From Clostridia bacterium (GTDB taxonomy: Bacteria; Bacillota; Clostridia; Christensenellales; Borkfalkiaceae): a DNA stretch of 64,000 nt. The notes below the pieces were generated by a model. The model was given only the letters and a program-made list of their open reading frames with translations. It did no database searches and had not been told where the DNA came from. Below, in pieces: positions 1 through 64,000 of this stretch. Within the stretch, counting starts at the first letter, position 1. Each line of letters begins with the position of its first letter. Location of the stretch: NCBI GenBank assembly GCA_029066845.1, contig JAIEFR010000012.1:1-64000 (forward strand), given 5' to 3'. The translations under genes were made by a program, and so were the position numbers.

Positions 1-27
1 CCCAGTAGTCATTTTGAACATCTTCAT
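1..27 (-). CDS. Start of an unidentified gene running off the left edge
   Basis: Only nine codons are visible, reading MKMFKMTTG. The start is supported by an AGGAG ribosome site at 38..34, six bases upstream of the ATG at 27..25, and by a good promoter at 95..67. Two further in-frame ATGs (codons 3 and 6) lie close behind, so the exact start could shift by a few codons, but the first ATG fits the ribosome site best. Nothing can be said about function. Confidence 0.6.
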
Positions 28-66
28 AAATTTCTCCTTTCAGTAACAAATACTTTGAGTGTTGGA

Positions 67-95
67 ATTATATCACACTTTTTTTATAATTTCAA
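67..95 (-). promoter_or_regulatory. Sigma-A promoter for the left-edge gene
   Basis: On the minus strand, TTGAAA at 95..90 and TATAAT at 72..67 are separated by 17 bases. The predicted transcription start is near 60, giving a leader of about 30 bases. Confidence 0.6.
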
Positions 96-125
96 TAGTT
101 TTTGACAAAAAAGTTTAAAATAGTG

Positions 126-163
126 CTAAAAAATACACCAACCACTATATATTGTGGTTGGTG
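126..163 (-). terminator. Rho-independent terminator of glyA
   Basis: A perfect 10-bp stem (arms 136-145 and 154-163, CACCAACCAC/GTGGTTGGTG) with an 8-base AT loop is followed on the minus strand by a run of six T. It lies 18 bases beyond the glyA stop codon. Confidence 0.9.
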
Positions 164-181
164 ATACGTTTTGCAGTGATT

Positions 182-1432
182 TTACTTAACGCAGTCCGCA
201 TACAGGGGGAACGCCTTGCAGAGTTTTGCAACCTCCTCGGTTACGTGCGCGTAAGCCGCCTCCTTCTTTTCGATTATCTCGGCAATCAGCTGCGCAATCT
301 TGCGCGCCTCGGGCTCTTTCATACCCCTTGAAGTCATCGCGGGGGTGCCTATTCTTATGCCGCTGGTCACGAAAGGCTTCTGCGTGTCGAAGGGTATCGC
401 GTTCTTGTTTACGGTGATATGCACCTCGTCAAGCATATGTTCGAGCTCCTTGCCCGTCATACCCTTGTCGGTAAGATTTAATAATATAAGGTGATTGTCC
501 GTGCCGCCCGAAACCATCTTTACACCGAGTTTTGTGAACTCGTCCGCCATTGCCGCCGCGTTTTTGACGATTTGCTTCTGATATTCCTTGAATTCGGGCT
601 GTAACGCTTCCTTGAAAGCAACTGCCTTTGCCGCGATTATGTGCATTAAGGGGCCGCCCTGTATGCCGGGGAACACGGCTTTGTCTATCGCCTTGCCGTA
701 CTCCTCCTTGCACATTATTACGCCGCCGCGCGGTCCGCGCAGGGTCTTGTGCGTGGTGGTGGTTACGAAATCCGCGTAGGGCACGGGTGAGGGGTGAAGT
801 CCCGCCGCAACCAGACCCGCAATGTGCGCGATGTCAACCATCATAAGCGCGCCCACCTTGTCGCAGATTTGACGGATACGCTTGAAGTCGATTACGCGGG
901 GGTACGCGCTTGCGCCCGAAACTATCATTTTGGGCTTGCACTCCACCGCTATCTTTTCCATTTCGTCGTAGTCGATTACCTGCTTGTCCTCGCTTACGCC
1001 GTAGGGCACTATGTTGAAGTACTTGCCCGAAATGTTGACGGGCGAGCCGTGCGAAAGGTGACCGCCGTGCGCGAGGTTCATACCCATAACCGTGTCGCCC
1101 GGTTGCAGCATTGCAAAGAACACCGCAAGGTTTGCGCTTGCGCCCGAATGGGGCTGTACGTTGCAGTACTCGCAGCCGAAAATTTCTTTTACGCGCTCAC
1201 GCGCCAGATCCTCGGCAATATCCACGAACTGGCAACCGCCGTAATAGCGGTGCGCGGGATAGCCTTCCGCATACTTGTTGGTGAGGTGGCTGCCCGCCGC
1301 CGCAAGCACCGCGGGGGATACGAAGTTTTCGCTTGCAATAAGTTCTATATTGCCCTGCTGACGGGCAAGTTCTTTCTTTAACGCCTCGGCAACTTCGGGG
1401 TCAGTCTGTTCGATTAAGGATATGTCTATCAT
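182..1432 (-). CDS. glyA: Serine hydroxymethyltransferase
   Basis: This cytoplasmic PLP enzyme interconverts serine and glycine while loading tetrahydrofolate with a one-carbon unit. At 416 residues it has the normal family length. The PLP lysine is K229 in the signature [14 protein letters not shown], and the N-terminal SENFVSP and HSGASAN blocks of the family are present. The ATG is preceded by GGAG six bases upstream. The gene lies 82 bases downstream of kduD on the same strand, but it has its own candidate promoter in that gap and a strong terminator after the stop, so it is probably mainly a single-gene transcript with some read-through from kduD. Assignment is secure. Confidence 0.98.
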
Positions 1433-1467
1433 AGTTTACTCCGTTAAAAATTTATATTTATGCAATA

Positions 1468-1496
1468 ATGATAGCATATAATTTATAAATAATCAA
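1468..1496 (-). promoter_or_regulatory. Candidate glyA promoter
   Basis: On the minus strand TTGATT (1496..1491) and TATCAT (1473..1468) are 17 bases apart. The -10 box is preceded by TGC, an extended -10. An octamer TGCATAAA (1464..1457) sits at the expected transcription start and recurs in other intergenic regions of this window. Confidence 0.5.
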
Positions 1497-1514
1497 ATAA
1501 ATGAATAAAGAAAT

Positions 1515-2270
1515 TTATCTACCAAGCCAACCGCCATCAACTGCAATGGTGAAGCCGTTGACGTAGTCGGAAGCCGCACTTGCAAGGAATACCGCCGCGC
1601 CCTCCAGGTCGGCAGGGGTGCCCCACCTTCCCGCGGGGATACGCGCCAGAATGTCCGCGCTGCGCTCCTCGTCCTGACGGAGCTGCTGGGTGTTGTTGGT
1701 TGCCATATAGCCGGGAGCTATCGCGTTTACGTTTATGCCGTGCTTAGCCCACTCGTTGGAAAGGGTCATTGTTATCCCCTTGATTGCCGACTTTGATGCC
1801 GTGTACGAAGGCACGCGTATGCCGCCCTGATAGGAAAGCATCGACGCAATGTTGATAATCTTGCCGCCGTTGCCCTGCTTTAAGAACTGCTTTGCAACCG
1901 CCTGGGTTAAGAAGAACACCGTCTTTAAATTGACGTTTATAACGCTGTCCCAGTTCTCCTCGGAAAACTCTATGGAGTCCTGGCGTTTGATTATGCCCGC
2001 GTTGTTTACCAGAATATCAATTCTGCCGTAGCGCGCCAGAGTTTTTTCGATAACCTCGTCAATGACGTCGCACGAGGACAAATCGGCGATTACGTTATAA
2101 AAATTCTCGCTACCGATAATCTGCTCGGTTTCGGTTGAAGGTCTGCGCGAAACGCCTACCACCTTTGCGCCTGCTTCGGCATACGCCCTGCATATGCCCT
2201 GCCCGAGTCCCGTGTTGGAGCCCGTAACGATTGCCACTTTGCCTTTTAAACTGAAAGAATCTAAAATCAT
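1515..2270 (-). CDS. kduD: 2-dehydro-3-deoxy-D-gluconate 5-dehydrogenase (KduD-type short-chain dehydrogenase)
   Basis: This 251-residue classical short-chain dehydrogenase/reductase very probably interconverts 2,5-diketo-3-deoxygluconate and 2-keto-3-deoxygluconate, a late step in breakdown of pectin-derived unsaturated uronates. The nucleotide-binding motif TGSNTGLGQG starts at T16, NNAG lies near residue 90, and the catalytic residues are S143, Y156 and K160. The KduD-like features include the LKGKVAIVTG start and the IAPGYMATNNT block. A general SDR of other substrate range cannot be excluded, because no kduI, kdgK or kdgA is seen nearby. The window does contain a secreted pectate lyase at 54.4-56.8 kb, which makes uronate catabolism sensible. 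The ATG is preceded by GGGGGA, and a strong promoter lies directly upstream. Confidence 0.85.
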   Translation of the reverse strand: MILDSFSLKGKVAIVTGSNTGLGQGICRAYAEAGAKVVGVSRRPSTETEQIIGSENFYNVIADLSSCDVIDEVIEKTLARYGRIDILVNNAGIIKRQDSIEFSEENWDSVINVNLKTVFFLTQAVAKQFLKQGNGGKIINIASMLSYQGGIRVPSYTASKSAIKGITMTLSNEWAKHGINVNAIAPGYMATNNTQQLRQDEERSADILARIPAGRWGTPADLEGAAVFLASAASDYVNGFTIAVDGGWLGR

Positions 2271-2301
2271 AATTTCCCCCGAAAAAATTTATTACTTTAT
2301 A

Positions 2302-2330
2302 ATTATAACGCAACCCCCTTAACATTTCAA
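2302..2330 (-). promoter_or_regulatory. kduD promoter overlapping a perfect inverted repeat
   Basis: On the minus strand TTGAAA (2330..2325) and TATAAT (2307..2302) are 17 bases apart. The -35 box lies inside the loop and inner arm of the 10-bp inverted repeat at 2311-2338, so the repeat could act as an operator as well as a transcript-end hairpin. Confidence 0.6.
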
Positions 2331-2338
2331 GGGGGTTG
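2311..2338 (-). repeat. Perfect 10-bp inverted repeat at the kduD promoter
   Basis: Arms CAACCCCCTT (2311-2320) and AAGGGGGTTG (2329-2338) enclose an 8-base loop. It lies just past the deacetylase stop codon and could be that operon's terminator. However, on the minus strand it is followed by GCGTTATAATT rather than a clean T-run, so termination would be weak. Its overlap with the kduD -35 box makes an operator role possible. Confidence 0.6.
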
Positions 2339-2345
2339 AAAAAAT

Positions 2346-3197
2346 TTATTTATCGAATTGCACGGTTGCGCCGCTTGCTATTTTGTATACCTTGCCGCGG
2401 ATTTCCAGCCACACGTCAATTGCCGAAAGATTGTACGCGCGCTCGCCGTCCAGCGAGAAAACGAGCCGCTTATACGCCTGTGCGTACTCGTAAATTTCTA
2501 TATTGGTCGCGTGCCATATATCGCTGCGCTCCGCCGCGCGTTTGCCCAGGTTTTCGATGACCTGCCAGTTGTTGTCGTCGTCGAATTCGTAGGAGTGCCC
2601 CCACACGAAAAACAGCCACGGCTCGCGGTGCTTGAACTCGTCCTGGGGCGACGCGCCGAAGAACTTGTCCGCAATGCTTTCTAGCCGCTCGTCGGTGTGG
2701 TGACAGGTGGGATTCCATTCCAGAAAATCTTCGGGAAGTCCGAACGTATAGGTTGAAATAGTTGTGCGCGCATAAGCCACGCCGAGGTCTGCAAGCACGC
2801 GCTTTATATCGGCGTTATAGCCGTTGTAGGCGTACGCCATTCCGCGCACGATTTTACCGAATTTTTCTTCCAGATACACGCGGTTGTCCACCACTTCCTT
2901 TATGGCTTCGTGCAGAGGAACTTTGTTCAGAAAGATATGCCTTGCGCCGTGCAGAGCGACCTCCTGACCGCTTTTATAAAAGGCGTTAAAGGTCGTCTGC
3001 TCGTCCATTCTGCCGTGCCAGTTTTCGCAGTCGAAAAGCTTGGAATTCAAGTTGAACGCGCCCTTTAAGCCGTACTTTTCAAACACCTTCAAAAGGCGCA
3101 AATCCGCCTTTACCCCGTCGTCGTAGCTGAACGTCATAGCCTTGGCTTTGCCGCCCGGAAAGCGCATATATTTTTCCTCGAACATCTGTCTGAACAC
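2346..3197 (-). CDS. Polysaccharide deacetylase (NodB-like) family protein
   Basis: The protein has 283 residues and a compact NodB-type fold without signal peptide or membrane segment, so it is probably cytoplasmic. The metal-site motifs of the family are visible: TFSYDDG (D26, D27) and HGARH (H83, H87), matching the usual Asp plus HxxxH zinc triad. Such enzymes remove N- or O-acyl groups from sugars; the substrate is not deducible. The start chosen is GTG at 3197, five bases after GGGGGTG; ATG codons at residues 5 and 11 are alternatives. It follows the MATE transporter gene by 21 bases and is probably co-transcribed with it. Confidence 0.8.
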   Translation of the reverse strand: MFRQMFEEKYMRFPGGKAKAMTFSYDDGVKADLRLLKVFEKYGLKGAFNLNSKLFDCENWHGRMDEQTTFNAFYKSGQEVALHGARHIFLNKVPLHEAIKEVVDNRVYLEEKFGKIVRGMAYAYNGYNADIKRVLADLGVAYARTTISTYTFGLPEDFLEWNPTCHHTDERLESIADKFFGASPQDEFKHREPWLFFVWGHSYEFDDDNNWQVIENLGKRAAERSDIWHATNIEIYEYAQAYKRLVFSLDGERAYNLSAIDVWLEIRGKVYKIASGATVQFDK

Positions 3198-3218
3198 TAT
3201 TTCACCCCCTGATATGCC

Positions 3219-4898
3219 CTATTCAACACCGTTTTCGCCGTTTTCGTCATTTGTTTGCGGCTCTTCGGCAAATTCCTTGAAAGGCTCTTCCGTTTGCTCT
3301 TGCGCCTGTTCCGTTACGTTTTCTTCCGCGCCGTCAGCCACCGTTTCGAACGGCTGTTCTGCGGTCTGTCCGTCGCCTTCCGCGGTGACCACAACGGGCT
3401 CCTTAAACAGTCCCGACGACTTCTTCCACTTGCCCGTGAGAAGGCGCGACAGGAACAGCACGGAGCGCAGCGCCCAGTCCGCGCACATACCTATCCAGTA
3501 GCCGAACGCACCCAGCTGCGGCAGCCCCGCGATTTTGTCGGTCGTGAGAATAAAGGACAAGCCCACGCGCATTACGAACATTGAAATTACCGCGCTGAAC
3601 ATTACGTATTTTACGTCGCTGGTCGCCTTTAAAATTGCGGGCGTCGTGAACGATAAGGGATAGGTTATAATCTGTACGGAAAGGCAGAAATACAGACAGT
3701 TCAACGCTATCGTTTCCGCGTCCGCGCCGTATCCCCACATATGCACTATGAACATAGAAAGTCCCAAAAACATTGCGGCGCACAGCGCGTTGGCTATGTA
3801 CGAAAGAAGGAACATTTTCTTCATATAGTACTTGCACTGATCGACGTCGCCCGTGCCCACCGCCTGACCTATTACCGTGAGGCACGCCGTGCCCACGCCG
3901 CCGCCCACCATAGAGGCGTAGTTGTTCACGTGGTTTGCAATCGAGTTGCCCAGCGCCTGAACGTTGATTGTTTTGGTAACTCCGTTCTCCACTACCTGCA
4001 AACCGTTCTCGCCGATTACGGGCTGAATGTAGCAACCCACGTTTACGAACGTGGACGTCATAAGTTTGCCGAGCTGAAAGAGCGAGCTCTCTATACCCGC
4101 GGGTATTGCAAGGCGGAGTATCTTTTTGACCATCGTCTTATCGAAGCGGAACTTTTCGAATATCCTTACGCAAACGGCGTTCTTTTTGCTGCCCAGTACG
4201 ATGAGCATCCATATTGCGGGGACCGCCCTGCACACGAGCGTTGCAAGCGCCGCGCCCAGAACGCCGAGCTTTAATGCGAACAGGAAAATCGCGTTCATAC
4301 CCGCGTTCAACGCGCAGGATAACGCAGCGGACGACATTGTGTACATACTCTTGCGCTGTACGCGAAGCAGTGCCGCGCAGGCGTTGAACAGTCCTATAAA
4401 GGGGAACGACGCGGCGGTTATATAAAAGTAAATGCGCTGGTCCAGGAAGGTCTGGCTTTTAGTTTCAATATCCGAATACAGCAGTCTTAAAAGCGGCCAG
4501 TTGAGGGCAAGGCATAGTCCGGAAATGACGAGCGAGGCAATGATTACGATTACCAGCATATGCTTTGCGCTGCTCTTTGCCGTTTCGCCGTCCTTTGCGC
4601 CCAGCGCCTGGGAGGTTATTATAGCACCGCCCGTGGCAAACGCCGAAAAGAGCTGAATAATCAGATTATTCATATAGTCAACGTTGGTTACCGCAAGTCC
4701 GCCGCTTATGCTGTCGCCGGGCATATGCGAAACCATTATCGAATCTATAAAGCCGAGTGACGACGAAAAAATCTGCTCGATAATAATGGGCAGTATGAGC
4801 CATAAGAGCTGTTTGCCCGTAAAGAGCGTATATTTTCTTTTAATCTTCGCAGTCTTTTCCACTTGTCGCTTTACTTCCCTTTTTCGCTTACGTGACAT
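3219..4898 (-). CDS. MATE-family multidrug/metabolite efflux transporter
   Basis: The protein has 559 residues and about twelve predicted membrane helices in two six-helix halves, typical of Na+- or H+-coupled MATE exporters. The family signature near the first helix is visible (LPIIIEQIFSSSLGFIDSIM). The start at 4898 is preferred over an in-frame extension to 5069, because GGGAAG sits just upstream and the extension would add 57 non-MATE residues. Unusual points are a loop of about 35 residues in the middle of the protein and a 65-residue, Glu/Gln-rich acidic C-terminal tail after the last helix. The substrate is unknown. It is transcribed divergently from the YitT-like gene and precedes the deacetylase gene in a two-gene unit. 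Confidence 0.88.
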   Translation of the reverse strand: MSRKRKREVKRQVEKTAKIKRKYTLFTGKQLLWLILPIIIEQIFSSSLGFIDSIMVSHMPGDSISGGLAVTNVDYMNNLIIQLFSAFATGGAIITSQALGAKDGETAKSSAKHMLVIVIIASLVISGLCLALNWPLLRLLYSDIETKSQTFLDQRIYFYITAASFPFIGLFNACAALLRVQRKSMYTMSSAALSCALNAGMNAIFLFALKLGVLGAALATLVCRAVPAIWMLIVLGSKKNAVCVRIFEKFRFDKTMVKKILRLAIPAGIESSLFQLGKLMTSTFVNVGCYIQPVIGENGLQVVENGVTKTINVQALGNSIANHVNNYASMVGGGVGTACLTVIGQAVGTGDVDQCKYYMKKMFLLSYIANALCAAMFLGLSMFIVHMWGYGADAETIALNCLYFCLSVQIITYPLSFTTPAILKATSDVKYVMFSAVISMFVMRVGLSFILTTDKIAGLPQLGAFGYWIGMCADWALRSVLFLSRLLTGKWKKSSGLFKEPVVVTAEGDGQTAEQPFETVADGAEENVTEQAQEQTEEPFKEFAEEPQTNDENGENGVE

Positions 4899-4943
4899 TA
4901 TATATCTTCCCGACAAAAAAGTAAAGAAAAGGGCGGGCGATAG

Positions 4944-4972
4944 TTGACACAAAGTACATAAAATTTTATAAT
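4944..4972 (+). promoter_or_regulatory. Full-consensus sigma-A promoter of the yitT-like gene
   Basis: TTGACA (4944-4949) and TATAAT (4967-4972) are separated by exactly 17 bases, matching consensus at all twelve positions. The GTG start codon at 4980 begins only eight bases after the -10 box, so the predicted transcript would start at or within a base or two of the start codon. Confidence 0.85.
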
Positions 4973-4979
4973 ATGTAAT

Positions 4980-5924
4980 GTGGAAACGAATAATTTGAAC
5001 GAGGTCGCCGCGGAGCACATTCCGCCCAAGCCCGGTAAAAAACAAATCGCGCTGAAAATATTGAAGCAATACGCAGTGATTACGCTGGGCTGCATTTTGT
5101 ATGCTACGGGCATTTCGCTTTTTGTAGAGCCCGCAAACCTAGCCTCGGGCGGAATGACTGGTATTTCGCTGATAATAAACGCCGTATCCGGATTCCCCAC
5201 GGGCTATTTGTACATAATTCTGAACGTCCCTATGTTTATACTCGGGCTTATCTTTTTCGGCTGGAAGTTCCTTTTATCCACGGGATACGCAACCGTCGTT
5301 TCGGGACTTCTGATGAGGTTCGGCAAGTTTGCTATTAACAACTGGATAAAACAGCCGTTCACCGACAACGTACTTGTAAACGCCATTGTGGGCGCGGTGC
5401 TGTTCGGTATGGGTATGGGGCTTATATTCCGTATGGGCGCAACCACCGCGGGCACCGACGTTATAGTAAAAATTCTGCGCAAACGCTTCCGCCATATCAA
5501 GACGGGTATGATTTCGCTGGTTACGGATATGATTGTCGTAGGCTGTTCGTTCTTCGTGCACTACGACATTGATAAACTGTTCTATACCGCTCTGCACGTC
5601 GTCGTGTTCACCCTTGTATTCGACTGGGTGCTGTACGGCGGCAACTCGGCAAAGACGGTGTTCATAATTACCGCGAAAGAAAAGTGCGAAGCCGTGATAC
5701 AGAGAATTTTGAAGGACATTGATACGGGCGCAACCGTAGTGGACGCAAAGGGCGCGTACACCAAGGACGAAAAGGTTATGATTATGTGCGTCGTAAAGCC
5801 TTTCCTCTACCCACGTTTGCGCGACGTTGTGCACGAGGAGGATAAGAAGGCGTTTATGATTGTTTCCTCCGCAAAGGAGATTTACGGCGAGGGCTATCAG
5901 AACCCCGAGGACGCGGAACTGTAG
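4980..5924 (+). CDS. YitT/DUF2179 family membrane protein
   Basis: This is a 314-residue member of the YitT family: an N-terminal hydrophobic block with five or six helices (about residues 28-205) followed by a soluble DUF2179 domain (about residues 225-305). Signature segments include LASGGMTGIS and GTDVIVKIL. The physiological role of the family is not settled. The only plausible in-frame start is GTG at 4980, since the next in-frame Met lies inside the second helix. No ribosome site can exist on the transcript because the promoter lies immediately upstream, so this is a candidate leaderless mRNA. The gene ends at a bidirectional terminator. Confidence 0.88.
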   Translation: METNNLNEVAAEHIPPKPGKKQIALKILKQYAVITLGCILYATGISLFVEPANLASGGMTGISLIINAVSGFPTGYLYIILNVPMFILGLIFFGWKFLLSTGYATVVSGLLMRFGKFAINNWIKQPFTDNVLVNAIVGAVLFGMGMGLIFRMGATTAGTDVIVKILRKRFRHIKTGMISLVTDMIVVGCSFFVHYDIDKLFYTALHVVVFTLVFDWVLYGGNSAKTVFIITAKEKCEAVIQRILKDIDTGATVVDAKGAYTKDEKVMIMCVVKPFLYPRLRDVVHEEDKKAFMIVSSAKEIYGEGYQNPEDAEL

Positions 5925-5954
5925 CCGCGTGTGTCCGACTTAAATGCAAAACGA

Positions 5955-5982
5955 AAACCGCGCGGCGACAGCCGCGCGGTTT
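5955..5982. terminator. Bidirectional terminator between the yitT-like and alcohol dehydrogenase genes
   Basis: A 12-bp perfect stem (5955-5966 and 5971-5982, AAACCGCGCGGC) has a GACA tetraloop. It is T-rich on both flanks and serves two convergent genes. Confidence 0.9.
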
Positions 5983-5997
5983 ATTATTTTATGCTTT

Positions 5998-7179
5998 TTA
6001 CTTATTCGCCGCGGTATATATGGCAAGCATATCTTCGACGTGCAATTTCATACAGCTGCCCTTGCTGCCGCCGTTGTTTGCGGCGCACTTTTCCGCCATC
6101 AGCTTCAAATCGGCTTGAGTGGGGTTAACGCCCAGCTGCTTTATGGACGTGGGCAGACCCATCTTTGCAAACCATTCCTCCGCAGCCTCTATGCCCTTTA
6201 AGGCGAGCTCGCCGCAGGTGCCGTTGGGGCGCACGCCCATAACCTGTACGGCAAATCTGTGGAAACGGCTGAGGCAGTTTTTATAGACGTATCTTGCCCA
6301 GCTACCCCACACCGCCGTGAGCGCCGCGCCGTGCGGCGTATCGTAAAGTGCGGACAGCTCGTGACCGAGCGAGTGCGTACACCAGTCGCCGCCGTCGTTG
6401 CCCAGCCCCGTAAGTCCGTTGTGCGAAAGCGAGCTTGCCCACATAAGGTTGGCGCGCGCTTCGTAGTCGGACAGATTGCGCATTACGACTTTGGACGAGG
6501 CTATGACCGTTGTCATCAAAGCTTCGGCAATAGAGTCGGTAAGCTTTAAGGTTTCGCCGCCCGTAAGATACCTTTCGAGCGTGTGCATAAGAATGTCCGC
6601 GCAGCCGCAAGCCGTGGTATATGCGGGCACCGACGCGGTAAGTTCGGGGTTCATAATTGCAAACACGGGGCGCGAAAGCTCGGCGTTCACTCCGCGTTTG
6701 GTCGCCGTTTGGTCGTTGGTTATTACGGACGATTTGCTCATTTCGCTGCCCGCCGCCGCAATGGTGAGCACGACGCCCACGGGAATAGTGCCCTGCGGCA
6801 CGCGCTTATTGCAGTAGTAGTCCCAGACGTCGCCGCCGCCGAAACAGCCCATACCTATCGCCTTTGCGGAATCGATTACGCTGCCGCCGCCAACCGCGAG
6901 TATGAAGTCCACGCCCTTATCCTTGCACAGCTTTATGCCCTCGTTGACAAGCGACAGTCGGGGGTTAGGCTTTACGCCGCCAAGCTCGACAACCGCCGCG
7001 CCCGCTCGCTCCAGCGCCCACCTTACGCGCTTGATAAGTCCGCTCTTGACGGCGCTTTCACCGCCGTAGTGCAGCAGCACGCACTTACACTTTTTCTCCG
7101 CGATAAGCGTTTCCAGCTGCTCCTCGCTGCCCCGTCCGAAGCACACCTTAGTAGGCGCGCAATACGAAAAATCGTACAT
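5998..7179 (-). CDS. Iron-containing (group III) alcohol dehydrogenase, butanol dehydrogenase-like
   Basis: The protein has 393 residues and the two-domain fold of Fe-ADH: an N-terminal NAD(P)-binding half with GGGS at 97-100, and a C-terminal metal-binding half. The metal ligands are inferred as D195, H199, H269 and H283, with the 14-residue spacing between the last two seen in the family. It likely reduces an aldehyde to an alcohol (butanal or another fermentation intermediate) with NAD(P)H in the cytoplasm; similarity is to the YugJ/YugK/BdhA branch. The substrate is uncertain. The ATG follows GGGGGAAATTAT, and the gene has its own promoter and terminator. Confidence 0.92.
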   Translation of the reverse strand: MYDFSYCAPTKVCFGRGSEEQLETLIAEKKCKCVLLHYGGESAVKSGLIKRVRWALERAGAAVVELGGVKPNPRLSLVNEGIKLCKDKGVDFILAVGGGSVIDSAKAIGMGCFGGGDVWDYYCNKRVPQGTIPVGVVLTIAAAGSEMSKSSVITNDQTATKRGVNAELSRPVFAIMNPELTASVPAYTTACGCADILMHTLERYLTGGETLKLTDSIAEALMTTVIASSKVVMRNLSDYEARANLMWASSLSHNGLTGLGNDGGDWCTHSLGHELSALYDTPHGAALTAVWGSWARYVYKNCLSRFHRFAVQVMGVRPNGTCGELALKGIEAAEEWFAKMGLPTSIKQLGVNPTQADLKLMAEKCAANNGGSKGSCMKLHVEDMLAIYTAANK

Positions 7180-7211
7180 ATAATTTCCCCCTGTTCTAAC
7201 TTTACGGTTAT

Positions 7212-7240
7212 ATTATACTATGCTTTCGACAGATAATCAA
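7212..7240 (-). promoter_or_regulatory. Promoter of the iron alcohol dehydrogenase
   Basis: On the minus strand TTGATT (7240..7235) and TATAAT (7217..7212) are 17 bases apart. The leader is about 25 bases. Confidence 0.6.
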
Positions 7241-7261
7241 TAGCAAGCTTTAAAATACGCG

Positions 7262-7290
7262 TTGACTTTTACCGCGCGCACGGGTATAAT
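7262..7290 (+). promoter_or_regulatory. Promoter of the asparaginase gene
   Basis: TTGACT (7262-7267) and TATAAT (7285-7290) are 17 bases apart, 23 bases upstream of the ATG. AGAGGTG at 7301-7307 is the ribosome site. Confidence 0.75.
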
Positions 7291-7312
7291 CAAAAAAGCA
7301 AGAGGTGTGTAA

Positions 7313-8341
7313 ATGAAGAAATCAATCTGCGTAATTTTTACGGGCGGCACGATAGGGAGCGATACGGAGGGCAACAGCATATCGCTCTTTCAGGGAAGCA
7401 GAAAGCTGCTTATAGAAAAGTACCGCGAGCAGGCGGGCGGCGATATAAATTTCGACGTGCTGACCCCCATAAATATACTGAGCGAGAACGTACAGCCCGA
7501 CGATCTGGAAAAGCTGTATAACTGCGTGAAAGGCGTGGATATATCCCTTTACGACGGCATAATTATCACCCACGGCACCGACACGCTGTGCTTTACCGTA
7601 AATCTGTTCGGTCAGCTCTTCTGCCGCTGTCCCGTTCCCGTGGTGTTCGTTTCCGCGCTGTACCCCCTGACCGACCCGCGCAGCAACGGACTGAAAAATT
7701 TTGCGGGCGCAGTGGACTTTATCGAAAACGTAAAATTCGGCGGCGTTTACTGCGCGTTTGCAAACGACGGCGAAAACTGCAAGATACACCTCGCTTCCAG
7801 GCTGGTTTATCCCGACGAGATAAACGGCTTTTACCACAGCGCGCTAGGCGCGCACTTTGCCGAGATAGAAGACGGCGAAGTCAAATACAACTTATCCCCC
7901 CTTCTTCCCACTGTGGAACAGATAAAAAAATCCAAGGCACAGCCCGTGGAATTCGCACTGTGCGACAAGATAATGCTTATAACGATGCGCTCCCTTCTCA
8001 ACTTCGGGGTATACGACTTTTCCAAGGTCAAGCCGCAGGCGGTAATAATCGAGCTTTCGCACAGCGGCACGGTTTGCACCGAGGGCGACGTTTTAAACTT
8101 CAAGCATTTTGCGCGCTATTGCGAGGCGTGCGGCGTGAGCGTGGTGCTCGGTCCCGTGATGAGCAGGGCTGGCGTCTACGCGAGTATGGGCGACCTTCCG
8201 CGCAACGTGATAATTTCCTACGATACCACTATCGAAATGACAATAGTAAAGGTTATGACCGCGCTGGGGGCAAACCTGCCGGCAAACGCCTACTTCGACA
8301 GGGACACGGCGTTTGAAAAGATACCCTTCCCCCTGAACTGA
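7313..8341 (+). CDS. ansA: Type I (cytoplasmic) L-asparaginase
   Basis: The 342-residue protein hydrolyses L-asparagine to aspartate and ammonia. Both catalytic blocks are present: TGGTIGS with the presumed nucleophile T13, and THGTDT with T89 and D90. There is no signal peptide, so it belongs to the cytoplasmic AnsA group. In several archaea and bacteria paralogues form one subunit of Glu-tRNA(Gln) amidotransferase (GatD), but the GatD N-terminal extension is missing here. It is a single-gene transcription unit with a clear promoter and terminator and would fit with peptide catabolism fed by the Opp importer. Confidence 0.9.
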   Translation: MKKSICVIFTGGTIGSDTEGNSISLFQGSRKLLIEKYREQAGGDINFDVLTPINILSENVQPDDLEKLYNCVKGVDISLYDGIIITHGTDTLCFTVNLFGQLFCRCPVPVVFVSALYPLTDPRSNGLKNFAGAVDFIENVKFGGVYCAFANDGENCKIHLASRLVYPDEINGFYHSALGAHFAEIEDGEVKYNLSPLLPTVEQIKKSKAQPVEFALCDKIMLITMRSLLNFGVYDFSKVKPQAVIIELSHSGTVCTEGDVLNFKHFARYCEACGVSVVLGPVMSRAGVYASMGDLPRNVIISYDTTIEMTIVKVMTALGANLPANAYFDRDTAFEKIPFPLN

Positions 8342-8358
8342 ATTTATACAGAATTTAT

Positions 8359-8398
8359 GCGTTTATGCGTTCTTTTGCGCATAAACGCTTATTTTTTG
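8359..8398 (+). terminator. Terminator of the asparaginase gene
   Basis: An 11-bp stem (8359-8369 and 8378-8388, GCGTTTATGCG/CGCATAAACGC) with an 8-base loop is followed by TTATTTTTTG. Confidence 0.9.
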
Positions 8399-8451
8399 TC
8401 CTTATAAAATATATTTATACCCTCAATTTGGGCAAGTACGCGTATAATTCA

Positions 8452-8480
8452 TTGACTTTTATATATCCTTATTATAAAAT
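8452..8480 (+). promoter_or_regulatory. Promoter of the redoxin lipoprotein gene
   Basis: TTGACT (8452-8457) and TAAAAT (8475-8480) are separated by 17 bases, just upstream of the AAGGA ribosome site (8489-8493). Confidence 0.6.
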
Positions 8481-8499
8481 AGAGCAGTAAGGACGTAAT

Positions 8500-11364
8500 G
8501 TGACTATGAAAAAACTCACCAAAATTATTGCGGCTTCAACCGCGGTATTGCTCACACTCGGAGCGGCGGGCTGCACCAAGAGTACGCAGCTCCCCGACTT
8601 TATCAACCCCACCGAACTTACCGACGACCCCAATCAGAGTACGGAAAGATATATTGTAAACGTACGCTCGGAGGGCGGACTTCCCCTTGACGGCGTAAGA
8701 GTTTCGGCAAAGAAAAACGGCACGGTAATAAAGCGCGGTATTTCCAGGAGCGGCAAGATAGAGCTGGGCGTAGCCCTTGACGAATACGAGCTGGAAATCG
8801 ACGGCGAATCGCTCCCCGCGGGCTACTATCTGCCCGAAGCGACCTATAAGACCAACCCCGCGCGCCGCGAAGAGGTAAACATAAGAATACCCTCCAAAGT
8901 CATCTCGTCGGGTTCGCCGGCGTCAAGCTTTGCCCTCGGCAGTATTATGAGGGATATCACGTTTATCGATACCGACCTCGTCAGCCACAAGCTTTCGGAG
9001 GTTCTAACAAGGAAGAAGGCGGTTGTGCTCAACTTCTTCTTCACGGGCTGCGGACCCTGCCGCAGAGAGTTCCCTGCAATAGAGAAAGCTTACCAGAGCA
9101 ACAACGAAATCGAGTTGCTTGCCATAAGCCATACCAGCAACGGCGACAACGAACGCGACGTTGCCGACTTCAAGCAGGAAAACGGGCTCAGCTTCCCTAT
9201 GGGTATTGATACGATAGGTCTTACTACCGCATTCAACGTAGCAAACTTCCCTACCACCGTCATCATCGACAGATACGGTCTGATTGCTTACAGAAGCAAG
9301 GGTACGGATACGGACGAAGGTGCCTGGAGAAGGCTGTTCAACAAGTTTACCGCACCCGACTACGTACAGAACATCACGGGCAACGACGACCCTCAGAATC
9401 CTTCGGAAAACCCGTCCGGCGCGTTGGTTAAACCCAACGTCACTATGCCCGCTTCCAGCGAAATGACCGCCGCGGCGAGCGCAGACATTCAGGGTGCGAA
9501 TTACAGCGCAGACGAAGACGAATATATGTGGCCGTGGGTTACCGGCGCGGACGAGGACGGAAGCTATATATGCTCCTCCAACACGGGCATAGGCAACTCC
9601 TACGCGGCAGTTTATATAGATATCCCTATGAAGGAAGGGCAGGTCTTGTCCTTTGACTACTACGTTTCCAGCGAAGCGGAATCGGAAAAAGGCGGCGACG
9701 TTTTCAACGTAATACTGGACGGCGACTCAATGAACGGTTTCGGCTGGTCGGGCGAAATAGGCTGGACCTCTGCCGATATATACGTATCCGACCGCGACAA
9801 GACGGTTCAGCTTGCGTTCTTCTACCACAAGGACGCGGCGGACCCCGTCTTAGAGGAAGGCGAGGAAAGCACGTGCAAGGATATCGTAAAGGTAAGAAAT
9901 ATCCGCCTTGCCGACAGCTCCTCGATCGAAGAGCCTATGGACGTTATGCGTCCCTGCGCTTCGGGTGAAGTGAACAACTTCTCCTACTCCTACTACGTAA
10001 CGCCCGTGTTAGGTGCGGACGGCTTCTATCACAAGGACACGGCAGACGGCGCGCTTTTGTATATCACGCTGACCAACATTACCCCTTGGAGCGATTTGAG
10101 AGGCGACAAGATTTCGGACGGCAACGGTTCGACGTACCCCGCCACGCTGTACAAGATATCGGAGAACAATTATTTTAACATTGATAATTCTACCTGCATA
10201 ATAGGCAACACCGACGTTACCGAAACGTTTTCAACCTACGTTCTGATACAGGGCTATATGCCCCCGCCCTACTACCTATTGCCCGTAAACGAAAAGTTAA
10301 AGGAATGGGCGGACGCCTTGGTTAAGGACTTTGCGCCTTCGGACTATACCCAAAACAGCTGGCTGGAATTCTGCTTCTACTACGACCACTACGGCAGTGC
10401 GGATTACAGTCACCACGGCGACGAAACCTGTAACGTAAAAGTTGACTACACGGAAGGACTTACAACCTTTAACGCATACGAAGCGCACGTAGGCATCAAC
10501 AAAGCCAACATACGCTTCCCCCTCGAGCTTGCGCACAACGGCACGTACTATAAATTTACCGCTCCGAGCGCAGGCGTTTACCAGATACGTTCCTACACCA
10601 GTAACTGGTCATCACCCGAGGTTACACCCGGACTGTCTATAAGAAATAAAAACGGCAGAGATTTACGCGTAAGCGGCGAGCCCAGGGACGTTGACGGACT
10701 CGGAAACGGACGCGACAAAACGGACCCCCTATACGTTGCTCCCGAGGTAAACTATGAAGGCTTTAACGAATATATAAGGCTGGAAGCAAACCAGACGGTT
10801 TACCTGTACCTTGAAGTTGACCAAGGCTTAGTCGGATATTACGAATTCGAAATAACCAACCGCGGCGAAGATTTCAGCAAGATGCTTGTATGCTCCACGG
10901 GGGCAGGTCTTTGGTCAAGTAGTCTGGACGACAACAGACCTCACTCCTATGCGGCAATACGCGTTGCTCTCAACGATGACGATAACTGCTATTACGCGTC
11001 CGACAGCGACGGCGAACCGAGATTTGACCAGCCCATATACGTAGACGTAATTCACCAAAGCTATTTGGTAAGCGAACGAACCGATTACAACTATTGCTCC
11101 CTCAAAGATTTGGTTGACGATAACTTCTTCAGAAAGAATATAAGTATCCCTCAACAGGCGATAGCCGCTCAGACTTATATGCAAAAGCTTGTTTCCGACG
11201 CGCTTGCCAAGGACAAGGACGACCCCCTCTACGGTATGATTGAGGCAACCGATGATTTCGCGAAGTATATCAATCTGTACTACGATTCGGGTAATCTTTT
11301 CGGCGGCAGCGGTGACGGCAGAGGCTGGCTTGCATTCTGCGTATACGAAGAATTTTTTGACTGA
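8500..11364 (+). CDS. Large lipoprotein with an N-terminal TlpA-like redoxin domain
   Basis: This 954-residue protein is exported and lipid-anchored: the signal peptide ends in LGAAGC with lipid Cys at 25. About residues 50-135 resemble a carboxypeptidase regulatory-like sandwich. About 148-275 form a redoxin/thioredoxin domain with the active site FTGCGPCR (C184, C187). The remaining two thirds are beta-rich, with a YKFTAPSAGVYQI segment like pre-peptidase C-terminal domains; I do not recognise a catalytic module there. The role is probably to reduce or isomerise disulfides outside the membrane. GTG 8500 sits six bases from the ribosome site and ATG 8506 twelve; both keep the signal peptide. 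It is co-transcribed with the next small lipoprotein and faces the ferredoxin-thioredoxin genes. Confidence 0.85.
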   Translation: MTMKKLTKIIAASTAVLLTLGAAGCTKSTQLPDFINPTELTDDPNQSTERYIVNVRSEGGLPLDGVRVSAKKNGTVIKRGISRSGKIELGVALDEYELEIDGESLPAGYYLPEATYKTNPARREEVNIRIPSKVISSGSPASSFALGSIMRDITFIDTDLVSHKLSEVLTRKKAVVLNFFFTGCGPCRREFPAIEKAYQSNNEIELLAISHTSNGDNERDVADFKQENGLSFPMGIDTIGLTTAFNVANFPTTVIIDRYGLIAYRSKGTDTDEGAWRRLFNKFTAPDYVQNITGNDDPQNPSENPSGALVKPNVTMPASSEMTAAASADIQGANYSADEDEYMWPWVTGADEDGSYICSSNTGIGNSYAAVYIDIPMKEGQVLSFDYYVSSEAESEKGGDVFNVILDGDSMNGFGWSGEIGWTSADIYVSDRDKTVQLAFFYHKDAADPVLEEGEESTCKDIVKVRNIRLADSSSIEEPMDVMRPCASGEVNNFSYSYYVTPVLGADGFYHKDTADGALLYITLTNITPWSDLRGDKISDGNGSTYPATLYKISENNYFNIDNSTCIIGNTDVTETFSTYVLIQGYMPPPYYLLPVNEKLKEWADALVKDFAPSDYTQNSWLEFCFYYDHYGSADYSHHGDETCNVKVDYTEGLTTFNAYEAHVGINKANIRFPLELAHNGTYYKFTAPSAGVYQIRSYTSNWSSPEVTPGLSIRNKNGRDLRVSGEPRDVDGLGNGRDKTDPLYVAPEVNYEGFNEYIRLEANQTVYLYLEVDQGLVGYYEFEITNRGEDFSKMLVCSTGAGLWSSSLDDNRPHSYAAIRVALNDDDNCYYASDSDGEPRFDQPIYVDVIHQSYLVSERTDYNYCSLKDLVDDNFFRKNISIPQQAIAAQTYMQKLVSDALAKDKDDPLYGMIEATDDFAKYINLYYDSGNLFGGSGDGRGWLAFCVYEEFFD

Positions 11365-11389
11365 ATAAAATAAACGAGGTAATATAAAA

Positions 11390-11818
11390 ATGAAAAAATT
11401 ATTCAAGCTTTTAACGGTTGCTATTTTGGCAGTTGCCGCTACGGTGGCTTGCGTGTTTGTCGCAGGCTGCAACGGCGGTGAAGACGGCGCTTCCGACTAT
11501 AACTTCACTATAGTGTACGAAGACGGCACCGCCGTAAACGGTCAGACGGGCGGCAAGGACGGCGGCAAGGTTGCAACGCAGATTTGTCTTCCCGGAGAAG
11601 ACGGCGAGTGCGTACGCCTCAGCGGACTGAACATCAACATCTTCCCCGACGCAAACGGCAAACTCAGCCTTACGCAGGCTAAGGTAAACGAGCTGTTCGG
11701 CTCCTCTACCGACGTAACGGTATTCTCCTTCCACGTAATGAGCGTTCCCGGTTACAAAGCCGACTGCGAAGTTTCCGTTAACGGCAAGGGCGATTACAAA
11801 GTAACTCTTTCCAAATAA
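11390..11818 (+). CDS. Small lipoprotein, probably one beta-sandwich domain
   Basis: The protein has 142 residues. It carries a lipoprotein signal peptide with FVAGC (lipid Cys 27), followed by about 110 residues that look like a single Ig-like or carboxypeptidase-regulatory-like domain (pattern YNFTIVYEDGTAVNG early, then DANGKLSL). Two further cysteines (in the ICLPGEDGEC stretch) and one near the end could form disulfides and make it a substrate of the neighbouring redoxin. It lies 25 bases after the redoxin lipoprotein with GAGG upstream of the ATG, so they form an operon. No specific function can be given. Confidence 0.8.
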   Translation: MKKLFKLLTVAILAVAATVACVFVAGCNGGEDGASDYNFTIVYEDGTAVNGQTGGKDGGKVATQICLPGEDGECVRLSGLNINIFPDANGKLSLTQAKVNELFGSSTDVTVFSFHVMSVPGYKADCEVSVNGKGDYKVTLSK

Positions 11819-11837
11819 CTTATAAAAAGTAAAATAA

Positions 11838-11869
11838 AACCCCGCCGTGCGGTTACGCACGGCGGGGTT
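11838..11869. terminator. Bidirectional terminator between convergent redox genes
   Basis: A 14-bp perfect GC-rich stem (11838-11851 and 11856-11869) has a GTTA loop. T-rich flanks follow on both strands, including a TTTTATTTT run on the minus side. Confidence 0.92.
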
Positions 11870-11882
11870 ATTCTTTATAGAT

Positions 11883-13628
11883 TTAATTGAGCGCTTTTTC
11901 TATATTCTCTCTCAACAGCGCCTCGGAGCAGGGTCCCTGCTTGGCAAAGGTTATAACCCTGTCTGCATTGACTATAACAGTCATAGGATAAGCATACTTG
12001 CCGCCCAGCTGAGCGTACGTGTCAAGCTCCTGCGTGTCCTGCGCAAAGGTCAGCTTATAGCTGTTCCAGGGCTTGCCGTTCTTGTCCGTCTCGGTATCGA
12101 GGAAGTCCTGCACGCCCTGCGTTCCGCCGTCGGGCAACGCCGACCAGCTGTGCACCACGAACATATCAATCGCGCCGTCATATTCTTCGAACACCTTTTC
12201 AAAGTCGGGCAGTTCCGCCTTGCAGGGGTCGCACGTCGTGTACCAGTAATTGATTACCGTCACCTTGCTGAGATTGTAAGTAGAAAAGCTTTCGGAATCG
12301 TTATCCGATTTGTAGGTTTGCAGAATGAATTCGGGGCACTTGTCGCCAACGCCGTAGACGAGGGGCACTCCGCCGTCCTTGCGCACGCCGTAGCCTATCC
12401 ACGCGCCGATGAGCACCGCGATTGCAACCACCCAGGCGACGAATTCGACTACGAAGCGGGGGCGTTTAAACGCCGCTTTTACGGCTTGCAGCCTGCCTCC
12501 CTTCTTTGCGCCGTCCGCGCCCTCTGCAACTGGCTCAATCGCCTCCTCCTGCGCCTCTTGGCTTTCGGCGGCTTGTTGTCCGTCCGTTGCCGCAAGCTCG
12601 CTCTCAGCCGCGATATTTGCGCTCTGCGCGCCTTCCGCGCCTTCTTCCGACACTTCGTCGGGCTGAGCGCCTACTACCGTCACGCTGGCGTTAGACTTAG
12701 CCAGCTCCAACAGGGCAATCTTTTCACCCGACTCTACAACTGGCTGATCCACGGGGGTGGTGTTTTTCAGGAATATCTTGCTGCCCTTCCAGGTAATCGC
12801 CTGAACGGGGCAAACGGAAATGCACTCGCCGCACTGTATACATTCGTGGTCGCCCACGTGCTTTATATCCATTTTACAGCCCTGCACGCACAAGCCGCAG
12901 TCGATACACTTATCCTTGTCGAGCTTGACGCCCAGAAGCGAAATCTTATTGAACAGCGAATATATCGCGCCGAGCGGGCAGATAAAGCGGCAGAAGAAGC
13001 GATAAATGAATACGCTTGCAACCACTATCGCTACCGCCAGGCAGAACTTCCACGTGAACAGATAGCCCAGCATACTGTAGAAATCCGAGTTCTGTATATT
13101 CGCCAGCAGGCTGACCGCGCCTTCCAGAGTGCCCGCGGGACACACGTATTTACAGAACGAGGGAATACCCGCGTATATGAGCGGCACGGCTATAAGAATG
13201 ACCAGCAGCACGTACTTGAAATAGGACAGCACGCGCGTGAAGCGGTTCTTCCTCAGCTTGGGCGTACGTATTTTATACAGCAGCTCCTGAATGAGTCCGA
13301 AGGGGCACAGAAAGCCGCATATGAGCCTGCCGAGCAGTAAGCCGAACATAAGCAGTATGCCCAGTATGTAGGCGGGTGCGGACTTCTTGCTCTGCGCAAG
13401 CGAATCCTGCAACGCGCCCAGAGGGCACGCCCCCACCGCGCCGGGGCAGGAATAACAGTTCAGGCCGGGCACGCACATCTGCTTGGTGTCGCCCGTGTAA
13501 ATCTTGCCTGTGAAAAATCCCTTTAAGTTGGCGTTGGTAAGCAGCGCCGCGTAAAGCTGAATGAGTCTGCGCTTAGTGGGTTTGTGGGCGACGAACCAAT
13601 CCTTTACTTTGACAAAAAACTTTTTCAT
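11883..13628 (-). CDS. Membrane polyferredoxin (NapH-like) fused to a TlpA-type thioredoxin domain
   Basis: The 581-residue fusion probably carries electrons from the cytoplasm across the membrane to an exported thiol domain. Residues 52-68 hold a four-Cys cluster (C52, C58, C61, C68). About 85-230 contain three membrane helices, each closing with a CxxxCP pair (C104/C108, C159/C163, C213/C217), as in NapH/CcoG-like proteins. Two 4Fe-4S ferredoxin motifs follow (C241-C251 and C263-C273). An Ala/Glu-rich linker (about 318-375) leads to a last helix (about 393-414), then a thioredoxin-like domain with CDPC (C466, C469) predicted outside. The ATG is one base after the stop of the upstream gene, indicating tight coupling. 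The exact redox partner is inferred. Confidence 0.88.
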   Translation of the reverse strand: MKKFFVKVKDWFVAHKPTKRRLIQLYAALLTNANLKGFFTGKIYTGDTKQMCVPGLNCYSCPGAVGACPLGALQDSLAQSKKSAPAYILGILLMFGLLLGRLICGFLCPFGLIQELLYKIRTPKLRKNRFTRVLSYFKYVLLVILIAVPLIYAGIPSFCKYVCPAGTLEGAVSLLANIQNSDFYSMLGYLFTWKFCLAVAIVVASVFIYRFFCRFICPLGAIYSLFNKISLLGVKLDKDKCIDCGLCVQGCKMDIKHVGDHECIQCGECISVCPVQAITWKGSKIFLKNTTPVDQPVVESGEKIALLELAKSNASVTVVGAQPDEVSEEGAEGAQSANIAAESELAATDGQQAAESQEAQEEAIEPVAEGADGAKKGGRLQAVKAAFKRPRFVVEFVAWVVAIAVLIGAWIGYGVRKDGGVPLVYGVGDKCPEFILQTYKSDNDSESFSTYNLSKVTVINYWYTTCDPCKAELPDFEKVFEEYDGAIDMFVVHSWSALPDGGTQGVQDFLDTETDKNGKPWNSYKLTFAQDTQELDTYAQLGGKYAYPMTVIVNADRVITFAKQGPCSEALLRENIEKALN

Positions 13629-13629
13629 A

Positions 13630-14460
13630 TCAGCCCAACCCTATGCACTCGGTGCAGATATTTATAGCCTTTATGAATACCGACCGCGCACTGCCGTTGA
13701 GTGCGCCCCATATTATAAAGGCAACCGCCAGAACCGCAATTGCAATTCTCACGCCCAGAATCACCCACTTGTTCTCGAGCGCGGTTTTTACTTTTTCTAT
13801 TATTGCGGGCAGTCCCGTAAGTTGTTTCTGTTCGGGCTTTTTCCCCTTGGTAAGCTTCTGCACCGCAGGCAATATCCGCTTTACGGTATACTTCTGATAT
13901 ATCCCTGCGCCGCACACCACTATCAGCCCCGCGAATATGCAGGGGAATATGTGCTTAGCCATATTCAGCATTTCTTTGGTTACGTTTTCGTTGGGGAAGT
14001 TGGAGGGAATGCACAGATACACGATGCCGTACACGGCGGCAATAGCAAACATTGCCCACGCCGCGCATTGAAGCGCAAACACAACCTTCTTTGCCGAAGT
14101 GACCGCCTTATATTCCGCATCCATTCCCTCGGGAGCGGATGAAGGCATACGCTTAACCAGCCTTGCAAGCTGCAAATCGGGGCAGATTTTGCGCGGCTTG
14201 TCGGTGACGGGGAACACCTCCCACAGCACGAAGCCGACTATTATACCCGCAATCCACAGCCAGAAAAACAGGTCTATTTTAGAGAGCGCCGCCACCACCC
14301 TTTCGCGTGAGAAGGGGTGCTCGCCCGTAAAGCCTGCCGCGGTGCCCGTAAGGTAGACGTCAAGCACCTGCCATATGAACAGTGCGCCGACCACTACCGT
14401 AAAGACGCCGAATATAATTCCGTAGCTTAAACGCACGGATTTACAAGTCTTTTCCTTCAT
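13630..14460 (-). CDS. Polytopic membrane protein with a C-terminal CXXC tail (CD1871A-like)
   Basis: The 276-residue protein has about five hydrophobic segments (about 12-34, 64-83, 127-150, 170-187 and 227-243). It ends in KAINICTECIGLG, giving a CTEC motif four residues from the C-terminus. That last helix plus Cys tail resembles, from memory, the tiny stand-alone CD1871A-family CXXC proteins of Clostridia; here it appears fused to a larger membrane module I do not recognise. The start at 14460 is preferred over a longer frame to 14514, because AGAGGA lies five bases upstream. It is the first gene of a two-gene operon with the polyferredoxin-thioredoxin fusion, so a role in the same electron or thiol relay is likely. 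Confidence 0.75.
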   Translation of the reverse strand: MKEKTCKSVRLSYGIIFGVFTVVVGALFIWQVLDVYLTGTAAGFTGEHPFSRERVVAALSKIDLFFWLWIAGIIVGFVLWEVFPVTDKPRKICPDLQLARLVKRMPSSAPEGMDAEYKAVTSAKKVVFALQCAAWAMFAIAAVYGIVYLCIPSNFPNENVTKEMLNMAKHIFPCIFAGLIVVCGAGIYQKYTVKRILPAVQKLTKGKKPEQKQLTGLPAIIEKVKTALENKWVILGVRIAIAVLAVAFIIWGALNGSARSVFIKAINICTECIGLG

Positions 14461-14485
14461 AAAAATCCTCTTACAGTGTGAATAT

Positions 14486-14514
14486 ATTATAACAACGGCG
14501 CAGTGCAAAGTCAA
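14486..14514 (-). promoter_or_regulatory. Promoter of the CXXC membrane protein/polyferredoxin operon
   Basis: On the minus strand TTGACT (14514..14509) and TATAAT (14491..14486) are separated by 17 bases, about 25 bases upstream of the ATG. Confidence 0.75.
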
Positions 14515-14536
14515 GAAGTATTGGCGGCGTTAGGGC

Positions 14537-14566
14537 TTGACAAAGTTTAGTAATTGTATATATAAT
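14537..14566 (+). promoter_or_regulatory. Promoter of the CyuA-like gene
   Basis: TTGACA (14537-14542) and TATAAT (14561-14566) are separated by 18 bases. The predicted start near 14573 leaves a leader of under ten bases before the ATG at 14582, with only a weak GGTG as ribosome site. Confidence 0.7.
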
Positions 14567-14581
14567 TATTTGGTGCTTACT

Positions 14582-15862
14582 ATGGATAAAAAGTTATACG
14601 GCGATTACGTTAAAATTTTAAAGGAAGAGCTTCTGCCCGCTATGGGCTGTACCGAGCCTATTGCAATTGCATACGCGGCGGCGCTTGCGCGCAACGCTTT
14701 GAAAAAGCTGCCCGACAGAGTTGAAATAACCGTTTCGGGCAACATTTTAAAAAACGTTAAAAGCGTTATAGTTCCCTCCACGGGCGGACTTAAGGGCGTG
14801 GTTTCGGCGGCTGCCGCAGGCATAGTTGCAGGCAGGCACGAAAAGAAGCTGGAAGTTTTAAGCGACATTACGCAGACGGATATAGACGCCATTAAGGCGT
14901 ACATACCCAAGACGCAGTTTACCGTGCAGGCAAGCGACAGCGGCTGCGTGTTCGACATAGGCATACGCGTGTTTGCTGGCGGCAATCAGGCGTATACGCG
15001 TATAGAAGGACACCACACCAACGTTGTGGAAATAAGCGCGGACGGCGAGAAGATACTGGACAGGCAGGTCACGGAGGAACACGCAGACGACGGCTTTACG
15101 GACCGCTCCTGCCTCTCGGTCAAGCGCATTATAGAGTTTGCCGACAGCGTGGATATTGCCGACGTGGACGAGATTATTTCGCGGCAGATAGAGTTCAACA
15201 CCGCCATTGCAAAAGAGGGGCTGACCAACGACTACGGCGCGAAGGTCGGCAAGGTGCTTTTAGACAGCTACGGCAACGGCGTGCACAACCTTGCGCGCGC
15301 AACCGCCGCCGCAGGCTCGGACGCGCGTATGAACGGCTGTTCACTGCCAGTCGTAATTGTTTCGGGCAGCGGCAACCAGGGAATGACCGCCTCCCTTCCC
15401 GTTGTGGTATACGCAAAGGAGCTGAACGTTCCGCGCGAAAAACTTGTAAGAGCGGTAGTATTATCCGACCTTATAACCATTCATTTAAAGACGGGCATAG
15501 GCAGGCTTTCCGCCTACTGCGGCGCAGTGAGTGCGGGCGCAGGCGCGGGCGCGGGCGTTGCCTATCTTCACGGCGGCGGCTTCGAGGAGATTGCTCACAC
15601 CGTGGTAAACGCGCTGGCGATTACCTCGGGACTTATCTGCGACGGCGCGAAGTCTAGCTGTGCGGCAAAGATTGCCGCCGCAGTTGACGCGGGACTTTTA
15701 GGCTACGAGATGTACCGCCGCGGCAGTCAGTTTGTGGGCGGCGACGGCATACTGTGCAGCGGAGTCGAAAACACGATTGACAACGTGAGCGACCTTGCGC
15801 GCGTGGGTATGAAGGAAACCGACGAGGAAATTATCCGCCTTATGATTAAGGATATGGCTTAA
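14582..15862 (+). CDS. cyuA: UPF0597/CyuA-like L-cysteine desulfidase
   Basis: The 426-residue cytoplasmic protein belongs to the UPF0597 (YhaM/CyuA) family, related to the L-serine dehydratase alpha chain. Characterised members degrade L-cysteine to pyruvate, ammonia and sulfide with an oxygen-sensitive iron-sulfur cluster. The family block LLPAMGCTEP (C23) and the GGLKGVVSAAAAG segment are clear, and further cysteines (SDSGC, SSCAAK) may bind the cluster. The start at 14582 (MDKKLYG) is chosen because upstream in-frame sequence contains the promoter. Its neighbours are thiol-redox genes, which fits a cysteine-related role, but regulation is separate. Substrate preference between cysteine and another amino acid is inferred from family. 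Confidence 0.85.
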   Translation: MDKKLYGDYVKILKEELLPAMGCTEPIAIAYAAALARNALKKLPDRVEITVSGNILKNVKSVIVPSTGGLKGVVSAAAAGIVAGRHEKKLEVLSDITQTDIDAIKAYIPKTQFTVQASDSGCVFDIGIRVFAGGNQAYTRIEGHHTNVVEISADGEKILDRQVTEEHADDGFTDRSCLSVKRIIEFADSVDIADVDEIISRQIEFNTAIAKEGLTNDYGAKVGKVLLDSYGNGVHNLARATAAAGSDARMNGCSLPVVIVSGSGNQGMTASLPVVVYAKELNVPREKLVRAVVLSDLITIHLKTGIGRLSAYCGAVSAGAGAGAGVAYLHGGGFEEIAHTVVNALAITSGLICDGAKSSCAAKIAAAVDAGLLGYEMYRRGSQFVGGDGILCSGVENTIDNVSDLARVGMKETDEEIIRLMIKDMA

Positions 15863-15880
15863 ATAAATTTTAAGTAAAAC

Positions 15881-15911
15881 AAAAAGCTCTCCCTTTCGGA
15901 GAGCTTTTTTA
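15881..15911. terminator. Bidirectional terminator after the CyuA-like gene
   Basis: A 12-bp stem (15881-15892 and 15898-15909, AAAAAGCTCTCC/GGAGAGCTTTTT) has a 5-base loop and T-runs on both strands. On the minus strand it can also end the long Opp operon. Confidence 0.92.
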
Positions 15912-15931
15912 TTATGTTACCAAGTATGTCC

Positions 15932-16050
15932 CTTGGTTTAGAAGCGAGTAAGACAAGGAGCGCGAGCACCGACCGCAGGGAGTGTACACAGAAGTACACG
16001 ACCAAGGCGGCGCGGAGTGCGACACAGTATTGCGACGCTTATAAGCCAAG
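15932..16050. repeat. 119-bp intergenic element with imperfect terminal inverted repeats
   Basis: The 15-base ends (15932-15946 and 16036-16050) are inverted copies matching at 13 of 15 positions. Near the centre is a perfect 6-bp hairpin, GTGTAC (15982-15987) and GTACAC (15994-15999). The element is GC-rich compared with other gaps here, codes for nothing plausible, and fills the space between two convergent genes, ending three bases before a stop codon. It resembles the dispersed palindromic elements that recur between genes in many gut Bacillota; only one copy is in this window. Confidence 0.55.
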
Positions 16051-16053
16051 AAA

Positions 16054-16305
16054 TTATGATACCCATATCCAGGCGATACAAGCCATTATAGCAAACACCA
16101 GAATAACTATTACAAAGACGGGCGCGTAGGCGGCGAACGCAGCGCGGACAAGCTGCCAGTATTCCTTGCGGGTGAGCTTTTGCTTTTGCGGGCGCGTGCC
16201 GTTGTTCTTTTTTGCCTGGGGATTGTACCACCTGAACCCTTCCACGTTCATATCCGCGAAAGTAGTTTCAGTATCCAGGTCGTCCCTTTTTTTATTCTTT
16301 TTCAA
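16054..16305 (-). CDS. Small single-pass membrane protein at the end of the Opp operon
   Basis: The 83-residue protein has a charged N-terminal half (about residues 1-55, Lys/Arg-rich) and one hydrophobic C-terminal helix (about 57-80) ending in WIWVS. I do not recognise the family. The start chosen is TTG at 16305, eight bases after AGAGGA and overlapping the last 14 bases of oppF; an internal ATG 19 codons downstream is the alternative. The overlap copies the oppD-oppF junction, which also overlaps by 14 bases, suggesting translational coupling and a role with the importer. Reading further upstream in frame would only run antiparallel to no known domain, so the longer version was not used. 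Confidence 0.6.
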   Translation of the reverse strand: MKKNKKRDDLDTETTFADMNVEGFRWYNPQAKKNNGTRPQKQKLTRKEYWQLVRAAFAAYAPVFVIVILVFAIMACIAWIWVS

Positions 16306-17533
16306 CGTTATTGTCCTCTGTTTGTGCGGGCTGTTCCTCGGCTTCGGACTTTTTAAACTTGTTTTTAACTTTTGCAACGACGTTTTTGAACGCGTTTGTA
16401 ACCTTGGCTTTCGCCTTGTTCAGGGGCTTGTTCGCTTCCTTTTCGGCGGCGATAGCCTCGTTGCGCTCGTTCTCTTCCGCCTGCGCAAGCAGTCTTGCGG
16501 TGTCCTCCGCGCTGTTGTAGAGGTGGCACGAACAGAAGTGACCTTCCTCCACCTCCCTGTATTCGGGAGCGATGCGCGAACAGATTTCCATACAGTGCTC
16601 GCAACGGGTGTGGAATTTGCAGCCCTTGGGAGGATTAACGGGCGAGGGAATGTCGCCTTTAAGCATAATCCTGTTCATCTTTACGTGCGGGTTGGGCACG
16701 GGCACTGCCGAGAACAACGCCTTTGTGTAGGGGTGCAGAGTGTTGCTGAACACGCTCTCCTTACTGCCGTACTCCACGATATTGCCCAGGTACATTACGC
16801 CGACGTCGTCCGATATGTGCTTGACAACCGACAGGTCGTGCGAAATGAAAATGTAGGTGAGCCCGAGCTTTTCCCTCAGCTCTATGAGCATATTTATGAC
16901 CTGCGCCTGAATGGAAACGTCCAGCGCGGAAACGGGCTCATCGCATATAACAAGCTTGGGTTGAAGCGCAAGCGCGCGCGCAATACATATACGCTGGCGC
17001 TGACCGCCCGAGAATTCGTGAGGGTATCTCTCGAAATAGTGGGGCTGTAAGCCGCACATATCCATTACTTTAAGCACGTAATCGTGGAAGCCCGCCTTGT
17101 CCACAAGGTGGTGCTGACGCGCCGATTCGCCTATGATTTCGCCGACCGTAAGGCGGGGCGACAGACTGGCGTAGGGATCCTGGAATATCATCTGCATATT
17201 GGGACGGAGCTTGTCAAACTCGCTGTTTTTAAGCTTTGCCACGTCCTGACCATCAAACAATATCTCGCCCTGCACGCCGTCGTAGAGGCGCAGAAGCGAA
17301 CGGCCCATCGTCGATTTGCCGCAGCCCGATTCGCCGACTATGCCCAGCGTTTTGCCCTTTTTAAGCGTAAACGATATGCCGTCCACCGCCTTCAGAAACT
17401 TTATCGGTTTGCCGAAAAAGTTCCTTTCGACGGGGAAGTATTTCTTTAAGTCGTTGACTTGCAGAAGAACGTCGTCGGGCATCTGAACGGTTGCGGCGGG
17501 TTCAAGCACTTCGCCGTTTTCAGTCTTTTCCAT
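16292..17533 (-). CDS. oppF: Oligopeptide ABC importer ATP-binding subunit OppF
   Basis: This is the second ATPase of the oligopeptide importer, working as a dimer with OppD on the inner face. All nucleotide-binding motifs are intact: Walker [11 protein letters not shown]-loop QDPYASLSPR, signature FSGGQRQR, Walker B VICDEP, and the H-loop ISHDLSVV. The C-terminal oligopeptide-transporter domain has four cysteines (CKFHTRCEHCMEIC), which in related ATPases bind an iron-sulfur cluster. At 413 residues it is about 80 longer than usual because of a Lys/Glu-rich tail after that domain. It overlaps oppD by 14 bases. Confidence 0.96.
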   Translation of the reverse strand: MEKTENGEVLEPAATVQMPDDVLLQVNDLKKYFPVERNFFGKPIKFLKAVDGISFTLKKGKTLGIVGESGCGKSTMGRSLLRLYDGVQGEILFDGQDVAKLKNSEFDKLRPNMQMIFQDPYASLSPRLTVGEIIGESARQHHLVDKAGFHDYVLKVMDMCGLQPHYFERYPHEFSGGQRQRICIARALALQPKLVICDEPVSALDVSIQAQVINMLIELREKLGLTYIFISHDLSVVKHISDDVGVMYLGNIVEYGSKESVFSNTLHPYTKALFSAVPVPNPHVKMNRIMLKGDIPSPVNPPKGCKFHTRCEHCMEICSRIAPEYREVEEGHFCSCHLYNSAEDTARLLAQAEENERNEAIAAEKEANKPLNKAKAKVTNAFKNVVAKVKNKFKKSEAEEQPAQTEDNNVEKE

Positions 17534-18821
17534 TGCCGTCCTCCTTTGCGTCCTCGTACAGATAGCACGCCACTTTGTGTGTGGGCGAAACCTGAACGTA
17601 TTCGGGATATGCGCCCGCGCACTTTTCCTTGCACATTTCGCACCTGTCGCGGAAATAGCAGTAATCGGGCATATTTATGGGGTTGGGTACGAAGCCGGGT
17701 ATGCAATACAGCTTGTCAACCTCGCCGTCAACCGTGGGTTTACTCTTTTGCAGACCTATTGTGTAGGGGTGCATAGGGTGGTCGAAAATGTCTTCCGCCG
17801 TACCCATCTCTATCACTCTGCCCGCGTACATTACCACGACGTAGTCAGCCATTTCGGCAACGACGCCGAGGTCGTGCGTGATAAGCATTATGGAGCCGTT
17901 TATCTTGTGCTTGATTTCCCTCAACAGGTCGAGTATCTGCGCCTGAATGGTAACGTCCAGCGCCGTCGTGGGCTCGTCCGCGATTATAAGCTTGGGGTTA
18001 CACAACAGCGCAATTGCTATCATAACCCTCTGGCGCATACCGCCCGACAGCTCGTGCGGGTATTTCTTGTAGACGCCTTCGGGGTCGGCTATGCCTACCA
18101 TTTTAAGCATCTCTATGCTGTGCGCCTTAACCTGCTTTTTGGAGATGCCCTCTATGTGCAGGTAGCCCACCTCGTCAAGCTGGTTGCCGATTGTGAACAC
18201 GGGGTTTAAGGAGGTCATAGGCTCCTGGAAAATCATTGCGATTTCCCTGCCGCGGATAGAGCGCATTGCCTCGGTAGGCATTTTGGCTATATCGACTACC
18301 CTGTCCTCCATCTCATAGACGTTGCCGCCCAGCTCGTTTTTCTTTATTATCTTTTTGCCCTTTTCGTCCAGCTTCACGCGCTCGACGCCGTCCACAATTT
18401 CGGTTTCGTAGACGGGGATTTTTCTGCCCTTATCGTCGCGCTTGAAAAGACTTGCCTTAAATCTTATGGAGCCGCTGACAATCTGACCGCTGGGCGCCTG
18501 AACGAGCTGCATCAATGAAAGCGAGGTTACGCTTTTGCCGCAGCCCGATTCGCCTACGACGCCGACGGTTGAGCCTGCCGGTATGGAGAACGACACGCCG
18601 TTGACCGCCTTGACCGTGCCCGCGTCCGAGAAGAAGTACGTGTGCAGATCCTCGAACTCGATGATGTTGTTATCGTCCTTCATCTGCGTGGTATATTCGT
18701 CGGGCTTAGCCTTGCGCTTCTTCAGTTTTTCAAAACGGCGTATCGCCTTGGAATTTTCCTTGGCGATTGCGCGCGATTCCGAGCGGGATATGTAGTGTTT
18801 GTTATCCTTGTTAGCCGCCAT
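17520..18821 (-). CDS. oppD: Oligopeptide ABC importer ATP-binding subunit OppD
   Basis: The 433-residue ATPase subunit has Walker A GESGCGKS (about 90-97), Q199 in [11 protein letters not shown], signature LSGGMRQR, Walker B LIIADEP and the H-loop ITHDLGVV. The C-terminal Cys motif ([14 protein letters not shown]) is present. Two additions are unusual: a basic N-terminal extension of about 48 residues and an insertion of about 50 residues between Walker A and the Q-loop (about 122-172, charged, KRDD to MEDR), where typical OppD has a short hairpin. It is two bases downstream of oppC, with the GAGG ribosome site inside the oppC end. Function is otherwise standard. Confidence 0.95.
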
Positions 18822-18823
18822 AG

Positions 18824-19918
18824 TTACCTCTTCATTTTAGGGTCGAAAGCGTCGCGTAATCCGTCTCCGACGAAGTTGAAAGCCAATATTGCAAGCGTTA
18901 TGCACACGCCCGCGCCCACCCAAAGGTTGGGGAAGTACGTTCTGTTGGTACTGTCTACTACGGCGTATATCATATTGCCCCAGGTAGCCGCACTTAAAGG
19001 CGCGCCCAAACCGAGGAAGCCGAGAGTTGCCTCGGTAAGTATTATGCTGCCCAGTCCCAAAGTCATAGAAACTATAAGCTGGGGAATGACGTTAGGCATA
19101 AGGTGCTTGAAAATCTTTGAGAAAGTAGAAAGTCCCGAAGCCTTTGCGGCAAGCATAAACTCCTGCTCTCGCAGTGACAATATCTGCCCTCGGACAAGCC
19201 TTGCCGTACCGACCCATCCTATTAAACATAGAATGAGCATCATCAGGTACAGCTTTATGATACTGTCGCCGAACGCGCTGAATACTACCGATAGTATCAG
19301 CATTATCGGCAACGTCGGAATACAGCTCAGAATATCGACCAGTCGCATTATGATGTTATCGACCCACTTGCCGAAATATCCCGCAAGTCCGCCCATAACC
19401 ACGCCTATCAGCGTTTCTATTATAACGACGACGAAGCCTATCGTAAGCGAAACTCTTCCGCCGTACATAAGACGGGTTAAAACATCGTAGCCCTCTTTGG
19501 TGGTGCCCATCCAGTGGGAAGCGCTTATGCCGCCTTCGATAACCTTATCGGGCATAGTGTAAGAGTAAATCAACGCTTCGTAATCGACGCCGTCCACAGT
19601 GTATTTTATAGGCTCTGCCGCGTCCGAAGGAATTATAAGCTGGGGGTTGGAGTCGGTCGCTCTGCCCTCGTTGGCTTTCCAGGGAGAAAACAGCGGACCG
19701 ATAAACGAAAACAGGAACAGTACTATTATCGTAACAAGTCCTATAACCGACAGCTTGGAGCGGAAGAAACGCTTCAATACCGTCATACCCGGGGACAGTA
19801 CCTTTACGTTGTCGCTAAGATTTTTTCCGTGAAGCTCGTCCTCGGCAACCTCGGCGTTTTCAACCGCGGGCGCCGCAACCTCTTCCTCAGTTACGGAATT
19901 TTCCTTTATCTCATTCAT
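18824..19918 (-). CDS. oppC: Oligopeptide ABC importer permease OppC
   Basis: The 364-residue permease has a long, acidic, cytoplasmic N-terminal extension (about 45 residues) before the first helix (about 60-85), then an exported loop of about 85 residues, then five helices containing the binding-protein-dependent transport signature around EATLGFLGLG. It forms the channel with OppB. The ATG has AAGGAG seven bases upstream. It lies 12 bases after oppB. Identity is clear; the extra N-terminal tail is longer than average. Confidence 0.95.
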   Translation of the reverse strand: MNEIKENSVTEEEVAAPAVENAEVAEDELHGKNLSDNVKVLSPGMTVLKRFFRSKLSVIGLVTIIVLFLFSFIGPLFSPWKANEGRATDSNPQLIIPSDAAEPIKYTVDGVDYEALIYSYTMPDKVIEGGISASHWMGTTKEGYDVLTRLMYGGRVSLTIGFVVVIIETLIGVVMGGLAGYFGKWVDNIIMRLVDILSCIPTLPIMLILSVVFSAFGDSIIKLYLMMLILCLIGWVGTARLVRGQILSLREQEFMLAAKASGLSTFSKIFKHLMPNVIPQLIVSMTLGLGSIILTEATLGFLGLGAPLSAATWGNMIYAVVDSTNRTYFPNLWVGAGVCITLAILAFNFVGDGLRDAFDPKMKR

Positions 19919-19930
19919 AGTATTTCTCCT

Positions 19931-20902
19931 TTAACCGGTCAGCTTGACGCGGGGGTCTACTACCGCATACATTATATCTGCGAAAAGCACGCCTATTACG
20001 GTGAGCACCGCAAGGAACATATTGTAGCCCATAGCAAGGAAAATGTCGCCGTTGCGCAGAGCGGCAAGGGCAATCTGTCCTATGCCGGGCAGAGCGAATA
20101 CTTCCTCGGTTATCATTGCGCCGCCGAACAATGTGGGAAGCGTGAACGACAACTGCGTTACAAGCGGAATCATTGTGTTGCGGAAAACGTGTTTGTATAT
20201 AACCTTGCCTTCGGAAAGTCCCTTTGCGCGCGCCGTGCGTATGTAGTCGGCGTTGAGCACTTCCAGCGTGTTCGTACGCGTATAGCGCATCAATCCGCCG
20301 ACGCTCAGGACGACCAGCACAACCATAGGAAGCACGAAGCCGCTTCCGTTACTACCGACGCCCTGCGTGGGGAACCAGCCTAAATCTACGGCAAACCATT
20401 TTATAAAAAGATTGCCGAGGAAGAAGGACGGGAAAGCTATACCCACCATACATAGCACTGTTGCGGTATAGTCCAGCTTGCCGTACTGGTTTACGGCGCA
20501 CTTGATGCCGATGGGAATGGCTATAACCATTTCCAGAAGAAGCGCGACGAAAGATATGCCGAAAGAAGTCCACATATACTGGCCGATAACCTTCTGCACA
20601 GGCATATTTGCGTGCTGGAAGGATATACCCATATCGCCTTTGAGGAAATTGCCGAACCACATAAAGTAGCCCTTTAAAATTCCCCCGAAGGAATCGTCAT
20701 CAAGTCCGTAGGGAGCCAAAATTAAGTGAAGTCCTTCATTTATCTCCTCTTCGCTGTAATTGGGATGCGCCGATACGTAGCTGTCCCTGATTGCGTTGCT
20801 CGGCGTAAGGCGCATAAGCACGTAAAGTATTACAGATACGCCGAACAGTATGAGCAACGCAAGCAGTATTCTCTTGATTATATATTTTAACGTTCCGTTC
20901 AT
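19931..20902 (-). CDS. oppB: Oligopeptide ABC importer permease OppB
   Basis: The 323-residue permease has six predicted helices and the typical N-terminus (IIKRILLALLILFGVS), the PSNAIRDSY loop and the family EAA-like signature around ITEEVFALPGIGQ. It pairs with OppC to form the membrane channel. The start follows CGGAT; it is 20 bases downstream of oppA. The length is normal. Confidence 0.95.
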   Translation of the reverse strand: MNGTLKYIIKRILLALLILFGVSVILYVLMRLTPSNAIRDSYVSAHPNYSEEEINEGLHLILAPYGLDDDSFGGILKGYFMWFGNFLKGDMGISFQHANMPVQKVIGQYMWTSFGISFVALLLEMVIAIPIGIKCAVNQYGKLDYTATVLCMVGIAFPSFFLGNLFIKWFAVDLGWFPTQGVGSNGSGFVLPMVVLVVLSVGGLMRYTRTNTLEVLNADYIRTARAKGLSEGKVIYKHVFRNTMIPLVTQLSFTLPTLFGGAMITEEVFALPGIGQIALAALRNGDIFLAMGYNMFLAVLTVIGVLFADIMYAVVDPRVKLTG

Positions 20903-20922
20903 AAAGTTATCCGAAAAAATTT

Positions 20923-23607
20923 TTACTTAACGAAATTTACCTTCCAGAGCTCGTCGATAGGTCCCATATTGTAGGAAGCCTTACCCAGTCCCTTGCCCTC
21001 TTCCATACCGTAGATTGTCTTACCGTCTATTACGCGCGAATTGTAAACGCAGAGGTTATTTCTCTGGTAGGTGGGGAACTCGACTGCGAGCTGCATTATA
21101 AGGTCGAGGCACTCGGCGTAAATTTCGGTACGCCTTTCCCTGCTGAGCGTAGCCCTGCCCTCGTCGATCTTGTCGCTGAGAGCGTTGACGATGGGAAGCT
21201 CCTTTGAGTATACGCCGTTTTCGTTTTTGATTATGCCGTCCTTATACCAGTTCTTGGTGCTGGACGCATTGGAGTTTTTGCTGTAAATCTGATAAGGGTC
21301 GGGGTCGATACTCGAAGACCAAGCCGCCGCCCATACAGCCAGCTTACCTGTTGCAAGGTCCTGAAGCGCGGTGACGCTGTTTACGACCGAAATATCCATA
21401 CCTGCCTGTTCGAGAACGATTTCCGCATCCTGGAACATTATATACGAGGGGTGGTCGGTGCTTTCGCCCGCAATGGTGAAGGTGAGCTTTAATACGCTGT
21501 TATCCTTGTTGCTGACCAGCTTCTTCCTTGCCGTATCGTAACGCCAGTTGCCTTCCTTGGTTATCATATTGCGGAGGTCGTCGCCGGTGTAAGCCGTTCC
21601 GTCCTCCTTGGTTCTCTTGTAGTAACGGTCGGCGTTATCGGGATATGCCCACGAAGTCATTGACATAGGTCTGTCGATGATGTTGACAAGTCTTGCGCCG
21701 AAATAGTCGGTTATCGAAGAGGTATCGAACGCGTGCATTATTGCCTGCCTAACCTCCATATCGGGAACGAAACGGGGGTTGATGCCTACGTAACCGTAGC
21801 CGCCCGCCTGGTAGGTAATCTGTTCGAGTCTTCCTTCCCCTCTCTCTCTGAGAGTGTTCTGGTTGGACGCCGTTGCGTTGGGCTCGCCGTAGTCGATTTC
21901 CTTTGCGATAAGCGATTCGACGATTTTGTCGTCGCGCGTTACTCTGTACTTAACGCGGTTAATCTTTGCGTTATCGATGTTCCCACCCATAGTGTGGAAC
22001 ATATCGTTTCTGATAAAGTATGCGGTGTAGTTGTCGAAGAAAGTACCGGAATCGAGGTTCTTCTCGTCATAGCTCTTGGTGCTGCACTTATATGCGCCTG
22101 CGCCTACGGGCAGACCGGTCTTTGCGTCGTTGCCGAGTACGTTGTTGAACCACTTTATATCCCTGAACTCAACGCCGAAGTGGGTTGCCGTTCCGTCGTA
22201 CACCTTACCGTCCGTATAATCCTTCATAGCGGCGTTATAGTGCGCTTCGTCGGAATAGTAGTACATAGGCGTAACGCTAAAGCCGAAGTTCCACTTAGCC
22301 TTGGGGTCGATACCGTTTACGGTAATCTTCAGAATATCGTGGTCCTCTTCGTACGTCTTGCCGTTGAACTGGTGGTTGGTGAACTTGGTGTTGCTTACGG
22401 ATATGCCGGAAATTCTGCTTACCGCCATATCCTGTCCCTTATTTTCCGCGGAAAGAGCTTCAAGGGTGAATGCGTCAACTACGTTGCTGTAGGTTGCCGT
22501 TGCGCCCAGAATATAAGCAATTCCGGTTTTGGTTGCGCGCGAATCGTAAACGTGCTTTACGGCGTACGCCTTCTGCAGAGCCTGCTGTGCGTCTTCCTTG
22601 GTGACGTCGGGGTGATCTGCCAGATACTCCTCAACCTTGGCGTCGGAGTAAGCGGCTTTCGTTTCGTCGATAAGCTGCTGATTGGCAACGTTGCCGTTTG
22701 CGTCGGGGTCGAGCGTGGTGAGATACTTGCCGTTCTCGTCCTTTGCGTTCTCGTAGCCGTAGGTGCCGGCAATCTGCTGGTTGGTAACCGCGCCTACCTG
22801 ATAGTAGAACGCTTCCCAGCCTTCGGTAAACCTGTACTCTTCCTCTTTATAGGCGTCTCTCCAACCCGTCTGAACGGAGTTCCAGGTGCTTTCAAGCTCT
22901 TCCTTATAGAGGTCGCATACGGTCTGATAATCCTCCTGCAACTGCGTCGTCTGGGAACCTATATCGCCGCTTCCTCTCGAAGACCAGTATATAAGCTCGT
23001 CTATACGGTTGAGCGCTTCGCCGTAGTATTTGGACATATCTACGGTGGTATCGTCGCCCGCGCCTACTTTCTGCTGTCTGTAAGCCTGCAAGCCGGCTAT
23101 CTTGGTGGAATAAATCGTGTTGGAGCCGTTATATACGGGGTCGAGATATACGTACAGGTTGAACAGTACGTCCATAACCGTCAGATCGTGTTTGCCGTCG
23201 GAGAACTTCATTCCGTTCTTAATGAGGAATTCGTATTCCGTCGTCTTTGCCGTGTTCAGCTCGTCGGGAACATCTTTTCCCTTGCCGTCGTAAGTACCCA
23301 GCACCTGACTGCCGTTCTTGTATGTTTCGAGATAGTCAAGCGTTACGGTGGGGAAATCGTCACCGTACGCAAGGTTGCCGCCCGCGTCTGCGGTGAGCAT
23401 AGAAACCTGCGTCATATTGGCTATTACACCGTCGTTCTGCGAGGTGTAAAAGAGCGGGTTGAACTTCTGGTCCACCGAGCCGATTGCCAGGTTGAGCGAG
23501 TCGGTTTCGGGATTGCGGTGATCCGACTTGTTGGCGCAGCCAGTTGCGCCGATTGCAAGTATGCCGCACAGTCCCGCGCACATTAGTCCTTTAAATATTT
23601 TTTTCAC
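20923..23607 (-). CDS. oppA: Oligopeptide-binding lipoprotein OppA (solute-binding family 5), enlarged
   Basis: This extracellular receptor captures peptides and delivers them to OppBC. The signal peptide ends in IGATGC, so it is anchored through Cys 24. SBP family 5 features run from LNLAIGSVDQKFNPLFY through FSDGKHDLTVMDVLF and, late in the protein, WAAAWSSSIDPDPYQIY. At 894 residues it is about 300 longer than common OppA proteins. Most of the excess lies between about 155 and 400 and is predicted alpha-helical with many Glu, Tyr and Gln residues. The GTG start is well supported by AGGAGG six bases upstream. Coming first in the transporter block, and directly after a protease and a lipoprotein, it likely receives peptides produced at the surface. 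Confidence 0.94.
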   Translation of the reverse strand: MKKIFKGLMCAGLCGILAIGATGCANKSDHRNPETDSLNLAIGSVDQKFNPLFYTSQNDGVIANMTQVSMLTADAGGNLAYGDDFPTVTLDYLETYKNGSQVLGTYDGKGKDVPDELNTAKTTEYEFLIKNGMKFSDGKHDLTVMDVLFNLYVYLDPVYNGSNTIYSTKIAGLQAYRQQKVGAGDDTTVDMSKYYGEALNRIDELIYWSSRGSGDIGSQTTQLQEDYQTVCDLYKEELESTWNSVQTGWRDAYKEEEYRFTEGWEAFYYQVGAVTNQQIAGTYGYENAKDENGKYLTTLDPDANGNVANQQLIDETKAAYSDAKVEEYLADHPDVTKEDAQQALQKAYAVKHVYDSRATKTGIAYILGATATYSNVVDAFTLEALSAENKGQDMAVSRISGISVSNTKFTNHQFNGKTYEEDHDILKITVNGIDPKAKWNFGFSVTPMYYYSDEAHYNAAMKDYTDGKVYDGTATHFGVEFRDIKWFNNVLGNDAKTGLPVGAGAYKCSTKSYDEKNLDSGTFFDNYTAYFIRNDMFHTMGGNIDNAKINRVKYRVTRDDKIVESLIAKEIDYGEPNATASNQNTLRERGEGRLEQITYQAGGYGYVGINPRFVPDMEVRQAIMHAFDTSSITDYFGARLVNIIDRPMSMTSWAYPDNADRYYKRTKEDGTAYTGDDLRNMITKEGNWRYDTARKKLVSNKDNSVLKLTFTIAGESTDHPSYIMFQDAEIVLEQAGMDISVVNSVTALQDLATGKLAVWAAAWSSSIDPDPYQIYSKNSNASSTKNWYKDGIIKNENGVYSKELPIVNALSDKIDEGRATLSRERRTEIYAECLDLIMQLAVEFPTYQRNNLCVYNSRVIDGKTIYGMEEGKGLGKASYNMGPIDELWKVNFVK

Positions 23608-23643
23608 AATAGTCCTCCTTGAAATATGTGAGTATTTCTTATC

Positions 23644-25086
23644 TTATTTTAAAGTGAGCGTATTTTCGCCGCCGACCTTTATTTTTTCTTCACCCTGCTC
23701 CGCAAGGAACGCTGCGTCGCTTGTGACTCCGCCGAACAGCCAGTTGTTTCTGTTGTCCTGCTGCGCATTCATTATCATTGCAATGTCGCCGAATAGAGTT
23801 ACCTCAGCCTTGACGTTTTCAACTTCAAAGCCTTTAACCTCGGCGCCCGCCTTCATTCCGCTCCACAGTGCGTAGTACGAAACAGGTACGCCCGTGGTGA
23901 ACGTTACGGTTATGCCGCTGAGTTTAAGGTTATAAAGCTTGAACTGGCTACCCAGCGATCCGAATATGGAATACTGAGCGTTCTGCGCCGCCGTACCCGG
24001 AAGCGCAAAGCGGAGATTGCTTATCGTGTGACCGTTGCCCTGAATGGTTGCGTTTACGTCCGCAGAACCGAGTTTGAGATAGAGCGTGGAGTCGAACGAA
24101 GCGCAGTCTATATCCTCTTCGATATAATACCTGTTTTCCGCCTGATACAAGCCGTTGAACATAGTCAATATGCTCTGCTGGTTGTTGGTGACGAACTGCC
24201 AGTTTGCTCCGTCGATATACTTTGCGTATATGAACGTTTCGGGATTTTCCTCATCCTCTACGGTCACTTCGGATTTCTGCAGCCTTGTGATAAGGTCTTC
24301 CTTTTCACACTCGCTCGTGTAGTAGCTTGCCCTGTACGTTGCGTCTTCAAACTTGATGGGCTCTCTGGGCTGAAGGCTTTCGCCGCTGAAATAGCTGTAG
24401 CCTATTCTGTCGCCGTCGCCGTACTTGTTGCCCGCCGCGTCGGTATACTGCGTGCCGTTTTCGGTGGAAAGCAGATATACTACCTTTAACGCAGGCTTCC
24501 ACACCGCGCACACCACAAGAGGCTCGTCCGCCTTCACGCGGCGCGCGGAGGTGACCTCCACCGAACTGGGAACAACCCTGACGTTGCGTTCCAGAACTAC
24601 TTCGTCCACGCCTTCGCGTGCGTATACGGGACGACCGTTGTCAAGGTCGTAAACGTTTCCTCCGTACTTGTTGTACTTGGGGAATACCGCCACTTCCTCG
24701 TCGCCGAACGTAGCCACGTATTTAATCTCGCCCGCGTGGGCGTGACCCTCGGGATAAGTGTCCGCAACGTACCAGCCGCCGAAAACGTGAGCGACGTCGT
24801 ACCTTACGGTACTTGCAGTTCCGCTCTCCCTGATGTCCATAAAGGGCACGCCGTCGGGATCGTAATTGTCTTTGGCGGGGTCGTTCTTGACGTACAGCTC
24901 CAAAGGGATATAGTTGCTCGACGTGCCGAATCTGCCGCCGTTGGCGTAATACGTTATCTTAACGTTGTAGCCCGCGGTGAGCTCGTCACCGTGCGGCTTG
25001 CCGATTTTACAGCCCGCCAAAGCACACGCGCCAATGCATAACGCGGCAAACACTATTAACAGACAAACCCTTAATTTTTTAATCAT
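23644..25086 (-). CDS. Surface lipoprotein with Listeria-Bacteroides repeat and GLUG-like helix
   Basis: The 480-residue lipoprotein (lipid Cys 26 in ALAGC) opens with an InlB-like Listeria-Bacteroides repeat (about 40-115, pattern ITYYANGG to FGGWY). After a beta-rich middle it ends with a right-handed-helix segment (about 330-430) resembling the GLUG/peptidoglycan-associated helices (IQGNGHTISNLRF). No catalytic residues are recognised; binding or display is more likely than catalysis. Its ATG overlaps the TAA of the protease gene in an ATGATTAA junction, and oppA follows after 36 bases, so it is translated with the protease and importer. It may present substrate or dock the protease to the importer; this is inference. 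Confidence 0.8.
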   Translation of the reverse strand: MIKKLRVCLLIVFAALCIGACALAGCKIGKPHGDELTAGYNVKITYYANGGRFGTSSNYIPLELYVKNDPAKDNYDPDGVPFMDIRESGTASTVRYDVAHVFGGWYVADTYPEGHAHAGEIKYVATFGDEEVAVFPKYNKYGGNVYDLDNGRPVYAREGVDEVVLERNVRVVPSSVEVTSARRVKADEPLVVCAVWKPALKVVYLLSTENGTQYTDAAGNKYGDGDRIGYSYFSGESLQPREPIKFEDATYRASYYTSECEKEDLITRLQKSEVTVEDEENPETFIYAKYIDGANWQFVTNNQQSILTMFNGLYQAENRYYIEEDIDCASFDSTLYLKLGSADVNATIQGNGHTISNLRFALPGTAAQNAQYSIFGSLGSQFKLYNLKLSGITVTFTTGVPVSYYALWSGMKAGAEVKGFEVENVKAEVTLFGDIAMIMNAQQDNRNNWLFGGVTSDAAFLAEQGEEKIKVGGENTLTLK

Positions 25087-28000
25087 CGGTTTCCTCTTCT
25101 CCGCCTTTTTCGTCGTTACTTACGCCTTCGCTCTGCTCGGCGTCTTTGTTTACGTTTTCGCTTACTTCCTCTCCGTCAGCCGCGTTTACAGACTCCGCAG
25201 CGGAAGTATCGCTCTCCCCGCCGCTTACGCTTTCGTCTTTCTTGGTACGCTTTAAAAACTTCAAGGTTATCACACCCTTTTTGTTGAGAATGAAAAGCGT
25301 TACCGCCGCTGCCGCCGCAAGCACGAGAACTCCGCCCACAACTATAAGCGCAATTGCGTATGCGGGCAATCCGCCGACGGGTGCGCCGCCTTCCGTCACC
25401 GTTATCGCAATCGATACGGGGAAGCCCGCGTATTTGCCCGAACCTATAATATTTACGGTTACGTCGGTGATACGCAGGGGTCTGTCGAATCTCTCGACAA
25501 TCGTAAAGTATTCGGAAGCGTCTATGACCTCGGTGGTGTAGTCGTCGTAAGTTACTAAAAGCTTCAGGCCGTCCAGCGAGAATTTTTCGTCCACGACGTA
25601 TTGCGATTTATGGGTGGACTCGGGTGCGACGGATATATTGCTTATATCACGCGGGATCCCGAACGCATTCTTTACGGGTATGAACGCCTGTTCTACGGCA
25701 AAGAATTTTTCTATTCTTTCCTCGCCGACGAATGCGCGCTGAACTTCCGTTTTAAGTGCGAGATACAGTCCGTGCGCCTCTTTGATGAGGTCGGAATAAT
25801 TCTGAATTTCAGGCTTGGTCTTATTGCTTGAATTCCACGTTCCCACTTCGCTTGCCGCTGGCAGACCGTCTATTATCTCGATGAGCCTGCGGGTATCGTC
25901 CTCCATTCTTTCGGAAAGCAGAGTTGCCGTTCCGAAATAGTTGGAGTATACGAAGTTGGTATATCCCGTTCCGTTGGAAGGATACAGAATAGTCAGCGTG
26001 CTCTTGTTGGTGGCGTTTTCGTTAGTATCGCCGGGGTACCTTGCGGCACAGTCGGCAAGATAGCCGTTGAAGTTTTGATAGAAGAACGAGTTTGCCGAAT
26101 AGTTGCCCTTGGTTATCTTTCTTTCGGTTATGCCCTCTAAAAGCACGGGTGCGTTAATGCCCTCGAACTGGTAGTGCGTAAGCTCGCTTGCAAGGAACGC
26201 CGCGTCGCCTATCAGCTTTAACGTATAGGGCAGGGTAACCTTTTGCAGTCTTATTCCCCTTACTCCGTAGAAAGCCTGCTCGCCGATAGCTACCGTTCCG
26301 TCTATTACGGTGTAGGCGCGGAGATTTTCTTCCCTGTCCGCCGTCCTGCCTGCGGGATATGCGCACAATTCGTAGATCTTTGCGTCCTTATCTATATATC
26401 TGTAAAGCACGCCGCCGTCGGCAAAGTATACGCCGTTTCCTTCGTCAACCTTGAACTGTGCAAGCGACGCGGATACGCCGAACGCGGATACGCCGATTTG
26501 GGTTACGCTTGCGGGAATGGTGACTTCGGTAAGTCCGCTGTACTCGAACGCGCTCCTGCCGATAGTCTTAAGATTATCGCCGAACGTTACGGAGGTAATC
26601 TTGTCGCCGTAATCATATCCCGAAACGAACGCGCTGTCGCCTATGGTTTCAGCCGCCGCAAGGTTGAGAGTGCTCAGCTTTCCGCTGTATGCAAACGCCT
26701 CGCTGCCGAAGGTCTTGACCTTCTCTATTCCCGTTACGGTTGTAAGTTCTACGCAACCGAAGAACGCCTGGTCGCCTATCGAATCGGCCTTTTTGAGGTC
26801 AATCGTTACGATGGGTGCGTAAGCGAATGCGCCCGCTCCTATTTCCTTTATATTATCGCAAAGCGTCACGTTTGTCAACGCGCTTGCCGTCCTTTCGATT
26901 TCGTTGCCTTTCTCGTCGAACCTGCGCGTGGTGAACGTATAGGTGCCCGTTGTCGTGGAGTCTTCGCCGAATACCGCCGTATCGAGCAAGGGACAGAAGG
27001 CAAATACCGCCGTGCCCATATCCTCGACCGAAGGCAGGTTTACGCGCGTCAGCTTGGTGTTGCGTGCAAACGCTTCGTCGCCCAGTACCTTCACGCTTGC
27101 GGGAAGATCGAGCTCGGTTATCGCGGTGTTCTCGAACGCGCTTACGCCTATCTCCTTAACCGCCGTGCCGTCGTAGGTTACCGTTGCAAGCGAGGTACAG
27201 CCGTAGAACGCGCCGTCGCCTATCTTGGTCACGCCTGCGGGAATAGTAATCTGCGTTAAATCAGTACAGCCGTTGAACGCGTTTGCGGGAATTTCCGTCA
27301 GGTTCTGAGGAAGTATTACCGAAGTAAGTCCTTTCAGTCCTCTGAACGCGCCGTTGCCTATGCTCTGGATATTACTCAAATCCAGCTCGGTCAGACCGTC
27401 GAGCGTTCTGCCCGAGAGTGCGTTGGGTGCGATTGCCGTAACTCCGCTTAATGTGGCAGCCGTTACCGTGAGGGGCGCGTAGTAAAGCGTTCCGTCCTCC
27501 GCTATCAGTCTACCGTTCATAGACGTTACGCCGTCGAACGCGCCGTAGCCTATTTCGGGAGTTCCCAAGTTTTCAAACGTTTCCAGCCTTCTGCAGCCGC
27601 GGAATGCGTAATGACCTATCGTTGAAAGGCTTGCGTTTGCATCAACCGTTGCCGTTTCGAGTGCGCAGTTTTCGAACGCGCCCATACCTATAACCGTATT
27701 CTTTGCGGTGAAGGTAACTTCCTTGAGCGAGGTGCAACCGCTGAACGCATACGCGGGTACGCTTGCGCAGTTTACCGTCACGCTTTCGAGAGAGGTGCAA
27801 CCGCTGAACATTGCCGAGCCGAGCGCCGTGTTATTTCCTATCGTAATGTCTTTAAGCGAGGTGCAGCCCGCGAATACTCCGCTGCCCACCATATACAGAC
27901 CGGAGAGGTCTGCGGTTTCGAGGGCGGTGCAGCCTGCAAACGTGCCCGTGCCCGCCGTGCCGATAGCCCCCCATTTGACTATATTTTTAAGTGAAGGGCA

Positions 28001-31000
28001 ACCGGTAAATACGCTCGAGTCGAGAGTGATTACCTTGCAGTTGGAAAGGTCCACGGTAGTAAGCTTGTCACAGCCGCTGAACGCTCCGCGCTGAATCATA
28101 TTGAGCGACGAATCCGCAGGTTCTATTTTATCTTCGGATATAAAGCAAATCTTTTCAAGCGTTTTGCAGTTAAGGAACGCCCTCTCTGCAATGGTCGTAA
28201 CGCTCTTGGGAATGACGATAACCTGAACGTTTTCGTTATCCCTGAACGCCTCCTCGCCTATCGTGGTTATGCCGCGGTCGGCGGGAATATACAGAATATT
28301 CTTGCCCTCCGCATTTACTACGCGATTGCCGTCGGCGTCGCTTTCGCTGCCCCAGCCGCGGTATCTTGTAAGCGTATTGTTGGTTATATCGTAGGGGTCG
28401 CGTATCCTGAGCGTAACCGTCGCCGTGATTGAGCGGTTTTCCTCCGCCTGCGCCGTTATGGTTACGTTACGCGTCCTCTCACCCTCGTACTTAACGGTTA
28501 CCCTGCCGTTCTTATCAACCGTTGCAAGCTTTTCGTCCGAACTGCTCCAAACGAAATGCAGCTTGTTTACGGGATAATACCAGGGGTCGGACTGTATACT
28601 CAGCGTGAACTGCTGCGCGGGATTTACGCGCACGATGTCCGCGGCCTTTACGGGATAATCGTCCGAGTTTATCATAGTGCCGAACGACACGGTATCGGGC
28701 AGAGGAAGCTCTATTGCGCTGTCGGTGACAACGACGGTGAAGGTTCTGGAAACCTTACTGTCCTTGCCGTAAACGGTAAGCAGAGTCCTGCCGACGTTGA
28801 CGCCGAAGATTTCGCTGTTCTTAGATATTGCGTAATAGGGGTTGGATATATTCCAGTTGAAGTTGGAAACGTTTGCGTCGCCCGCGTTATCCACGCCCAG
28901 CTTAACCGTAGTATTTTTGGGAATTACTATTTCCGTATTCTCTGCAAGCTCCGCGCCGTCCTTGGTGACCTTGAAGTCTGCGGGGCAGACGTTGGTCTTG
29001 GTGTAGTCGGGGTTGATATAGTAGACGCTGTTGTTGAGCGCGTAGTCGTCAATCTCGACGAACAGTCTGCCCTTATAATCGTCGTATATATCCGTGATGT
29101 CAATCGAAACCGTGTTGGTCGAATTCTTTCTGGGATTGATTACGGGAACGATATATTCGGTAGCCAGCTTTATGGACTGCAAATCCGAATTCTCCACGTC
29201 GTCCGCCTTGTCGGAATAGCAAAGTATTACCGCCTGGGGATAGTGGTTATCGAATATGTCGAGGTCGAGATATACGTCCTGTATATCTTTGTTGGAGCCG
29301 TCCGCCTTTCTGTCTACAAACCTTATGCGGCTGTCCACAAGAATGGGAGCTTCGTAATCGACGTAGAACGTCATCGAGAAAACGTTGTCCTTATAAACGC
29401 CGTAGGTTTCGCCGTCCGCGTTTGTGAACGTACCGTTCTTATAGTCGTCGTAATCGAAATAGAACCTGAAATCCATACGGTACTTGCCGTTTGCCGCCAA
29501 GCCCATATCCTCGGTTTTGAGCTCCAGATTTACAAGCGAAGGAGAGCTGCTGCCGCCGCCTGCATACGCCTTGCCCGCACGGTATACCTCTTTGTTTTCG
29601 CTTATTATTTCGCCGGTGTCCTCGTTTGAAATGGTGTAGGTGACCACTTCGGCGTTGCGCAGAAGTCCTGCATACAGCGCCCTTATGCCGCCCGTTGTGA
29701 AATAATTTTCCGAATTGTTCGCGCCGTAATTTTCGTGGAAGTCACGGGATATTGCCACGTGCTCTTCCTCGGGATATATATACTCGGAGGTGTGTTCCTT
29801 TTCCTCGTCCTGCAAATAGGTGAACGAACCGAGGGGAACGCTGTACTTCTCGCCCGCATAATATCCGTAAGCCTGCGTAGCCCATACGCTGGGCTGCTTT
29901 CTCTCCTCCTCTTTAAGCGAGGAATCCTTTGCGTCCTCGGCAATCTCGAAGCAGGAGAAGTCCATCATAGGCGCGTCCTTCCAGTCGCCGTAGAAGCCCA
30001 TAAACGGAAGGGTTAAATCGCACTGTGCACTGTTCTGGCTGACGAGCTGCAGGAAGCCTTCAACGAACATTCCGTTTGTGAAGTTTTCGTCAAGGTATCT
30101 CATCTCCTGAGTGGTCAGCTTTAAGGTAACCTCTATCTTGCTGCTCTTGCCGCCCGCAACGGTAACTTCGCCGCCCTCGGCAACCGCTGCGCCGTCCACC
30201 TTCCACGTTGCGTCGTTGCCGAACAGGTGCGCCTTTTCCGCAACCGACTTGCCGTCCATACCGACCGATTCGGTCATAAATATGCTCTTGGTTTTAAAGG
30301 TCAACGGGCTTTCGCCGAAATTGTTTACGTAAAACGTAATCGAATACTCGCCCTTCTTTCCGGGGTCGTCCTTAAGCTCCGCCTTGGGTCTGCCGTCCTC
30401 GCACATTCTTTCGGGGTCGGACGTGTCGTCCGTATCCTTGGTGCTGAGGTATGCGTTCGTGCCGAACACGTTTTTCAGAGTTGCAAGACCTGCGCCCTGC
30501 TTACGGGGGGAATAGGGCAGACCGTCGGGGTCGTACACGGTGGTTGCCGTACTCATTATAATGTTGTTGGTCAGCTTTGTAAGGGCGATATAGTCGCCGT
30601 TCCAAAGCGATTGTTTTTCCGTTTTCAGCCAGCCCTTGAACAGCGCCGTAAAGCCCGCAAGGTTGGGACACGCCATCGAGGTACCGCTCATTTCATCGTA
30701 GCCGCCCGCAACCGCAGAGGTTATTTCACCGCCGTGCGAGGTTACGTCAGGCTTCAACTGCAAATCGGGGGAAGGTCCCCACGAGGAATAGTCGTTCATA
30801 AACGGACCGGCCGTCCAGTCCTTGTTCAGGGTTACGGTGCCGCCGTCCTTTACGTTGTGCGTCGCCGCCGAACCCGTAAGTCTTAAACCCGCTTCCTGCG
30901 AAACAGATATGGAAGGAATGGGATCTACAAGGTCGCCGAGCGACATCCTTATCATACCCGAAACGTTGTTGTAAACGATTACCGCGTCCGCGCCGTTTTC

Positions 31001-32683
31001 CTTTGCCGTCTGGATTTTATCCTTGAAGGGGCTGTTGCCGCGCCTTACTACCGCGATAACCTTTTCGCCGGGCTGTTTGTCCTTGAGTTTGTTTCTGATA
31101 GACTGGGTATAGTCGGTCGCTTCGCCGGTGCCCTGCACTACCACGTATTTGAACGTTCCGGTCTGTTGGTCGCCGAGCAATTCACCGATAAAGTCGTTCG
31201 CTTCGGAGAACTCGTCGCGCGATTCCTCGAAGTAGAACGCCGCCGCATCCGCCGTGCCCTGGTTGGCAACGATGTAAGGCGCACGCTGTCCGTTAATACT
31301 TGCCACGGACATCGAGCCCGTAAACGTCGAGGGCGAGCCTATCGTGCCGGAGTCGGGGTTGGAGGTCAGGTTTGTGCCGAACACGCTTCCGTAGCCTGCC
31401 GAAAACTCGTTGCTCGCCGCTACCATCATCGTTATACCCGATGACCTGAGAGTTTCGTAAATATCTCCCATCAGGCGTCCCTCCTCGTCCTCGTCGGAAA
31501 GACCGAGAGCCTTGGAGGAGAAGCCACCCGAAGTGCCGAGCGACATATTGACGACGTCTACGTTCAGCTTATAGCAGTCTTCGAGAGCGTCGATAATATC
31601 CACCGCTTCCGCACCGCCTATAGCGTCGTCTTCGAGATTGTCGGTGAACACCTTGCAGATGACCAGCTGCGCCTTGGGCGCAACGCCTCTGAATTTAAGG
31701 GTATTGCCGTCCTTGTCCTTTGCCGTTTCGCCGTGCTTGTCCGTATAGCTTTCCGCTGCGCCCGCAACTATGCCCGCAACGTGCGTGCCGTGCTGCGAAT
31801 AGGAAGGATATACGTTGGCGTCGCTGTCCGCATAGTCGTAAGCAAACGGAACCTTTTCGTTTATATACACGTCGTCCAGAGTGACGCCGCTGCGCTGAAC
31901 GGCTTTAAGCGTTGACGAGCCTTTATATGCCGTTCCGTTGCCGTCTATTTTGTCCTGTACGTAATCTTTGGTGAAAGATATTTTATCGTTATCTACGTTA
32001 GGCTTGAACGCCTCGTGGGTATAGTCAAGACCGGTATCCAGAATGGCAACCGTCATACCGCTGCCGTCAATGCCGTCCTCAACGTATTCAGAGGAGTTGT
32101 ATATGCCGTTTTCGTAAATGTTGCTGTAATTGGTCTGCGCGCCGCCCGCACCGCCTTCCGCGTCCTTGGGAACAGAATAGGTAGAGCCGACCGATACCGT
32201 GGAAACGCCGCCGATAGCCTTTATCGTCTTCAACTGCGAAAGCTTAACGTCGATTGCAACGGCGTTGATTATGGTGTCGTACGTGCTCCTGAGCTTGTAG
32301 CTTATGCCCTTCTTGTCAAGCGCGGAAAGAAAGCTTTTCTGCTCCTTTTCGATTCTTGCCGCAGCCGAACGCGAATCGCCCGCTTCCGCAAGCGACTTGC
32401 CTTTCAGCCTTACTATGACCGTACGGGTGAGGTTTTCCACCGATACGGAAGCGCCCGCATTTTCAACGACCTGCTTGGAAAAATTATCAATCTTGATTTG
32501 GGTAAGATCGACCTTTCCCTTCGCGTCGCCGAATTCCAGGCTGTACACCTTGGAATCCGCGCTGACCGTAGAACCGCCGCTTAAAGCGGTTACGGTGCCG
32601 GCAACGCACGTTGCGCCCATTACGGCAGTCAACGCTATACAAGCCGCTCTGTAACGGAATTTTTTAGCAAACTTAAAATTCAT
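25079..32683 (-). CDS. Giant subtilisin-like (S8) cell-surface protease with leucine-rich repeats
   Basis: The 2534-residue exported serine protease is of lactocepin/C5a-peptidase style. A signal peptide ends near residue 42 (STVSADS). About 75-175 form an I9-type propeptide. The catalytic domain has D216 (ILDTG), H298 (HGTHVAG), oxyanion N425 and S669 (GTSMACP). A PA domain is inserted at about 505-600. Beta-sandwich domains follow to about 1455, then a block of BspA-type leucine-rich repeats (about 1465-2175), a helical stretch, and a final Ig-like domain. A single helix (about 2441-2466) anchors the protein, leaving a 68-residue acidic tail inside. No LPXTG motif is present. It probably cuts proteins at the cell surface and feeds the co-transcribed Opp importer. 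Confidence 0.93.
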   Translation of the reverse strand: MNFKFAKKFRYRAACIALTAVMGATCVAGTVTALSGGSTVSADSKVYSLEFGDAKGKVDLTQIKIDNFSKQVVENAGASVSVENLTRTVIVRLKGKSLAEAGDSRSAAARIEKEQKSFLSALDKKGISYKLRSTYDTIINAVAIDVKLSQLKTIKAIGGVSTVSVGSTYSVPKDAEGGAGGAQTNYSNIYENGIYNSSEYVEDGIDGSGMTVAILDTGLDYTHEAFKPNVDNDKISFTKDYVQDKIDGNGTAYKGSSTLKAVQRSGVTLDDVYINEKVPFAYDYADSDANVYPSYSQHGTHVAGIVAGAAESYTDKHGETAKDKDGNTLKFRGVAPKAQLVICKVFTDNLEDDAIGGAEAVDIIDALEDCYKLNVDVVNMSLGTSGGFSSKALGLSDEDEEGRLMGDIYETLRSSGITMMVAASNEFSAGYGSVFGTNLTSNPDSGTIGSPSTFTGSMSVASINGQRAPYIVANQGTADAAAFYFEESRDEFSEANDFIGELLGDQQTGTFKYVVVQGTGEATDYTQSIRNKLKDKQPGEKVIAVVRRGNSPFKDKIQTAKENGADAVIVYNNVSGMIRMSLGDLVDPIPSISVSQEAGLRLTGSAATHNVKDGGTVTLNKDWTAGPFMNDYSSWGPSPDLQLKPDVTSHGGEITSAVAGGYDEMSGTSMACPNLAGFTALFKGWLKTEKQSLWNGDYIALTKLTNNIIMSTATTVYDPDGLPYSPRKQGAGLATLKNVFGTNAYLSTKDTDDTSDPERMCEDGRPKAELKDDPGKKGEYSITFYVNNFGESPLTFKTKSIFMTESVGMDGKSVAEKAHLFGNDATWKVDGAAVAEGGEVTVAGGKSSKIEVTLKLTTQEMRYLDENFTNGMFVEGFLQLVSQNSAQCDLTLPFMGFYGDWKDAPMMDFSCFEIAEDAKDSSLKEEERKQPSVWATQAYGYYAGEKYSVPLGSFTYLQDEEKEHTSEYIYPEEEHVAISRDFHENYGANNSENYFTTGGIRALYAGLLRNAEVVTYTISNEDTGEIISENKEVYRAGKAYAGGGSSSPSLVNLELKTEDMGLAANGKYRMDFRFYFDYDDYKNGTFTNADGETYGVYKDNVFSMTFYVDYEAPILVDSRIRFVDRKADGSNKDIQDVYLDLDIFDNHYPQAVILCYSDKADDVENSDLQSIKLATEYIVPVINPRKNSTNTVSIDITDIYDDYKGRLFVEIDDYALNNSVYYINPDYTKTNVCPADFKVTKDGAELAENTEIVIPKNTTVKLGVDNAGDANVSNFNWNISNPYYAISKNSEIFGVNVGRTLLTVYGKDSKVSRTFTVVVTDSAIELPLPDTVSFGTMINSDDYPVKAADIVRVNPAQQFTLSIQSDPWYYPVNKLHFVWSSSDEKLATVDKNGRVTVKYEGERTRNVTITAQAEENRSITATVTLRIRDPYDITNNTLTRYRGWGSESDADGNRVVNAEGKNILYIPADRGITTIGEEAFRDNENVQVIVIPKSVTTIAERAFLNCKTLEKICFISEDKIEPADSSLNMIQRGAFSGCDKLTTVDLSNCKVITLDSSVFTGCPSLKNIVKWGAIGTAGTGTFAGCTALETADLSGLYMVGSGVFAGCTSLKDITIGNNTALGSAMFSGCTSLESVTVNCASVPAYAFSGCTSLKEVTFTAKNTVIGMGAFENCALETATVDANASLSTIGHYAFRGCRRLETFENLGTPEIGYGAFDGVTSMNGRLIAEDGTLYYAPLTVTAATLSGVTAIAPNALSGRTLDGLTELDLSNIQSIGNGAFRGLKGLTSVILPQNLTEIPANAFNGCTDLTQITIPAGVTKIGDGAFYGCTSLATVTYDGTAVKEIGVSAFENTAITELDLPASVKVLGDEAFARNTKLTRVNLPSVEDMGTAVFAFCPLLDTAVFGEDSTTTGTYTFTTRRFDEKGNEIERTASALTNVTLCDNIKEIGAGAFAYAPIVTIDLKKADSIGDQAFFGCVELTTVTGIEKVKTFGSEAFAYSGKLSTLNLAAAETIGDSAFVSGYDYGDKITSVTFGDNLKTIGRSAFEYSGLTEVTIPASVTQIGVSAFGVSASLAQFKVDEGNGVYFADGGVLYRYIDKDAKIYELCAYPAGRTADREENLRAYTVIDGTVAIGEQAFYGVRGIRLQKVTLPYTLKLIGDAAFLASELTHYQFEGINAPVLLEGITERKITKGNYSANSFFYQNFNGYLADCAARYPGDTNENATNKSTLTILYPSNGTGYTNFVYSNYFGTATLLSERMEDDTRRLIEIIDGLPAASEVGTWNSSNKTKPEIQNYSDLIKEAHGLYLALKTEVQRAFVGEERIEKFFAVEQAFIPVKNAFGIPRDISNISVAPESTHKSQYVVDEKFSLDGLKLLVTYDDYTTEVIDASEYFTIVERFDRPLRITDVTVNIIGSGKYAGFPVSIAITVTEGGAPVGGLPAYAIALIVVGGVLVLAAAAAVTLFILNKKGVITLKFLKRTKKDESVSGGESDTSAAESVNAADGEEVSENVNKDAEQSEGVSNDEKGGEEETDD
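26150..28290 (-). repeat. BspA-type leucine-rich repeat region within the protease gene
   Basis: The coding segment carries roughly 25 to 30 imperfect copies of a 21-25 residue unit with the pattern IGxxAFxxCxxLxxVxLP. These LRR_5 units are typical of BspA-like adhesins and give a curved binding surface. Repeats are divergent at DNA level, so no recent expansion is implied. Confidence 0.85.
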
Positions 32684-32706
32684 TTATCTGTACTCCTCTG
32701 CCATTC

Positions 32707-32722
32707 CCCGCAAGCCTGCGGG
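32707..32722 (-). other. Short hairpin between the modular lipoprotein and protease genes
   Basis: CCCGCA and TGCGGG (6-bp arms, 4-base loop) lie in the 46-base gap, and no T-run follows. It may be an RNA-processing or stability hairpin that sets different levels for the two genes; it does not look like a terminator. AGGAG lies nine bases before the protease ATG. Confidence 0.4.
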
Positions 32723-32729
32723 AAAGCGC

Positions 32730-35700
32730 TCAGTCTCCCGATTCGGTAAAAGTAAAGGGAAGTTTCAAGCAGTAATATACGCCCTCTTTTCTCAATTCCG
32801 CCTCGCACATAAGACCTGTTTCCTTATGAGTGAGTTTTACCTTGTAAACGGAAATCACTTCGTAATCGTAAGCTTTTTCGTAGCCGCCGTCAACTTCCTT
32901 CCAAAGGGTTGAACGTCCGTCGAAATAGAACCACTCTCTCGTGCCGTCTTTGTACTCGACAAACGCTCTCTGTCCGTAGAGATGGTCGGGAACGACAATC
33001 TTATAGGTTTTGCCGTCCTTGGTGAAGCCGCTTTCGCCGTCCCCCGCAGGCATAAAGAGCATACCGTTGCTACCACCGATGATATTTAGGATGCCCTGTT
33101 TGTCTATCTTGTAGCTGTACGCAACTTTCACGTTGCCGTCGGTGTAGGTTGCGGTACCACCGCTGCCGTACGCACATTCTCCCAAGCCGTCGAACATCCA
33201 AGAAGTGCCGTCCTCCGCGGTATACGTGCCGCGCCATACGTCCTCCCTGCCTACGGTCAGACCGCTCAGCGCCGTTGCGCTGCCGTCGCCGCTGCGGCTT
33301 ATACTGATTTCGTATACGCTCTTTTCACCCGCAAGGCTTATAGTCGTTGTAACTCTTACGCCGCTTACCGACTCAACGTAGGTGAGCGTTCCCGCCGAGG
33401 GATTATAGGTGAACGCGTATTCGCCGCTAGCCGCCGAATAGCTTACCTTTGCCGTGAAGTCGTTACTTACTTCGGCGATAGTCAGCGTTTCCAGCGTGCC
33501 GGAAACGTACCACTCGCCAGCCAAACCCGTGCTGAAGTGAAGGACGGTTCCGTTCCAGTCAAAGCCAGTTCCGCTTGCCTGGGGAGCGAGCACCTCGCCG
33601 TCCAGCGTAACGGTGCCGTCAACCACGGTGTACGGCAGAGTATTTCCGTCGGAAACAGTTACCGTTCCGCCGATATATCCCTTGCCGTCGAACTTGTAGG
33701 TCTTGTCGCCGTCCGTGAGTACCGCGTTGTACCAGTTGTCGCGCTGTCCCAGCTGAATGGTATCGCCGTCCAGAGTGAGCTCTACCTTGTTAGCCAGCTC
33801 GTCAAGCGAAAGAGTATAAGTCTTTTTCTCTCCGTTTACCGTAATGGTTACGATGCCCGAGTTGGCTCCCGTAAGGGTATAAGTGCCCTTGCGCGTCTTG
33901 CCGTTTTTAAGCTTTAAAGTAACGTCCGCCGTTCCGTTGCTGCCGGTAGCCGTTCTGCCGTTAAAGGTAAGCGTGTCGATATCTTCTACGTTTGCCTGCC
34001 ACGTGCCTCTGAACGCGTCGTACTTGCTGAATTCCTGCGCTTCTTCGTAATAATCTCTGTCAGCCGCGGAATATATAAGACCGGTTATCTTGCCCTGTAC
34101 ATAGGTGAGCTCGCCGTATACGTTGTCCTCTTCGAACAGTCTGAGCGTCAAACTGTTGCCCTTGCGGAACACGTCGTACTGCACGCTGAGGCTCAGATCC
34201 GCCGTACCCGAGTAGGATATTAACGCGTTGCCGTAGCCGTTACTTCCTATACCTTCCAGCGTGAGAATTATGAACTCATCCGATCCGGGCAGGAACCACG
34301 TTCCCGTAAAGTCGTCCGCCACGTAGTAACGTTCGTTGTTGATTACCAGTACGCCTTCCTCGTCGAACGAAGCCTTGTATAGCTTTTCGTTCCAGGTGAA
34401 CGCAACGCACTTGCCGTCGGGCTGATATTCAACCGTATCGGTAGTCTTACCGTCGGTGCAGGTAACCCGGTCTATTCCGTCGAACGTGAAGGACAGCAGA
34501 GAGTTCGAAGTCTTTCTCCATTTGCCGGAGTATGCGTCCCTGTGCGAAACCGTAACGCCGTCGATGGAAGTAATTAAGCCGTTCGCCACAACCGCATTCA
34601 GCTTGCCGCTGCCTTCGGTTATCGTAAGCGAGTCGCCGTCTATCACGTAGCTGAACGAATACGTTCTGCCGTTTTCCACGTGGGTGCCCGTACCGTTCTT
34701 TTCGAACGTGTAATTATCGCCGTCCGTGTCGAGGTATTCGCCGTATTTGAACTGCGTATCCTCCTTGACCGCGGAGAATTGCAGAATGCTTGTGGTGTAC
34801 GTGGGCTGGTTGTTGCTTGTGCCGATAACCGTAACCTTGCCCTGAATGTTAAGCTTGCTGCCGTCCACCGTGCCTTCGTACACGTGATAGTAGCCGCCCG
34901 TTGCGCCCGCGTCGTATTCGAGCAGCGCAAGCGCCGATTCCAGAAGCACTATCTTTGTGCCGTCATAGGTATACGTGCCGCCGCGGTGCATACCGCCGTT
35001 TCTCACCATATACGTGCCGTCGGCAAACAGCTCCACGTATGCGGAAGCCGAGCGCGCGGCGGGCAACAGATAGTACCTGCCCGCAACCTGCGTATAATCG
35101 GCAAAGCCCGCATAAAGCGTTATATCGTGCGCGGGAACGAAGCCCTGCGGCACGGGATTTTTAAGTTCTTTATCGAAATAATAGCCCCAGCTACGCGTGT
35201 TGCCCGAAGTGATATATCTGGGAAGCAGCTCGCCCGCGTCGTACCAGAAGTATACGGGGGTTGCCGCGCCGACCTTTCTGGTTGCCGTGTGAACGGTGTT
35301 CGTGCCGTCCGAAACGGTTATGGTTATATCGCGCCTGTCCGCGTCCGCCAGAGGCAACGCCTTGGGCTGAGGCAGTGCGCCTCCGAACGTCCACTCCTTT
35401 TCAACCCAGCCGAGAGAGGTAAACGCGGTCTGCGCGCCGCTGTTCGCTCCGCTTGAATTGGTGCCGTCCATCACGATAACGCTCTGCGTGCCCGTCATAG
35501 TAGAGCCCGCCGCTTCGCAGTGTCCGTAGAACGTGCCCGTCTTTTTGTTTATATTTCCGTGGGGGCTTTCGGCGTTGAGGTAGGTGTTAGCCGCATAACA
35601 GCCGCGTATAACCGTATCCTCCTCCGCATAGCCGACTATACCGCCCGCATACGCGCCCCTGTAAGCTTCGTCGATAAGCGCGATGTCAATGGAGTTGTTT

Positions 35701-37196
35701 GCGTTTACGCCCGAGGACGAATAGCAGTTGGTAACCGAGCAGTACATACCCAGCGTACCTACGATGCCGCCTGCGTGCATTGCGCCCGAAACGTCGGCTG
35801 TGGAAGTACAGTTGAGAACGTACGCCGCCGAAACGAGGTTGCCGACGATGCCGCCCGCCGAACGGGGCGAGCCGTTGCCGTCCAGGTATACGTTGGAGGT
35901 GCTTGCGCGGACGAAGGAGTCGAACATCATAGTCGTAACGCCGTCGTTATAATAGCCCGCCTGCAGTCTGCCCGCAATGCCGCCCAGAATCATAATCTGG
36001 TTGTTGTCGTTTATCGCAATCAGCTTGCCGTCCGCGTGGCAGTTGGAAACCTCCACGCCCACGCCGTAGCCGAGGACGGAGCCTGCGAGGGTTATCTGCT
36101 CCTCGGAGCCTGCGTGCACGCGCACCTCGTAGTTTTCGAGAGTTAAATTTTTAATTTCCGCCGAGCCGTAGCCCAAATCCGCATAGCCGTAGCCGAACAG
36201 TCCGACGTAGGGCAGATAAGCGGATTCGAAGGACGACTGGTTCACAACCTCGTCGGTAATGTAGAAGTTGCTTATGGTCTTGCCGTTGCCGTCGAAGTGT
36301 CCGCGGAACATTGCGGTTTCGTTGGAATAATCGCCGACGACGAATACCTGCTCGCCCTCCAGATCGATATCCTTTTCCAGCTTGTAGTAGCAGTTGTCGA
36401 ATTGGGTATAGAGCTCGTCGTTGACGATATATGCAAGATAGAAGAGGTCTACGGGGCGGGAAAGAAGGTAAGGGTCGCTCTCGGTACCGCTTCCGCAGTT
36501 AGGTCTGCCAGTTATGAACGATTCCTCCATCGTAAGACCCGAAACGGAAACCGTGGTGTCCGCCTTTAAGTTTCCCACGGTGTAAACGCCGTTCGCGTCG
36601 GGTTCCAGAATTTCCGTATCGCAGCTGACCGTGTATTTCTGCACGTAATAGGGGCTTGCCTTGACCTTGAATTTGAAAGGCTTGCCGCTCTCCACCCTTA
36701 CCGTATCGTTCACGAGAACGTCGTTGCCGAATTCGTTGCCGTTTTCGTCGTAATAGTGTACCCAGATTTCGGAGCTTATGGTTTCACCGTCGCTGCCCTT
36801 CGTCTGCTCGAAACGCGAGAGAGTAAGATTATAAATACTGCCGAGGCCGGTTGCCTCCACCTTTGTGTCAGCCTTCATTATGAACGAGTAAACGCCGTTC
36901 TCGTCGGGCTCCAGGACTTCACCGTTGACTAAAATTACGGGAGTCCCCGTAGTGTTCGAGCCGAGGGAAAGCGTAAAGCGCACCTCGACGTCCTTTTTGA
37001 CGGTGCCGCCGCTGCGGAACGACTCGCTGTTTTCGTCAAGCTCGGCAAGCGCGCCCTGCAAAACGTAGTCCAGTCCGCTGCCCTCGAAGGTTAGCGTATA
37101 ATATTTGGGCTTGGAGCAAGCCGCCGCGCCGCCCGCAAGGCAGGAAATACCGCCCGCGATTACTAAACCCATAAGAATTTTTTTGAATTTATTCAT
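32730..37196 (-). CDS. Giant modular surface lipoprotein, first gene of the protease-Opp operon
   Basis: The 1488-residue lipoprotein (lipid Cys 27) starts with two beta domains that each close with a 'DENGVYSF/DANGVYTV' motif (about 30-230). A long right-handed helix region with GLUG-like motifs follows (about 240-620; repeated GGIVG and GHFDGNGKTISN), then one Listeria-Bacteroides-type segment (about 660-730). A large C-terminal array of short lipocalin-like beta units fills the rest (about 740-1480; repeated pattern GTWxxxxxxxxLTF...YTL). No catalytic residues are recognised; ligand binding or scaffolding is the best guess. The start at 37196 has GGAG seven bases upstream; a longer frame lacks a ribosome site. 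Confidence 0.8.
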   Translation of the reverse strand: MNKFKKILMGLVIAGGISCLAGGAAACSKPKYYTLTFEGSGLDYVLQGALAELDENSESFRSGGTVKKDVEVRFTLSLGSNTTGTPVILVNGEVLEPDENGVYSFIMKADTKVEATGLGSIYNLTLSRFEQTKGSDGETISSEIWVHYYDENGNEFGNDVLVNDTVRVESGKPFKFKVKASPYYVQKYTVSCDTEILEPDANGVYTVGNLKADTTVSVSGLTMEESFITGRPNCGSGTESDPYLLSRPVDLFYLAYIVNDELYTQFDNCYYKLEKDIDLEGEQVFVVGDYSNETAMFRGHFDGNGKTISNFYITDEVVNQSSFESAYLPYVGLFGYGYADLGYGSAEIKNLTLENYEVRVHAGSEEQITLAGSVLGYGVGVEVSNCHADGKLIAINDNNQIMILGGIAGRLQAGYYNDGVTTMMFDSFVRASTSNVYLDGNGSPRSAGGIVGNLVSAAYVLNCTSTADVSGAMHAGGIVGTLGMYCSVTNCYSSSGVNANNSIDIALIDEAYRGAYAGGIVGYAEEDTVIRGCYAANTYLNAESPHGNINKKTGTFYGHCEAAGSTMTGTQSVIVMDGTNSSGANSGAQTAFTSLGWVEKEWTFGGALPQPKALPLADADRRDITITVSDGTNTVHTATRKVGAATPVYFWYDAGELLPRYITSGNTRSWGYYFDKELKNPVPQGFVPAHDITLYAGFADYTQVAGRYYLLPAARSASAYVELFADGTYMVRNGGMHRGGTYTYDGTKIVLLESALALLEYDAGATGGYYHVYEGTVDGSKLNIQGKVTVIGTSNNQPTYTTSILQFSAVKEDTQFKYGEYLDTDGDNYTFEKNGTGTHVENGRTYSFSYVIDGDSLTITEGSGKLNAVVANGLITSIDGVTVSHRDAYSGKWRKTSNSLLSFTFDGIDRVTCTDGKTTDTVEYQPDGKCVAFTWNEKLYKASFDEEGVLVINNERYYVADDFTGTWFLPGSDEFIILTLEGIGSNGYGNALISYSGTADLSLSVQYDVFRKGNSLTLRLFEEDNVYGELTYVQGKITGLIYSAADRDYYEEAQEFSKYDAFRGTWQANVEDIDTLTFNGRTATGSNGTADVTLKLKNGKTRKGTYTLTGANSGIVTITVNGEKKTYTLSLDELANKVELTLDGDTIQLGQRDNWYNAVLTDGDKTYKFDGKGYIGGTVTVSDGNTLPYTVVDGTVTLDGEVLAPQASGTGFDWNGTVLHFSTGLAGEWYVSGTLETLTIAEVSNDFTAKVSYSAASGEYAFTYNPSAGTLTYVESVSGVRVTTTISLAGEKSVYEISISRSGDGSATALSGLTVGREDVWRGTYTAEDGTSWMFDGLGECAYGSGGTATYTDGNVKVAYSYKIDKQGILNIIGGSNGMLFMPAGDGESGFTKDGKTYKIVVPDHLYGQRAFVEYKDGTREWFYFDGRSTLWKEVDGGYEKAYDYEVISVYKVKLTHKETGLMCEAELRKEGVYYCLKLPFTFTESGD

Positions 37197-37224
37197 AATT
37201 TTTCTCCGCATTTCATTCTCTTCT

Positions 37225-37253
37225 ATATTATCATAATCTTGCGCGCATTGCAA
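37225..37253 (-). promoter_or_regulatory. Candidate promoter of the protease-Opp operon
   Basis: On the minus strand TTGCAA (37253..37248) and TAATAT (37230..37225) are 17 bases apart, just upstream of the leader. The match is weaker than other promoters here, and neighbouring hexamers (TATGAT, GATAAT) could serve instead. Confidence 0.4.
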
Positions 37254-37330
37254 AATAATCTGGCGTAAATATCAAAATTATTTTATATAAAAATTACTTA
37301 TACCGCCGATAACGGACTTTACCCAATTAT

Positions 37331-37355
37331 TTTATGCAAAAAACGGTTGCATAAA
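37331..37355. repeat. Perfect 9-bp inverted repeat TTTATGCAA/TTGCATAAA
   Basis: Arms 37331-37339 and 37347-37355 have a 7-base spacer, between a terminator and the operon promoter. The half-site octamer TGCATAAA recurs in other intergenic regions (1457-1464, 41159-41166, 41243-41250, 53560-53567), so this may be an operator. Confidence 0.45.
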
Positions 37356-37369
37356 CGCATATTTATCAA

Positions 37370-37414
37370 TTAAAAAAGATTGCGCCCTGCGCGGCGTTTG
37401 CCGCGCAGGGCGCA
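37370..37414 (-). terminator. Terminator of the 37.5-41.1 kb lipoprotein gene
   Basis: A 15-bp GC-rich perfect stem (37381-37395 and 37400-37414) with a GTTT loop is followed on the minus strand by ATCTTTTTT. Confidence 0.92.
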
Positions 37415-37457
37415 CTTTAAAATGCTGTTAAGTTTTTAAGCAAAGCTCAAATCAATC

Positions 37458-40400
37458 TCAGTAGCCGCCGTAGCCGGAATTTCCGGTAACCGTAACGGTC
37501 ACGGTAACCGACGCCGCGGTTGACGAAGTGATTACAAGCTCCACAACACCGCCGCCTGAACCGTCGATAGTTTCGCCGCTTTCGCAGACTTCGCCGTCGA
37601 TCGTAACGGTAACGTCGCCCGTCCACTCGAAAGTAATTTCGTAACCGTAACTATACTGGCTGCCGTAATCGTGGCTGAAAAATGCCATTGCCGAGCCGTC
37701 CACAAGCGTTACGGTGTTGGTACCCGAATGGATAGCCGTAGTGCCGGGCGCGATGTTCGCAGTAACTATTATGTTGCCGTTGCCGCCATCTTCGGTACCC
37801 GTGTGATAGCCTATTATAACGATATCACCCGCGGTAAGGTCGATAGACAGTTCATACGTCTGGTTGTATTCTCTCTTTGCACCGAGAACGAGATTCTTTG
37901 CCGAATAGACCTGCTTGCCGTTCCTGATATAGTCTTTTTGGGTGTAACCCTGCATAACGCCCAGGAAGCTGATATAGCTGGTATTGTCGGTGTTCCTTAC
38001 GGCGAACGTATATCTGCCGGGCGCACTCGCGGTGAATACATAACCGCTTTCGGCCTGGGGATTGTTGATAACGTTATTACCGTTGGTTAGTACAGTTTGG
38101 CTTTCACCTTGCAAGAAATTATAATTCAGCCATTCACTTCCGGTAGCCTCGTTGTCGCCTTCGAGCATAGTTGCGCTTATCGACGTCGCAGTTGCGGTGA
38201 GCTCGCCGTCGGGAATACGGAAACCGGAAGGAACGTTTACAAATTTTACAACGTACTTTTCGCTTCCCGATAAAGGTACGGCTTTCAAATTAACCGTGCC
38301 GTTCGCGTCGGTTGTGCCGTTTGCAACCGGTTTGGAACCGTAGCTCAGCTGTACGCCTACGCCGGATACCGCGTTGCCGTTTCCGTTGACAAGGCTGACG
38401 GTATACTCTGAGTTTGCAACCAGAGTAATTTCGATGTCAGCCTGATCGGCATCCTCTGCAAACTGGAAGTCAACACCGTTGGGAAGGCTGTAATTCTGCT
38501 TCTGCTCGTCCGTCAGTTCCAACTCGTAAGAAAGTCTGCTCGCCGTTGAAGGGAAGTATACGGTTGCGGAAGCTCTGCCGTTGGTTACGGGAACGCTTGC
38601 TAAAACGGTTCTGCCGTTCATAACCTTTAACGTAGCGCCGCTGATATTGAGAGCTTCGCCTCCGCTCTTTAACGCAAAGCTATACGTCTGCTTGTCGGTA
38701 CGGAGCACGAGTTCATAACCGGAAGTTAAACCGTTTATTGTTCTTTCTTTAATCTCGTAATAATACGTATCGGTATCGTAGCCCGAAAGTTCGATGGCGT
38801 ATGCGCCGGGAATTGTTTCAACCTGCGCAACGCCGTCCGCACCGGTTGCCGCCGAAGATACGCCGTTTACCGTGACGATTACGCCGCTTACGGGAGCGCC
38901 TGTGTCGTCCACGACTGTAAAGCTATGAACCTGCGGTTGAGGTGCGGGAGGATCGTCGGGATCTTCGTTACCGGGACCTTCGCCCGTGCTGCCCGTCTGC
39001 TTTGTAGCCCAGCCGAAATGTACGGATAAGTCACTATCCCAGGATTCATAGTGTACCCGGACTAATACGGTATCACCCTCTTCAAAAGCCTGCTGAGTGG
39101 ATATACCGCTTCCGAAGAATGCGGACGAACCACCATAGCCAATAGAGCCGGGCAACGTAAGCGTGCCGTCCTCGGGTGCGGCAAAAGAAAGGTAGAAATC
39201 CTTTCCCTTAAATTCGTCACCGACGTCATACGACGCACTGCCGCTGGAAAGATCAACGTTTATTGCAACAGGCGCGTCGGGGTGCAAGCCGATATCGGTT
39301 GAAGGGTTGTACGCCCTTAAAGTCACGGTGCTCGTACTATTTTCCTGCGTTGCGTAGAACTGTACTCTGATGTAATATTCTTTACCCGCTTCGAGCTTGA
39401 ACAGCGTAACCGAAGGAAGAGGATTGCCGTAATCATCCTCCATACTGACGCTAACTTCGGTTGCGCCCTCGTCCTCCGTAGGATTATCGTTTTCAGGAAC
39501 GCCCTCCACAAATTTATAGGACGCGCTGTAAAGTATACCCGATTGCTCTATGGCGTATAATCCTGTGGTTGCAACCTGTATTTTAGCCCAACTGCTGGTA
39601 TATTCTTCCTCGACTCCGGTGTAGACCTTTGTTCCGATTGCAAGCGTTTCGGGATTGGGAAGCGAACCTAACGGATATGATATATTAAGTTTGAACTTGT
39701 GTTCGCCAGAACCCGTTGCGCGCGCTCTTATAGTAAACGGCGCCATTGCATAAGCGTCACTGTCGTTTGCAATATTGAACTGTGTGTCGCTGACGACGTT
39801 CGTGGGCGGGTTGTCACTCAGCGTGCCCATACCCCAATTGTACGTCTTGGTGTAGAATTCCACCTCCGCGCCTTCGATTGTTATGGTTATGGTTCCTATA
39901 TCGGCGGCAAAGTTGGTCCATTTATAGTATACCCAGCCGTCCGCTTCGGTAGCTGCGGGCAAAGTCATAAATTCGTTAGCCGCAACTATTGCGGGATTCC
40001 ATTTGGATCCGACTGCGGGGGCTTCGATTTCTTCCACCTTTACGGGATACATAACGTTCTCGCCGGCAGTATGCTGCGCCTGGCTGAGCGCAAGCGCGTT
40101 GGCGGCAAGATAAACCTTTTTCGTTTCGCCCGGCTGAAGTGCGAATATCACTTCGCCGCCGACGGTGAGTTCCGAACCGTAATATTCAGCATTCTGTAAG
40201 CTGAAATAGGGCGACGAGGAAGATATCTTGTAGTACTTGGCTTCGGTTTCGCCGCCGTACAGTCTGAATTCTTTATTCGATACAGCCAACGTGCCGGCAC
40301 TTTCAGCCGTTTCAAGGTCTACGACGTAGTCGCCCGCGCCGTTTATTTCAACGAAATAGTTCTTCTGACCATACTCGTCGGTTTCCTCATTCTCAACGAA

Positions 40401-41114
40401 CGACTTGTTGATTTCTATTTCCATTGCAACGCCGAAGCGCAGACCCGTTCTGTAAAGCTGCGCGGTCGAGTAGCCGGGCGTGCCTATCGATACGAGATAG
40501 TCGTTGAATTCGCCGAAGTTCATAATCTGCGCAACGCCGTTTGCGTCGGTCGTTGCCGTAGTGCCGTTGATTACTACGTCGATACCGGCAACGGGCTGAC
40601 CGCCCATCTTTACGGTTATGTCGTAGGATCTCTTCATAACGACGACTTCCACGTGGCCGCAGCCTTCGTCCTTGCAGACGATATAGCCGAGACCGTCGCT
40701 GTCCTCGGTGACGGGAATAAGCACGTTTACGTTCTTTTCGTCATACGTATGTACGTGCGTAATCTGGTCGGGAAGCTCCGCTTCCTTCTCGCTGCCGTCG
40801 GTGAAAATAAGTACGAGCTTGCCGTCCCTTATTTCTACGCTTTCGATGCCGATGGGCTCCGCCGCTTCGCCCGCAGGACCGGCAGGACCCGCAGGGCCTT
40901 CGGGACCGGGCTTGGACGCACCGAGTATAGCCTGAATCCATTCGTCATAGGAAAGTACTTCCTGATTGTTTGCTTCCGCATAGGCAACGTAAGATTTATA
41001 GGTTTCGTCCACCGTAGGTGTCTTATCCTTCTTACATCCCGCTATGCCTGCCGCGCTTGCCGCCACCATTGCGGACGACAACAGCACGAGCATAAGCTTC
41101 GTTCTTTTCTTCAT
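37458..41114 (-). CDS. Modular surface lipoprotein with a short collagen-like stretch
   Basis: The 1218-residue lipoprotein (IAGC, lipid Cys 27) has, in order: a helical start (YKSYVAYAEANN), a short collagen-like stretch (about 69-82, PGPEGPAGPAGPAG), a Cys-pair segment near 145-165 (CKDEGC), and at least three carboxypeptidase-regulatory-like sandwich domains (each with a TDANG- or TGADG-type turn). Two beta domains of the pre-peptidase C-terminal type are also present (YVFTASAPGRYTF near the end). No catalytic signature is recognised; adhesion or binding to glycans or host protein is possible. AGGAG lies six bases before the ATG; a TTG two codons upstream is less likely. It has its own promoter and terminator. 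Confidence 0.8.
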   Translation of the reverse strand: MKKRTKLMLVLLSSAMVAASAAGIAGCKKDKTPTVDETYKSYVAYAEANNQEVLSYDEWIQAILGASKPGPEGPAGPAGPAGEAAEPIGIESVEIRDGKLVLIFTDGSEKEAELPDQITHVHTYDEKNVNVLIPVTEDSDGLGYIVCKDEGCGHVEVVVMKRSYDITVKMGGQPVAGIDVVINGTTATTDANGVAQIMNFGEFNDYLVSIGTPGYSTAQLYRTGLRFGVAMEIEINKSFVENEETDEYGQKNYFVEINGAGDYVVDLETAESAGTLAVSNKEFRLYGGETEAKYYKISSSSPYFSLQNAEYYGSELTVGGEVIFALQPGETKKVYLAANALALSQAQHTAGENVMYPVKVEEIEAPAVGSKWNPAIVAANEFMTLPAATEADGWVYYKWTNFAADIGTITITIEGAEVEFYTKTYNWGMGTLSDNPPTNVVSDTQFNIANDSDAYAMAPFTIRARATGSGEHKFKLNISYPLGSLPNPETLAIGTKVYTGVEEEYTSSWAKIQVATTGLYAIEQSGILYSASYKFVEGVPENDNPTEDEGATEVSVSMEDDYGNPLPSVTLFKLEAGKEYYIRVQFYATQENSTSTVTLRAYNPSTDIGLHPDAPVAINVDLSSGSASYDVGDEFKGKDFYLSFAAPEDGTLTLPGSIGYGGSSAFFGSGISTQQAFEEGDTVLVRVHYESWDSDLSVHFGWATKQTGSTGEGPGNEDPDDPPAPQPQVHSFTVVDDTGAPVSGVIVTVNGVSSAATGADGVAQVETIPGAYAIELSGYDTDTYYYEIKERTINGLTSGYELVLRTDKQTYSFALKSGGEALNISGATLKVMNGRTVLASVPVTNGRASATVYFPSTASRLSYELELTDEQKQNYSLPNGVDFQFAEDADQADIEITLVANSEYTVSLVNGNGNAVSGVGVQLSYGSKPVANGTTDANGTVNLKAVPLSGSEKYVVKFVNVPSGFRIPDGELTATATSISATMLEGDNEATGSEWLNYNFLQGESQTVLTNGNNVINNPQAESGYVFTASAPGRYTFAVRNTDNTSYISFLGVMQGYTQKDYIRNGKQVYSAKNLVLGAKREYNQTYELSIDLTAGDIVIIGYHTGTEDGGNGNIIVTANIAPGTTAIHSGTNTVTLVDGSAMAFFSHDYGSQYSYGYEITFEWTGDVTVTIDGEVCESGETIDGSGGGVVELVITSSTAASVTVTVTVTGNSGYGGY

Positions 41115-41206
41115 AAACAACTCCTTATTGAAATTTTCTTTACTGAAATTTCCTTTTTTGCATAAATATGCATACTTTTATTGCCGCATTGCATATTTTT
41201 GCGTAT

Positions 41207-41235
41207 ATAATATCATAATTCCGTTATTTTGGCAA
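41207..41235 (-). promoter_or_regulatory. Promoter of the collagen-like lipoprotein gene
   Basis: On the minus strand TTGCCA (41235..41230) and TATTAT (41212..41207) are 17 bases apart. The leader of about 85 bases is AT-rich and contains repeated TGCAT motifs (around 41159-41195). Confidence 0.55.
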
Positions 41236-41311
41236 GTAGATTTGCATAAAAGTCGAATTTTGGCATTTTAATTTTTTATACTGCCCAAAACCCCTGCTTA
41301 TAAATCTTGAT

Positions 41312-41353
41312 TAAAAAAATAAGTTCCGCGCGGTTAAACACCGCGCGGAACTC
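41312..41353 (-). terminator. Terminator of the MoxR/VWA operon
   Basis: A 13-bp stem (41322-41334 and 41340-41352) with a 5-base loop is followed by ATTTTTTTAAT on the minus strand, shortly after the stop of the last lipoprotein gene. Confidence 0.9.
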
Positions 41354-41370
41354 CGCTTTTTGCAGTTAAA

Positions 41371-43863
41371 TCAGCTTTCGGCTTCCACTTTTTTCAGAAC
41401 AAGCGATTCCACGTTGTCGCCGTAGCCTATGGAATGTTTAAGAACTACTTTGTACATTTCGTTTATTTCGAGGCTGAAATCGAGAGTATCTCCCGAAATG
41501 CCGCTCTTGTAAGCCGTTACAAGCTTGCCCGTATCCTGGGAATATTCGTAGTCGTATACGGCGGTGTTGCCGTTGATTTCCACGGTTACGGTGCCCCTGC
41601 GCCAATTGCTTGCACTGGGCGTGAACTTGACATTTAAATCTGCGGACGTGGGGTGGGCATTGCCGCTGAGCTGGATATAGTTGGAATGTGCGGTATACTC
41701 CGCGCCGTTGCCGGCAATACCGATTGCGGGACGCATATCGGGAACGGGCAGAACCTTCACGTCGAAATACTGGAACACGTTCCTGTCGCGGTTAAAGGAG
41801 AGATATACCGCATAGTCGCCCGCCGCCGCAAAGACACCCTCCGCAACGGTTATACCGTTAAAGTTTTCGTTGATGGTGAATTCCGTCACGTTCAGGGGGT
41901 TGGCTATACTTATACCTTCGGCGGTAAACGACGCGTCCACATACTGCGCCTCGCTGTCGATGGGAACGGCGCGTACGCGCAGCGTTTCGCCCACATAAAT
42001 TTCAATCGGGTCGCTCTTATCGTCGAATACGGTCCAGAGATGTCTCTCCGTGCCGGTAGAGTCGTTGTAGACGTAAGCCTCCGCCGTCATTGCCTCGGGC
42101 ACACCCTTTTCAATGTTGAGTTTTACTTCCTTTTCGAACTTACCGCCCTTTGTCTTAAACACCAGCGTAAGCTCGCCGGCATAGCGCGCGTTTACGGTAA
42201 CTCTGCCTACCTTTACCTTCTTGCGGTTGGCGCCGGTGCCCGTTTCCACTTCCACGATGCTGAAAGAGCCCGTGGTGTTATACGAGTTGTCGTTGGCGTC
42301 CATCGTCAGCTCCACATCGCGGCTTGCCGTGCGCAGATATACCCTTATCGGGTCATATTCGATTGTCGCCGTGGTGGGCTGAATCTGAGCAATTTCGAAA
42401 ACGGCGTTTCTGTTTGCGTCCATCGTAACGCCGTCCTCGTTTACGACTCTGTTGTTGTAGCTCACCTGGAACGAGGATATATACAAATCGTCGCTGGAAT
42501 AAGGACATTCGGGAACGACGTCCGCAGACGTTTTAAGCACGGGCGCGTCGTACACGAGCTCACGCTTCGAAACCTCGGTATGGTCGTCCGAATAGTAATA
42601 ACGCTTGGTGTCATTGCCGCGGTTGCCGGGCTTGGGTCTGGGTATGGGGTCGCCCTTGTAATCTTTAAGCTCGTTACCCTTGGAATCGGTCTTGTAGCCG
42701 TCGTATATTATACCGTCCGCATCCATTTCGTAAACGTCGTCGCCGTTTTCCCTCTCGTATACCTCGGCATATATAACGTCGCCGTTGTCGTAGAACAGCT
42801 TGTTGCCGTAGCTGTCGTCGGCAATCAGATATGCACGGATAATGCTGGTTGAAAGCTTAAGCGAAACTATTACGCCCGTCTGGTCTATGTCGAAGTCCAC
42901 CCTGTAGCGCGCAAAGTTGGGATTTTCGTAATAGCCGTACGAGAACCACGCCCTGAAGCCGCCGCCGTTGCGCGTGGTTATGTTTTCGTCGTAGTTAACC
43001 GCCGTGCCCTGGCTGCGCGCAATCTGCGCCCTTTCGTAGTACTGCAAAAGCGTGCTTTCCGCTCCGTGCGTACGCAGCTCGCTTGCGCCCGACGAATAGC
43101 CGAAGCCGAGAAGATAATCGTCGGTAATGTTTTCGCCCGCGTGGGGGTCGGTGAATTTGTCGGTCAATATGCCGAATACTTTGCCCTCGCCGTCGCGCGA
43201 AATCCAGTATTCGTGGTCGTTGTCGCCCTCGTCCTTAATATACGTATATCCGTCGCCGTAGTAGCAGGAAAAGGAGCTTTCAACCGTGGAGCCTTCTATT
43301 TTCTCCGCCGTGTCGGAATAATGTCCGCTTGCCGAACGGATCAGGCTGCCCAGCGACGAACCGAGAAGAACTGCGTCCTCCACCTCTTTTACTTCGCGCT
43401 TGGGAATTTCCACGGTGAAGGTTATGTTGCCCGCGGCATTTTCAAGCACGAGCTCGCGCTCGCCTACCGCTATTGCCGTAGCAGGCTTTACGGTCGTGGA
43501 CGAAATATATCCTTCGCCGCTTTCGGTAAGACGGGGCAGCTCGGCAGTTATCGTGTGCTCCGAATTGTACGTGCACTTTTTAACCGCTTCGCCCACGTTT
43601 GTACCGTCGGGGTATTTGCTTACCTCCCAATCGGCGTAGTTATGGTTGTCGGGGTCAATGGGAGTGCTCTCCTCCTTGACGTAGCCGCAATCGGTGCATA
43701 TGCCGCGGCGTTTGCCTTCCGTCGTGCAGGTTGCCTTTATTTCGGACTCCGTGTCCCACACATAGTTGTGCTTATCCTTGTTGCACCCCGCCAGAGCGGT
43801 TACGCCCAGCACAGTTGCCATAGCAACCGCAGATAAAGTTGTCAGTAATTTTTTATTTTTCAT
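41371..43863 (-). CDS. Large lipoprotein, last gene of the MoxR/VWA operon
   Basis: The 830-residue lipoprotein (ALAGC, lipid Cys 27) has an N-terminal module of about 75 residues with His-Asn-Tyr and Cys-x2-Cys features (HNYVWDTESEIKATC, CTDCGYV, HNYADW), a common Clostridial surface module. A beta-rich segment then leads to a large middle domain with many aromatic residues (about 160-420) that I cannot assign, and Ig-like domains follow (about 450-830). It is 38 bases downstream of the previous lipoprotein gene, with a weak ribosome site. Its position at the end of a MoxR/DUF58/VWA operon suggests it is handled by that system. A role as receptor, protease inhibitor or structural coat is equally possible. 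Confidence 0.75.
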   Translation of the reverse strand: MKNKKLLTTLSAVAMATVLGVTALAGCNKDKHNYVWDTESEIKATCTTEGKRRGICTDCGYVKEESTPIDPDNHNYADWEVSKYPDGTNVGEAVKKCTYNSEHTITAELPRLTESGEGYISSTTVKPATAIAVGERELVLENAAGNITFTVEIPKREVKEVEDAVLLGSSLGSLIRSASGHYSDTAEKIEGSTVESSFSCYYGDGYTYIKDEGDNDHEYWISRDGEGKVFGILTDKFTDPHAGENITDDYLLGFGYSSGASELRTHGAESTLLQYYERAQIARSQGTAVNYDENITTRNGGGFRAWFSYGYYENPNFARYRVDFDIDQTGVIVSLKLSTSIIRAYLIADDSYGNKLFYDNGDVIYAEVYERENGDDVYEMDADGIIYDGYKTDSKGNELKDYKGDPIPRPKPGNRGNDTKRYYYSDDHTEVSKRELVYDAPVLKTSADVVPECPYSSDDLYISSFQVSYNNRVVNEDGVTMDANRNAVFEIAQIQPTTATIEYDPIRVYLRTASRDVELTMDANDNSYNTTGSFSIVEVETGTGANRKKVKVGRVTVNARYAGELTLVFKTKGGKFEKEVKLNIEKGVPEAMTAEAYVYNDSTGTERHLWTVFDDKSDPIEIYVGETLRVRAVPIDSEAQYVDASFTAEGISIANPLNVTEFTINENFNGITVAEGVFAAAGDYAVYLSFNRDRNVFQYFDVKVLPVPDMRPAIGIAGNGAEYTAHSNYIQLSGNAHPTSADLNVKFTPSASNWRRGTVTVEINGNTAVYDYEYSQDTGKLVTAYKSGISGDTLDFSLEINEMYKVVLKHSIGYGDNVESLVLKKVEAES

Positions 43864-43901
43864 AATTTTTTTCTCTCAACCGTCAAATACAGTTTGTTAT
43901 A

Positions 43902-45389
43902 TTACGTGCGGTAATATCCGCAGGCGTACATCCACTGGCTGTCCTCGTCGCTCTGGTAAGCGGGAGCGGGCAACAAGTTGCCGTATTCGTCCTCGTAGAA
44001 GCCCTGCTGTTCGGCAAAGCCCTTGCCGTCCTTGAACAACGACTGCGTTCTTGCATAAAACTGCAGGAAGTCTTTCAGCTCGTCGGTTACGGGATACGCG
44101 CCGTCCGCGTTGACCTTGGATAAGAAGGCGCTTACGAATTTGAGGTAGTCATATGCTTCCTTACCCTCACCCTCGCTCATATACGTCAGCACTTTCTGCA
44201 GATCACCGGTGCGGAAGGAATTGTGCACTTCGTTATCCGCGCCCAGCATTGCGTAAATCTTATCCGTGTAGGTCTGCGTCTGAGTATCGTAATAGTACCA
44301 GTAGCCGTCCTCGGGATTCTTTTTTACTGTCATACGGGGATTATCCTTGTCCTCGTCGTTATAGACGTTGTTCATATTGAGGATATTGTCCCTGACGCCA
44401 GGACGTTTAGCACAGAAAGTGAAGGTTCCCGCGGGCTTTTCCGCAACGCCGTTTTCTTCGATATACGCGGGGACATCGACGGGCTTACTGGGCATCCAGT
44501 CGGTGCGAGTAAACTCGCCGTCGCGCTCCAGAACGAAGTCAACCACAAGGTCGTCAACGTCATCGAAGCGGCTTTCGGCATACAGATTGAAGATAAGACT
44601 GCCGCCCACTTCCTTTACGTCCACGTCGTATATCCACTTTATGTTTTTGGTGTACGTGTTTTCAACGCCGCCGCCGTCCTGCTCGGAACGGAAGTTCTCG
44701 TTGATATATGCGGGCAGGTTACCCGCGTAAACCGTGAGCTTGGGATTGACCTCGTTTGCCGTTACGTCGGCAAAGGTTTCAAGCGAATAGCTGCCGCTGC
44801 GCGAGGGCTTGTAGCTGAACATTACGCCCGTCCTGCGCAGACTTGCGTCAAGGGTTATTCTGTACGCGCCCGTCTGATTGAGCGTGTAATAGGGTATTCT
44901 GTTGTTGTACAGCTGGCTTCTGCCAAGGCGGAGTATGGGCAATAAAATTACGTCCACGGCCTTGGAGGTGTTGTTCGTTTTAAGCGTATCGACGGTCGAT
45001 TTGTAAGTGTAACCGTCGGGCAGTCCGACAAGCGTTACCGTATAGTCGCCGTCCAGCTGGGTACAGCTTGCCACGCCTTCGCTGTTGAAATAGGAACGGT
45101 ATACCTCGTTTTTATTGTCGTCGCTGGTCCACTGCGCCTGCAACTGCGTAAGCTTTCCGTAATACTCGGAAGTGAACGGAGTGCCGTCCAGGAATTTGAG
45201 GCTTGCTGTGAACGCATTGCTGTTTTCGGGGTCTGTTACCTGTCCGGGAGGCGCGGACGTATTAGGACCGCTGGGATTATCTCCGCCGCCGTTCGGAGGA
45301 GTATATGTGCCGCATCCGGCAAAGGCAACGGCTAACATAAACGCCGCGGCAACGGCTAAAACACTTTTAAATTTCTTCACGTTTATCAC
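43902..45389 (-). CDS. Lipoprotein with sandwich domains, MoxR/VWA operon
   Basis: The 495-residue lipoprotein (AFAGC, lipid Cys 26) has a Pro/Gly/Asn linker, a carboxypeptidase-regulatory-like domain (about 55-150) and a beta domain with the pattern VMFSYKPSRSGSYSLETF (about 165-290) that resembles the domain in the redoxin lipoprotein and in the collagen-like lipoprotein. The C-terminal half, rich in aromatic and acidic residues, may be helical at its end (YLKFVSAFLSKV). GTG at 45389 overlaps the VWA gene by 23 bases; GTG at 45380 is an alternative with a slightly better ribosome site. The function is not known. Confidence 0.75.
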   Translation of the reverse strand: MINVKKFKSVLAVAAAFMLAVAFAGCGTYTPPNGGGDNPSGPNTSAPPGQVTDPENSNAFTASLKFLDGTPFTSEYYGKLTQLQAQWTSDDNKNEVYRSYFNSEGVASCTQLDGDYTVTLVGLPDGYTYKSTVDTLKTNNTSKAVDVILLPILRLGRSQLYNNRIPYYTLNQTGAYRITLDASLRRTGVMFSYKPSRSGSYSLETFADVTANEVNPKLTVYAGNLPAYINENFRSEQDGGGVENTYTKNIKWIYDVDVKEVGGSLIFNLYAESRFDDVDDLVVDFVLERDGEFTRTDWMPSKPVDVPAYIEENGVAEKPAGTFTFCAKRPGVRDNILNMNNVYNDEDKDNPRMTVKKNPEDGYWYYYDTQTQTYTDKIYAMLGADNEVHNSFRTGDLQKVLTYMSEGEGKEAYDYLKFVSAFLSKVNADGAYPVTDELKDFLQFYARTQSLFKDGKGFAEQQGFYEDEYGNLLPAPAYQSDEDSQWMYACGYYRT

Positions 45390-48111
45390 CGTTATTACTT
45401 ACCTTTTTATTCTTTTTAAAGAAGCTGCGTACGTCCTCCCATTTGAGCTTACGCACCGCAATATCCACCGCGTAGAGCACTACGCACACTATAAGCAGAG
45501 GCAGATTGAGCGAAAGATTGTACAGCCCTACCTCGGAAAGGTCGTTTTCCAGTTTAAGCTTTCCGTCCTCGCTGACCTTGCCGTTCGAGCCGATAGCCTT
45601 ATGCAGAACGGCCGCGTCGTACATTGCAAAGCTGTCGTATTCGGTTGAATACGAAAGGTTGACCGTACGCGTCGTTTCGTATTCGAAGCCGCCGCCGAAC
45701 TCCGAGATATATTCGTAATTTATTTTAAGCGCGTACCTGCCTTCCTTGGGCGTTACGAGATTTAACGTAAAGTCCGAAGTACCGCTGGTCATATTGACCG
45801 TGCTGACCTCGCCGTCGGGCGACGTGATTTCCACAACCGCTTTCGCACTCAGGCGCATAGTTTCGGGGGTAAGCGTTATTATAGAGTAGCCGTCCTGCGC
45901 CTCTATCGAGAGGTTGAAAGGATAGTCCACCTTCTCAGCGGGAACGCCCGTTTCCAGAATGTTGGTATAGAGCCGCGTGCGCACTTCCGCGCGTACGTTC
46001 TGCACCATATAGCCGCACATCTGGCTGGTAAACGAAGCAACCCTGCCGTTGCCGTAATTCCAGTAGGAATACAGGGGAGCCTGTCTGCCGCTTGCGTATG
46101 CGGACAGAACTGTAGTCGCGCCGCCCTTTTCCCTTGCGAAATAGAATCCGTCAACGTACTGTCCGCCTGCAAGATCCTCGGGCTTCATTCCGCCGAGGTT
46201 GAGCACCTCGTCCACGCGCCTGCGCACGACTATCTGCGAGAATCCGCCCTCCGTTTGGTTGACCTTGGGCAGCTCGCTGTCGATGACTTCCTGCAAGTTG
46301 TCGTCCGTGCTTATATCCATATAGGAGCCGTTACCGCGCGCCGCTATTTCGTTCAGCCTTCTTCTCGCGTCGGAGGACTCCTGCGAATCGTTATTGCCTC
46401 TGCCAACGTCCAGAACGGAAACGCCTATACCGAAGCCCACCATTCTGTCGAGCAGCCTGTTTACTTCTTCTCCCACCTTGGAATCCAGTCCGTCCGAAAA
46501 GAGCATAACGCGCTTTTCGCTGTTTTCGGACTGCATAGCTATTTCGAAAGACCTTTCAAGACCTATCTGAATATCCGTGCCCTGCTTGACGCCCAGGTCG
46601 TCGATATTCTTGATGACCTCGTCGCGGAACTGCGCAAGCTCCACCGCGGGGCGCACCGTAGATACGTTTCCGTTGAATTCCACGATAGCGACCTCGTCGT
46701 CGTCCGAAAGGAGATTGACGACTTCCTTTGCCGCGCGCTTAGCCCTGTCCAGATTGGAAAGCTGGTACATACTCAGCGAGGTATCTATTACAAGCGTATA
46801 GAGCTTGGGGTCCTCGTCGTTGGAGCCGTACCTGACGGGAAGCATATCGTCCAGACTGCGCAAATCGCCGTCGGTATCGCCCTGTATATACGTGTTACCG
46901 AAGGTTACGAGCGACTTGCCGAACAGTGAAACGACGGTGTCCAGACTGTCCATAAACATCTGCGGATAGCCCAGCTTGCGCACGTCCAGATCGGAAAGCA
47001 CTATCTCGTCGTACTTGCACAGACTTTCCACCGTGAACGGCACCTGCGAGCCGCGGTAGTTGGGCGCGTCGATTTCGGCGTCGTCGCCGTAAATTCTTCT
47101 AAGCTGCGCATAGTCCGCGTCGTTGCCGCTGTCCGTATTGCCCGAAATGAGCAGCACCTTGAAGTCAGCCGATACCGTCTGCGTAAACGAAATGGAATTG
47201 TTGTCCTTGTTGGTATCCGCGCCGTCCTCACATTCTATTTTGACTTCATAATTGAATGTTCCAGCCGCATCCGTGGGCAGAGCGAACGACACCGTGTTTA
47301 CGCCCTTGGTCAATGTTGCGGGCTCGTCGGCGTACTTCTCTCCTTCCCTGTACAGCGTTAAAACCGCACTGACCTCGTAGGGATCGTTCTTTCCGCCCGA
47401 AGTTGTAAATTCGGGGCAGTTGCAGTTGACCGTTACCGAAGCTGTTTCGGCGCGGTTGAGGCACGCCGTCTGCGTTACCTGAACGGACGAAAGCTGCACC
47501 TCGCGCACGTCCGCGGCAATATTATCGTCCAGATATATTGCGTCCACGTGAATTTTTCTTTCGGCAAGCGCGTCCACCTGACGCTTCAAAGCGTTGTCGT
47601 CAACCGCGTTTGTCTGCTTGCCGTCCGTGATGAGGACTATGCGTTTGATAACGTCCTCCCTGAACAGCTTGCCCGTGAAATCGAGCGCGCCTATTATGTC
47701 GGTTGACCTGTTCTCTACGCCCGAATTTTTAACCGTTCTGAATCGCTCGCCCAGGCGTGTTACAATCTTGTAATCTTCGCCGAAGCAGATAACGCCCATA
47801 CGCGAATGATCGGGCAGGTTGCGGTTTAAATCGCGGATATATCCGTCCACCACATCCAGGTTTTTATCGGCCGAGTAGGAAACGTCCGCCAGAACGTATA
47901 CGTCGGTCTGCGTAACCGTGGTCACTATGCTGGTGCCCGCCGCAACGAAGGCGATGATTATTGCCATTACTATATGGATTATGCCCGAAGCAATGTTATG
48001 CCCGTTGGCGTTGTCGCGCCTGACCGCAATGAAGAACGGTACCGTAAACAGCACGACCAACGGAAGGGCGAGGAACAACAGCCAAGGATTATCGAAGTTG
48101 ATACTGCTCAT
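45367..48111 (-). CDS. Membrane protein with two VWA domains and a GATase-like middle
   Basis: The 914-residue protein has two N-terminal helices (about 8-30 and 43-63) and one near the C-terminus (about 870-892). The bulk between is predicted outside the membrane. It holds a first VWA domain with a metal-ion-dependent adhesion motif DVSYS (D76-S80), a beta domain, a glutamine-amidotransferase-like fold without recognisable catalytic Cys (about 315-430), and a second VWA domain with DTSLS (D443-S447). Such proteins occur in MoxR/Bat operons of many phyla. The 23-base overlaps with genes on both sides indicate translational coupling. The role is probably metal-dependent protein binding at the cell surface. 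Confidence 0.85.
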   Translation of the reverse strand: MSSINFDNPWLLFLALPLVVLFTVPFFIAVRRDNANGHNIASGIIHIVMAIIIAFVAAGTSIVTTVTQTDVYVLADVSYSADKNLDVVDGYIRDLNRNLPDHSRMGVICFGEDYKIVTRLGERFRTVKNSGVENRSTDIIGALDFTGKLFREDVIKRIVLITDGKQTNAVDDNALKRQVDALAERKIHVDAIYLDDNIAADVREVQLSSVQVTQTACLNRAETASVTVNCNCPEFTTSGGKNDPYEVSAVLTLYREGEKYADEPATLTKGVNTVSFALPTDAAGTFNYEVKIECEDGADTNKDNNSISFTQTVSADFKVLLISGNTDSGNDADYAQLRRIYGDDAEIDAPNYRGSQVPFTVESLCKYDEIVLSDLDVRKLGYPQMFMDSLDTVVSLFGKSLVTFGNTYIQGDTDGDLRSLDDMLPVRYGSNDEDPKLYTLVIDTSLSMYQLSNLDRAKRAAKEVVNLLSDDDEVAIVEFNGNVSTVRPAVELAQFRDEVIKNIDDLGVKQGTDIQIGLERSFEIAMQSENSEKRVMLFSDGLDSKVGEEVNRLLDRMVGFGIGVSVLDVGRGNNDSQESSDARRRLNEIAARGNGSYMDISTDDNLQEVIDSELPKVNQTEGGFSQIVVRRRVDEVLNLGGMKPEDLAGGQYVDGFYFAREKGGATTVLSAYASGRQAPLYSYWNYGNGRVASFTSQMCGYMVQNVRAEVRTRLYTNILETGVPAEKVDYPFNLSIEAQDGYSIITLTPETMRLSAKAVVEITSPDGEVSTVNMTSGTSDFTLNLVTPKEGRYALKINYEYISEFGGGFEYETTRTVNLSYSTEYDSFAMYDAAVLHKAIGSNGKVSEDGKLKLENDLSEVGLYNLSLNLPLLIVCVVLYAVDIAVRKLKWEDVRSFFKKNKKVSNNGDKREEI

Positions 48112-49969
48112 AACAATACACCAGCCAATCCGCTACGACTATCACGGCGAGGATAACGAACGCATACAACAAATCCTCGTACTTGCCGTCGCGCTTATGC
48201 TCCGACGGTTCGCCGCTTATAACAAAGCTCGCTTCCGTTGTGGTTACTATGCGTTCTGCAACGGGAAGCTGTGAAAATACTCTTACGCTCTGACGGTTTC
48301 CTCCCACCGTGGCGGTTATTACGTATTCGCCCACTTCCGTCAGTTCATAGTCGGTTATGGCGGACGACGTATCGAGATATTCCGCCTTACCCGAGGGGCT
48401 TTCCACCCTTATGCCCGAACAGTTTGCAAGCACGTTTACGGGCAGCGATTCCCCCGCGTAGAATATGGTCTGGTCTACAAGCGAAGGGAAAGTATATTCG
48501 AGTAAATTATAGGTCAGCACTCTGCCGTTGTAGGAGAGCGCAAAGTCCGATGTGTTTACAAGGTCAATAGCAAAGACTACCTCGCGGTTGCCGTAGGAAT
48601 TGCTTCCCGCAAACACAACGGGGTCGTTGTTGCAGGTTAAAAGTGTGGTAAAGCTGCGGTACAGTCCGCACTTTACGTATTCGGTAACGCTGGTTTTATC
48701 TGCGGAGTTGGTGCCCTTCAACAGGTTCTTGACCCTCGAGGAGGACGATTTGTTCATAGAAAGCTCTACCGTCGAACCCTCGAATTTTTCCACGCCGCGG
48801 AGAGCGAAGCCCGAAGTACCGTCCACACCGCTGTCGGGATTTATGAACCATACCGCGCCGTCCTCCGGCATTTTGTCGGGCGTGAAATTCTGGAAGATGT
48901 ACAGACCGTAGCCCCTCATTTCAGCCGTGTAGTCCTTGGGCGAAACGACAGTGCGCTTTATATTGCCCGCCGAATCGAGCGTGGCGTTTATAAAGAAAGG
49001 CGTATCGCTGACTACCAAAGTGTTGTAGGAAGCGTCGCTGCGCGTATTGTAAAGCACCGCCTGGTTGTCGAGAGAAAGCGAATCCTTCTCCCTTATGGCG
49101 ACGCGGAGCGAGCGGAATTCCACCGCGCTCTGCCCCTCTTCGGGAGCCTTTTCAATCGTAAACTTTTCGCCCTGACCGCGCTTTAACGACAGAGTTTTGG
49201 AAGCCGCGGCAACCTTGGAATCGTCAAAGAACAAATCCACTGTTATGTCCGCGTCGCTCTCGTAGGAGAACGCGGTGCCGCTAACCGTAACGCCGCCGTT
49301 GACGTTGAACGCGTAGGACACTCCGTCCACGCCGTAGTTGAACGCCGTGCCCGCAACGTTAATGACCTCGGCGTTTACCGCCGAACCCACTTCCTTATCG
49401 GTTACAAGATAGAACTTGCACGCGGAGTTTTCGTTGAAATAGCTCTGCGCGACCTTAGCCGCGGAGGAGAAATCGGAAGCGACGTAAGCCGAAGCCGTTT
49501 CGTTGAGGCGGCGCACGGCCATTCTCTTGTCGTCCGACTCCTTGTAAATCATATCCGTGGTGTTGCCCGTCGTGATAAGCGTAAACGTGCTGCCGTCCGC
49601 CGCGGAGTTTATTATGCTGCGTATTTCGTCCTTGCCGTGCTCGAAGCGGCTCTTGCCGTCGTACACTATGTTCATACTGCCCGAACCGTCAAGGATAAAG
49701 CAGTAATCGTTCGCCTTGCCGGGAAGCGTAAACACGGGGTGCGCAAGCGCAATGGAAATGAATATAACCGCCAATATCTGCAATATAAGGCTTATTATAC
49801 CCGTGATTGTCTTTATGGGATTTTTACGCTTTAAAAACCTTTCGCTCAGCGTCCACAGATAGGTCGAGGAAATGACCTGCTCGGTGTACTTGCTCTTGAT
49901 GATATAGATGAGAATGAGGACGGGTATCGCCAGAAGTCCCAGAAGTCCGAGAGGTTGAAGTAAACTCAT
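48089..49969 (-). CDS. BatA-like membrane protein with VWA domain
   Basis: The 626-residue protein begins with the BatA/aerotolerance N-terminal block: a helix (about 5-25), a loop, and a second helix (about 57-77). A VWA domain follows with DGSGS (D94-S98), then about 400 residues of beta-rich sequence predicted outside, and a C-terminal helix (about 600-620). The ATG overlaps the TGA of the DUF58 gene as ATGA. A longer frame upstream to 50065 would overlap that gene and is not used. It likely assembles with the DUF58 and two-VWA proteins under control of the MoxR ATPase. Identity is good at family level; function is not known in this organism. Confidence 0.85.
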   Translation of the reverse strand: MSLLQPLGLLGLLAIPVLILIYIIKSKYTEQVISSTYLWTLSERFLKRKNPIKTITGIISLILQILAVIFISIALAHPVFTLPGKANDYCFILDGSGSMNIVYDGKSRFEHGKDEIRSIINSAADGSTFTLITTGNTTDMIYKESDDKRMAVRRLNETASAYVASDFSSAAKVAQSYFNENSACKFYLVTDKEVGSAVNAEVINVAGTAFNYGVDGVSYAFNVNGGVTVSGTAFSYESDADITVDLFFDDSKVAAASKTLSLKRGQGEKFTIEKAPEEGQSAVEFRSLRVAIREKDSLSLDNQAVLYNTRSDASYNTLVVSDTPFFINATLDSAGNIKRTVVSPKDYTAEMRGYGLYIFQNFTPDKMPEDGAVWFINPDSGVDGTSGFALRGVEKFEGSTVELSMNKSSSSRVKNLLKGTNSADKTSVTEYVKCGLYRSFTTLLTCNNDPVVFAGSNSYGNREVVFAIDLVNTSDFALSYNGRVLTYNLLEYTFPSLVDQTIFYAGESLPVNVLANCSGIRVESPSGKAEYLDTSSAITDYELTEVGEYVITATVGGNRQSVRVFSQLPVAERIVTTTEASFVISGEPSEHKRDGKYEDLLYAFVILAVIVVADWLVYCYEQYQLR

Positions 49970-50850
49970 TTTATAACCCCCTCGTCTATGAGATTTTCGA
50001 AGAACACCTTGTTTAAGGGGTCCTCCGCACAGATAAGCATATAGTCTGCGCCGCGCGCCGCGCAATACTCGCGTATTCTGCCCGTGGCGTATTCCACCGC
50101 CATTTTATATGCGTGGATAATGTCCCTGTTTATGTTCTTGCGGTAATACTTGCCCGTGTCCTCGCTGTCGAAGAAGTGCATTTTTCCGCGCGCCTTGGGC
50201 GCAAGCTCCTCCTGAGAAAGAAGCTGCACGCACAGAACGTGTCTCTTTTTGCCCACGAGGTGGTCTATTGCCGCCTCGTAATTATTGTCGGTTAAAAAGT
50301 CGGAAATTATTATGGACATACCGTCGCCGTAGCCCACCGTAGAGGGAATTATGGCGTCGGATAAAAAGCTGTCGCCCGCAAAGGTTATGTCGTTGAGCGC
50401 GGAAATGGAATTTATATAGGACTCCTTGCCCAGCATACCCGAAATTACGCATTCTAGCTGCTTGTTCTGAACGGTGTAAACGGAAACCTTGTCCATTTCG
50501 CATACGGAAAGATAGGCGAGCGCCGCCGCAAGGCGGATTGCCTGCTCGTCCTTTTTACCTTTACCGTATCCCATAGAATAGCTCGCGTCTATATAGATGC
50601 GCGTATGCATCTGCCTTTCGTCCAGAAAAAGCTTGGTGTAAAGCTTTTCGAACCGTGCGTAAGCGTTCCAGTCGATTTTGGTTATGTCGTCGCCCGGGGT
50701 GTATTCCCTGTAATCGGCAAATTCGCACGAAGAACCGTAAGACTTACTCTTATGGTTGCCGCCGAACATACCCGCGACGTTGTTTTTGATGAGAGTCTGC
50801 AACAGCTCTATCTGCTGCAACAGCTCCTCGTCTATAACCGTGTTAGCCAT
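49966..50850 (-). CDS. DUF58 (VWA-like) protein
   Basis: The 294-residue soluble protein is of the DUF58 family, a usual partner of MoxR ATPases. The family signature is clear: EFADYREYTPGDD followed by KIDWNAYARF, and a VWA-like metal motif DASYSM. It starts seven bases after the MoxR stop without a good ribosome site, suggesting reinitiation by ribosomes that translated MoxR. It probably stays cytoplasmic and bridges the ATPase to the membrane VWA proteins. Assignment is secure at family level. Confidence 0.92.
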   Translation of the reverse strand: MANTVIDEELLQQIELLQTLIKNNVAGMFGGNHKSKSYGSSCEFADYREYTPGDDITKIDWNAYARFEKLYTKLFLDERQMHTRIYIDASYSMGYGKGKKDEQAIRLAAALAYLSVCEMDKVSVYTVQNKQLECVISGMLGKESYINSISALNDITFAGDSFLSDAIIPSTVGYGDGMSIIISDFLTDNNYEAAIDHLVGKKRHVLCVQLLSQEELAPKARGKMHFFDSEDTGKYYRKNINRDIIHAYKMAVEYATGRIREYCAARGADYMLICAEDPLNKVFFENLIDEGVIK

Positions 50851-50857
50851 TTGTCAA

Positions 50858-51946
50858 TTATTTTGATAATTTCTTGTTTTCCTGTATAAGCAATTCAATA
50901 ACGTCGTCCACACCCAGCTTTTCGTTGACCGCGGTATAGTTGACCTTTATTCTGTGACGGAGTACGGGGCAGGCAAGCGCGTCTATATCCTCGTAGGATA
51001 CGTTATAGTTGCCGTTCATTAAAGCCCTTACCTTTGCGGCGGTTATAAGCGCCTGAGCCGCACGGGGGGACGCGCCGTACTTGATATATTTCTTTGCCGT
51101 ATCCGAGGTCTTTTCAAGCTCGGGGTGGGTGTTGGATACGAGGTTGACCGTATACTTCAAAACGTCGTCGATTACGGGAACGGTCTTTGCCAGCTCGCGC
51201 ATCTGCAATACGGTAGGTCCGTCGATAACCGCGCTTGCCGTTTCGTCAAGCGTAATCTGCGTCATATTGACTATGTCCGCAAGCTCCTCCACCGAGGGGA
51301 ACTTTACGATGAGCTTGAACATAAAGCGGTCCATCTGCGCCTCGGGCAGGGGATAGGTACCGTCCTGCTCGATGGGGTTTTCGGTTGCAAGCACGAAGAA
51401 CGGCTCGCTCAAAACGTAGGTCTGTTTGGCAACCGTTACCTTGTGCTCCTGCATAACCTCGAGCATCGAGGACTGCGTTTTGGGAGTTGCACGGTTGATT
51501 TCGTCGGCAAGAACAAGGTTTGCGAAAATGGGTCCGCGCTGGAACACGGTGTTCATCTTGCCGTCCGCACCCTTTTCTATAACGTTCGTACCCGTAACGT
51601 CCGAAGGCATAAGGTCGGGCGTGAACTGTATACGCGAGAAGGGCAGACCGAGAGTCTTGCCGAGCGAACGGACAAGACGGGTCTTGCCGACGCCGGGCAC
51701 GCCTTCCAGAAGCACGTTGCCGCCGGCAACTATCGCTATCAGAACGTTGTCGATAATTTCCTTCTGACCGACTACGTCCTTTGCAAGCTCTTCCCTTACC
51801 TTTGCAACCGACTTACTGAACTGCTTAACGCGTTCGGTATTGCGCTCAACGTCCGAAGCGGACGCCGTAGCCTTTGCCGCCTCCTCAACGGGCGCAGCGC
51901 CGTTTTCCGCGATAACTTCTTCTGCCGTACCTTTCTTTTTAGCCAT
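50858..51946 (-). CDS. MoxR-family AAA+ ATPase
   Basis: The 362-residue AAA+ ATPase has Walker A EGVPGVGKT (K88), Walker B LADEINR, sensor 1 in ATENP, and an arginine-finger-containing DRF segment, all typical of MoxR. An Ala/Glu-rich N-terminal stretch of about 35 residues precedes the domain. Such ATPases act as chaperones that mature or dissociate VWA-bearing complexes. The downstream gene order (DUF58, BatA-like, double VWA) is the classical arrangement. The ATG has GAGG nine bases upstream. Confidence 0.94.
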   Translation of the reverse strand: MAKKKGTAEEVIAENGAAPVEEAAKATASASDVERNTERVKQFSKSVAKVREELAKDVVGQKEIIDNVLIAIVAGGNVLLEGVPGVGKTRLVRSLGKTLGLPFSRIQFTPDLMPSDVTGTNVIEKGADGKMNTVFQRGPIFANLVLADEINRATPKTQSSMLEVMQEHKVTVAKQTYVLSEPFFVLATENPIEQDGTYPLPEAQMDRFMFKLIVKFPSVEELADIVNMTQITLDETASAVIDGPTVLQMRELAKTVPVIDDVLKYTVNLVSNTHPELEKTSDTAKKYIKYGASPRAAQALITAAKVRALMNGNYNVSYEDIDALACPVLRHRIKVNYTAVNEKLGVDDVIELLIQENKKLSK

Positions 51947-51971
51947 TATATTTTACCTCGTTAATTATTAC

Positions 51972-53528
51972 TTAGTTATTGTCTTCGTCCAGCCCGTGAT
52001 AGAGCAGCTGGAAATACTGTTCGATAAAAATGCGCATCTCCTCGGAGCAGTCCGCCGTTCTGAACTCTTTTACCTTACGGTTGTAATCGTCGAGAAGCTT
52101 GCCGTATTTTTCGGGCAGCGCGGTGTCTACGTTTAAAATCATATCGTCGCTGCCGTACTTCGTTCCGCCGGGCGAATAGCCTTCGTTGGGGTTTTCGTTC
52201 CCAGGGTCGTCGTCCTCGTTGTCGGGGTCAACCCGCTCGGGCGCAACGTTTGAGTTGGAGCCGAAATCCGACACGTTTATGCCGAATATTCTGGCAAGCG
52301 AATTGCGGATATATTCGTCCATCATACACGCGTACGACTGAGAGGAAAGCACAATGCTGCAATCGTTTATGAACGACGTGCCAGCCGCAGTTATATCCGC
52401 CGCGTAGGTCGCCGCCGTTCTGCCGTCCCCTTTGAAGGACAGATTTCTGAGGGTTTCGGCAAACTCACTGAGCGCCGCGCAGTACGCGTCGGACGGTTCC
52501 TCTCCGTCCCCGCCCATATACGCTGCCAGATCGCTGTATCCCAGCACCGCCGTCAGCTGGCGTGCATAAGTCGAAAGATTTGCGCTTGCCGTTTCAACCG
52601 GAACGGGCGTGCCCTGCTCCTCAGAAGTGCGCCCCGTATAGTAGTCCGCAAGGAAAACTTTGTTAAACCACTTTTCCATCGCGGCACGCACCGCCTCCGT
52701 CGCCTGCAACGACTGCAACTGCACCGCCTCGAAAGTGGTTATGCGCGAATTGCTCTTGTAAAAGATAACTCCGCGCACCGCCGCCTTGGAAAGCTCGGTC
52801 ATAGCGGGCGAGGTTATAAACGTCTTGTAAACCGTCAGATAGGAATTTGACGAAGCTATAAGCGAATCTGTCATTGCAACGGCAGTTATAACCGCCGCAC
52901 GCATTTCGCTCTGCTGCTTCGCGTCGTGCAAAGTGTCTAAAAGGCTGTTCAGAATTTCCGTTTCCCCCGTCTTTACCGTGTCGTCGAGAGAGGAAGCCTG
53001 AACGTTTGCAATCAGCTTTTTGAGTTCCGCCTCCTGTATCAAGGTGACGTCGTAGGGCGGATCGTAAAGTGATTTCCCCGCAGGCACGAATATGCCCACG
53101 AAAAGCATTGCAAGCGCAAGCACGGGAATGAAAGCGAACTTCCACAGCCAGTTCAGGTTGACGCGCTTTTTGGCTACCTCGCCCAGCGCCTCGTTCGCCT
53201 GCTCCCTCTGCAATGCGGGCATTGCGCCTTCGACGCCGGCAAACTCCACCATCGTCTGCGTCTTCTGGTTGAGTCCGTACTCACTATCCAGCTTTTTGGC
53301 TATCTTTTCGTCGGTGGGGCGCAATAGCAGCCAGAACAGTCCGCCGAATCCCGCCGCAAGCACTAACGCAATGGGAATATAGAACGCCCAGAAGAAATTC
53401 ACCCCGCAGCGTTTAAGCACTACTGCAAGGGTGCTGGTGACGGCAACGCTTGCGCACACGCCGAGCACAACGCTCGCCGCGATTGCAACGGTAAGATATT
53501 TTTTCTTTATAGTCTGAAAATTTTCCAT
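51972..53528 (-). CDS. Membrane protein opening the MoxR/VWA operon (DUF4175-like position)
   Basis: The 518-residue protein has two helices near the N-terminus (about 14-36 and 46-67) and a third at about 128-150. A long soluble, largely helical domain is then predicted outside, with a Pro/Asp/Gly/Asn-rich linker (about 430-465) before a last helical segment. I do not recognise the family by sequence. Genes in this place of MoxR operons in other phyla often encode DUF4175-like membrane proteins, but that is an analogy. The ATG has GGAGG, though 12 bases upstream, a rather long spacing. A promoter lies directly upstream. Confidence 0.75.
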   Translation of the reverse strand: MENFQTIKKKYLTVAIAASVVLGVCASVAVTSTLAVVLKRCGVNFFWAFYIPIALVLAAGFGGLFWLLLRPTDEKIAKKLDSEYGLNQKTQTMVEFAGVEGAMPALQREQANEALGEVAKKRVNLNWLWKFAFIPVLALAMLFVGIFVPAGKSLYDPPYDVTLIQEAELKKLIANVQASSLDDTVKTGETEILNSLLDTLHDAKQQSEMRAAVITAVAMTDSLIASSNSYLTVYKTFITSPAMTELSKAAVRGVIFYKSNSRITTFEAVQLQSLQATEAVRAAMEKWFNKVFLADYYTGRTSEEQGTPVPVETASANLSTYARQLTAVLGYSDLAAYMGGDGEEPSDAYCAALSEFAETLRNLSFKGDGRTAATYAADITAAGTSFINDCSIVLSSQSYACMMDEYIRNSLARIFGINVSDFGSNSNVAPERVDPDNEDDDPGNENPNEGYSPGGTKYGSDDMILNVDTALPEKYGKLLDDYNRKVKEFRTADCSEEMRIFIEQYFQLLYHGLDEDNN

Positions 53529-53614
53529 ACGTTTACGCCGCCTCCTTTACGGTCAATTCTGCATAAAACCGCTAAATTTCGTTGTATAAATGTATAATTA
53601 CACTACGTTATCGT

Positions 53615-53643
53615 ATTTTATCACATTTTCAAGCATTTTGCAA
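53615..53643 (-). promoter_or_regulatory. Promoter of the MoxR/VWA operon
   Basis: On the minus strand TTGCAA (53643..53638) and TAAAAT (53620..53615) are 17 bases apart. The leader of about 80 bases includes an octamer TGCATAAA (53560-53567 on the plus strand). Confidence 0.5.
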
Positions 53644-53707
53644 ATAAAATAGCCCCCGCACGCCAAACCAATTGTTAGCAATTTATAATAGTTTAGCGCG
53701 CGAGGGC
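53643..53707 (-). terminator. Terminator of the phosphopantetheinyl transferase gene
   Basis: Arms 53652-53668 and 53691-53707 form a 17-bp stem on the minus-strand RNA with three G-U pairs; on the plus strand those positions would be A-C mismatches, so it works in one direction only. The 22-base loop has a small hairpin of its own. A TATTTTATTTG tract follows. Confidence 0.75.
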
Positions 53708-53713
53708 GGGTGT

Positions 53714-54364
53714 TTATAAGTTGATAATTTCGGGGTTCGGCACGGGCTGCGGCAGGGCGGTGCAGCAGGCAATTTTATAGCCCGCAGGCGCGTTGACTTC
53801 AACGGCGTACCAATGCTTGGAAACGAGGGGGTCGTCTATGCTCGCGCCGCCGCCTTTAAACCGCACGGTAAACGAGTTGAGCGGTCGGGAAAGTCCCGCA
53901 CCCGTCGCCTTTAAATAGCTCTCCTTTACCGTCCACAGACGGAAGAACAATTCCTGCGCGCCGTCCGACTGCGCAATAGCTTCCCTCTCCTCCGCCGCGA
54001 AAAACCTGTCCGCAAGCCGCATATCCGCGGGCTTGATTTGCTGGATATCCACGCCGACCTCGCAGTCCGAAAACGCCGCCACCGTCCACTCCCCGGAATG
54101 GGAAAGGTTGAAAAACAACCCTTCGGGTTGTATAAGCCGCGGTTTGCCGTGCTCCCCGTATGCGATTTCAACGCCGCCGATAAAGCCCAGCCGTTCAAGG
54201 GCAAGGGGCACTATTACCCCTGCGGCAAGCGACTGGTTGCGCTTTTCACGCACGGATAATCTGCGTATTTTTTCGCGCCTTGCACAATCGACAAGCGCAA
54301 GATATTTTTCGTACCTTTTGTCGTCGTCAAAGCACGAATTTTTTATTGCGAATAATTTCAGCAT
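53714..54364 (-). CDS. Sfp-type 4'-phosphopantetheinyl transferase
   Basis: The 216-residue enzyme moves 4'-phosphopantetheine from coenzyme A onto carrier proteins. Signature blocks are present: VGVDIQQIKP (D106) and LWTVKESYLKATGAGL (E147, K151), in the order seen in Sfp. The second magnesium ligand, Glu in Sfp (DIE), is Gln here (DIQ). ATG at 54364 is chosen because AAGGTG lies six bases upstream; an in-frame GTG three codons earlier is inside that site. No polyketide, nonribosomal peptide or carrier-protein gene is visible in the window, so its target may be fatty-acid ACP. Confidence 0.9.
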   Translation of the reverse strand: MLKLFAIKNSCFDDDKRYEKYLALVDCARREKIRRLSVREKRNQSLAAGVIVPLALERLGFIGGVEIAYGEHGKPRLIQPEGLFFNLSHSGEWTVAAFSDCEVGVDIQQIKPADMRLADRFFAAEEREAIAQSDGAQELFFRLWTVKESYLKATGAGLSRPLNSFTVRFKGGGASIDDPLVSKHWYAVEVNAPAGYKIACCTALPQPVPNPEIINL

Positions 54365-54383
54365 TTTGTGCACCTTATACGAA

Positions 54384-54407
54384 CAGCCGACGGAAAACCG
54401 TCGGCTG
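54384..54407 (-). terminator. Weak terminator or attenuator after the pectate lyase gene
   Basis: A perfect 10-bp stem CAGCCGACGG/CCGTCGGCTG with an AAAA loop lies between the pectate lyase stop and the transferase ribosome site. On the minus strand it is followed by TTCGTATAAGG, a poor T-run, so partial read-through into the transferase gene is likely. Confidence 0.55.
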
Positions 54408-54427
54408 CAAGTTGTTATTTTAAAATT

Positions 54428-56845
54428 TTAAGCCGCTTTCGGAGTAAGAGTGAGCATATAAACGCAAGCAGTCTTATCCTTTTTCAAAGTGTATTTCGTT
54501 CCCGCTTTTACCTCGAGAATAAGAGCGAAAACTTCACCTTCCGCTACAGCAGCTTTGGAAACCGCATCACCGCCGTTTTCGCCAACTTTAAGCGCGTCTG
54601 CTAAGGATACATATACTTTCAAAGTCATATCCTGCGTAGGAGTAAACTCTATTGACGTTGCGCTCTCAAGCTTTAATACTTTCGAGAATGTAATACCGTT
54701 TATAGTTGCAGGCTTTTTATCGGTGGTGTTGCCCGCTTTTACGTCGGCAAGGTTGCCCGAAACTGTAATACCGTATTTCGTTCCTATTCCGTCGTCCTGC
54801 ATTATATAAGTTACCTGCCCGTTAACGGAAGGAGTTCCGGGCGTCGTTCCGCCCTCTTCATCTCCGCCGTCACCGCCTTCTCCGGTGCCGGTGTTACCGC
54901 CCGGGGTGGTGCCGCTTGAAACGACTATACCGCCGATTTTGACAACGCCGGTCTTATAACCTTCTACTTTTGCCTGAAGCTCGGGAATCAACTCGGCATT
55001 CGAATCTTGGGTTGCGTCGTCGAATTCATATTTCAAATCGCCGCCGTCGATTCTGCCGGCATACTTTTGAACTTTTTCCTTTGCAACTTCCGCGGAATCG
55101 ACTTCGTATTCGTACATATCCGCCGCCGTATCGAAGTTATTGTAAGCAGTGCCTCCCGACTTGGTTTTATAAGTTGCGGGTACTTGCTCGTTACGCGACG
55201 ACGCCTCGTAGCAGTCGATATTATTTGCTTCGGTATCGTTTTGCGTCATCAGTTTTAAATTCGACTTGGCACAGTCGTAAATATTTCCGTACGCCTTAAT
55301 CATACCGCCGCTCTCTCCCGAGAACGTTCCCTTTGCTCCCGTCGCGTCGGTACCCTGTCCCGAGGACATCATAGGTCTCATATCCGCGGTAGAGCGGAAG
55401 TAATTGTTTTCGACAAACGCGCTTGCACCCAGCGTTACGCCTACTCCGTACTTGGCGTTGCCGTCAAAGTAGTTGTTGTAAACGTGAACGGTAGCCGTTC
55501 TTATTCTGGGATGACGGCTGTCCGAATGGTCGTACCAGTTGTGGTGATATGTAATTCTGAAATCGCCCGTCTCCTTCATTCCCTGCAAATTGCATTTGCC
55601 GCTGTCCCAGAAATGATTGTACGAGTGGGTAACGTAAGTAGTCTTTTTTGTATCGAGCGAACCGTCGCCCTTCTTCTGGTCGCCGCCCCAGTTATGTCCG
55701 TAGAAGAAATCGCAGTTATGCACCCAAACGTGATGGCAATCGCCCTCAAAACCGACTCCGTCCTTGGTTCCGCCCATCATATTCATTACGCCGATATTGC
55801 GGATTTCGACGTTTGAACAACCGGTAATATGGAAGCCCCAGCCGTTTGCCGTAGCGTCGTTGCCGATACCTTCTATCGTAACGCCCTGGTTAAGCGCCTT
55901 TAATTCCAAATCTCCGTCTGCTTTAAGACCGAGTTTGCTGCCGTTACCTATAGTCCCTATAATTCTCACGCAAAGAGGTTTATCGTCGCCGTTTTTAGAC
56001 TGATATCCCTCGCCGAGAATATTATCGATACCCGTGACCGTTCCTTTTCCGGTCTGAAGCGATATAGTACTGTAATTATCGTTTGTAACGTAAAGGACGA
56101 TAGCGTCCTGTTTCAGCGTGCCGTCATCGTTATATGCGCCAGAAGAGGTTCCCTTTACGAATGCAAAGCCCGCACGCTCGTGTGCGTTTACCGTTATATT
56201 TTTCGCGAATGCGGGATGGTCCGTCGATTCCTCGTCCTCGCCGCTTACGGGAACGACCTTCATATCGTAAGTGCCCGCTTTCAGACCGACCGCGTCCGCA
56301 CGGTAATAATCTTTATATTGTCTTACCAGAGGCGCGTCAAGCTGCGTATAAGCGGTATCCGCGGCGTCGTGCGCCTTATAATAAACGTTGTACCACTTGG
56401 CGTTGTCCGCCGCAGTCCACTCCACGTAAGCCGTTTCCAGCTCGCCTTTGGAATAATTGGTTATAGTGGGTGCACCCTGCACGGGTCCCGAAATTTCGGG
56501 CTCGGGAATCGTCGGTGTAGTCGGCGTGGTAGGAGTCGTCGGTGTGGTAGGCGTTGTAGGCGTAGTCGGAGTCGTACCTGTATCGGGATTTTCCGGCGTA
56601 GTCGGAGTTGTCGTGCCGGTGTCGGGATTTTCCGGCGTTGTCGGCGTGGTCGTGCTTGTTCCCGGAGTTTCGGGAGTCGTAGTAGACGTGCCGGGCGTTG
56701 AAGGCGTGTTAGGTGTCGTCGCCTCCGAGCCGGGATTATCGCCCGACGGTTTGTCGGTCTTTTTGCAGCCAGAGAAAGCAAAAACGCCCATACTCAGGCA
56801 AGCCATACATACGGCTACCAGCCGCGCAATCTTCTTTTTGTTCAT
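54428..56845 (-). CDS. Secreted PL1-family pectate lyase lipoprotein
   Basis: The 805-residue lipoprotein (FSGC, lipid Cys 27) cleaves de-esterified pectin by beta-elimination at the cell surface. After a Pro/Thr linker (about 41-112), a fibronectin-III-like domain (about 124-222) leads to a PL1 right-handed helix (about 230-640). The calcium ligands are probably D394 and D398 (DGSLDTK) and the catalytic arginines R444 and R449 in HHNWYDHSDSRHPRIR. A Gly-rich linker and a C-terminal beta domain of about 110 residues follow, perhaps a carbohydrate-binding module. The product would feed the KduD step. The start has GGGGGA upstream; a consensus promoter precedes it. Confidence 0.93.
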   Translation of the reverse strand: MNKKKIARLVAVCMACLSMGVFAFSGCKKTDKPSGDNPGSEATTPNTPSTPGTSTTTPETPGTSTTTPTTPENPDTGTTTPTTPENPDTGTTPTTPTTPTTPTTPTTPTTPTIPEPEISGPVQGAPTITNYSKGELETAYVEWTAADNAKWYNVYYKAHDAADTAYTQLDAPLVRQYKDYYRADAVGLKAGTYDMKVVPVSGEDEESTDHPAFAKNITVNAHERAGFAFVKGTSSGAYNDDGTLKQDAIVLYVTNDNYSTISLQTGKGTVTGIDNILGEGYQSKNGDDKPLCVRIIGTIGNGSKLGLKADGDLELKALNQGVTIEGIGNDATANGWGFHITGCSNVEIRNIGVMNMMGGTKDGVGFEGDCHHVWVHNCDFFYGHNWGGDQKKGDGSLDTKKTTYVTHSYNHFWDSGKCNLQGMKETGDFRITYHHNWYDHSDSRHPRIRTATVHVYNNYFDGNAKYGVGVTLGASAFVENNYFRSTADMRPMMSSGQGTDATGAKGTFSGESGGMIKAYGNIYDCAKSNLKLMTQNDTEANNIDCYEASSRNEQVPATYKTKSGGTAYNNFDTAADMYEYEVDSAEVAKEKVQKYAGRIDGGDLKYEFDDATQDSNAELIPELQAKVEGYKTGVVKIGGIVVSSGTTPGGNTGTGEGGDGGDEEGGTTPGTPSVNGQVTYIMQDDGIGTKYGITVSGNLADVKAGNTTDKKPATINGITFSKVLKLESATSIEFTPTQDMTLKVYVSLADALKVGENGGDAVSKAAVAEGEVFALILEVKAGTKYTLKKDKTACVYMLTLTPKAA
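56510..56725 (-). repeat. Pro/Thr linker repeat in the pectate lyase gene
   Basis: The coding DNA holds two nested tandem repeats: two copies of a unit giving TTPTTPENPDTGT, then nine-base units giving TTP seven or eight times. It encodes an extended, probably flexible or glycosylated spacer between the lipid anchor and the catalytic part. Unit number may vary between strains by slippage. Confidence 0.85.
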
Positions 56846-56881
56846 TATAATTCCCCCTCGCGCAAAAATCCGCGCCCTTAT

Positions 56882-56910
56882 ATTATACTGTGGATAGCGG
56901 TAAATGTCAA
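56882..56910 (-). promoter_or_regulatory. Full-consensus promoter of the pectate lyase gene
   Basis: On the minus strand TTGACA (56910..56905) and TATAAT (56887..56882) have a 17-base spacing. The -35 box starts 16 bases beyond the ABC exporter stop. No operator-like repeat is obvious nearby. Confidence 0.8.
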
Positions 56911-56925
56911 CCCGAAATATTGCTC

Positions 56926-58689
56926 TTACTGCCGCTCGGCCTGCAACGCGTGTAATTTGGAATAATAGCCGCCGCTTTCCAGAAGCTTTGCGTGCGTGCC
57001 GCTTTCGACTATCCGCCCGTGTTGCATAACTATTATGTTGTCGGCGTTCTTAATCGTGGACAGCCTGTGCGCGCAGACCAGCATTGTGCCAATATTGCGC
57101 ATCTTTTCCAGGCTCTCCCGAATGAGCACTTCGGTTTCGGTGTCTATATTCGCCGTAGCCTCGTCGAGTATGAGTATCTGCGGCTTGTGCAGTACGGTGC
57201 GCGCGAACGACAAAAGCTGTCTTTGCCCCTGCGAAAGGTTTTCGCCCCGCTCCGTAAGCTCCTGTTCCAGACCGTTCTCCTGCGCCTGAACGAAGCCGTC
57301 GGCATTGACGTAGCGGCAGGCCTCCATAACCTCCTCGTCGGTGAAGTCGGGATTGCCCAGGGTCAGGTTGCTCTTTACCGTGCCGCTGAACAGGAATACG
57401 TCCTGCAACATCTGCCCTATCGCGCGGCGCAGCGACTTTATCTTTATGTTCTTTACGTCCACGCCGTCGATAAGTACGCGCCCCTTCTGCACCTCGTAGT
57501 TGCGCACGATCAGCGAAAGTATTGTGCTCTTGCCCGCGCCCGTCGCGCCGACGAACGCGCAGGTCTGTCCCGCGCCCACCTTAAAGCTGACGTCCTTTAA
57601 AATCCAGTCCTCGCCCTCGTAGGCGAACCAAACGTGGTCGAACTCTATCTCGCCCCTGAAGCTGCGCATATCCACCGCATCCGCGCCGTCCGTTATTTCG
57701 GGCTTTATATCCAGCAGGCGGAAAAGCTTTTCCTGCGCGGTGAGTGCCTTTTGCAGATTGTTGAGCTGGTCGGCGAGATTCTGCACGGGGTTGAAGAATT
57801 TGGAAAGATAGAGATAGAACGCGACTATCATTCCCGAATTGAGACCGAAGCCCACGCCCAGCCAGAACGTAACCGCAACCGACATAACGTATATCAGCGT
57901 GATTAAGGGGCGGTATATGCCGAAGGCAATTACCACCTTATACCTCGCCTTGCGCAGGTTTTCGTTTTTGAGAACGAATTCCAGCTCCTTGAATTTCTGG
58001 CGGTTGAAGACGTGAATGAGCTTCATTCCCGAAAGGTTTTCGTTGAGGTAGGTATTCAGCTCGGATATATACTGCCTCTCCCTGCGGAAGAGCGCGCCTA
58101 TAATCTTGCCGAACACGAAGGAAATCAAAGCGACCAGCGCGATAAATGCCAGCATTACCAGAGAGAGCTGCCAGCTGATATACAGCATCATTCCGTACAC
58201 GCCGACAAGCGTCAATACGTTTTTGATTACCTTGACCAGCACCTCCGAAAACAGGTCGGAAAGCGACGCCGTGTAGGAGGCAACCCTTGTCACCAGCGAG
58301 CCGACTGGCATTTTGTCCAGCTGGCTCTGGGACAGGCTCTGTATATGTCCGTACACCTCCATACGCATATTGGCAACCACGCTCTGCCCCGCCTTCTGCA
58401 GGAGCATAGATTCGATATACAGCACCACCTGGTTGACCGTGCCTATCGCAAGGTATCCTACGGCAAGCCCTATTATGAAATTGAGGTTGACCGAGTTGGA
58501 CTTTAAATTGTCGGTTGCCGAGCTTATGAAAACGGGCAGAGCCACATCGAACGCGACGTTTAAAATTATGAGTACGAAAGCCAGTATCAGGCGCGGCAGC
58601 TGGGGCTTGAGATAGCCGAAGGTGCGCCTGAACGTTTCCCTAAACGGCATAGGCTGTCCGATTGACAGCAAGTCTTTTTCGTTCGTCAT
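56926..58689 (-). CDS. Heterodimeric ABC exporter half, consensus ATPase
   Basis: The 587-residue half-exporter has six helices (about 30-310) fused to an ATPase domain. Motifs: Walker A GATGAGKST, Walker B LILDEATANID with catalytic Glu, H-loop CAHRLST, but a non-standard signature LSQGQ. With its partner, encoded directly upstream with a 4-base ATGA overlap, it should form one competent ATP site (using its own Walker motifs and the partner LSGGQ) and one degenerate site. The substrate is unknown; drug, lipid or peptide export are options for this family. No terminator was found after it, so transcripts may run into the pectate lyase gene. Confidence 0.93.
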   Translation of the reverse strand: MTNEKDLLSIGQPMPFRETFRRTFGYLKPQLPRLILAFVLIILNVAFDVALPVFISSATDNLKSNSVNLNFIIGLAVGYLAIGTVNQVVLYIESMLLQKAGQSVVANMRMEVYGHIQSLSQSQLDKMPVGSLVTRVASYTASLSDLFSEVLVKVIKNVLTLVGVYGMMLYISWQLSLVMLAFIALVALISFVFGKIIGALFRRERQYISELNTYLNENLSGMKLIHVFNRQKFKELEFVLKNENLRKARYKVVIAFGIYRPLITLIYVMSVAVTFWLGVGFGLNSGMIVAFYLYLSKFFNPVQNLADQLNNLQKALTAQEKLFRLLDIKPEITDGADAVDMRSFRGEIEFDHVWFAYEGEDWILKDVSFKVGAGQTCAFVGATGAGKSTILSLIVRNYEVQKGRVLIDGVDVKNIKIKSLRRAIGQMLQDVFLFSGTVKSNLTLGNPDFTDEEVMEACRYVNADGFVQAQENGLEQELTERGENLSQGQRQLLSFARTVLHKPQILILDEATANIDTETEVLIRESLEKMRNIGTMLVCAHRLSTIKNADNIIVMQHGRIVESGTHAKLLESGGYYSKLHALQAERQ

Positions 58690-60470
58690 ACGCCGCCTCC
58701 CGAAACCTCGTCTTCGAGAGCCTGCAACCGCACCATCTTCTGGTAGGTGGGCGAGATTTTCATCAGCTCCTCGGGGGAGGCGAACGCCTCCACACAGCCG
58801 TCGTTCAACACCACTATTTTATCCAGGCGCGAAACCGTGCTGACGCGCGAGGCGACTATGATTGTCGTCCTGCCCTGCCTTTCGCGCTTTATTGCCGCAA
58901 GAATTTCCTCCTCCGTTTTGACGTCCACCGCAGAAACGCTGTCGTCAAGCACGAGTATGGGCGCGTCCTTTAAGTAGGCGCGCGCAATGGAAACGCGCTG
59001 CTTCTGTCCGCCCGAAAGGGTTACGCCGCGCTCTCCGCACACCGTATCGTAACCGTCCTTAAAACCCTGAATATCCCCGTCCAGACAGGCGAACTCCGCC
59101 GCCGCTTTTACCTTATCGGCGGGGCAGTCGTCCAGCGCGAAGCCTATATTGTTTGCAAGCGTATCGCTGAACAGAAAATTGTCCTGCGGGGCGTAGGCAA
59201 CCGCGGCGCGCACACTGTCCGTATCGCACGCGGAAATGTCGTTGCCGTCGATATATACCCCCTCGCCCGCGTCGTAAATTTTCAGAAGCGAATTGACCAG
59301 CGTTGTCTTGCCGCTGCCCACCTTGCCCACTACGCCCACCGTCTGACCTGCGGCGATTTCCAGCGTTATATCTCTGAGTGCCGGCGACTTGCAATCGGGG
59401 TACGTAAACGAAAAATTCTTGAAGCTTACCGCGCCCTCAACGTTCGTAAGCACGGTGGCGTTTTCAACCTTTTCGGGCTCCTCGGAAGCGAGGAAAGACG
59501 ACACGCGCTTCAACGAAGCTTTGGCGCGCGAACGCATAGATATTATCTGCCCCAGCGCCATCATAGGCCATATCATAGTTTCGAAATAGCCGAGGAAAGT
59601 AATGAGCCCGCCCGCCGACAAATCCACCGTATGCCCTAAGATATTGGCGGGGTTGCCCGTAACGCCCGCGTAGACGAAATAGCCGCCCACGCCCAGCACT
59701 ATGGCGGTGATAAGCGCGATTATAAAGGCAATAATGCAGTCGAAAAACACGGTGAGGCGCGCGTACGAAAGGTTTGCGTCCCTGTTCTTTTTCACCGTTT
59801 TAGCAAAGCCGTGCAGACGGCGTGTGCCGTTCAGAAACGCCTTTATTACCCTTATGCCCGTAAAGCTTTCGCGCGAGTAGTCGTACAGCTTATCGAACTC
59901 CTCCTGCCGGCGGCTCCACTTTGCAGACTGGAATTTTTCGACCAGCGCGCCCCACACCGCAATGAGCACGAGGGGGACGAAAACAATGAGCGAAAGCACC
60001 CAGTCGAGGCGCACCATTTTTATGATGACCAGTATGGTCAGAAAGCTTGCGTCGAACAGCATTATGGTGCCCCAGCCCAGAAATTCCTCTATGGTTTCGA
60101 GGTCGGTGGTGAACCACGCCATAACCGTGCCCACCTTGGTTTTGCCGTAATAGGAAAGGGGCAGGCGTTCGCTCTTTGCAAACATCTGCCGCCTCAGCCC
60201 CGCCTCGGTTTTTTGCGACGCGGCAAAAATGGACAGACGCCACGCGACTCTGCCCGCAAACAGGACGACGGCGACGACAATCACGCCGACTATAATTTCA
60301 GTCAGCTCCGCTCTGTCAACGCCGCTTCCGCCCAGAAGGTCTACTATCCTGCCCAGATATTCGGGAATGAGCAGCTGGAACCAGTCCACCGCCACCAGCC
60401 CGACTATGCCGATAAGATAGAGCCAGATATATTTGAGATAGTACCTGTTTAAATACTTGCCTAGTAACAT
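58686..60470 (-). CDS. Heterodimeric ABC exporter half, degenerate ATPase
   Basis: The 594-residue half-exporter has six N-terminal helices (about 15-300). In its ATPase domain Walker A GKVGSGKTT and signature LSGGQKQR are intact, but the catalytic Glu after Walker B is Asp (LVLDDSVSAVD) and the H-loop His is Ser (VASRVST). These are hallmark changes of the non-hydrolysing site in TM287/288-like and BmrCD-like heterodimers. It is encoded one base into the end of the DUF3737 gene (TAATG junction) and overlaps the other half by four bases, so all are translated together. Confidence 0.93.
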   Translation of the reverse strand: MLLGKYLNRYYLKYIWLYLIGIVGLVAVDWFQLLIPEYLGRIVDLLGGSGVDRAELTEIIVGVIVVAVVLFAGRVAWRLSIFAASQKTEAGLRRQMFAKSERLPLSYYGKTKVGTVMAWFTTDLETIEEFLGWGTIMLFDASFLTILVIIKMVRLDWVLSLIVFVPLVLIAVWGALVEKFQSAKWSRRQEEFDKLYDYSRESFTGIRVIKAFLNGTRRLHGFAKTVKKNRDANLSYARLTVFFDCIIAFIIALITAIVLGVGGYFVYAGVTGNPANILGHTVDLSAGGLITFLGYFETMIWPMMALGQIISMRSRAKASLKRVSSFLASEEPEKVENATVLTNVEGAVSFKNFSFTYPDCKSPALRDITLEIAAGQTVGVVGKVGSGKTTLVNSLLKIYDAGEGVYIDGNDISACDTDSVRAAVAYAPQDNFLFSDTLANNIGFALDDCPADKVKAAAEFACLDGDIQGFKDGYDTVCGERGVTLSGGQKQRVSIARAYLKDAPILVLDDSVSAVDVKTEEEILAAIKRERQGRTTIIVASRVSTVSRLDKIVVLNDGCVEAFASPEELMKISPTYQKMVRLQALEDEVSGGGV

Positions 60471-61306
60471 TAAATAATCTTAATCACACCGTCGGACTTG
60501 GGGTCGTCGCGGATAATTTCTCCCACGGCGGGAACGGTGATAGTGCCTTTGTAAGGATTCTTTATGCTGATTACGGGCGTGGTGATCTGCGCCTCCGTTT
60601 CCGACTTTTCGAAGGCGAGGTCGCACCCCTCCATTTTGCAGTTTACAAGCTTCAGTCCGCGGCAATAGCAGAAGGGCTGCGTGCCTATAATCGTGCAGTT
60701 TATAAGGGTTAAATTTTCGGAATACCACGCGAAATATTCGCCCTTTATCACGCTGTTTCTGACCGTGATATTTTCGCCGTGCCAGAACGCGTCCTTGGTG
60801 TCGAAGGTGCAGTTTTCGAAAACGGCGTTCTTTATGTACTGGAAGGAATACTTGCCCTTGAAATCGACTTTTTCAAACTTAATATCCGTCGAGCGCATCA
60901 TAAAATATTCGCTTACGGCCTTGCAGTTCTTCATAACGATGCCGTTTACCGACCAGCCGAATTCGGGCGAGATTATATCGCAATCTGTAATGGTCGCGTC
61001 CGCGCACTCCCTCAGCGCCTTGATGCCGTGCATCTTGGTGCCCGTTATTTCTATGCCGTCCGAATACCACAGCGCAGCGCGGCACAGCTCGGTCATTTCG
61101 CTGTCCCTTATTTTCAGTCCGTGCACGTGCCAGAAGGGATAGCGCAGATTGCAGAAGCAATTTTCCGCCTCGATATTTTCGCACTCCTTAACCGCGCTTT
61201 CGCCGTCCGCGGGACCGTCGAATGAAACGCCTCTTATTATTAAATCTTTGCTTCCGTAAAGCGCCCTCTCCTCGTCGAGGCGCACGTTTTCGATAATCTT
61301 TTTCAC
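60470..61306 (-). CDS. DUF3737 family protein (predicted right-handed beta-helix)
   Basis: The 278-residue protein is made of repeated short strands (patterns such as ITVRNSVIKGEY, LTLINCTIIG) and is probably a solenoid. It matches my recollection of DUF3737, a family with no known activity often encoded beside transporters. The start is GTG at 61306 with GAGGA eight bases upstream; the frame remains open upstream to 61441, but that part lies inside cysK and has no ribosome site. It follows cysK by 20 bases and overlaps the exporter gene by one base, so it belongs to a four-gene operon. Confidence 0.82.
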   Translation of the reverse strand: MKKIIENVRLDEERALYGSKDLIIRGVSFDGPADGESAVKECENIEAENCFCNLRYPFWHVHGLKIRDSEMTELCRAALWYSDGIEITGTKMHGIKALRECADATITDCDIISPEFGWSVNGIVMKNCKAVSEYFMMRSTDIKFEKVDFKGKYSFQYIKNAVFENCTFDTKDAFWHGENITVRNSVIKGEYFAWYSENLTLINCTIIGTQPFCYCRGLKLVNCKMEGCDLAFEKSETEAQITTPVISIKNPYKGTITVPAVGEIIRDDPKSDGVIKII

Positions 61307-61326
61307 CTGTAATTTCCTCTTGCTTT

Positions 61327-62262
61327 TTATGCCTGACGGTACATTGCCGTCGATAAATACCTGTCGCCGCCGTCGGGGAAAAGCACGACTATTGTTTTGC
61401 CGGTATACTCCTCGCGCTTTGCCAGCTGAATAGCCGCCCACGCAGCCGCGCCCGAGGATATGCCTACAAGCACGCCCTCGCTCTTTGCAACCAGCGCGCC
61501 AGTTTCCAGCGCGTCCTTGTTTTCCACTTTCACCACTTCGTCGTACACGGCGGTATCCAGATTGTCGGGAACAAACCCCGCGCCTATGCCCTGAATGGCG
61601 TGCGCGCCCGCCTTGCCGCCTGACAGCACGGGGGAGCTTGCAGGCTCCACCGCAACCACCTTCAAGGAAGGCTTCTGCTCCTTTAAATATCTGCCCGCGC
61701 CGCTCAGCGTGCCGCCCGTGCCCACGCCCGCGACGAACGCGTCAACCTGCCCGTCGGTATCGCGGAAAATCTCCGGTCCCGTCGTGCGGTAGTGAACCTG
61801 CGGATTTGCGGGATTGACGAACTGCCCCGCGATAAACGCGCCGGGGGTGCACTCCTTCAACCTCTCGGCTTCGGCAATCGCCCCCTTCATACCCTTGCTT
61901 CCGTCGGTAAGCACAAGCTCCGCGCCGTAAGCGGTCATAAGCGTTCTGCGCTCGGCGGACATCGTGTCGGGCATAACTATAATCACCCTGTAACCGCGCG
62001 CCGCGGCAACCGAGGCAAGCCCTATGCCCGTGTTGCCCGAGGTCGGCTCTATAATCACCGAACCGCTCTTCAAAACGCCGCGCTCCTCGGCGTCGTCCAG
62101 CATAGCCTTTGCTACCCTGTCCTTGACCGAACCCGCGGGATTGAAGCATTCGAGCTTGGCGAGAAGCCTTGCTTTCAGACCGAAAATCTTTTGTATATTT
62201 TTGAGTTCCAGAAGCGGAGTATCGCCTATAAGCTGCTCCGCGGCGGTGTAAATTTTTGCCAT
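61327..62262 (-). CDS. cysK: Cysteine synthase A (O-acetylserine sulfhydrylase)
   Basis: The 311-residue PLP enzyme makes cysteine from O-acetylserine and sulfide. The PLP lysine is K47 in NPAGSVKDR, and the [10 protein letters not shown] loop and [13 protein letters not shown] phosphate-binding motif are standard. ATG 62262 is chosen over ATG 62268, because GAGG is eight bases from the former but only two from the latter. It heads an operon with DUF3737 and the ABC exporter. With the cysteine desulfidase at 14.6 kb, the cell has both routes between cysteine and sulfide. CysK and CysM are hard to separate by eye, but the motifs favour CysK. Confidence 0.95.
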
Positions 62263-62297
62263 ATTCATAACCTCATATTTTTCAGCGACTGCCTTAA

Positions 62298-62325
62298 ATT
62301 ATACCATTTACCGCGCATAAGTCAA
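62298..62325 (-). promoter_or_regulatory. Promoter of the cysK operon
   Basis: On the minus strand TTGACT (62325..62320) and TATAAT (62303..62298) are 16 bases apart. The predicted leader is about 30 bases, too short for a riboswitch or T-box. Confidence 0.7.
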
Positions 62326-62390
62326 CGGTTTAGCGCCCCGTACGCCATATAATATATCGTCGCGAGTGCGCTTTATGCGCGCGCAAACTA

Positions 62391-62419
62391 TTGACATCGA
62401 AATAAAAATTGCTTAAAAT
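62391..62419 (+). promoter_or_regulatory. Promoter of the sensor kinase gene
   Basis: TTGACA (62391-62396) and TAAAAT (62414-62419) are 17 bases apart, 34 bases before the ATG. Confidence 0.7.
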
Positions 62420-62453
62420 GGTTACGGAATATATAACGTACGAGGAAGTTTTT

Positions 62454-64000
62454 ATGGAACTGAGCGAGACGACGAAAAAATGGCAGAAGCTTTCCAAGCG
62501 CGTACTTTTGATAGGCGTTGCCGTGGGGCTTGCCGTATGTATAGCAATGTTTATAGTGCTGGGCGTGTACACGAACAGAAAGAGCAAGGAAACGATTAAC
62601 GGCGTGGGCGAAACCTTTATGGCGGGCATAGGCAGCCAGATGGTTATGCGCTACAATCAGATTATCGAACAGCGCGCGACTATGGTTGAGGCTCTGCACA
62701 CCACTTACAGCTCCGAAAGCCCGACAGTAAACGAGGATATGATTTTCGCCGCCAAGAACAGAGGCTTCGACTACCTTGCGCTTATGGGCGAGGACGGTCA
62801 CCTCGAAATGCTGCTCGGCGACAAAGTAGTTCTGGAAGAGCCCGACCCCTTCATAAAATCTCTCAACGAAGACAAGGTAAACAAGTTTGCCATTGCAACC
62901 AGCTACGACGGAGATACGGTGCTTGAAAGCGGCATAGTGCTTATCGGCGTGCCCACCACCCCCGAAGGCGACGACTCCCGCGACAAACCCTATATCCTTG
63001 CGGACGGCGTAAGCGAAAGCACCGCGCTTGTTGCGGGAATGAAGAATACGATACTCAGCAATATGCTTGCGGAAACCAACACCGACGGAAGCGCCGCCAA
63101 GCGCTTCGACACCCACATTATCCGCAGTAACGGCAAGTATGTTTTGCACCCCAACGACCACGACAACGAAACGCACACGCAATACGCCGACTACTTCGAA
63201 CAAATCCGTAACGGCTTCGGTATGGACGCGGAAGAAGCCGAAAGTCTTATAGACACGCTGAAAACCAGAATGTCCACCGAAAAGGTATTTTCGGCAGTAG
63301 TAAACACGTCCACCCCCCGCAGACACATCTACTGCGGCAAGATGGAAAATTCCGAATGGTTCCTCATAACGGTAATGAAATATACCGACCTCGACGCGCA
63401 GGTTACGGACTTATCCAAATCGCTGACGGGCGTTACCGTAGGCATATGTGCGGTCATAATAGTCATACTCGTCGCCGTGTTTGCGATATATCTGTTCCTC
63501 AACAGGCGCAACCTGCAACAGGTTGAACATTCGAGGGAGCTTGCCGAGGAAGCGAACAGGGCGAAGAGCGACTTCCTTTCCAATATGTCGCACGACATAA
63601 GAACGCCTATGAACGCGATAGTCGGAATGACGGCGATTGCCACTGCGAACATAGACGACCAGCAGAAGGTTGCCGACTGCCTCAAAAAGATTACCCTCTC
63701 CTCCCGCCACCTTCTGGGACTTATCAACGACGTACTGGATATGTCCAAGATAGAGAGCGGCAAAATGACTTTGAATATGGAGCAGATTTCTTTAAGCGAG
63801 GTTATAGAAGGCATATCCACCATCATACAGCCGCAGCTTAAAATCAAGCGCCAGCACTTCGATATATACGTTAAAAATATTCTTGCCGAAAGCGTATACT
63901 GCGACAGCGTGCGCCTCAACCAGGTGCTTTTGAATCTGCTTTCCAACGCATACAAATTCACCCCCGAGGAGGGCACGATAGAGCTTTCCGTATATCAGGA
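62454..64000 (+). CDS. Membrane sensor histidine kinase (truncated by window end)
   Basis: At least 515 residues are visible and the frame is open to the last base. A first helix (about 17-40) and a second (about 325-351) bracket an extracytoplasmic sensor of about 280 residues, probably Cache- or PAS-like. The phospho-acceptor is H380 in MSHDIRTPMNAI, and the ATP-domain N-box is NQVLLNLLSNAYKF (N498). The rest of the ATPase domain and any receiver domains lie beyond the window; many Clostridial kinases of this build are hybrids with receivers. The ATG has GAGGAAG five bases upstream. The signal sensed is unknown. Confidence 0.9.
   Translation, partial: MELSETTKKWQKLSKRVLLIGVAVGLAVCIAMFIVLGVYTNRKSKETINGVGETFMAGIGSQMVMRYNQIIEQRATMVEALHTTYSSESPTVNEDMIFAAKNRGFDYLALMGEDGHLEMLLGDKVVLEEPDPFIKSLNEDKVNKFAIATSYDGDTVLESGIVLIGVPTTPEGDDSRDKPYILADGVSESTALVAGMKNTILSNMLAETNTDGSAAKRFDTHIIRSNGKYVLHPNDHDNETHTQYADYFEQIRNGFGMDAEEAESLIDTLKTRMSTEKVFSAVVNTSTPRRHIYCGKMENSEWFLITVMKYTDLDAQVTDLSKSLTGVTVGICAVIIVILVAVFAIYLFLNRRNLQQVEHSRELAEEANRAKSDFLSNMSHDIRTPMNAIVGMTAIATANIDDQQKVADCLKKITLSSRHLLGLINDVLDMSKIESGKMTLNMEQISLSEVIEGISTIIQPQLKIKRQHFDIYVKNILAESVYCDSVRLNQVLLNLLSNAYKFTPEEGTIELSVYQ

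Follow-up and report, generated by a model that had tools for sequence, protein, structure and literature searches.

Do a very large subtilisin and an oligopeptide importer, encoded side by side in a Clostridia bacterium (Borkfalkiaceae), belong to a single machine for protein use? We analysed positions 1–64,000 of contig JAIEFR010000012.1 (assembly GCA_029066845.1), the whole of which is hereafter called the window. On its minus strand, from 37196 to 16054, an operon encodes lipoprotein 1, the subtilisin, lipoprotein 2, OppABCDF and a small membrane protein; its genes and the flanking terminator-like hairpins are as follows:

37381–37414, minus strand: strong intrinsic-terminator-like hairpin closing the upstream gene (15-pair stem, 13 of the pairs G-C, T tail)
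32730–37196, minus strand: lipoprotein 1 (Lip1), 1488 aa, ATG start (the ORF list also gives a TTG at 37253)
25079–32683, minus strand: subtilisin-family S8 protease, 2534 aa (Pfam, triad alignment)
23644–25086, minus strand: lipoprotein 2 (Lip2), 480 aa (lipobox, AlphaFold2 model, fold matches)
20923–23607, minus strand: OppA, peptide-type binding lipoprotein of 894 aa (SBP_bac_5)
19931–20902, minus strand: OppB permease (BPD_transp_1)
18824–19918, minus strand: OppC permease (BPD_transp_1, OppC_N)
17520–18821, minus strand: OppD ATPase (ABC_tran, oligo_HPY)
16292–17533, minus strand: OppF ATPase (ABC_tran, oligo_HPY)
16054–16305, minus strand: small protein with one transmembrane (TM) segment, 83 aa, TTG start, overlapping OppF by 14 bases
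15881–15909, no single strand: bidirectional terminator between the operon and a convergent gene (12-pair stem, T tails on both strands)

Recomputation of the ORFs and their spacings confirmed the gene set, the common strand and the gaps of at most 46 bases reported in the first-pass annotation: the gaps were 46 (Lip1-S8), 36 (Lip2-OppA), 20 (OppA-OppB), 12 (OppB-OppC) and 2 bases (OppC-OppD), and the overlaps 8 (S8/Lip2), 14 (OppD/OppF) and 14 bases (OppF/small TM protein). Its statement that the operon lacks an internal terminator was also right at the sequence level, the only minus-strand terminator-like sites being two weak ones in coding DNA (25045–25027 and 36951–36936). The upstream lipoprotein gene at 37458–41120 was ruled out as the first gene of the operon, because the terminator at 37414–37381 intervenes and divides the two. 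A promoter-like block ahead of the first gene, terminators on either side and none that is strong inside fit a single unit, as predicted from sequence alone. The earlier proposal of one transcript can be kept as one likely transcription unit, given the near-continuous coding and the bounding terminators, the transcript itself being a prediction. Promoter-like matches occur within the coding regions of the operon, including the S8 gene (29103–29075 and 26878–26850), so internal promoters are possible. Rfam gave no match at gathering scores within the 64-kb window.

The promoter-like block, which is conserved in five congeners in the alignment, stands ahead of the operon, and this region contains:

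37331–37355, no strand assigned: dyad TTTATGCA-N9-TGCATAAA, a candidate operator (pattern search, alignment)
37280–37302, minus strand: conserved AT-rich element TATAAGTAATTTTTATATAAAAT (alignment of the window and five congeners)
37227–37254, minus strand: promoter-like TTTGCA-16-GATAAT (9 of 12 matches; flanking bases kept in five congeners)

The dyad is the sole match to its pattern in the 1.56-Mb genome, with 0 expected in the window. It occurs exactly in genome G012 and with one change in G042; in G072, G028 and G018, as read by eye, alignment holds for the right arm, which is changed in G018, and the left arm is found at another place. TATAAT-type sites, likewise identified by eye, precede Lip1 in four more distant congeners. 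Control by CodY was rejected, since its box matched the window three times, where 1.96 matches were expected, and never at the operon head.

The protease consists of an N-terminal hydrophobic signal, an S8 domain (PF00082, E 1.8e-38) with a PA insert (521–602), an fn3_5 domain (770–895), Big_2, LRR_5 repeats resembling surface adhesins, a C-terminal TM helix (2443–2461) and a charged tail. In a 59-row alignment, D216, H298 and S669 were intact in 53/53, 54/54 and 59/59 of the rows with letters at these positions; the Asp-His-Ser subtilase triad, the PA insert and the Fn3-like A domain are features shared with lactocepin-type enzymes. A search of the protease for the sortase anchor LP.T[GAS] found none, and no PPIase family of the PrtM/PrsA maturation lipoprotein type was found among the operon proteins. 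According to one paper, prtM was not found beside some proteinases of lactic acid bacteria. This was the only Peptidase_S8 protein detected in the genome. Lip1 carries a lipobox in its translation, a GLUG match just above the Pfam cut-off and a DUF5640 match below it; in 20/20 congeners fetched, a Lip1 match preceded S8 in the same orientation at a distance of 82–2219 bases.

The importer is complete, with an SBP_bac_5 receptor, two BPD permeases and two ATPases with oligo_HPY. OppA, the only SBP_bac_5 (PF00496) protein found in the genome, has AppA as its best profile match (E 8.4e-19) and holds about 300 residues between two SBP_bac_5 stretches. Lip2 has no match to a Pfam or NCBIfam model. 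Its AlphaFold2 model (mean pLDDT 94.4) and the fold matches show an InlB-B-repeat-like module, a second small beta module and a C-terminal beta-helix, and its lipobox Cys26 was invariant in 78/78 aligned rows. A Lip2-type lipoprotein ORF lies directly 5' of OppA in 77/77 testable named loci, and Lip2 stays the neighbour of the long-OppA family also where no protease adjoins. The first-pass idea of lipoproteins without known counterpart in such pathways needs revising for Lip2, which belongs with the importer and whose modules resemble known folds. Homologues of the small TM protein, which matched no Pfam or NCBIfam model, stand after OppF in many relatives.

To what extent is this arrangement conserved? 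Among 150 relatives, 90 of them from one genus, 74/80 OppA hits lay on the same strand and within 12 kb of a subtilisin or a piece of it, compared with 0/104 SBP_bac_5 hits within 12 kb of an S8 in the control (the remaining Clostridia in a class sample of 41 genomes), where two hits fell just past the cut, at 12.8 kb (other strand) and 13.7 kb. Absence of a conserved order in close relatives, which had been put forward as evidence against the link, was thus not what we found. An S8 catalytic gene is present in 58 of the 80 named loci, 45 of them protease-first and 13 importer-first; the other 22, some truncated and some with full flanks, show none, and 10/10 genomes tested for lacking it at the importer locus did contain an S8 of the same family. 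A quick OppA tree with 59 rows calls for three changes of the order label, at least two of them forced, so adjacency outlasted at least two changes of gene order; the S8 and OppA trees have 41/56 splits in common. In the named loci, the gaps had a median of 11 bases for S8-Lip2 (37 cases, −113 to 765) and of 29 bases for Lip2-OppA (51 cases, −8 to 162). In the 90 same-genus genomes, S8 and OppA were both detected in 70, S8 only in 1, OppA only in 2 and neither in 17 (Fisher p 3.2e-15, computed without correction for relatedness), rough figures because two candidates were scored per genome and S8 absences are therefore soft. The conserved order, the persistence of adjacency and the lack of any equally close hit in the control indicate that protease and importer are genuinely linked.

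This link has a boundary. In a class sample of 391 genomes, the long OppA (E 1e-80) was found in 15, with no S8 match (E 1e-40) in 10 of them, the S8 absences being soft, and 47/52 genomes with an S8 match showed no long OppA when two candidates were scored per genome, OppA absences being likewise soft in the first of the two class-sample scans. Because the long OppA and S8 mostly occur apart in this sample, the coupling is lineage-bound.

Compared with the close relative L107, the whole block between the protease and mid-OppC, with both included, is a divergent allele, followed by DNA that is 88–89% identical; the change point lies within oppC, near 19210 (range 18931–19543). Among 17 pairs with OppD dS of at most 0.9, only the window and L107 were close enough for a sharp step, and none was seen in the pair L185-L186. 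The protease-receptor block may be exchangeable, although a chimeric contig could give the same breakpoint in oppC.

Downstream of the operon, the window contains:

14537–15862, plus strand: serine dehydratase alpha-type enzyme, convergent with the operon (PF03313, E 1.1e-62), possibly a cysteine desulfidase
13630–14514, minus strand: protein with five hydrophobic segments, ending CTECIGLG (NF040920, CD1871A family, 42.7 bits against a cut-off of 32)
11883–13628, minus strand: NapH-like membrane polyferredoxin with a thioredoxin-like domain (CDPC; Fer4_5, Fer4, Redoxin, weak napH)

The polyferredoxin scored 69.4 bits with the curated NapH/MauN-type family, below its cut-off of 213, and is a relative only. 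A literature search on CD1871A gave no match. The SDH_alpha enzyme and an asparaginase near the operon are consistent with amino-acid catabolism. A MoxR-vWA cluster was rejected as a general partner, as it was upstream in 1/20 congeners, although such genes occurred in 4/80 named loci.

Several known systems share parts of this organisation. In lactococci, proteins are cleaved at the surface and the products are then taken up by Opp. The lactococcal PrtP (lactocepin, PII-type proteinase) has a homologous catalytic region and, with Opp, follows the same logic; among 152 plasmid records, the 20 listed matches aligned PrtP with 91% of the catalytic query at 28.6–29.5% identity. The operon differs from the PrtP system in being one operon, in its TM anchor instead of a sortase motif, and in having an LRR region, two lipoproteins and no PPIase found. 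The contrast drawn previously, that protease and Opp are separate in lactic acid bacteria, held in the three Lactococcus plasmids opened: a divergent PrsA-type gene adjoins prtP in 3/3, and no opp gene was annotated in their stretches of 27.8–32.3 kb, although the PLSDB gene tables are incomplete. Among solved structures, the catalytic region comes closest in sequence to C5a peptidase (1xf1, E 6.3e-42), an enzyme that serves a purpose other than nutrition and lacks both the C-terminal LRR and TM region and the genomic company found here. OppA shares the SBP_bac_5 core with OppA/AppA-type importers (1xoc AppA; NCBIfam Opp4A), but differs by its insert and its constant lipoprotein neighbour. For Lip2, the B-repeat of Internalin B and the beta-helix of M26 IgA1 protease are among the closest known systems. 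Glycan-utilisation loci encode surface binding, degradation and uptake together, and the analogy once drawn with them stands for organisation only, since Pfam revealed no glycan enzyme or regulator gene among the operon proteins and SusC/SusD were not seen. Literature searches on protein- or peptide-utilisation loci, on envelope proteinases sharing an operon with oligopeptide transport, and on subtilisins and peptides in Christensenellales gave no hit, and the titles and abstract openings from further searches contained no earlier description.

Together, a protease, two lipoproteins and an importer kept in one operon by many relatives suggest a single machine for protein use. Probably the operon serves protein utilisation at the membrane surface; its catalytic region resembles lactocepin and its importer is of the Opp type, and the whole is arranged like neither of these systems. 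Polypeptides would be captured at the membrane by the lipoproteins and the LRR region and cut there by the protease; Lip2 may cooperate with OppA, acting as a co-receptor, a dock or a scaffold, and the oligopeptides would enter through OppBCDF by local handover, the products not being shed. Co-expression from one promoter would fix the component ratio. As the weakest step, the polyferredoxin-thioredoxin neighbours may pass electrons outward, opening substrate disulfides or keeping protease thiols reduced. We are rather doubtful of a broader proposal, in which Gram-positive protein-utilisation loci would form a class of their own, with membrane-tethered protease, capture lipoprotein and enlarged OppA as one surface machine handing peptides straight to OppBC, an outward thiol-reducing module to open disulfide-rich substrates, and diversification through a protease-Lip2-OppABC specificity cassette swapped on a constant OppDF motor.

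The locus could instead comprise two overlapping units, in which the head promoter would drive Lip1-S8 and promoters within the S8 gene would account for most transcription of Lip2, OppABCDF and the small TM protein, with a general peptide scavenger as importer and loose co-regulation as the reason for co-location. Lip2-OppABCDF without an adjacent S8, found at L120, at L123 and at some further loci, and the two promoter-like sites within S8 are in keeping with this; we regard it as unlikely, because the short median S8-Lip2 and Lip2-OppA gaps leave scant room for a promoter and adjacency outlived the changes of order. It is even less probable that the protease processes surface or host factors, as C5a peptidase does, and that signal peptides or cleavage products are imported to be sensed and not as nutrients. 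The sequence proximity to 1xf1 and the adhesin-like LRR_5 repeats would agree with such a role, but the importer is complete and no second SBP_bac_5 system was found in the genome, PrtP too matches the catalytic region, over 91% of its length, and the nearby asparaginase and SDH_alpha enzyme suit amino-acid catabolism. A chance neighbourhood inherited in one lineage, without any functional link, seems very improbable: the preponderance of one genus among the relatives and the softness of the S8 absences leave some room for it, against which stand the order changes that kept adjacency, the empty control and the co-occurrence of S8 and OppA, whose p value ignores relatedness.

The locus provides a sequence-defined, testable unit for possible protein eating by uncultured gut-type Clostridia. 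It ties the protease to the importer genetically, names Lip2 as the constant neighbour of OppA, and draws attention to its redox neighbour and to a protease-receptor block that may be exchangeable.

The unit occupies 37196 to 16054 on the minus strand and encodes a lipoprotein (Lip1), the 2534-aa subtilisin (S8), a second lipoprotein (Lip2), OppA, OppB, OppC, OppD, OppF and a protein of 83 aa with a single membrane helix. Recomputation from the ORFs returned the spacing given in the first-pass annotation, with gaps of at most 46 bases and overlaps of 8, 14 and 14 bases. Pfam backs the protease as well as each of the five Opp assignments, and by its domain content the predicted importer is a true Opp set; the sole Pfam match of Lip1 is a marginal GLUG, and neither Lip2 nor the 83-aa protein has a Pfam match. 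Terminator-like hairpins lie on both sides:

37414-37381, terminator-like hairpin of 15 pairs, upstream of the operon
15881-15909, bidirectional terminator-like hairpin of 12 pairs, downstream of the operon

The claim that no terminator interrupts the operon also held, as just two weak minus-strand candidates, both within genes, were found inside it. Consensus promoters occur inside operon genes, so internal transcription starts are possible. We found no description of this operon in the papers searched.

From its N-terminus, the protease comprises a hydrophobic signal, an S8 domain that holds a PA insert, Fn3-like and Big_2 domains, LRR_5 repeats, a C-terminal membrane helix and a charged tail; a scan of the protein revealed no LPXTG-type motif. 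The best plasmid-borne relatives of its catalytic region are annotated PrtP, the lactococcal lactocepin, and among solved structures C5a peptidase is the closest to it in sequence. Judged from such comparisons, the protease has a catalytic region like that of lactocepin and an architecture that differs from it. All three PrtP plasmids opened carry a divergent PrsA-type gene, consistent with what PMC8037685 says of prtM, and none of the three stretches shown has an annotated opp gene, in agreement with the earlier statement that protease and Opp are usually separate units in lactic acid bacteria. PMC6458302 places opp with lac on plasmids. The 894-aa OppA contains approximately 300 residues between two SBP_bac_5 stretches, as compared with about 30 positions in the profile. 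OppA and the protease are, respectively, the sole SBP_bac_5 and the sole Peptidase_S8 (E 1e-10) proteins found in the host genome (1.56 Mb, completeness rated 99.1%).

We compared 150 relatives, 90 of them in the genus including the own genome, requiring S8 matches to overlap the catalytic domain. Within the genus, S8 and OppA were detected together in 70 of 90 genomes and neither in 17 (Fisher p 3.2e-15, kinship ignored). S8 was detected without OppA in one genome (G051) and OppA without S8 in two, G005, which has an S8 fragment on the contig of OppA, and G063, where OppA is near a contig end. Elsewhere in the order, 60 genomes contained both genes in 5 cases, S8 alone in 2 and neither in 53. 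In both groups S8 absences are soft, because the search scored two candidates per genome and its list of matches was incomplete. Conservation of gene order in relatives, proposed as a check in the first-pass annotation, was borne out: 74 of 80 OppA matches lie on the same contig and strand as S8 or as a piece of it at a contig end (71 of them no more than 10 kb away, three at 10.8-12.0 kb), with the protease first in 68 and the importer first in 6. The remaining 6 are on contigs other than that of S8. As a control, none of 104 SBP_bac_5 matches from a 41-genome class sample (own genome excluded) lay within 12 kb of an S8 match, the nearest pairs being 12.8 kb (on opposite strands) and 13.7 kb apart. 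In all 20 protease-first congeners fetched, a Lip1 match lay 82-2219 bases ahead of S8 and shared its strand.

Among named database loci, taken as the best 80 of at least 590 confirmed matches to the OppA profile, 58 hold an S8 catalytic gene, 45 protease-first and 13 importer-first. Ten of the 22 lacking it have a same-strand ORF resembling the LRR part of S8, as expected for an edge-cut protease, and some of the 22 are too short to judge; others, such as L120, L123, L159 and L173, have full 10-kb flanks yet no S8 catalytic gene. Searching ten of these 22 genomes entirely, on any contig (L115, L118-L123, L140, L159 and L173), recovered an S8 of the operon's family in every one. When mapped on a quickly built OppA tree (59 rows), the order label requires three changes, at least two of them forced by well supported branches; importer-first rows formed two groups in the S8 tree, and 41 of 56 splits were common to both trees for the same rows. 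By the records' own labels, the loci come from MAGs of Clostridia, Oscillospiraceae, Erysipelotrichaceae, Bacilli and Acholeplasmatales; related named records are mainly Clostridia MAGs, many with titles indicating animal guts, and three (L136, L146, L148) are named Candidatus Scatosoma or Coproplasma. In L219 (16376-17818), where S8 is not adjacent, a Lip2 homolog lies 3′ of the long-OppA importer, not 5′; such a homolog was downstream in 5 of 7 fetched loci of other class members with a long-OppA importer and no adjacent S8.

A block of about 150 bases 5′ of Lip1, where a dyad, an AT-rich element and a promoter-like core lie, can be aligned from the window to five congeners whose S8 proteins are merely 52-58% identical to that of the window. 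The dyad, whose pattern has a single occurrence genome-wide, is exact in the window and G012 and has one change in G042; in the remaining three only the right arm aligns, and it is changed in G018. TATAAT-type promoters were seen by eye before Lip1 in four more distant congeners.

Comparison with locus L107 gave dS values of 0.28-0.39 for the SDH_alpha-type gene, m13 (a neighbor whose product ends in CTECIGLG), OppD and OppF, 0.55 for the polyferredoxin gene, and 0.91-1.60 for S8 (641 aligned codons), Lip2, OppA, OppB and OppC. Fourfold sites placed a single change point within oppC, around 19210 (likelihood ratio 72.1 vs a maximum of 19.2 in 1000 shuffles). Before mid-oppC the two align just as 73-82% fragments; from there onward identity is 88-89% over two blocks separated by about 0.8 kb of L107 unmatched in the window. 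The simplest reading of this single pair is that the protease-Lip2-OppABC block recombined. Possibly, a contig is instead chimeric and there was no true exchange; a separate assembly, G023, has an L107-like allele (92% over 3970 bases of Lip2-OppA), the junction being outside its span. Its pieces of the polyferredoxin gene are a mixture, with identities to the window of 96% and 67-70%.

The polyferredoxin-thioredoxin gene (11883-13628) was found in 56 of the 72 OppA-bearing congeners and in 1 of the 18 others (p 1.8e-8, kinship ignored), within 25 kb of OppA in 33 of the 57 having it, and its product might act in disulfide opening. Together with m13, it directly follows the small membrane protein gene in 4 of 10 mapped protease-first congeners (G061, G073, G017, G024). 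Genes for m13 with a complete CTECIGLG-type end were downstream in 10 of the 80 named loci and divergently upstream in 4, the latter four carrying the label Oscillospiraceae. Two strong promoter-like sites (11 and 12 of 12 matches) lie back to back at 14486-14566, between the redox pair and the SDH_alpha gene, which suggests joint control of these genes. A 954-aa lipoprotein with a ResA-related thioredoxin-like domain (CGPC) is encoded at 8500-11364; G024, G079 and G088 carry homologs close to the locus.

Just 5′ of the operon, 37458-41120 encodes a lipoprotein of 1220 aa that includes GPAGPAG, a short collagen-like run; the gene is preceded by TTTATGCA half-sites at 41159-41166 and 41243-41250 (7 in the window vs 1.8 expected). 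Farther upstream are a DUF4175-like/MoxR/DUF58/vWA/vWA cluster with lipoproteins (43902-53528) and a pectate lyase (54428-56845) with a CBM77 domain, a proline- and threonine-rich linker and a lipobox in its translation. Genes like the cluster adjoin the importer in 4 of 80 named loci (L164, L167, L184, L173) and lie 5′ of the protease in just 1 of 20 congeners tested.

Across a class sample of 391 genomes (cut-offs E 1e-80 for OppA and E 1e-40 for S8, two candidates scored per genome), long OppA occurred in 15 and S8 of the operon's type in 52. Both were found in just 5 genomes, every one from the window's family, indicating that coupling is a trait of some lineages and no rule for either gene. 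The predicted operon, whose mechanism we infer, is real as a gene arrangement, is kept in its lineages and is of more than local interest.
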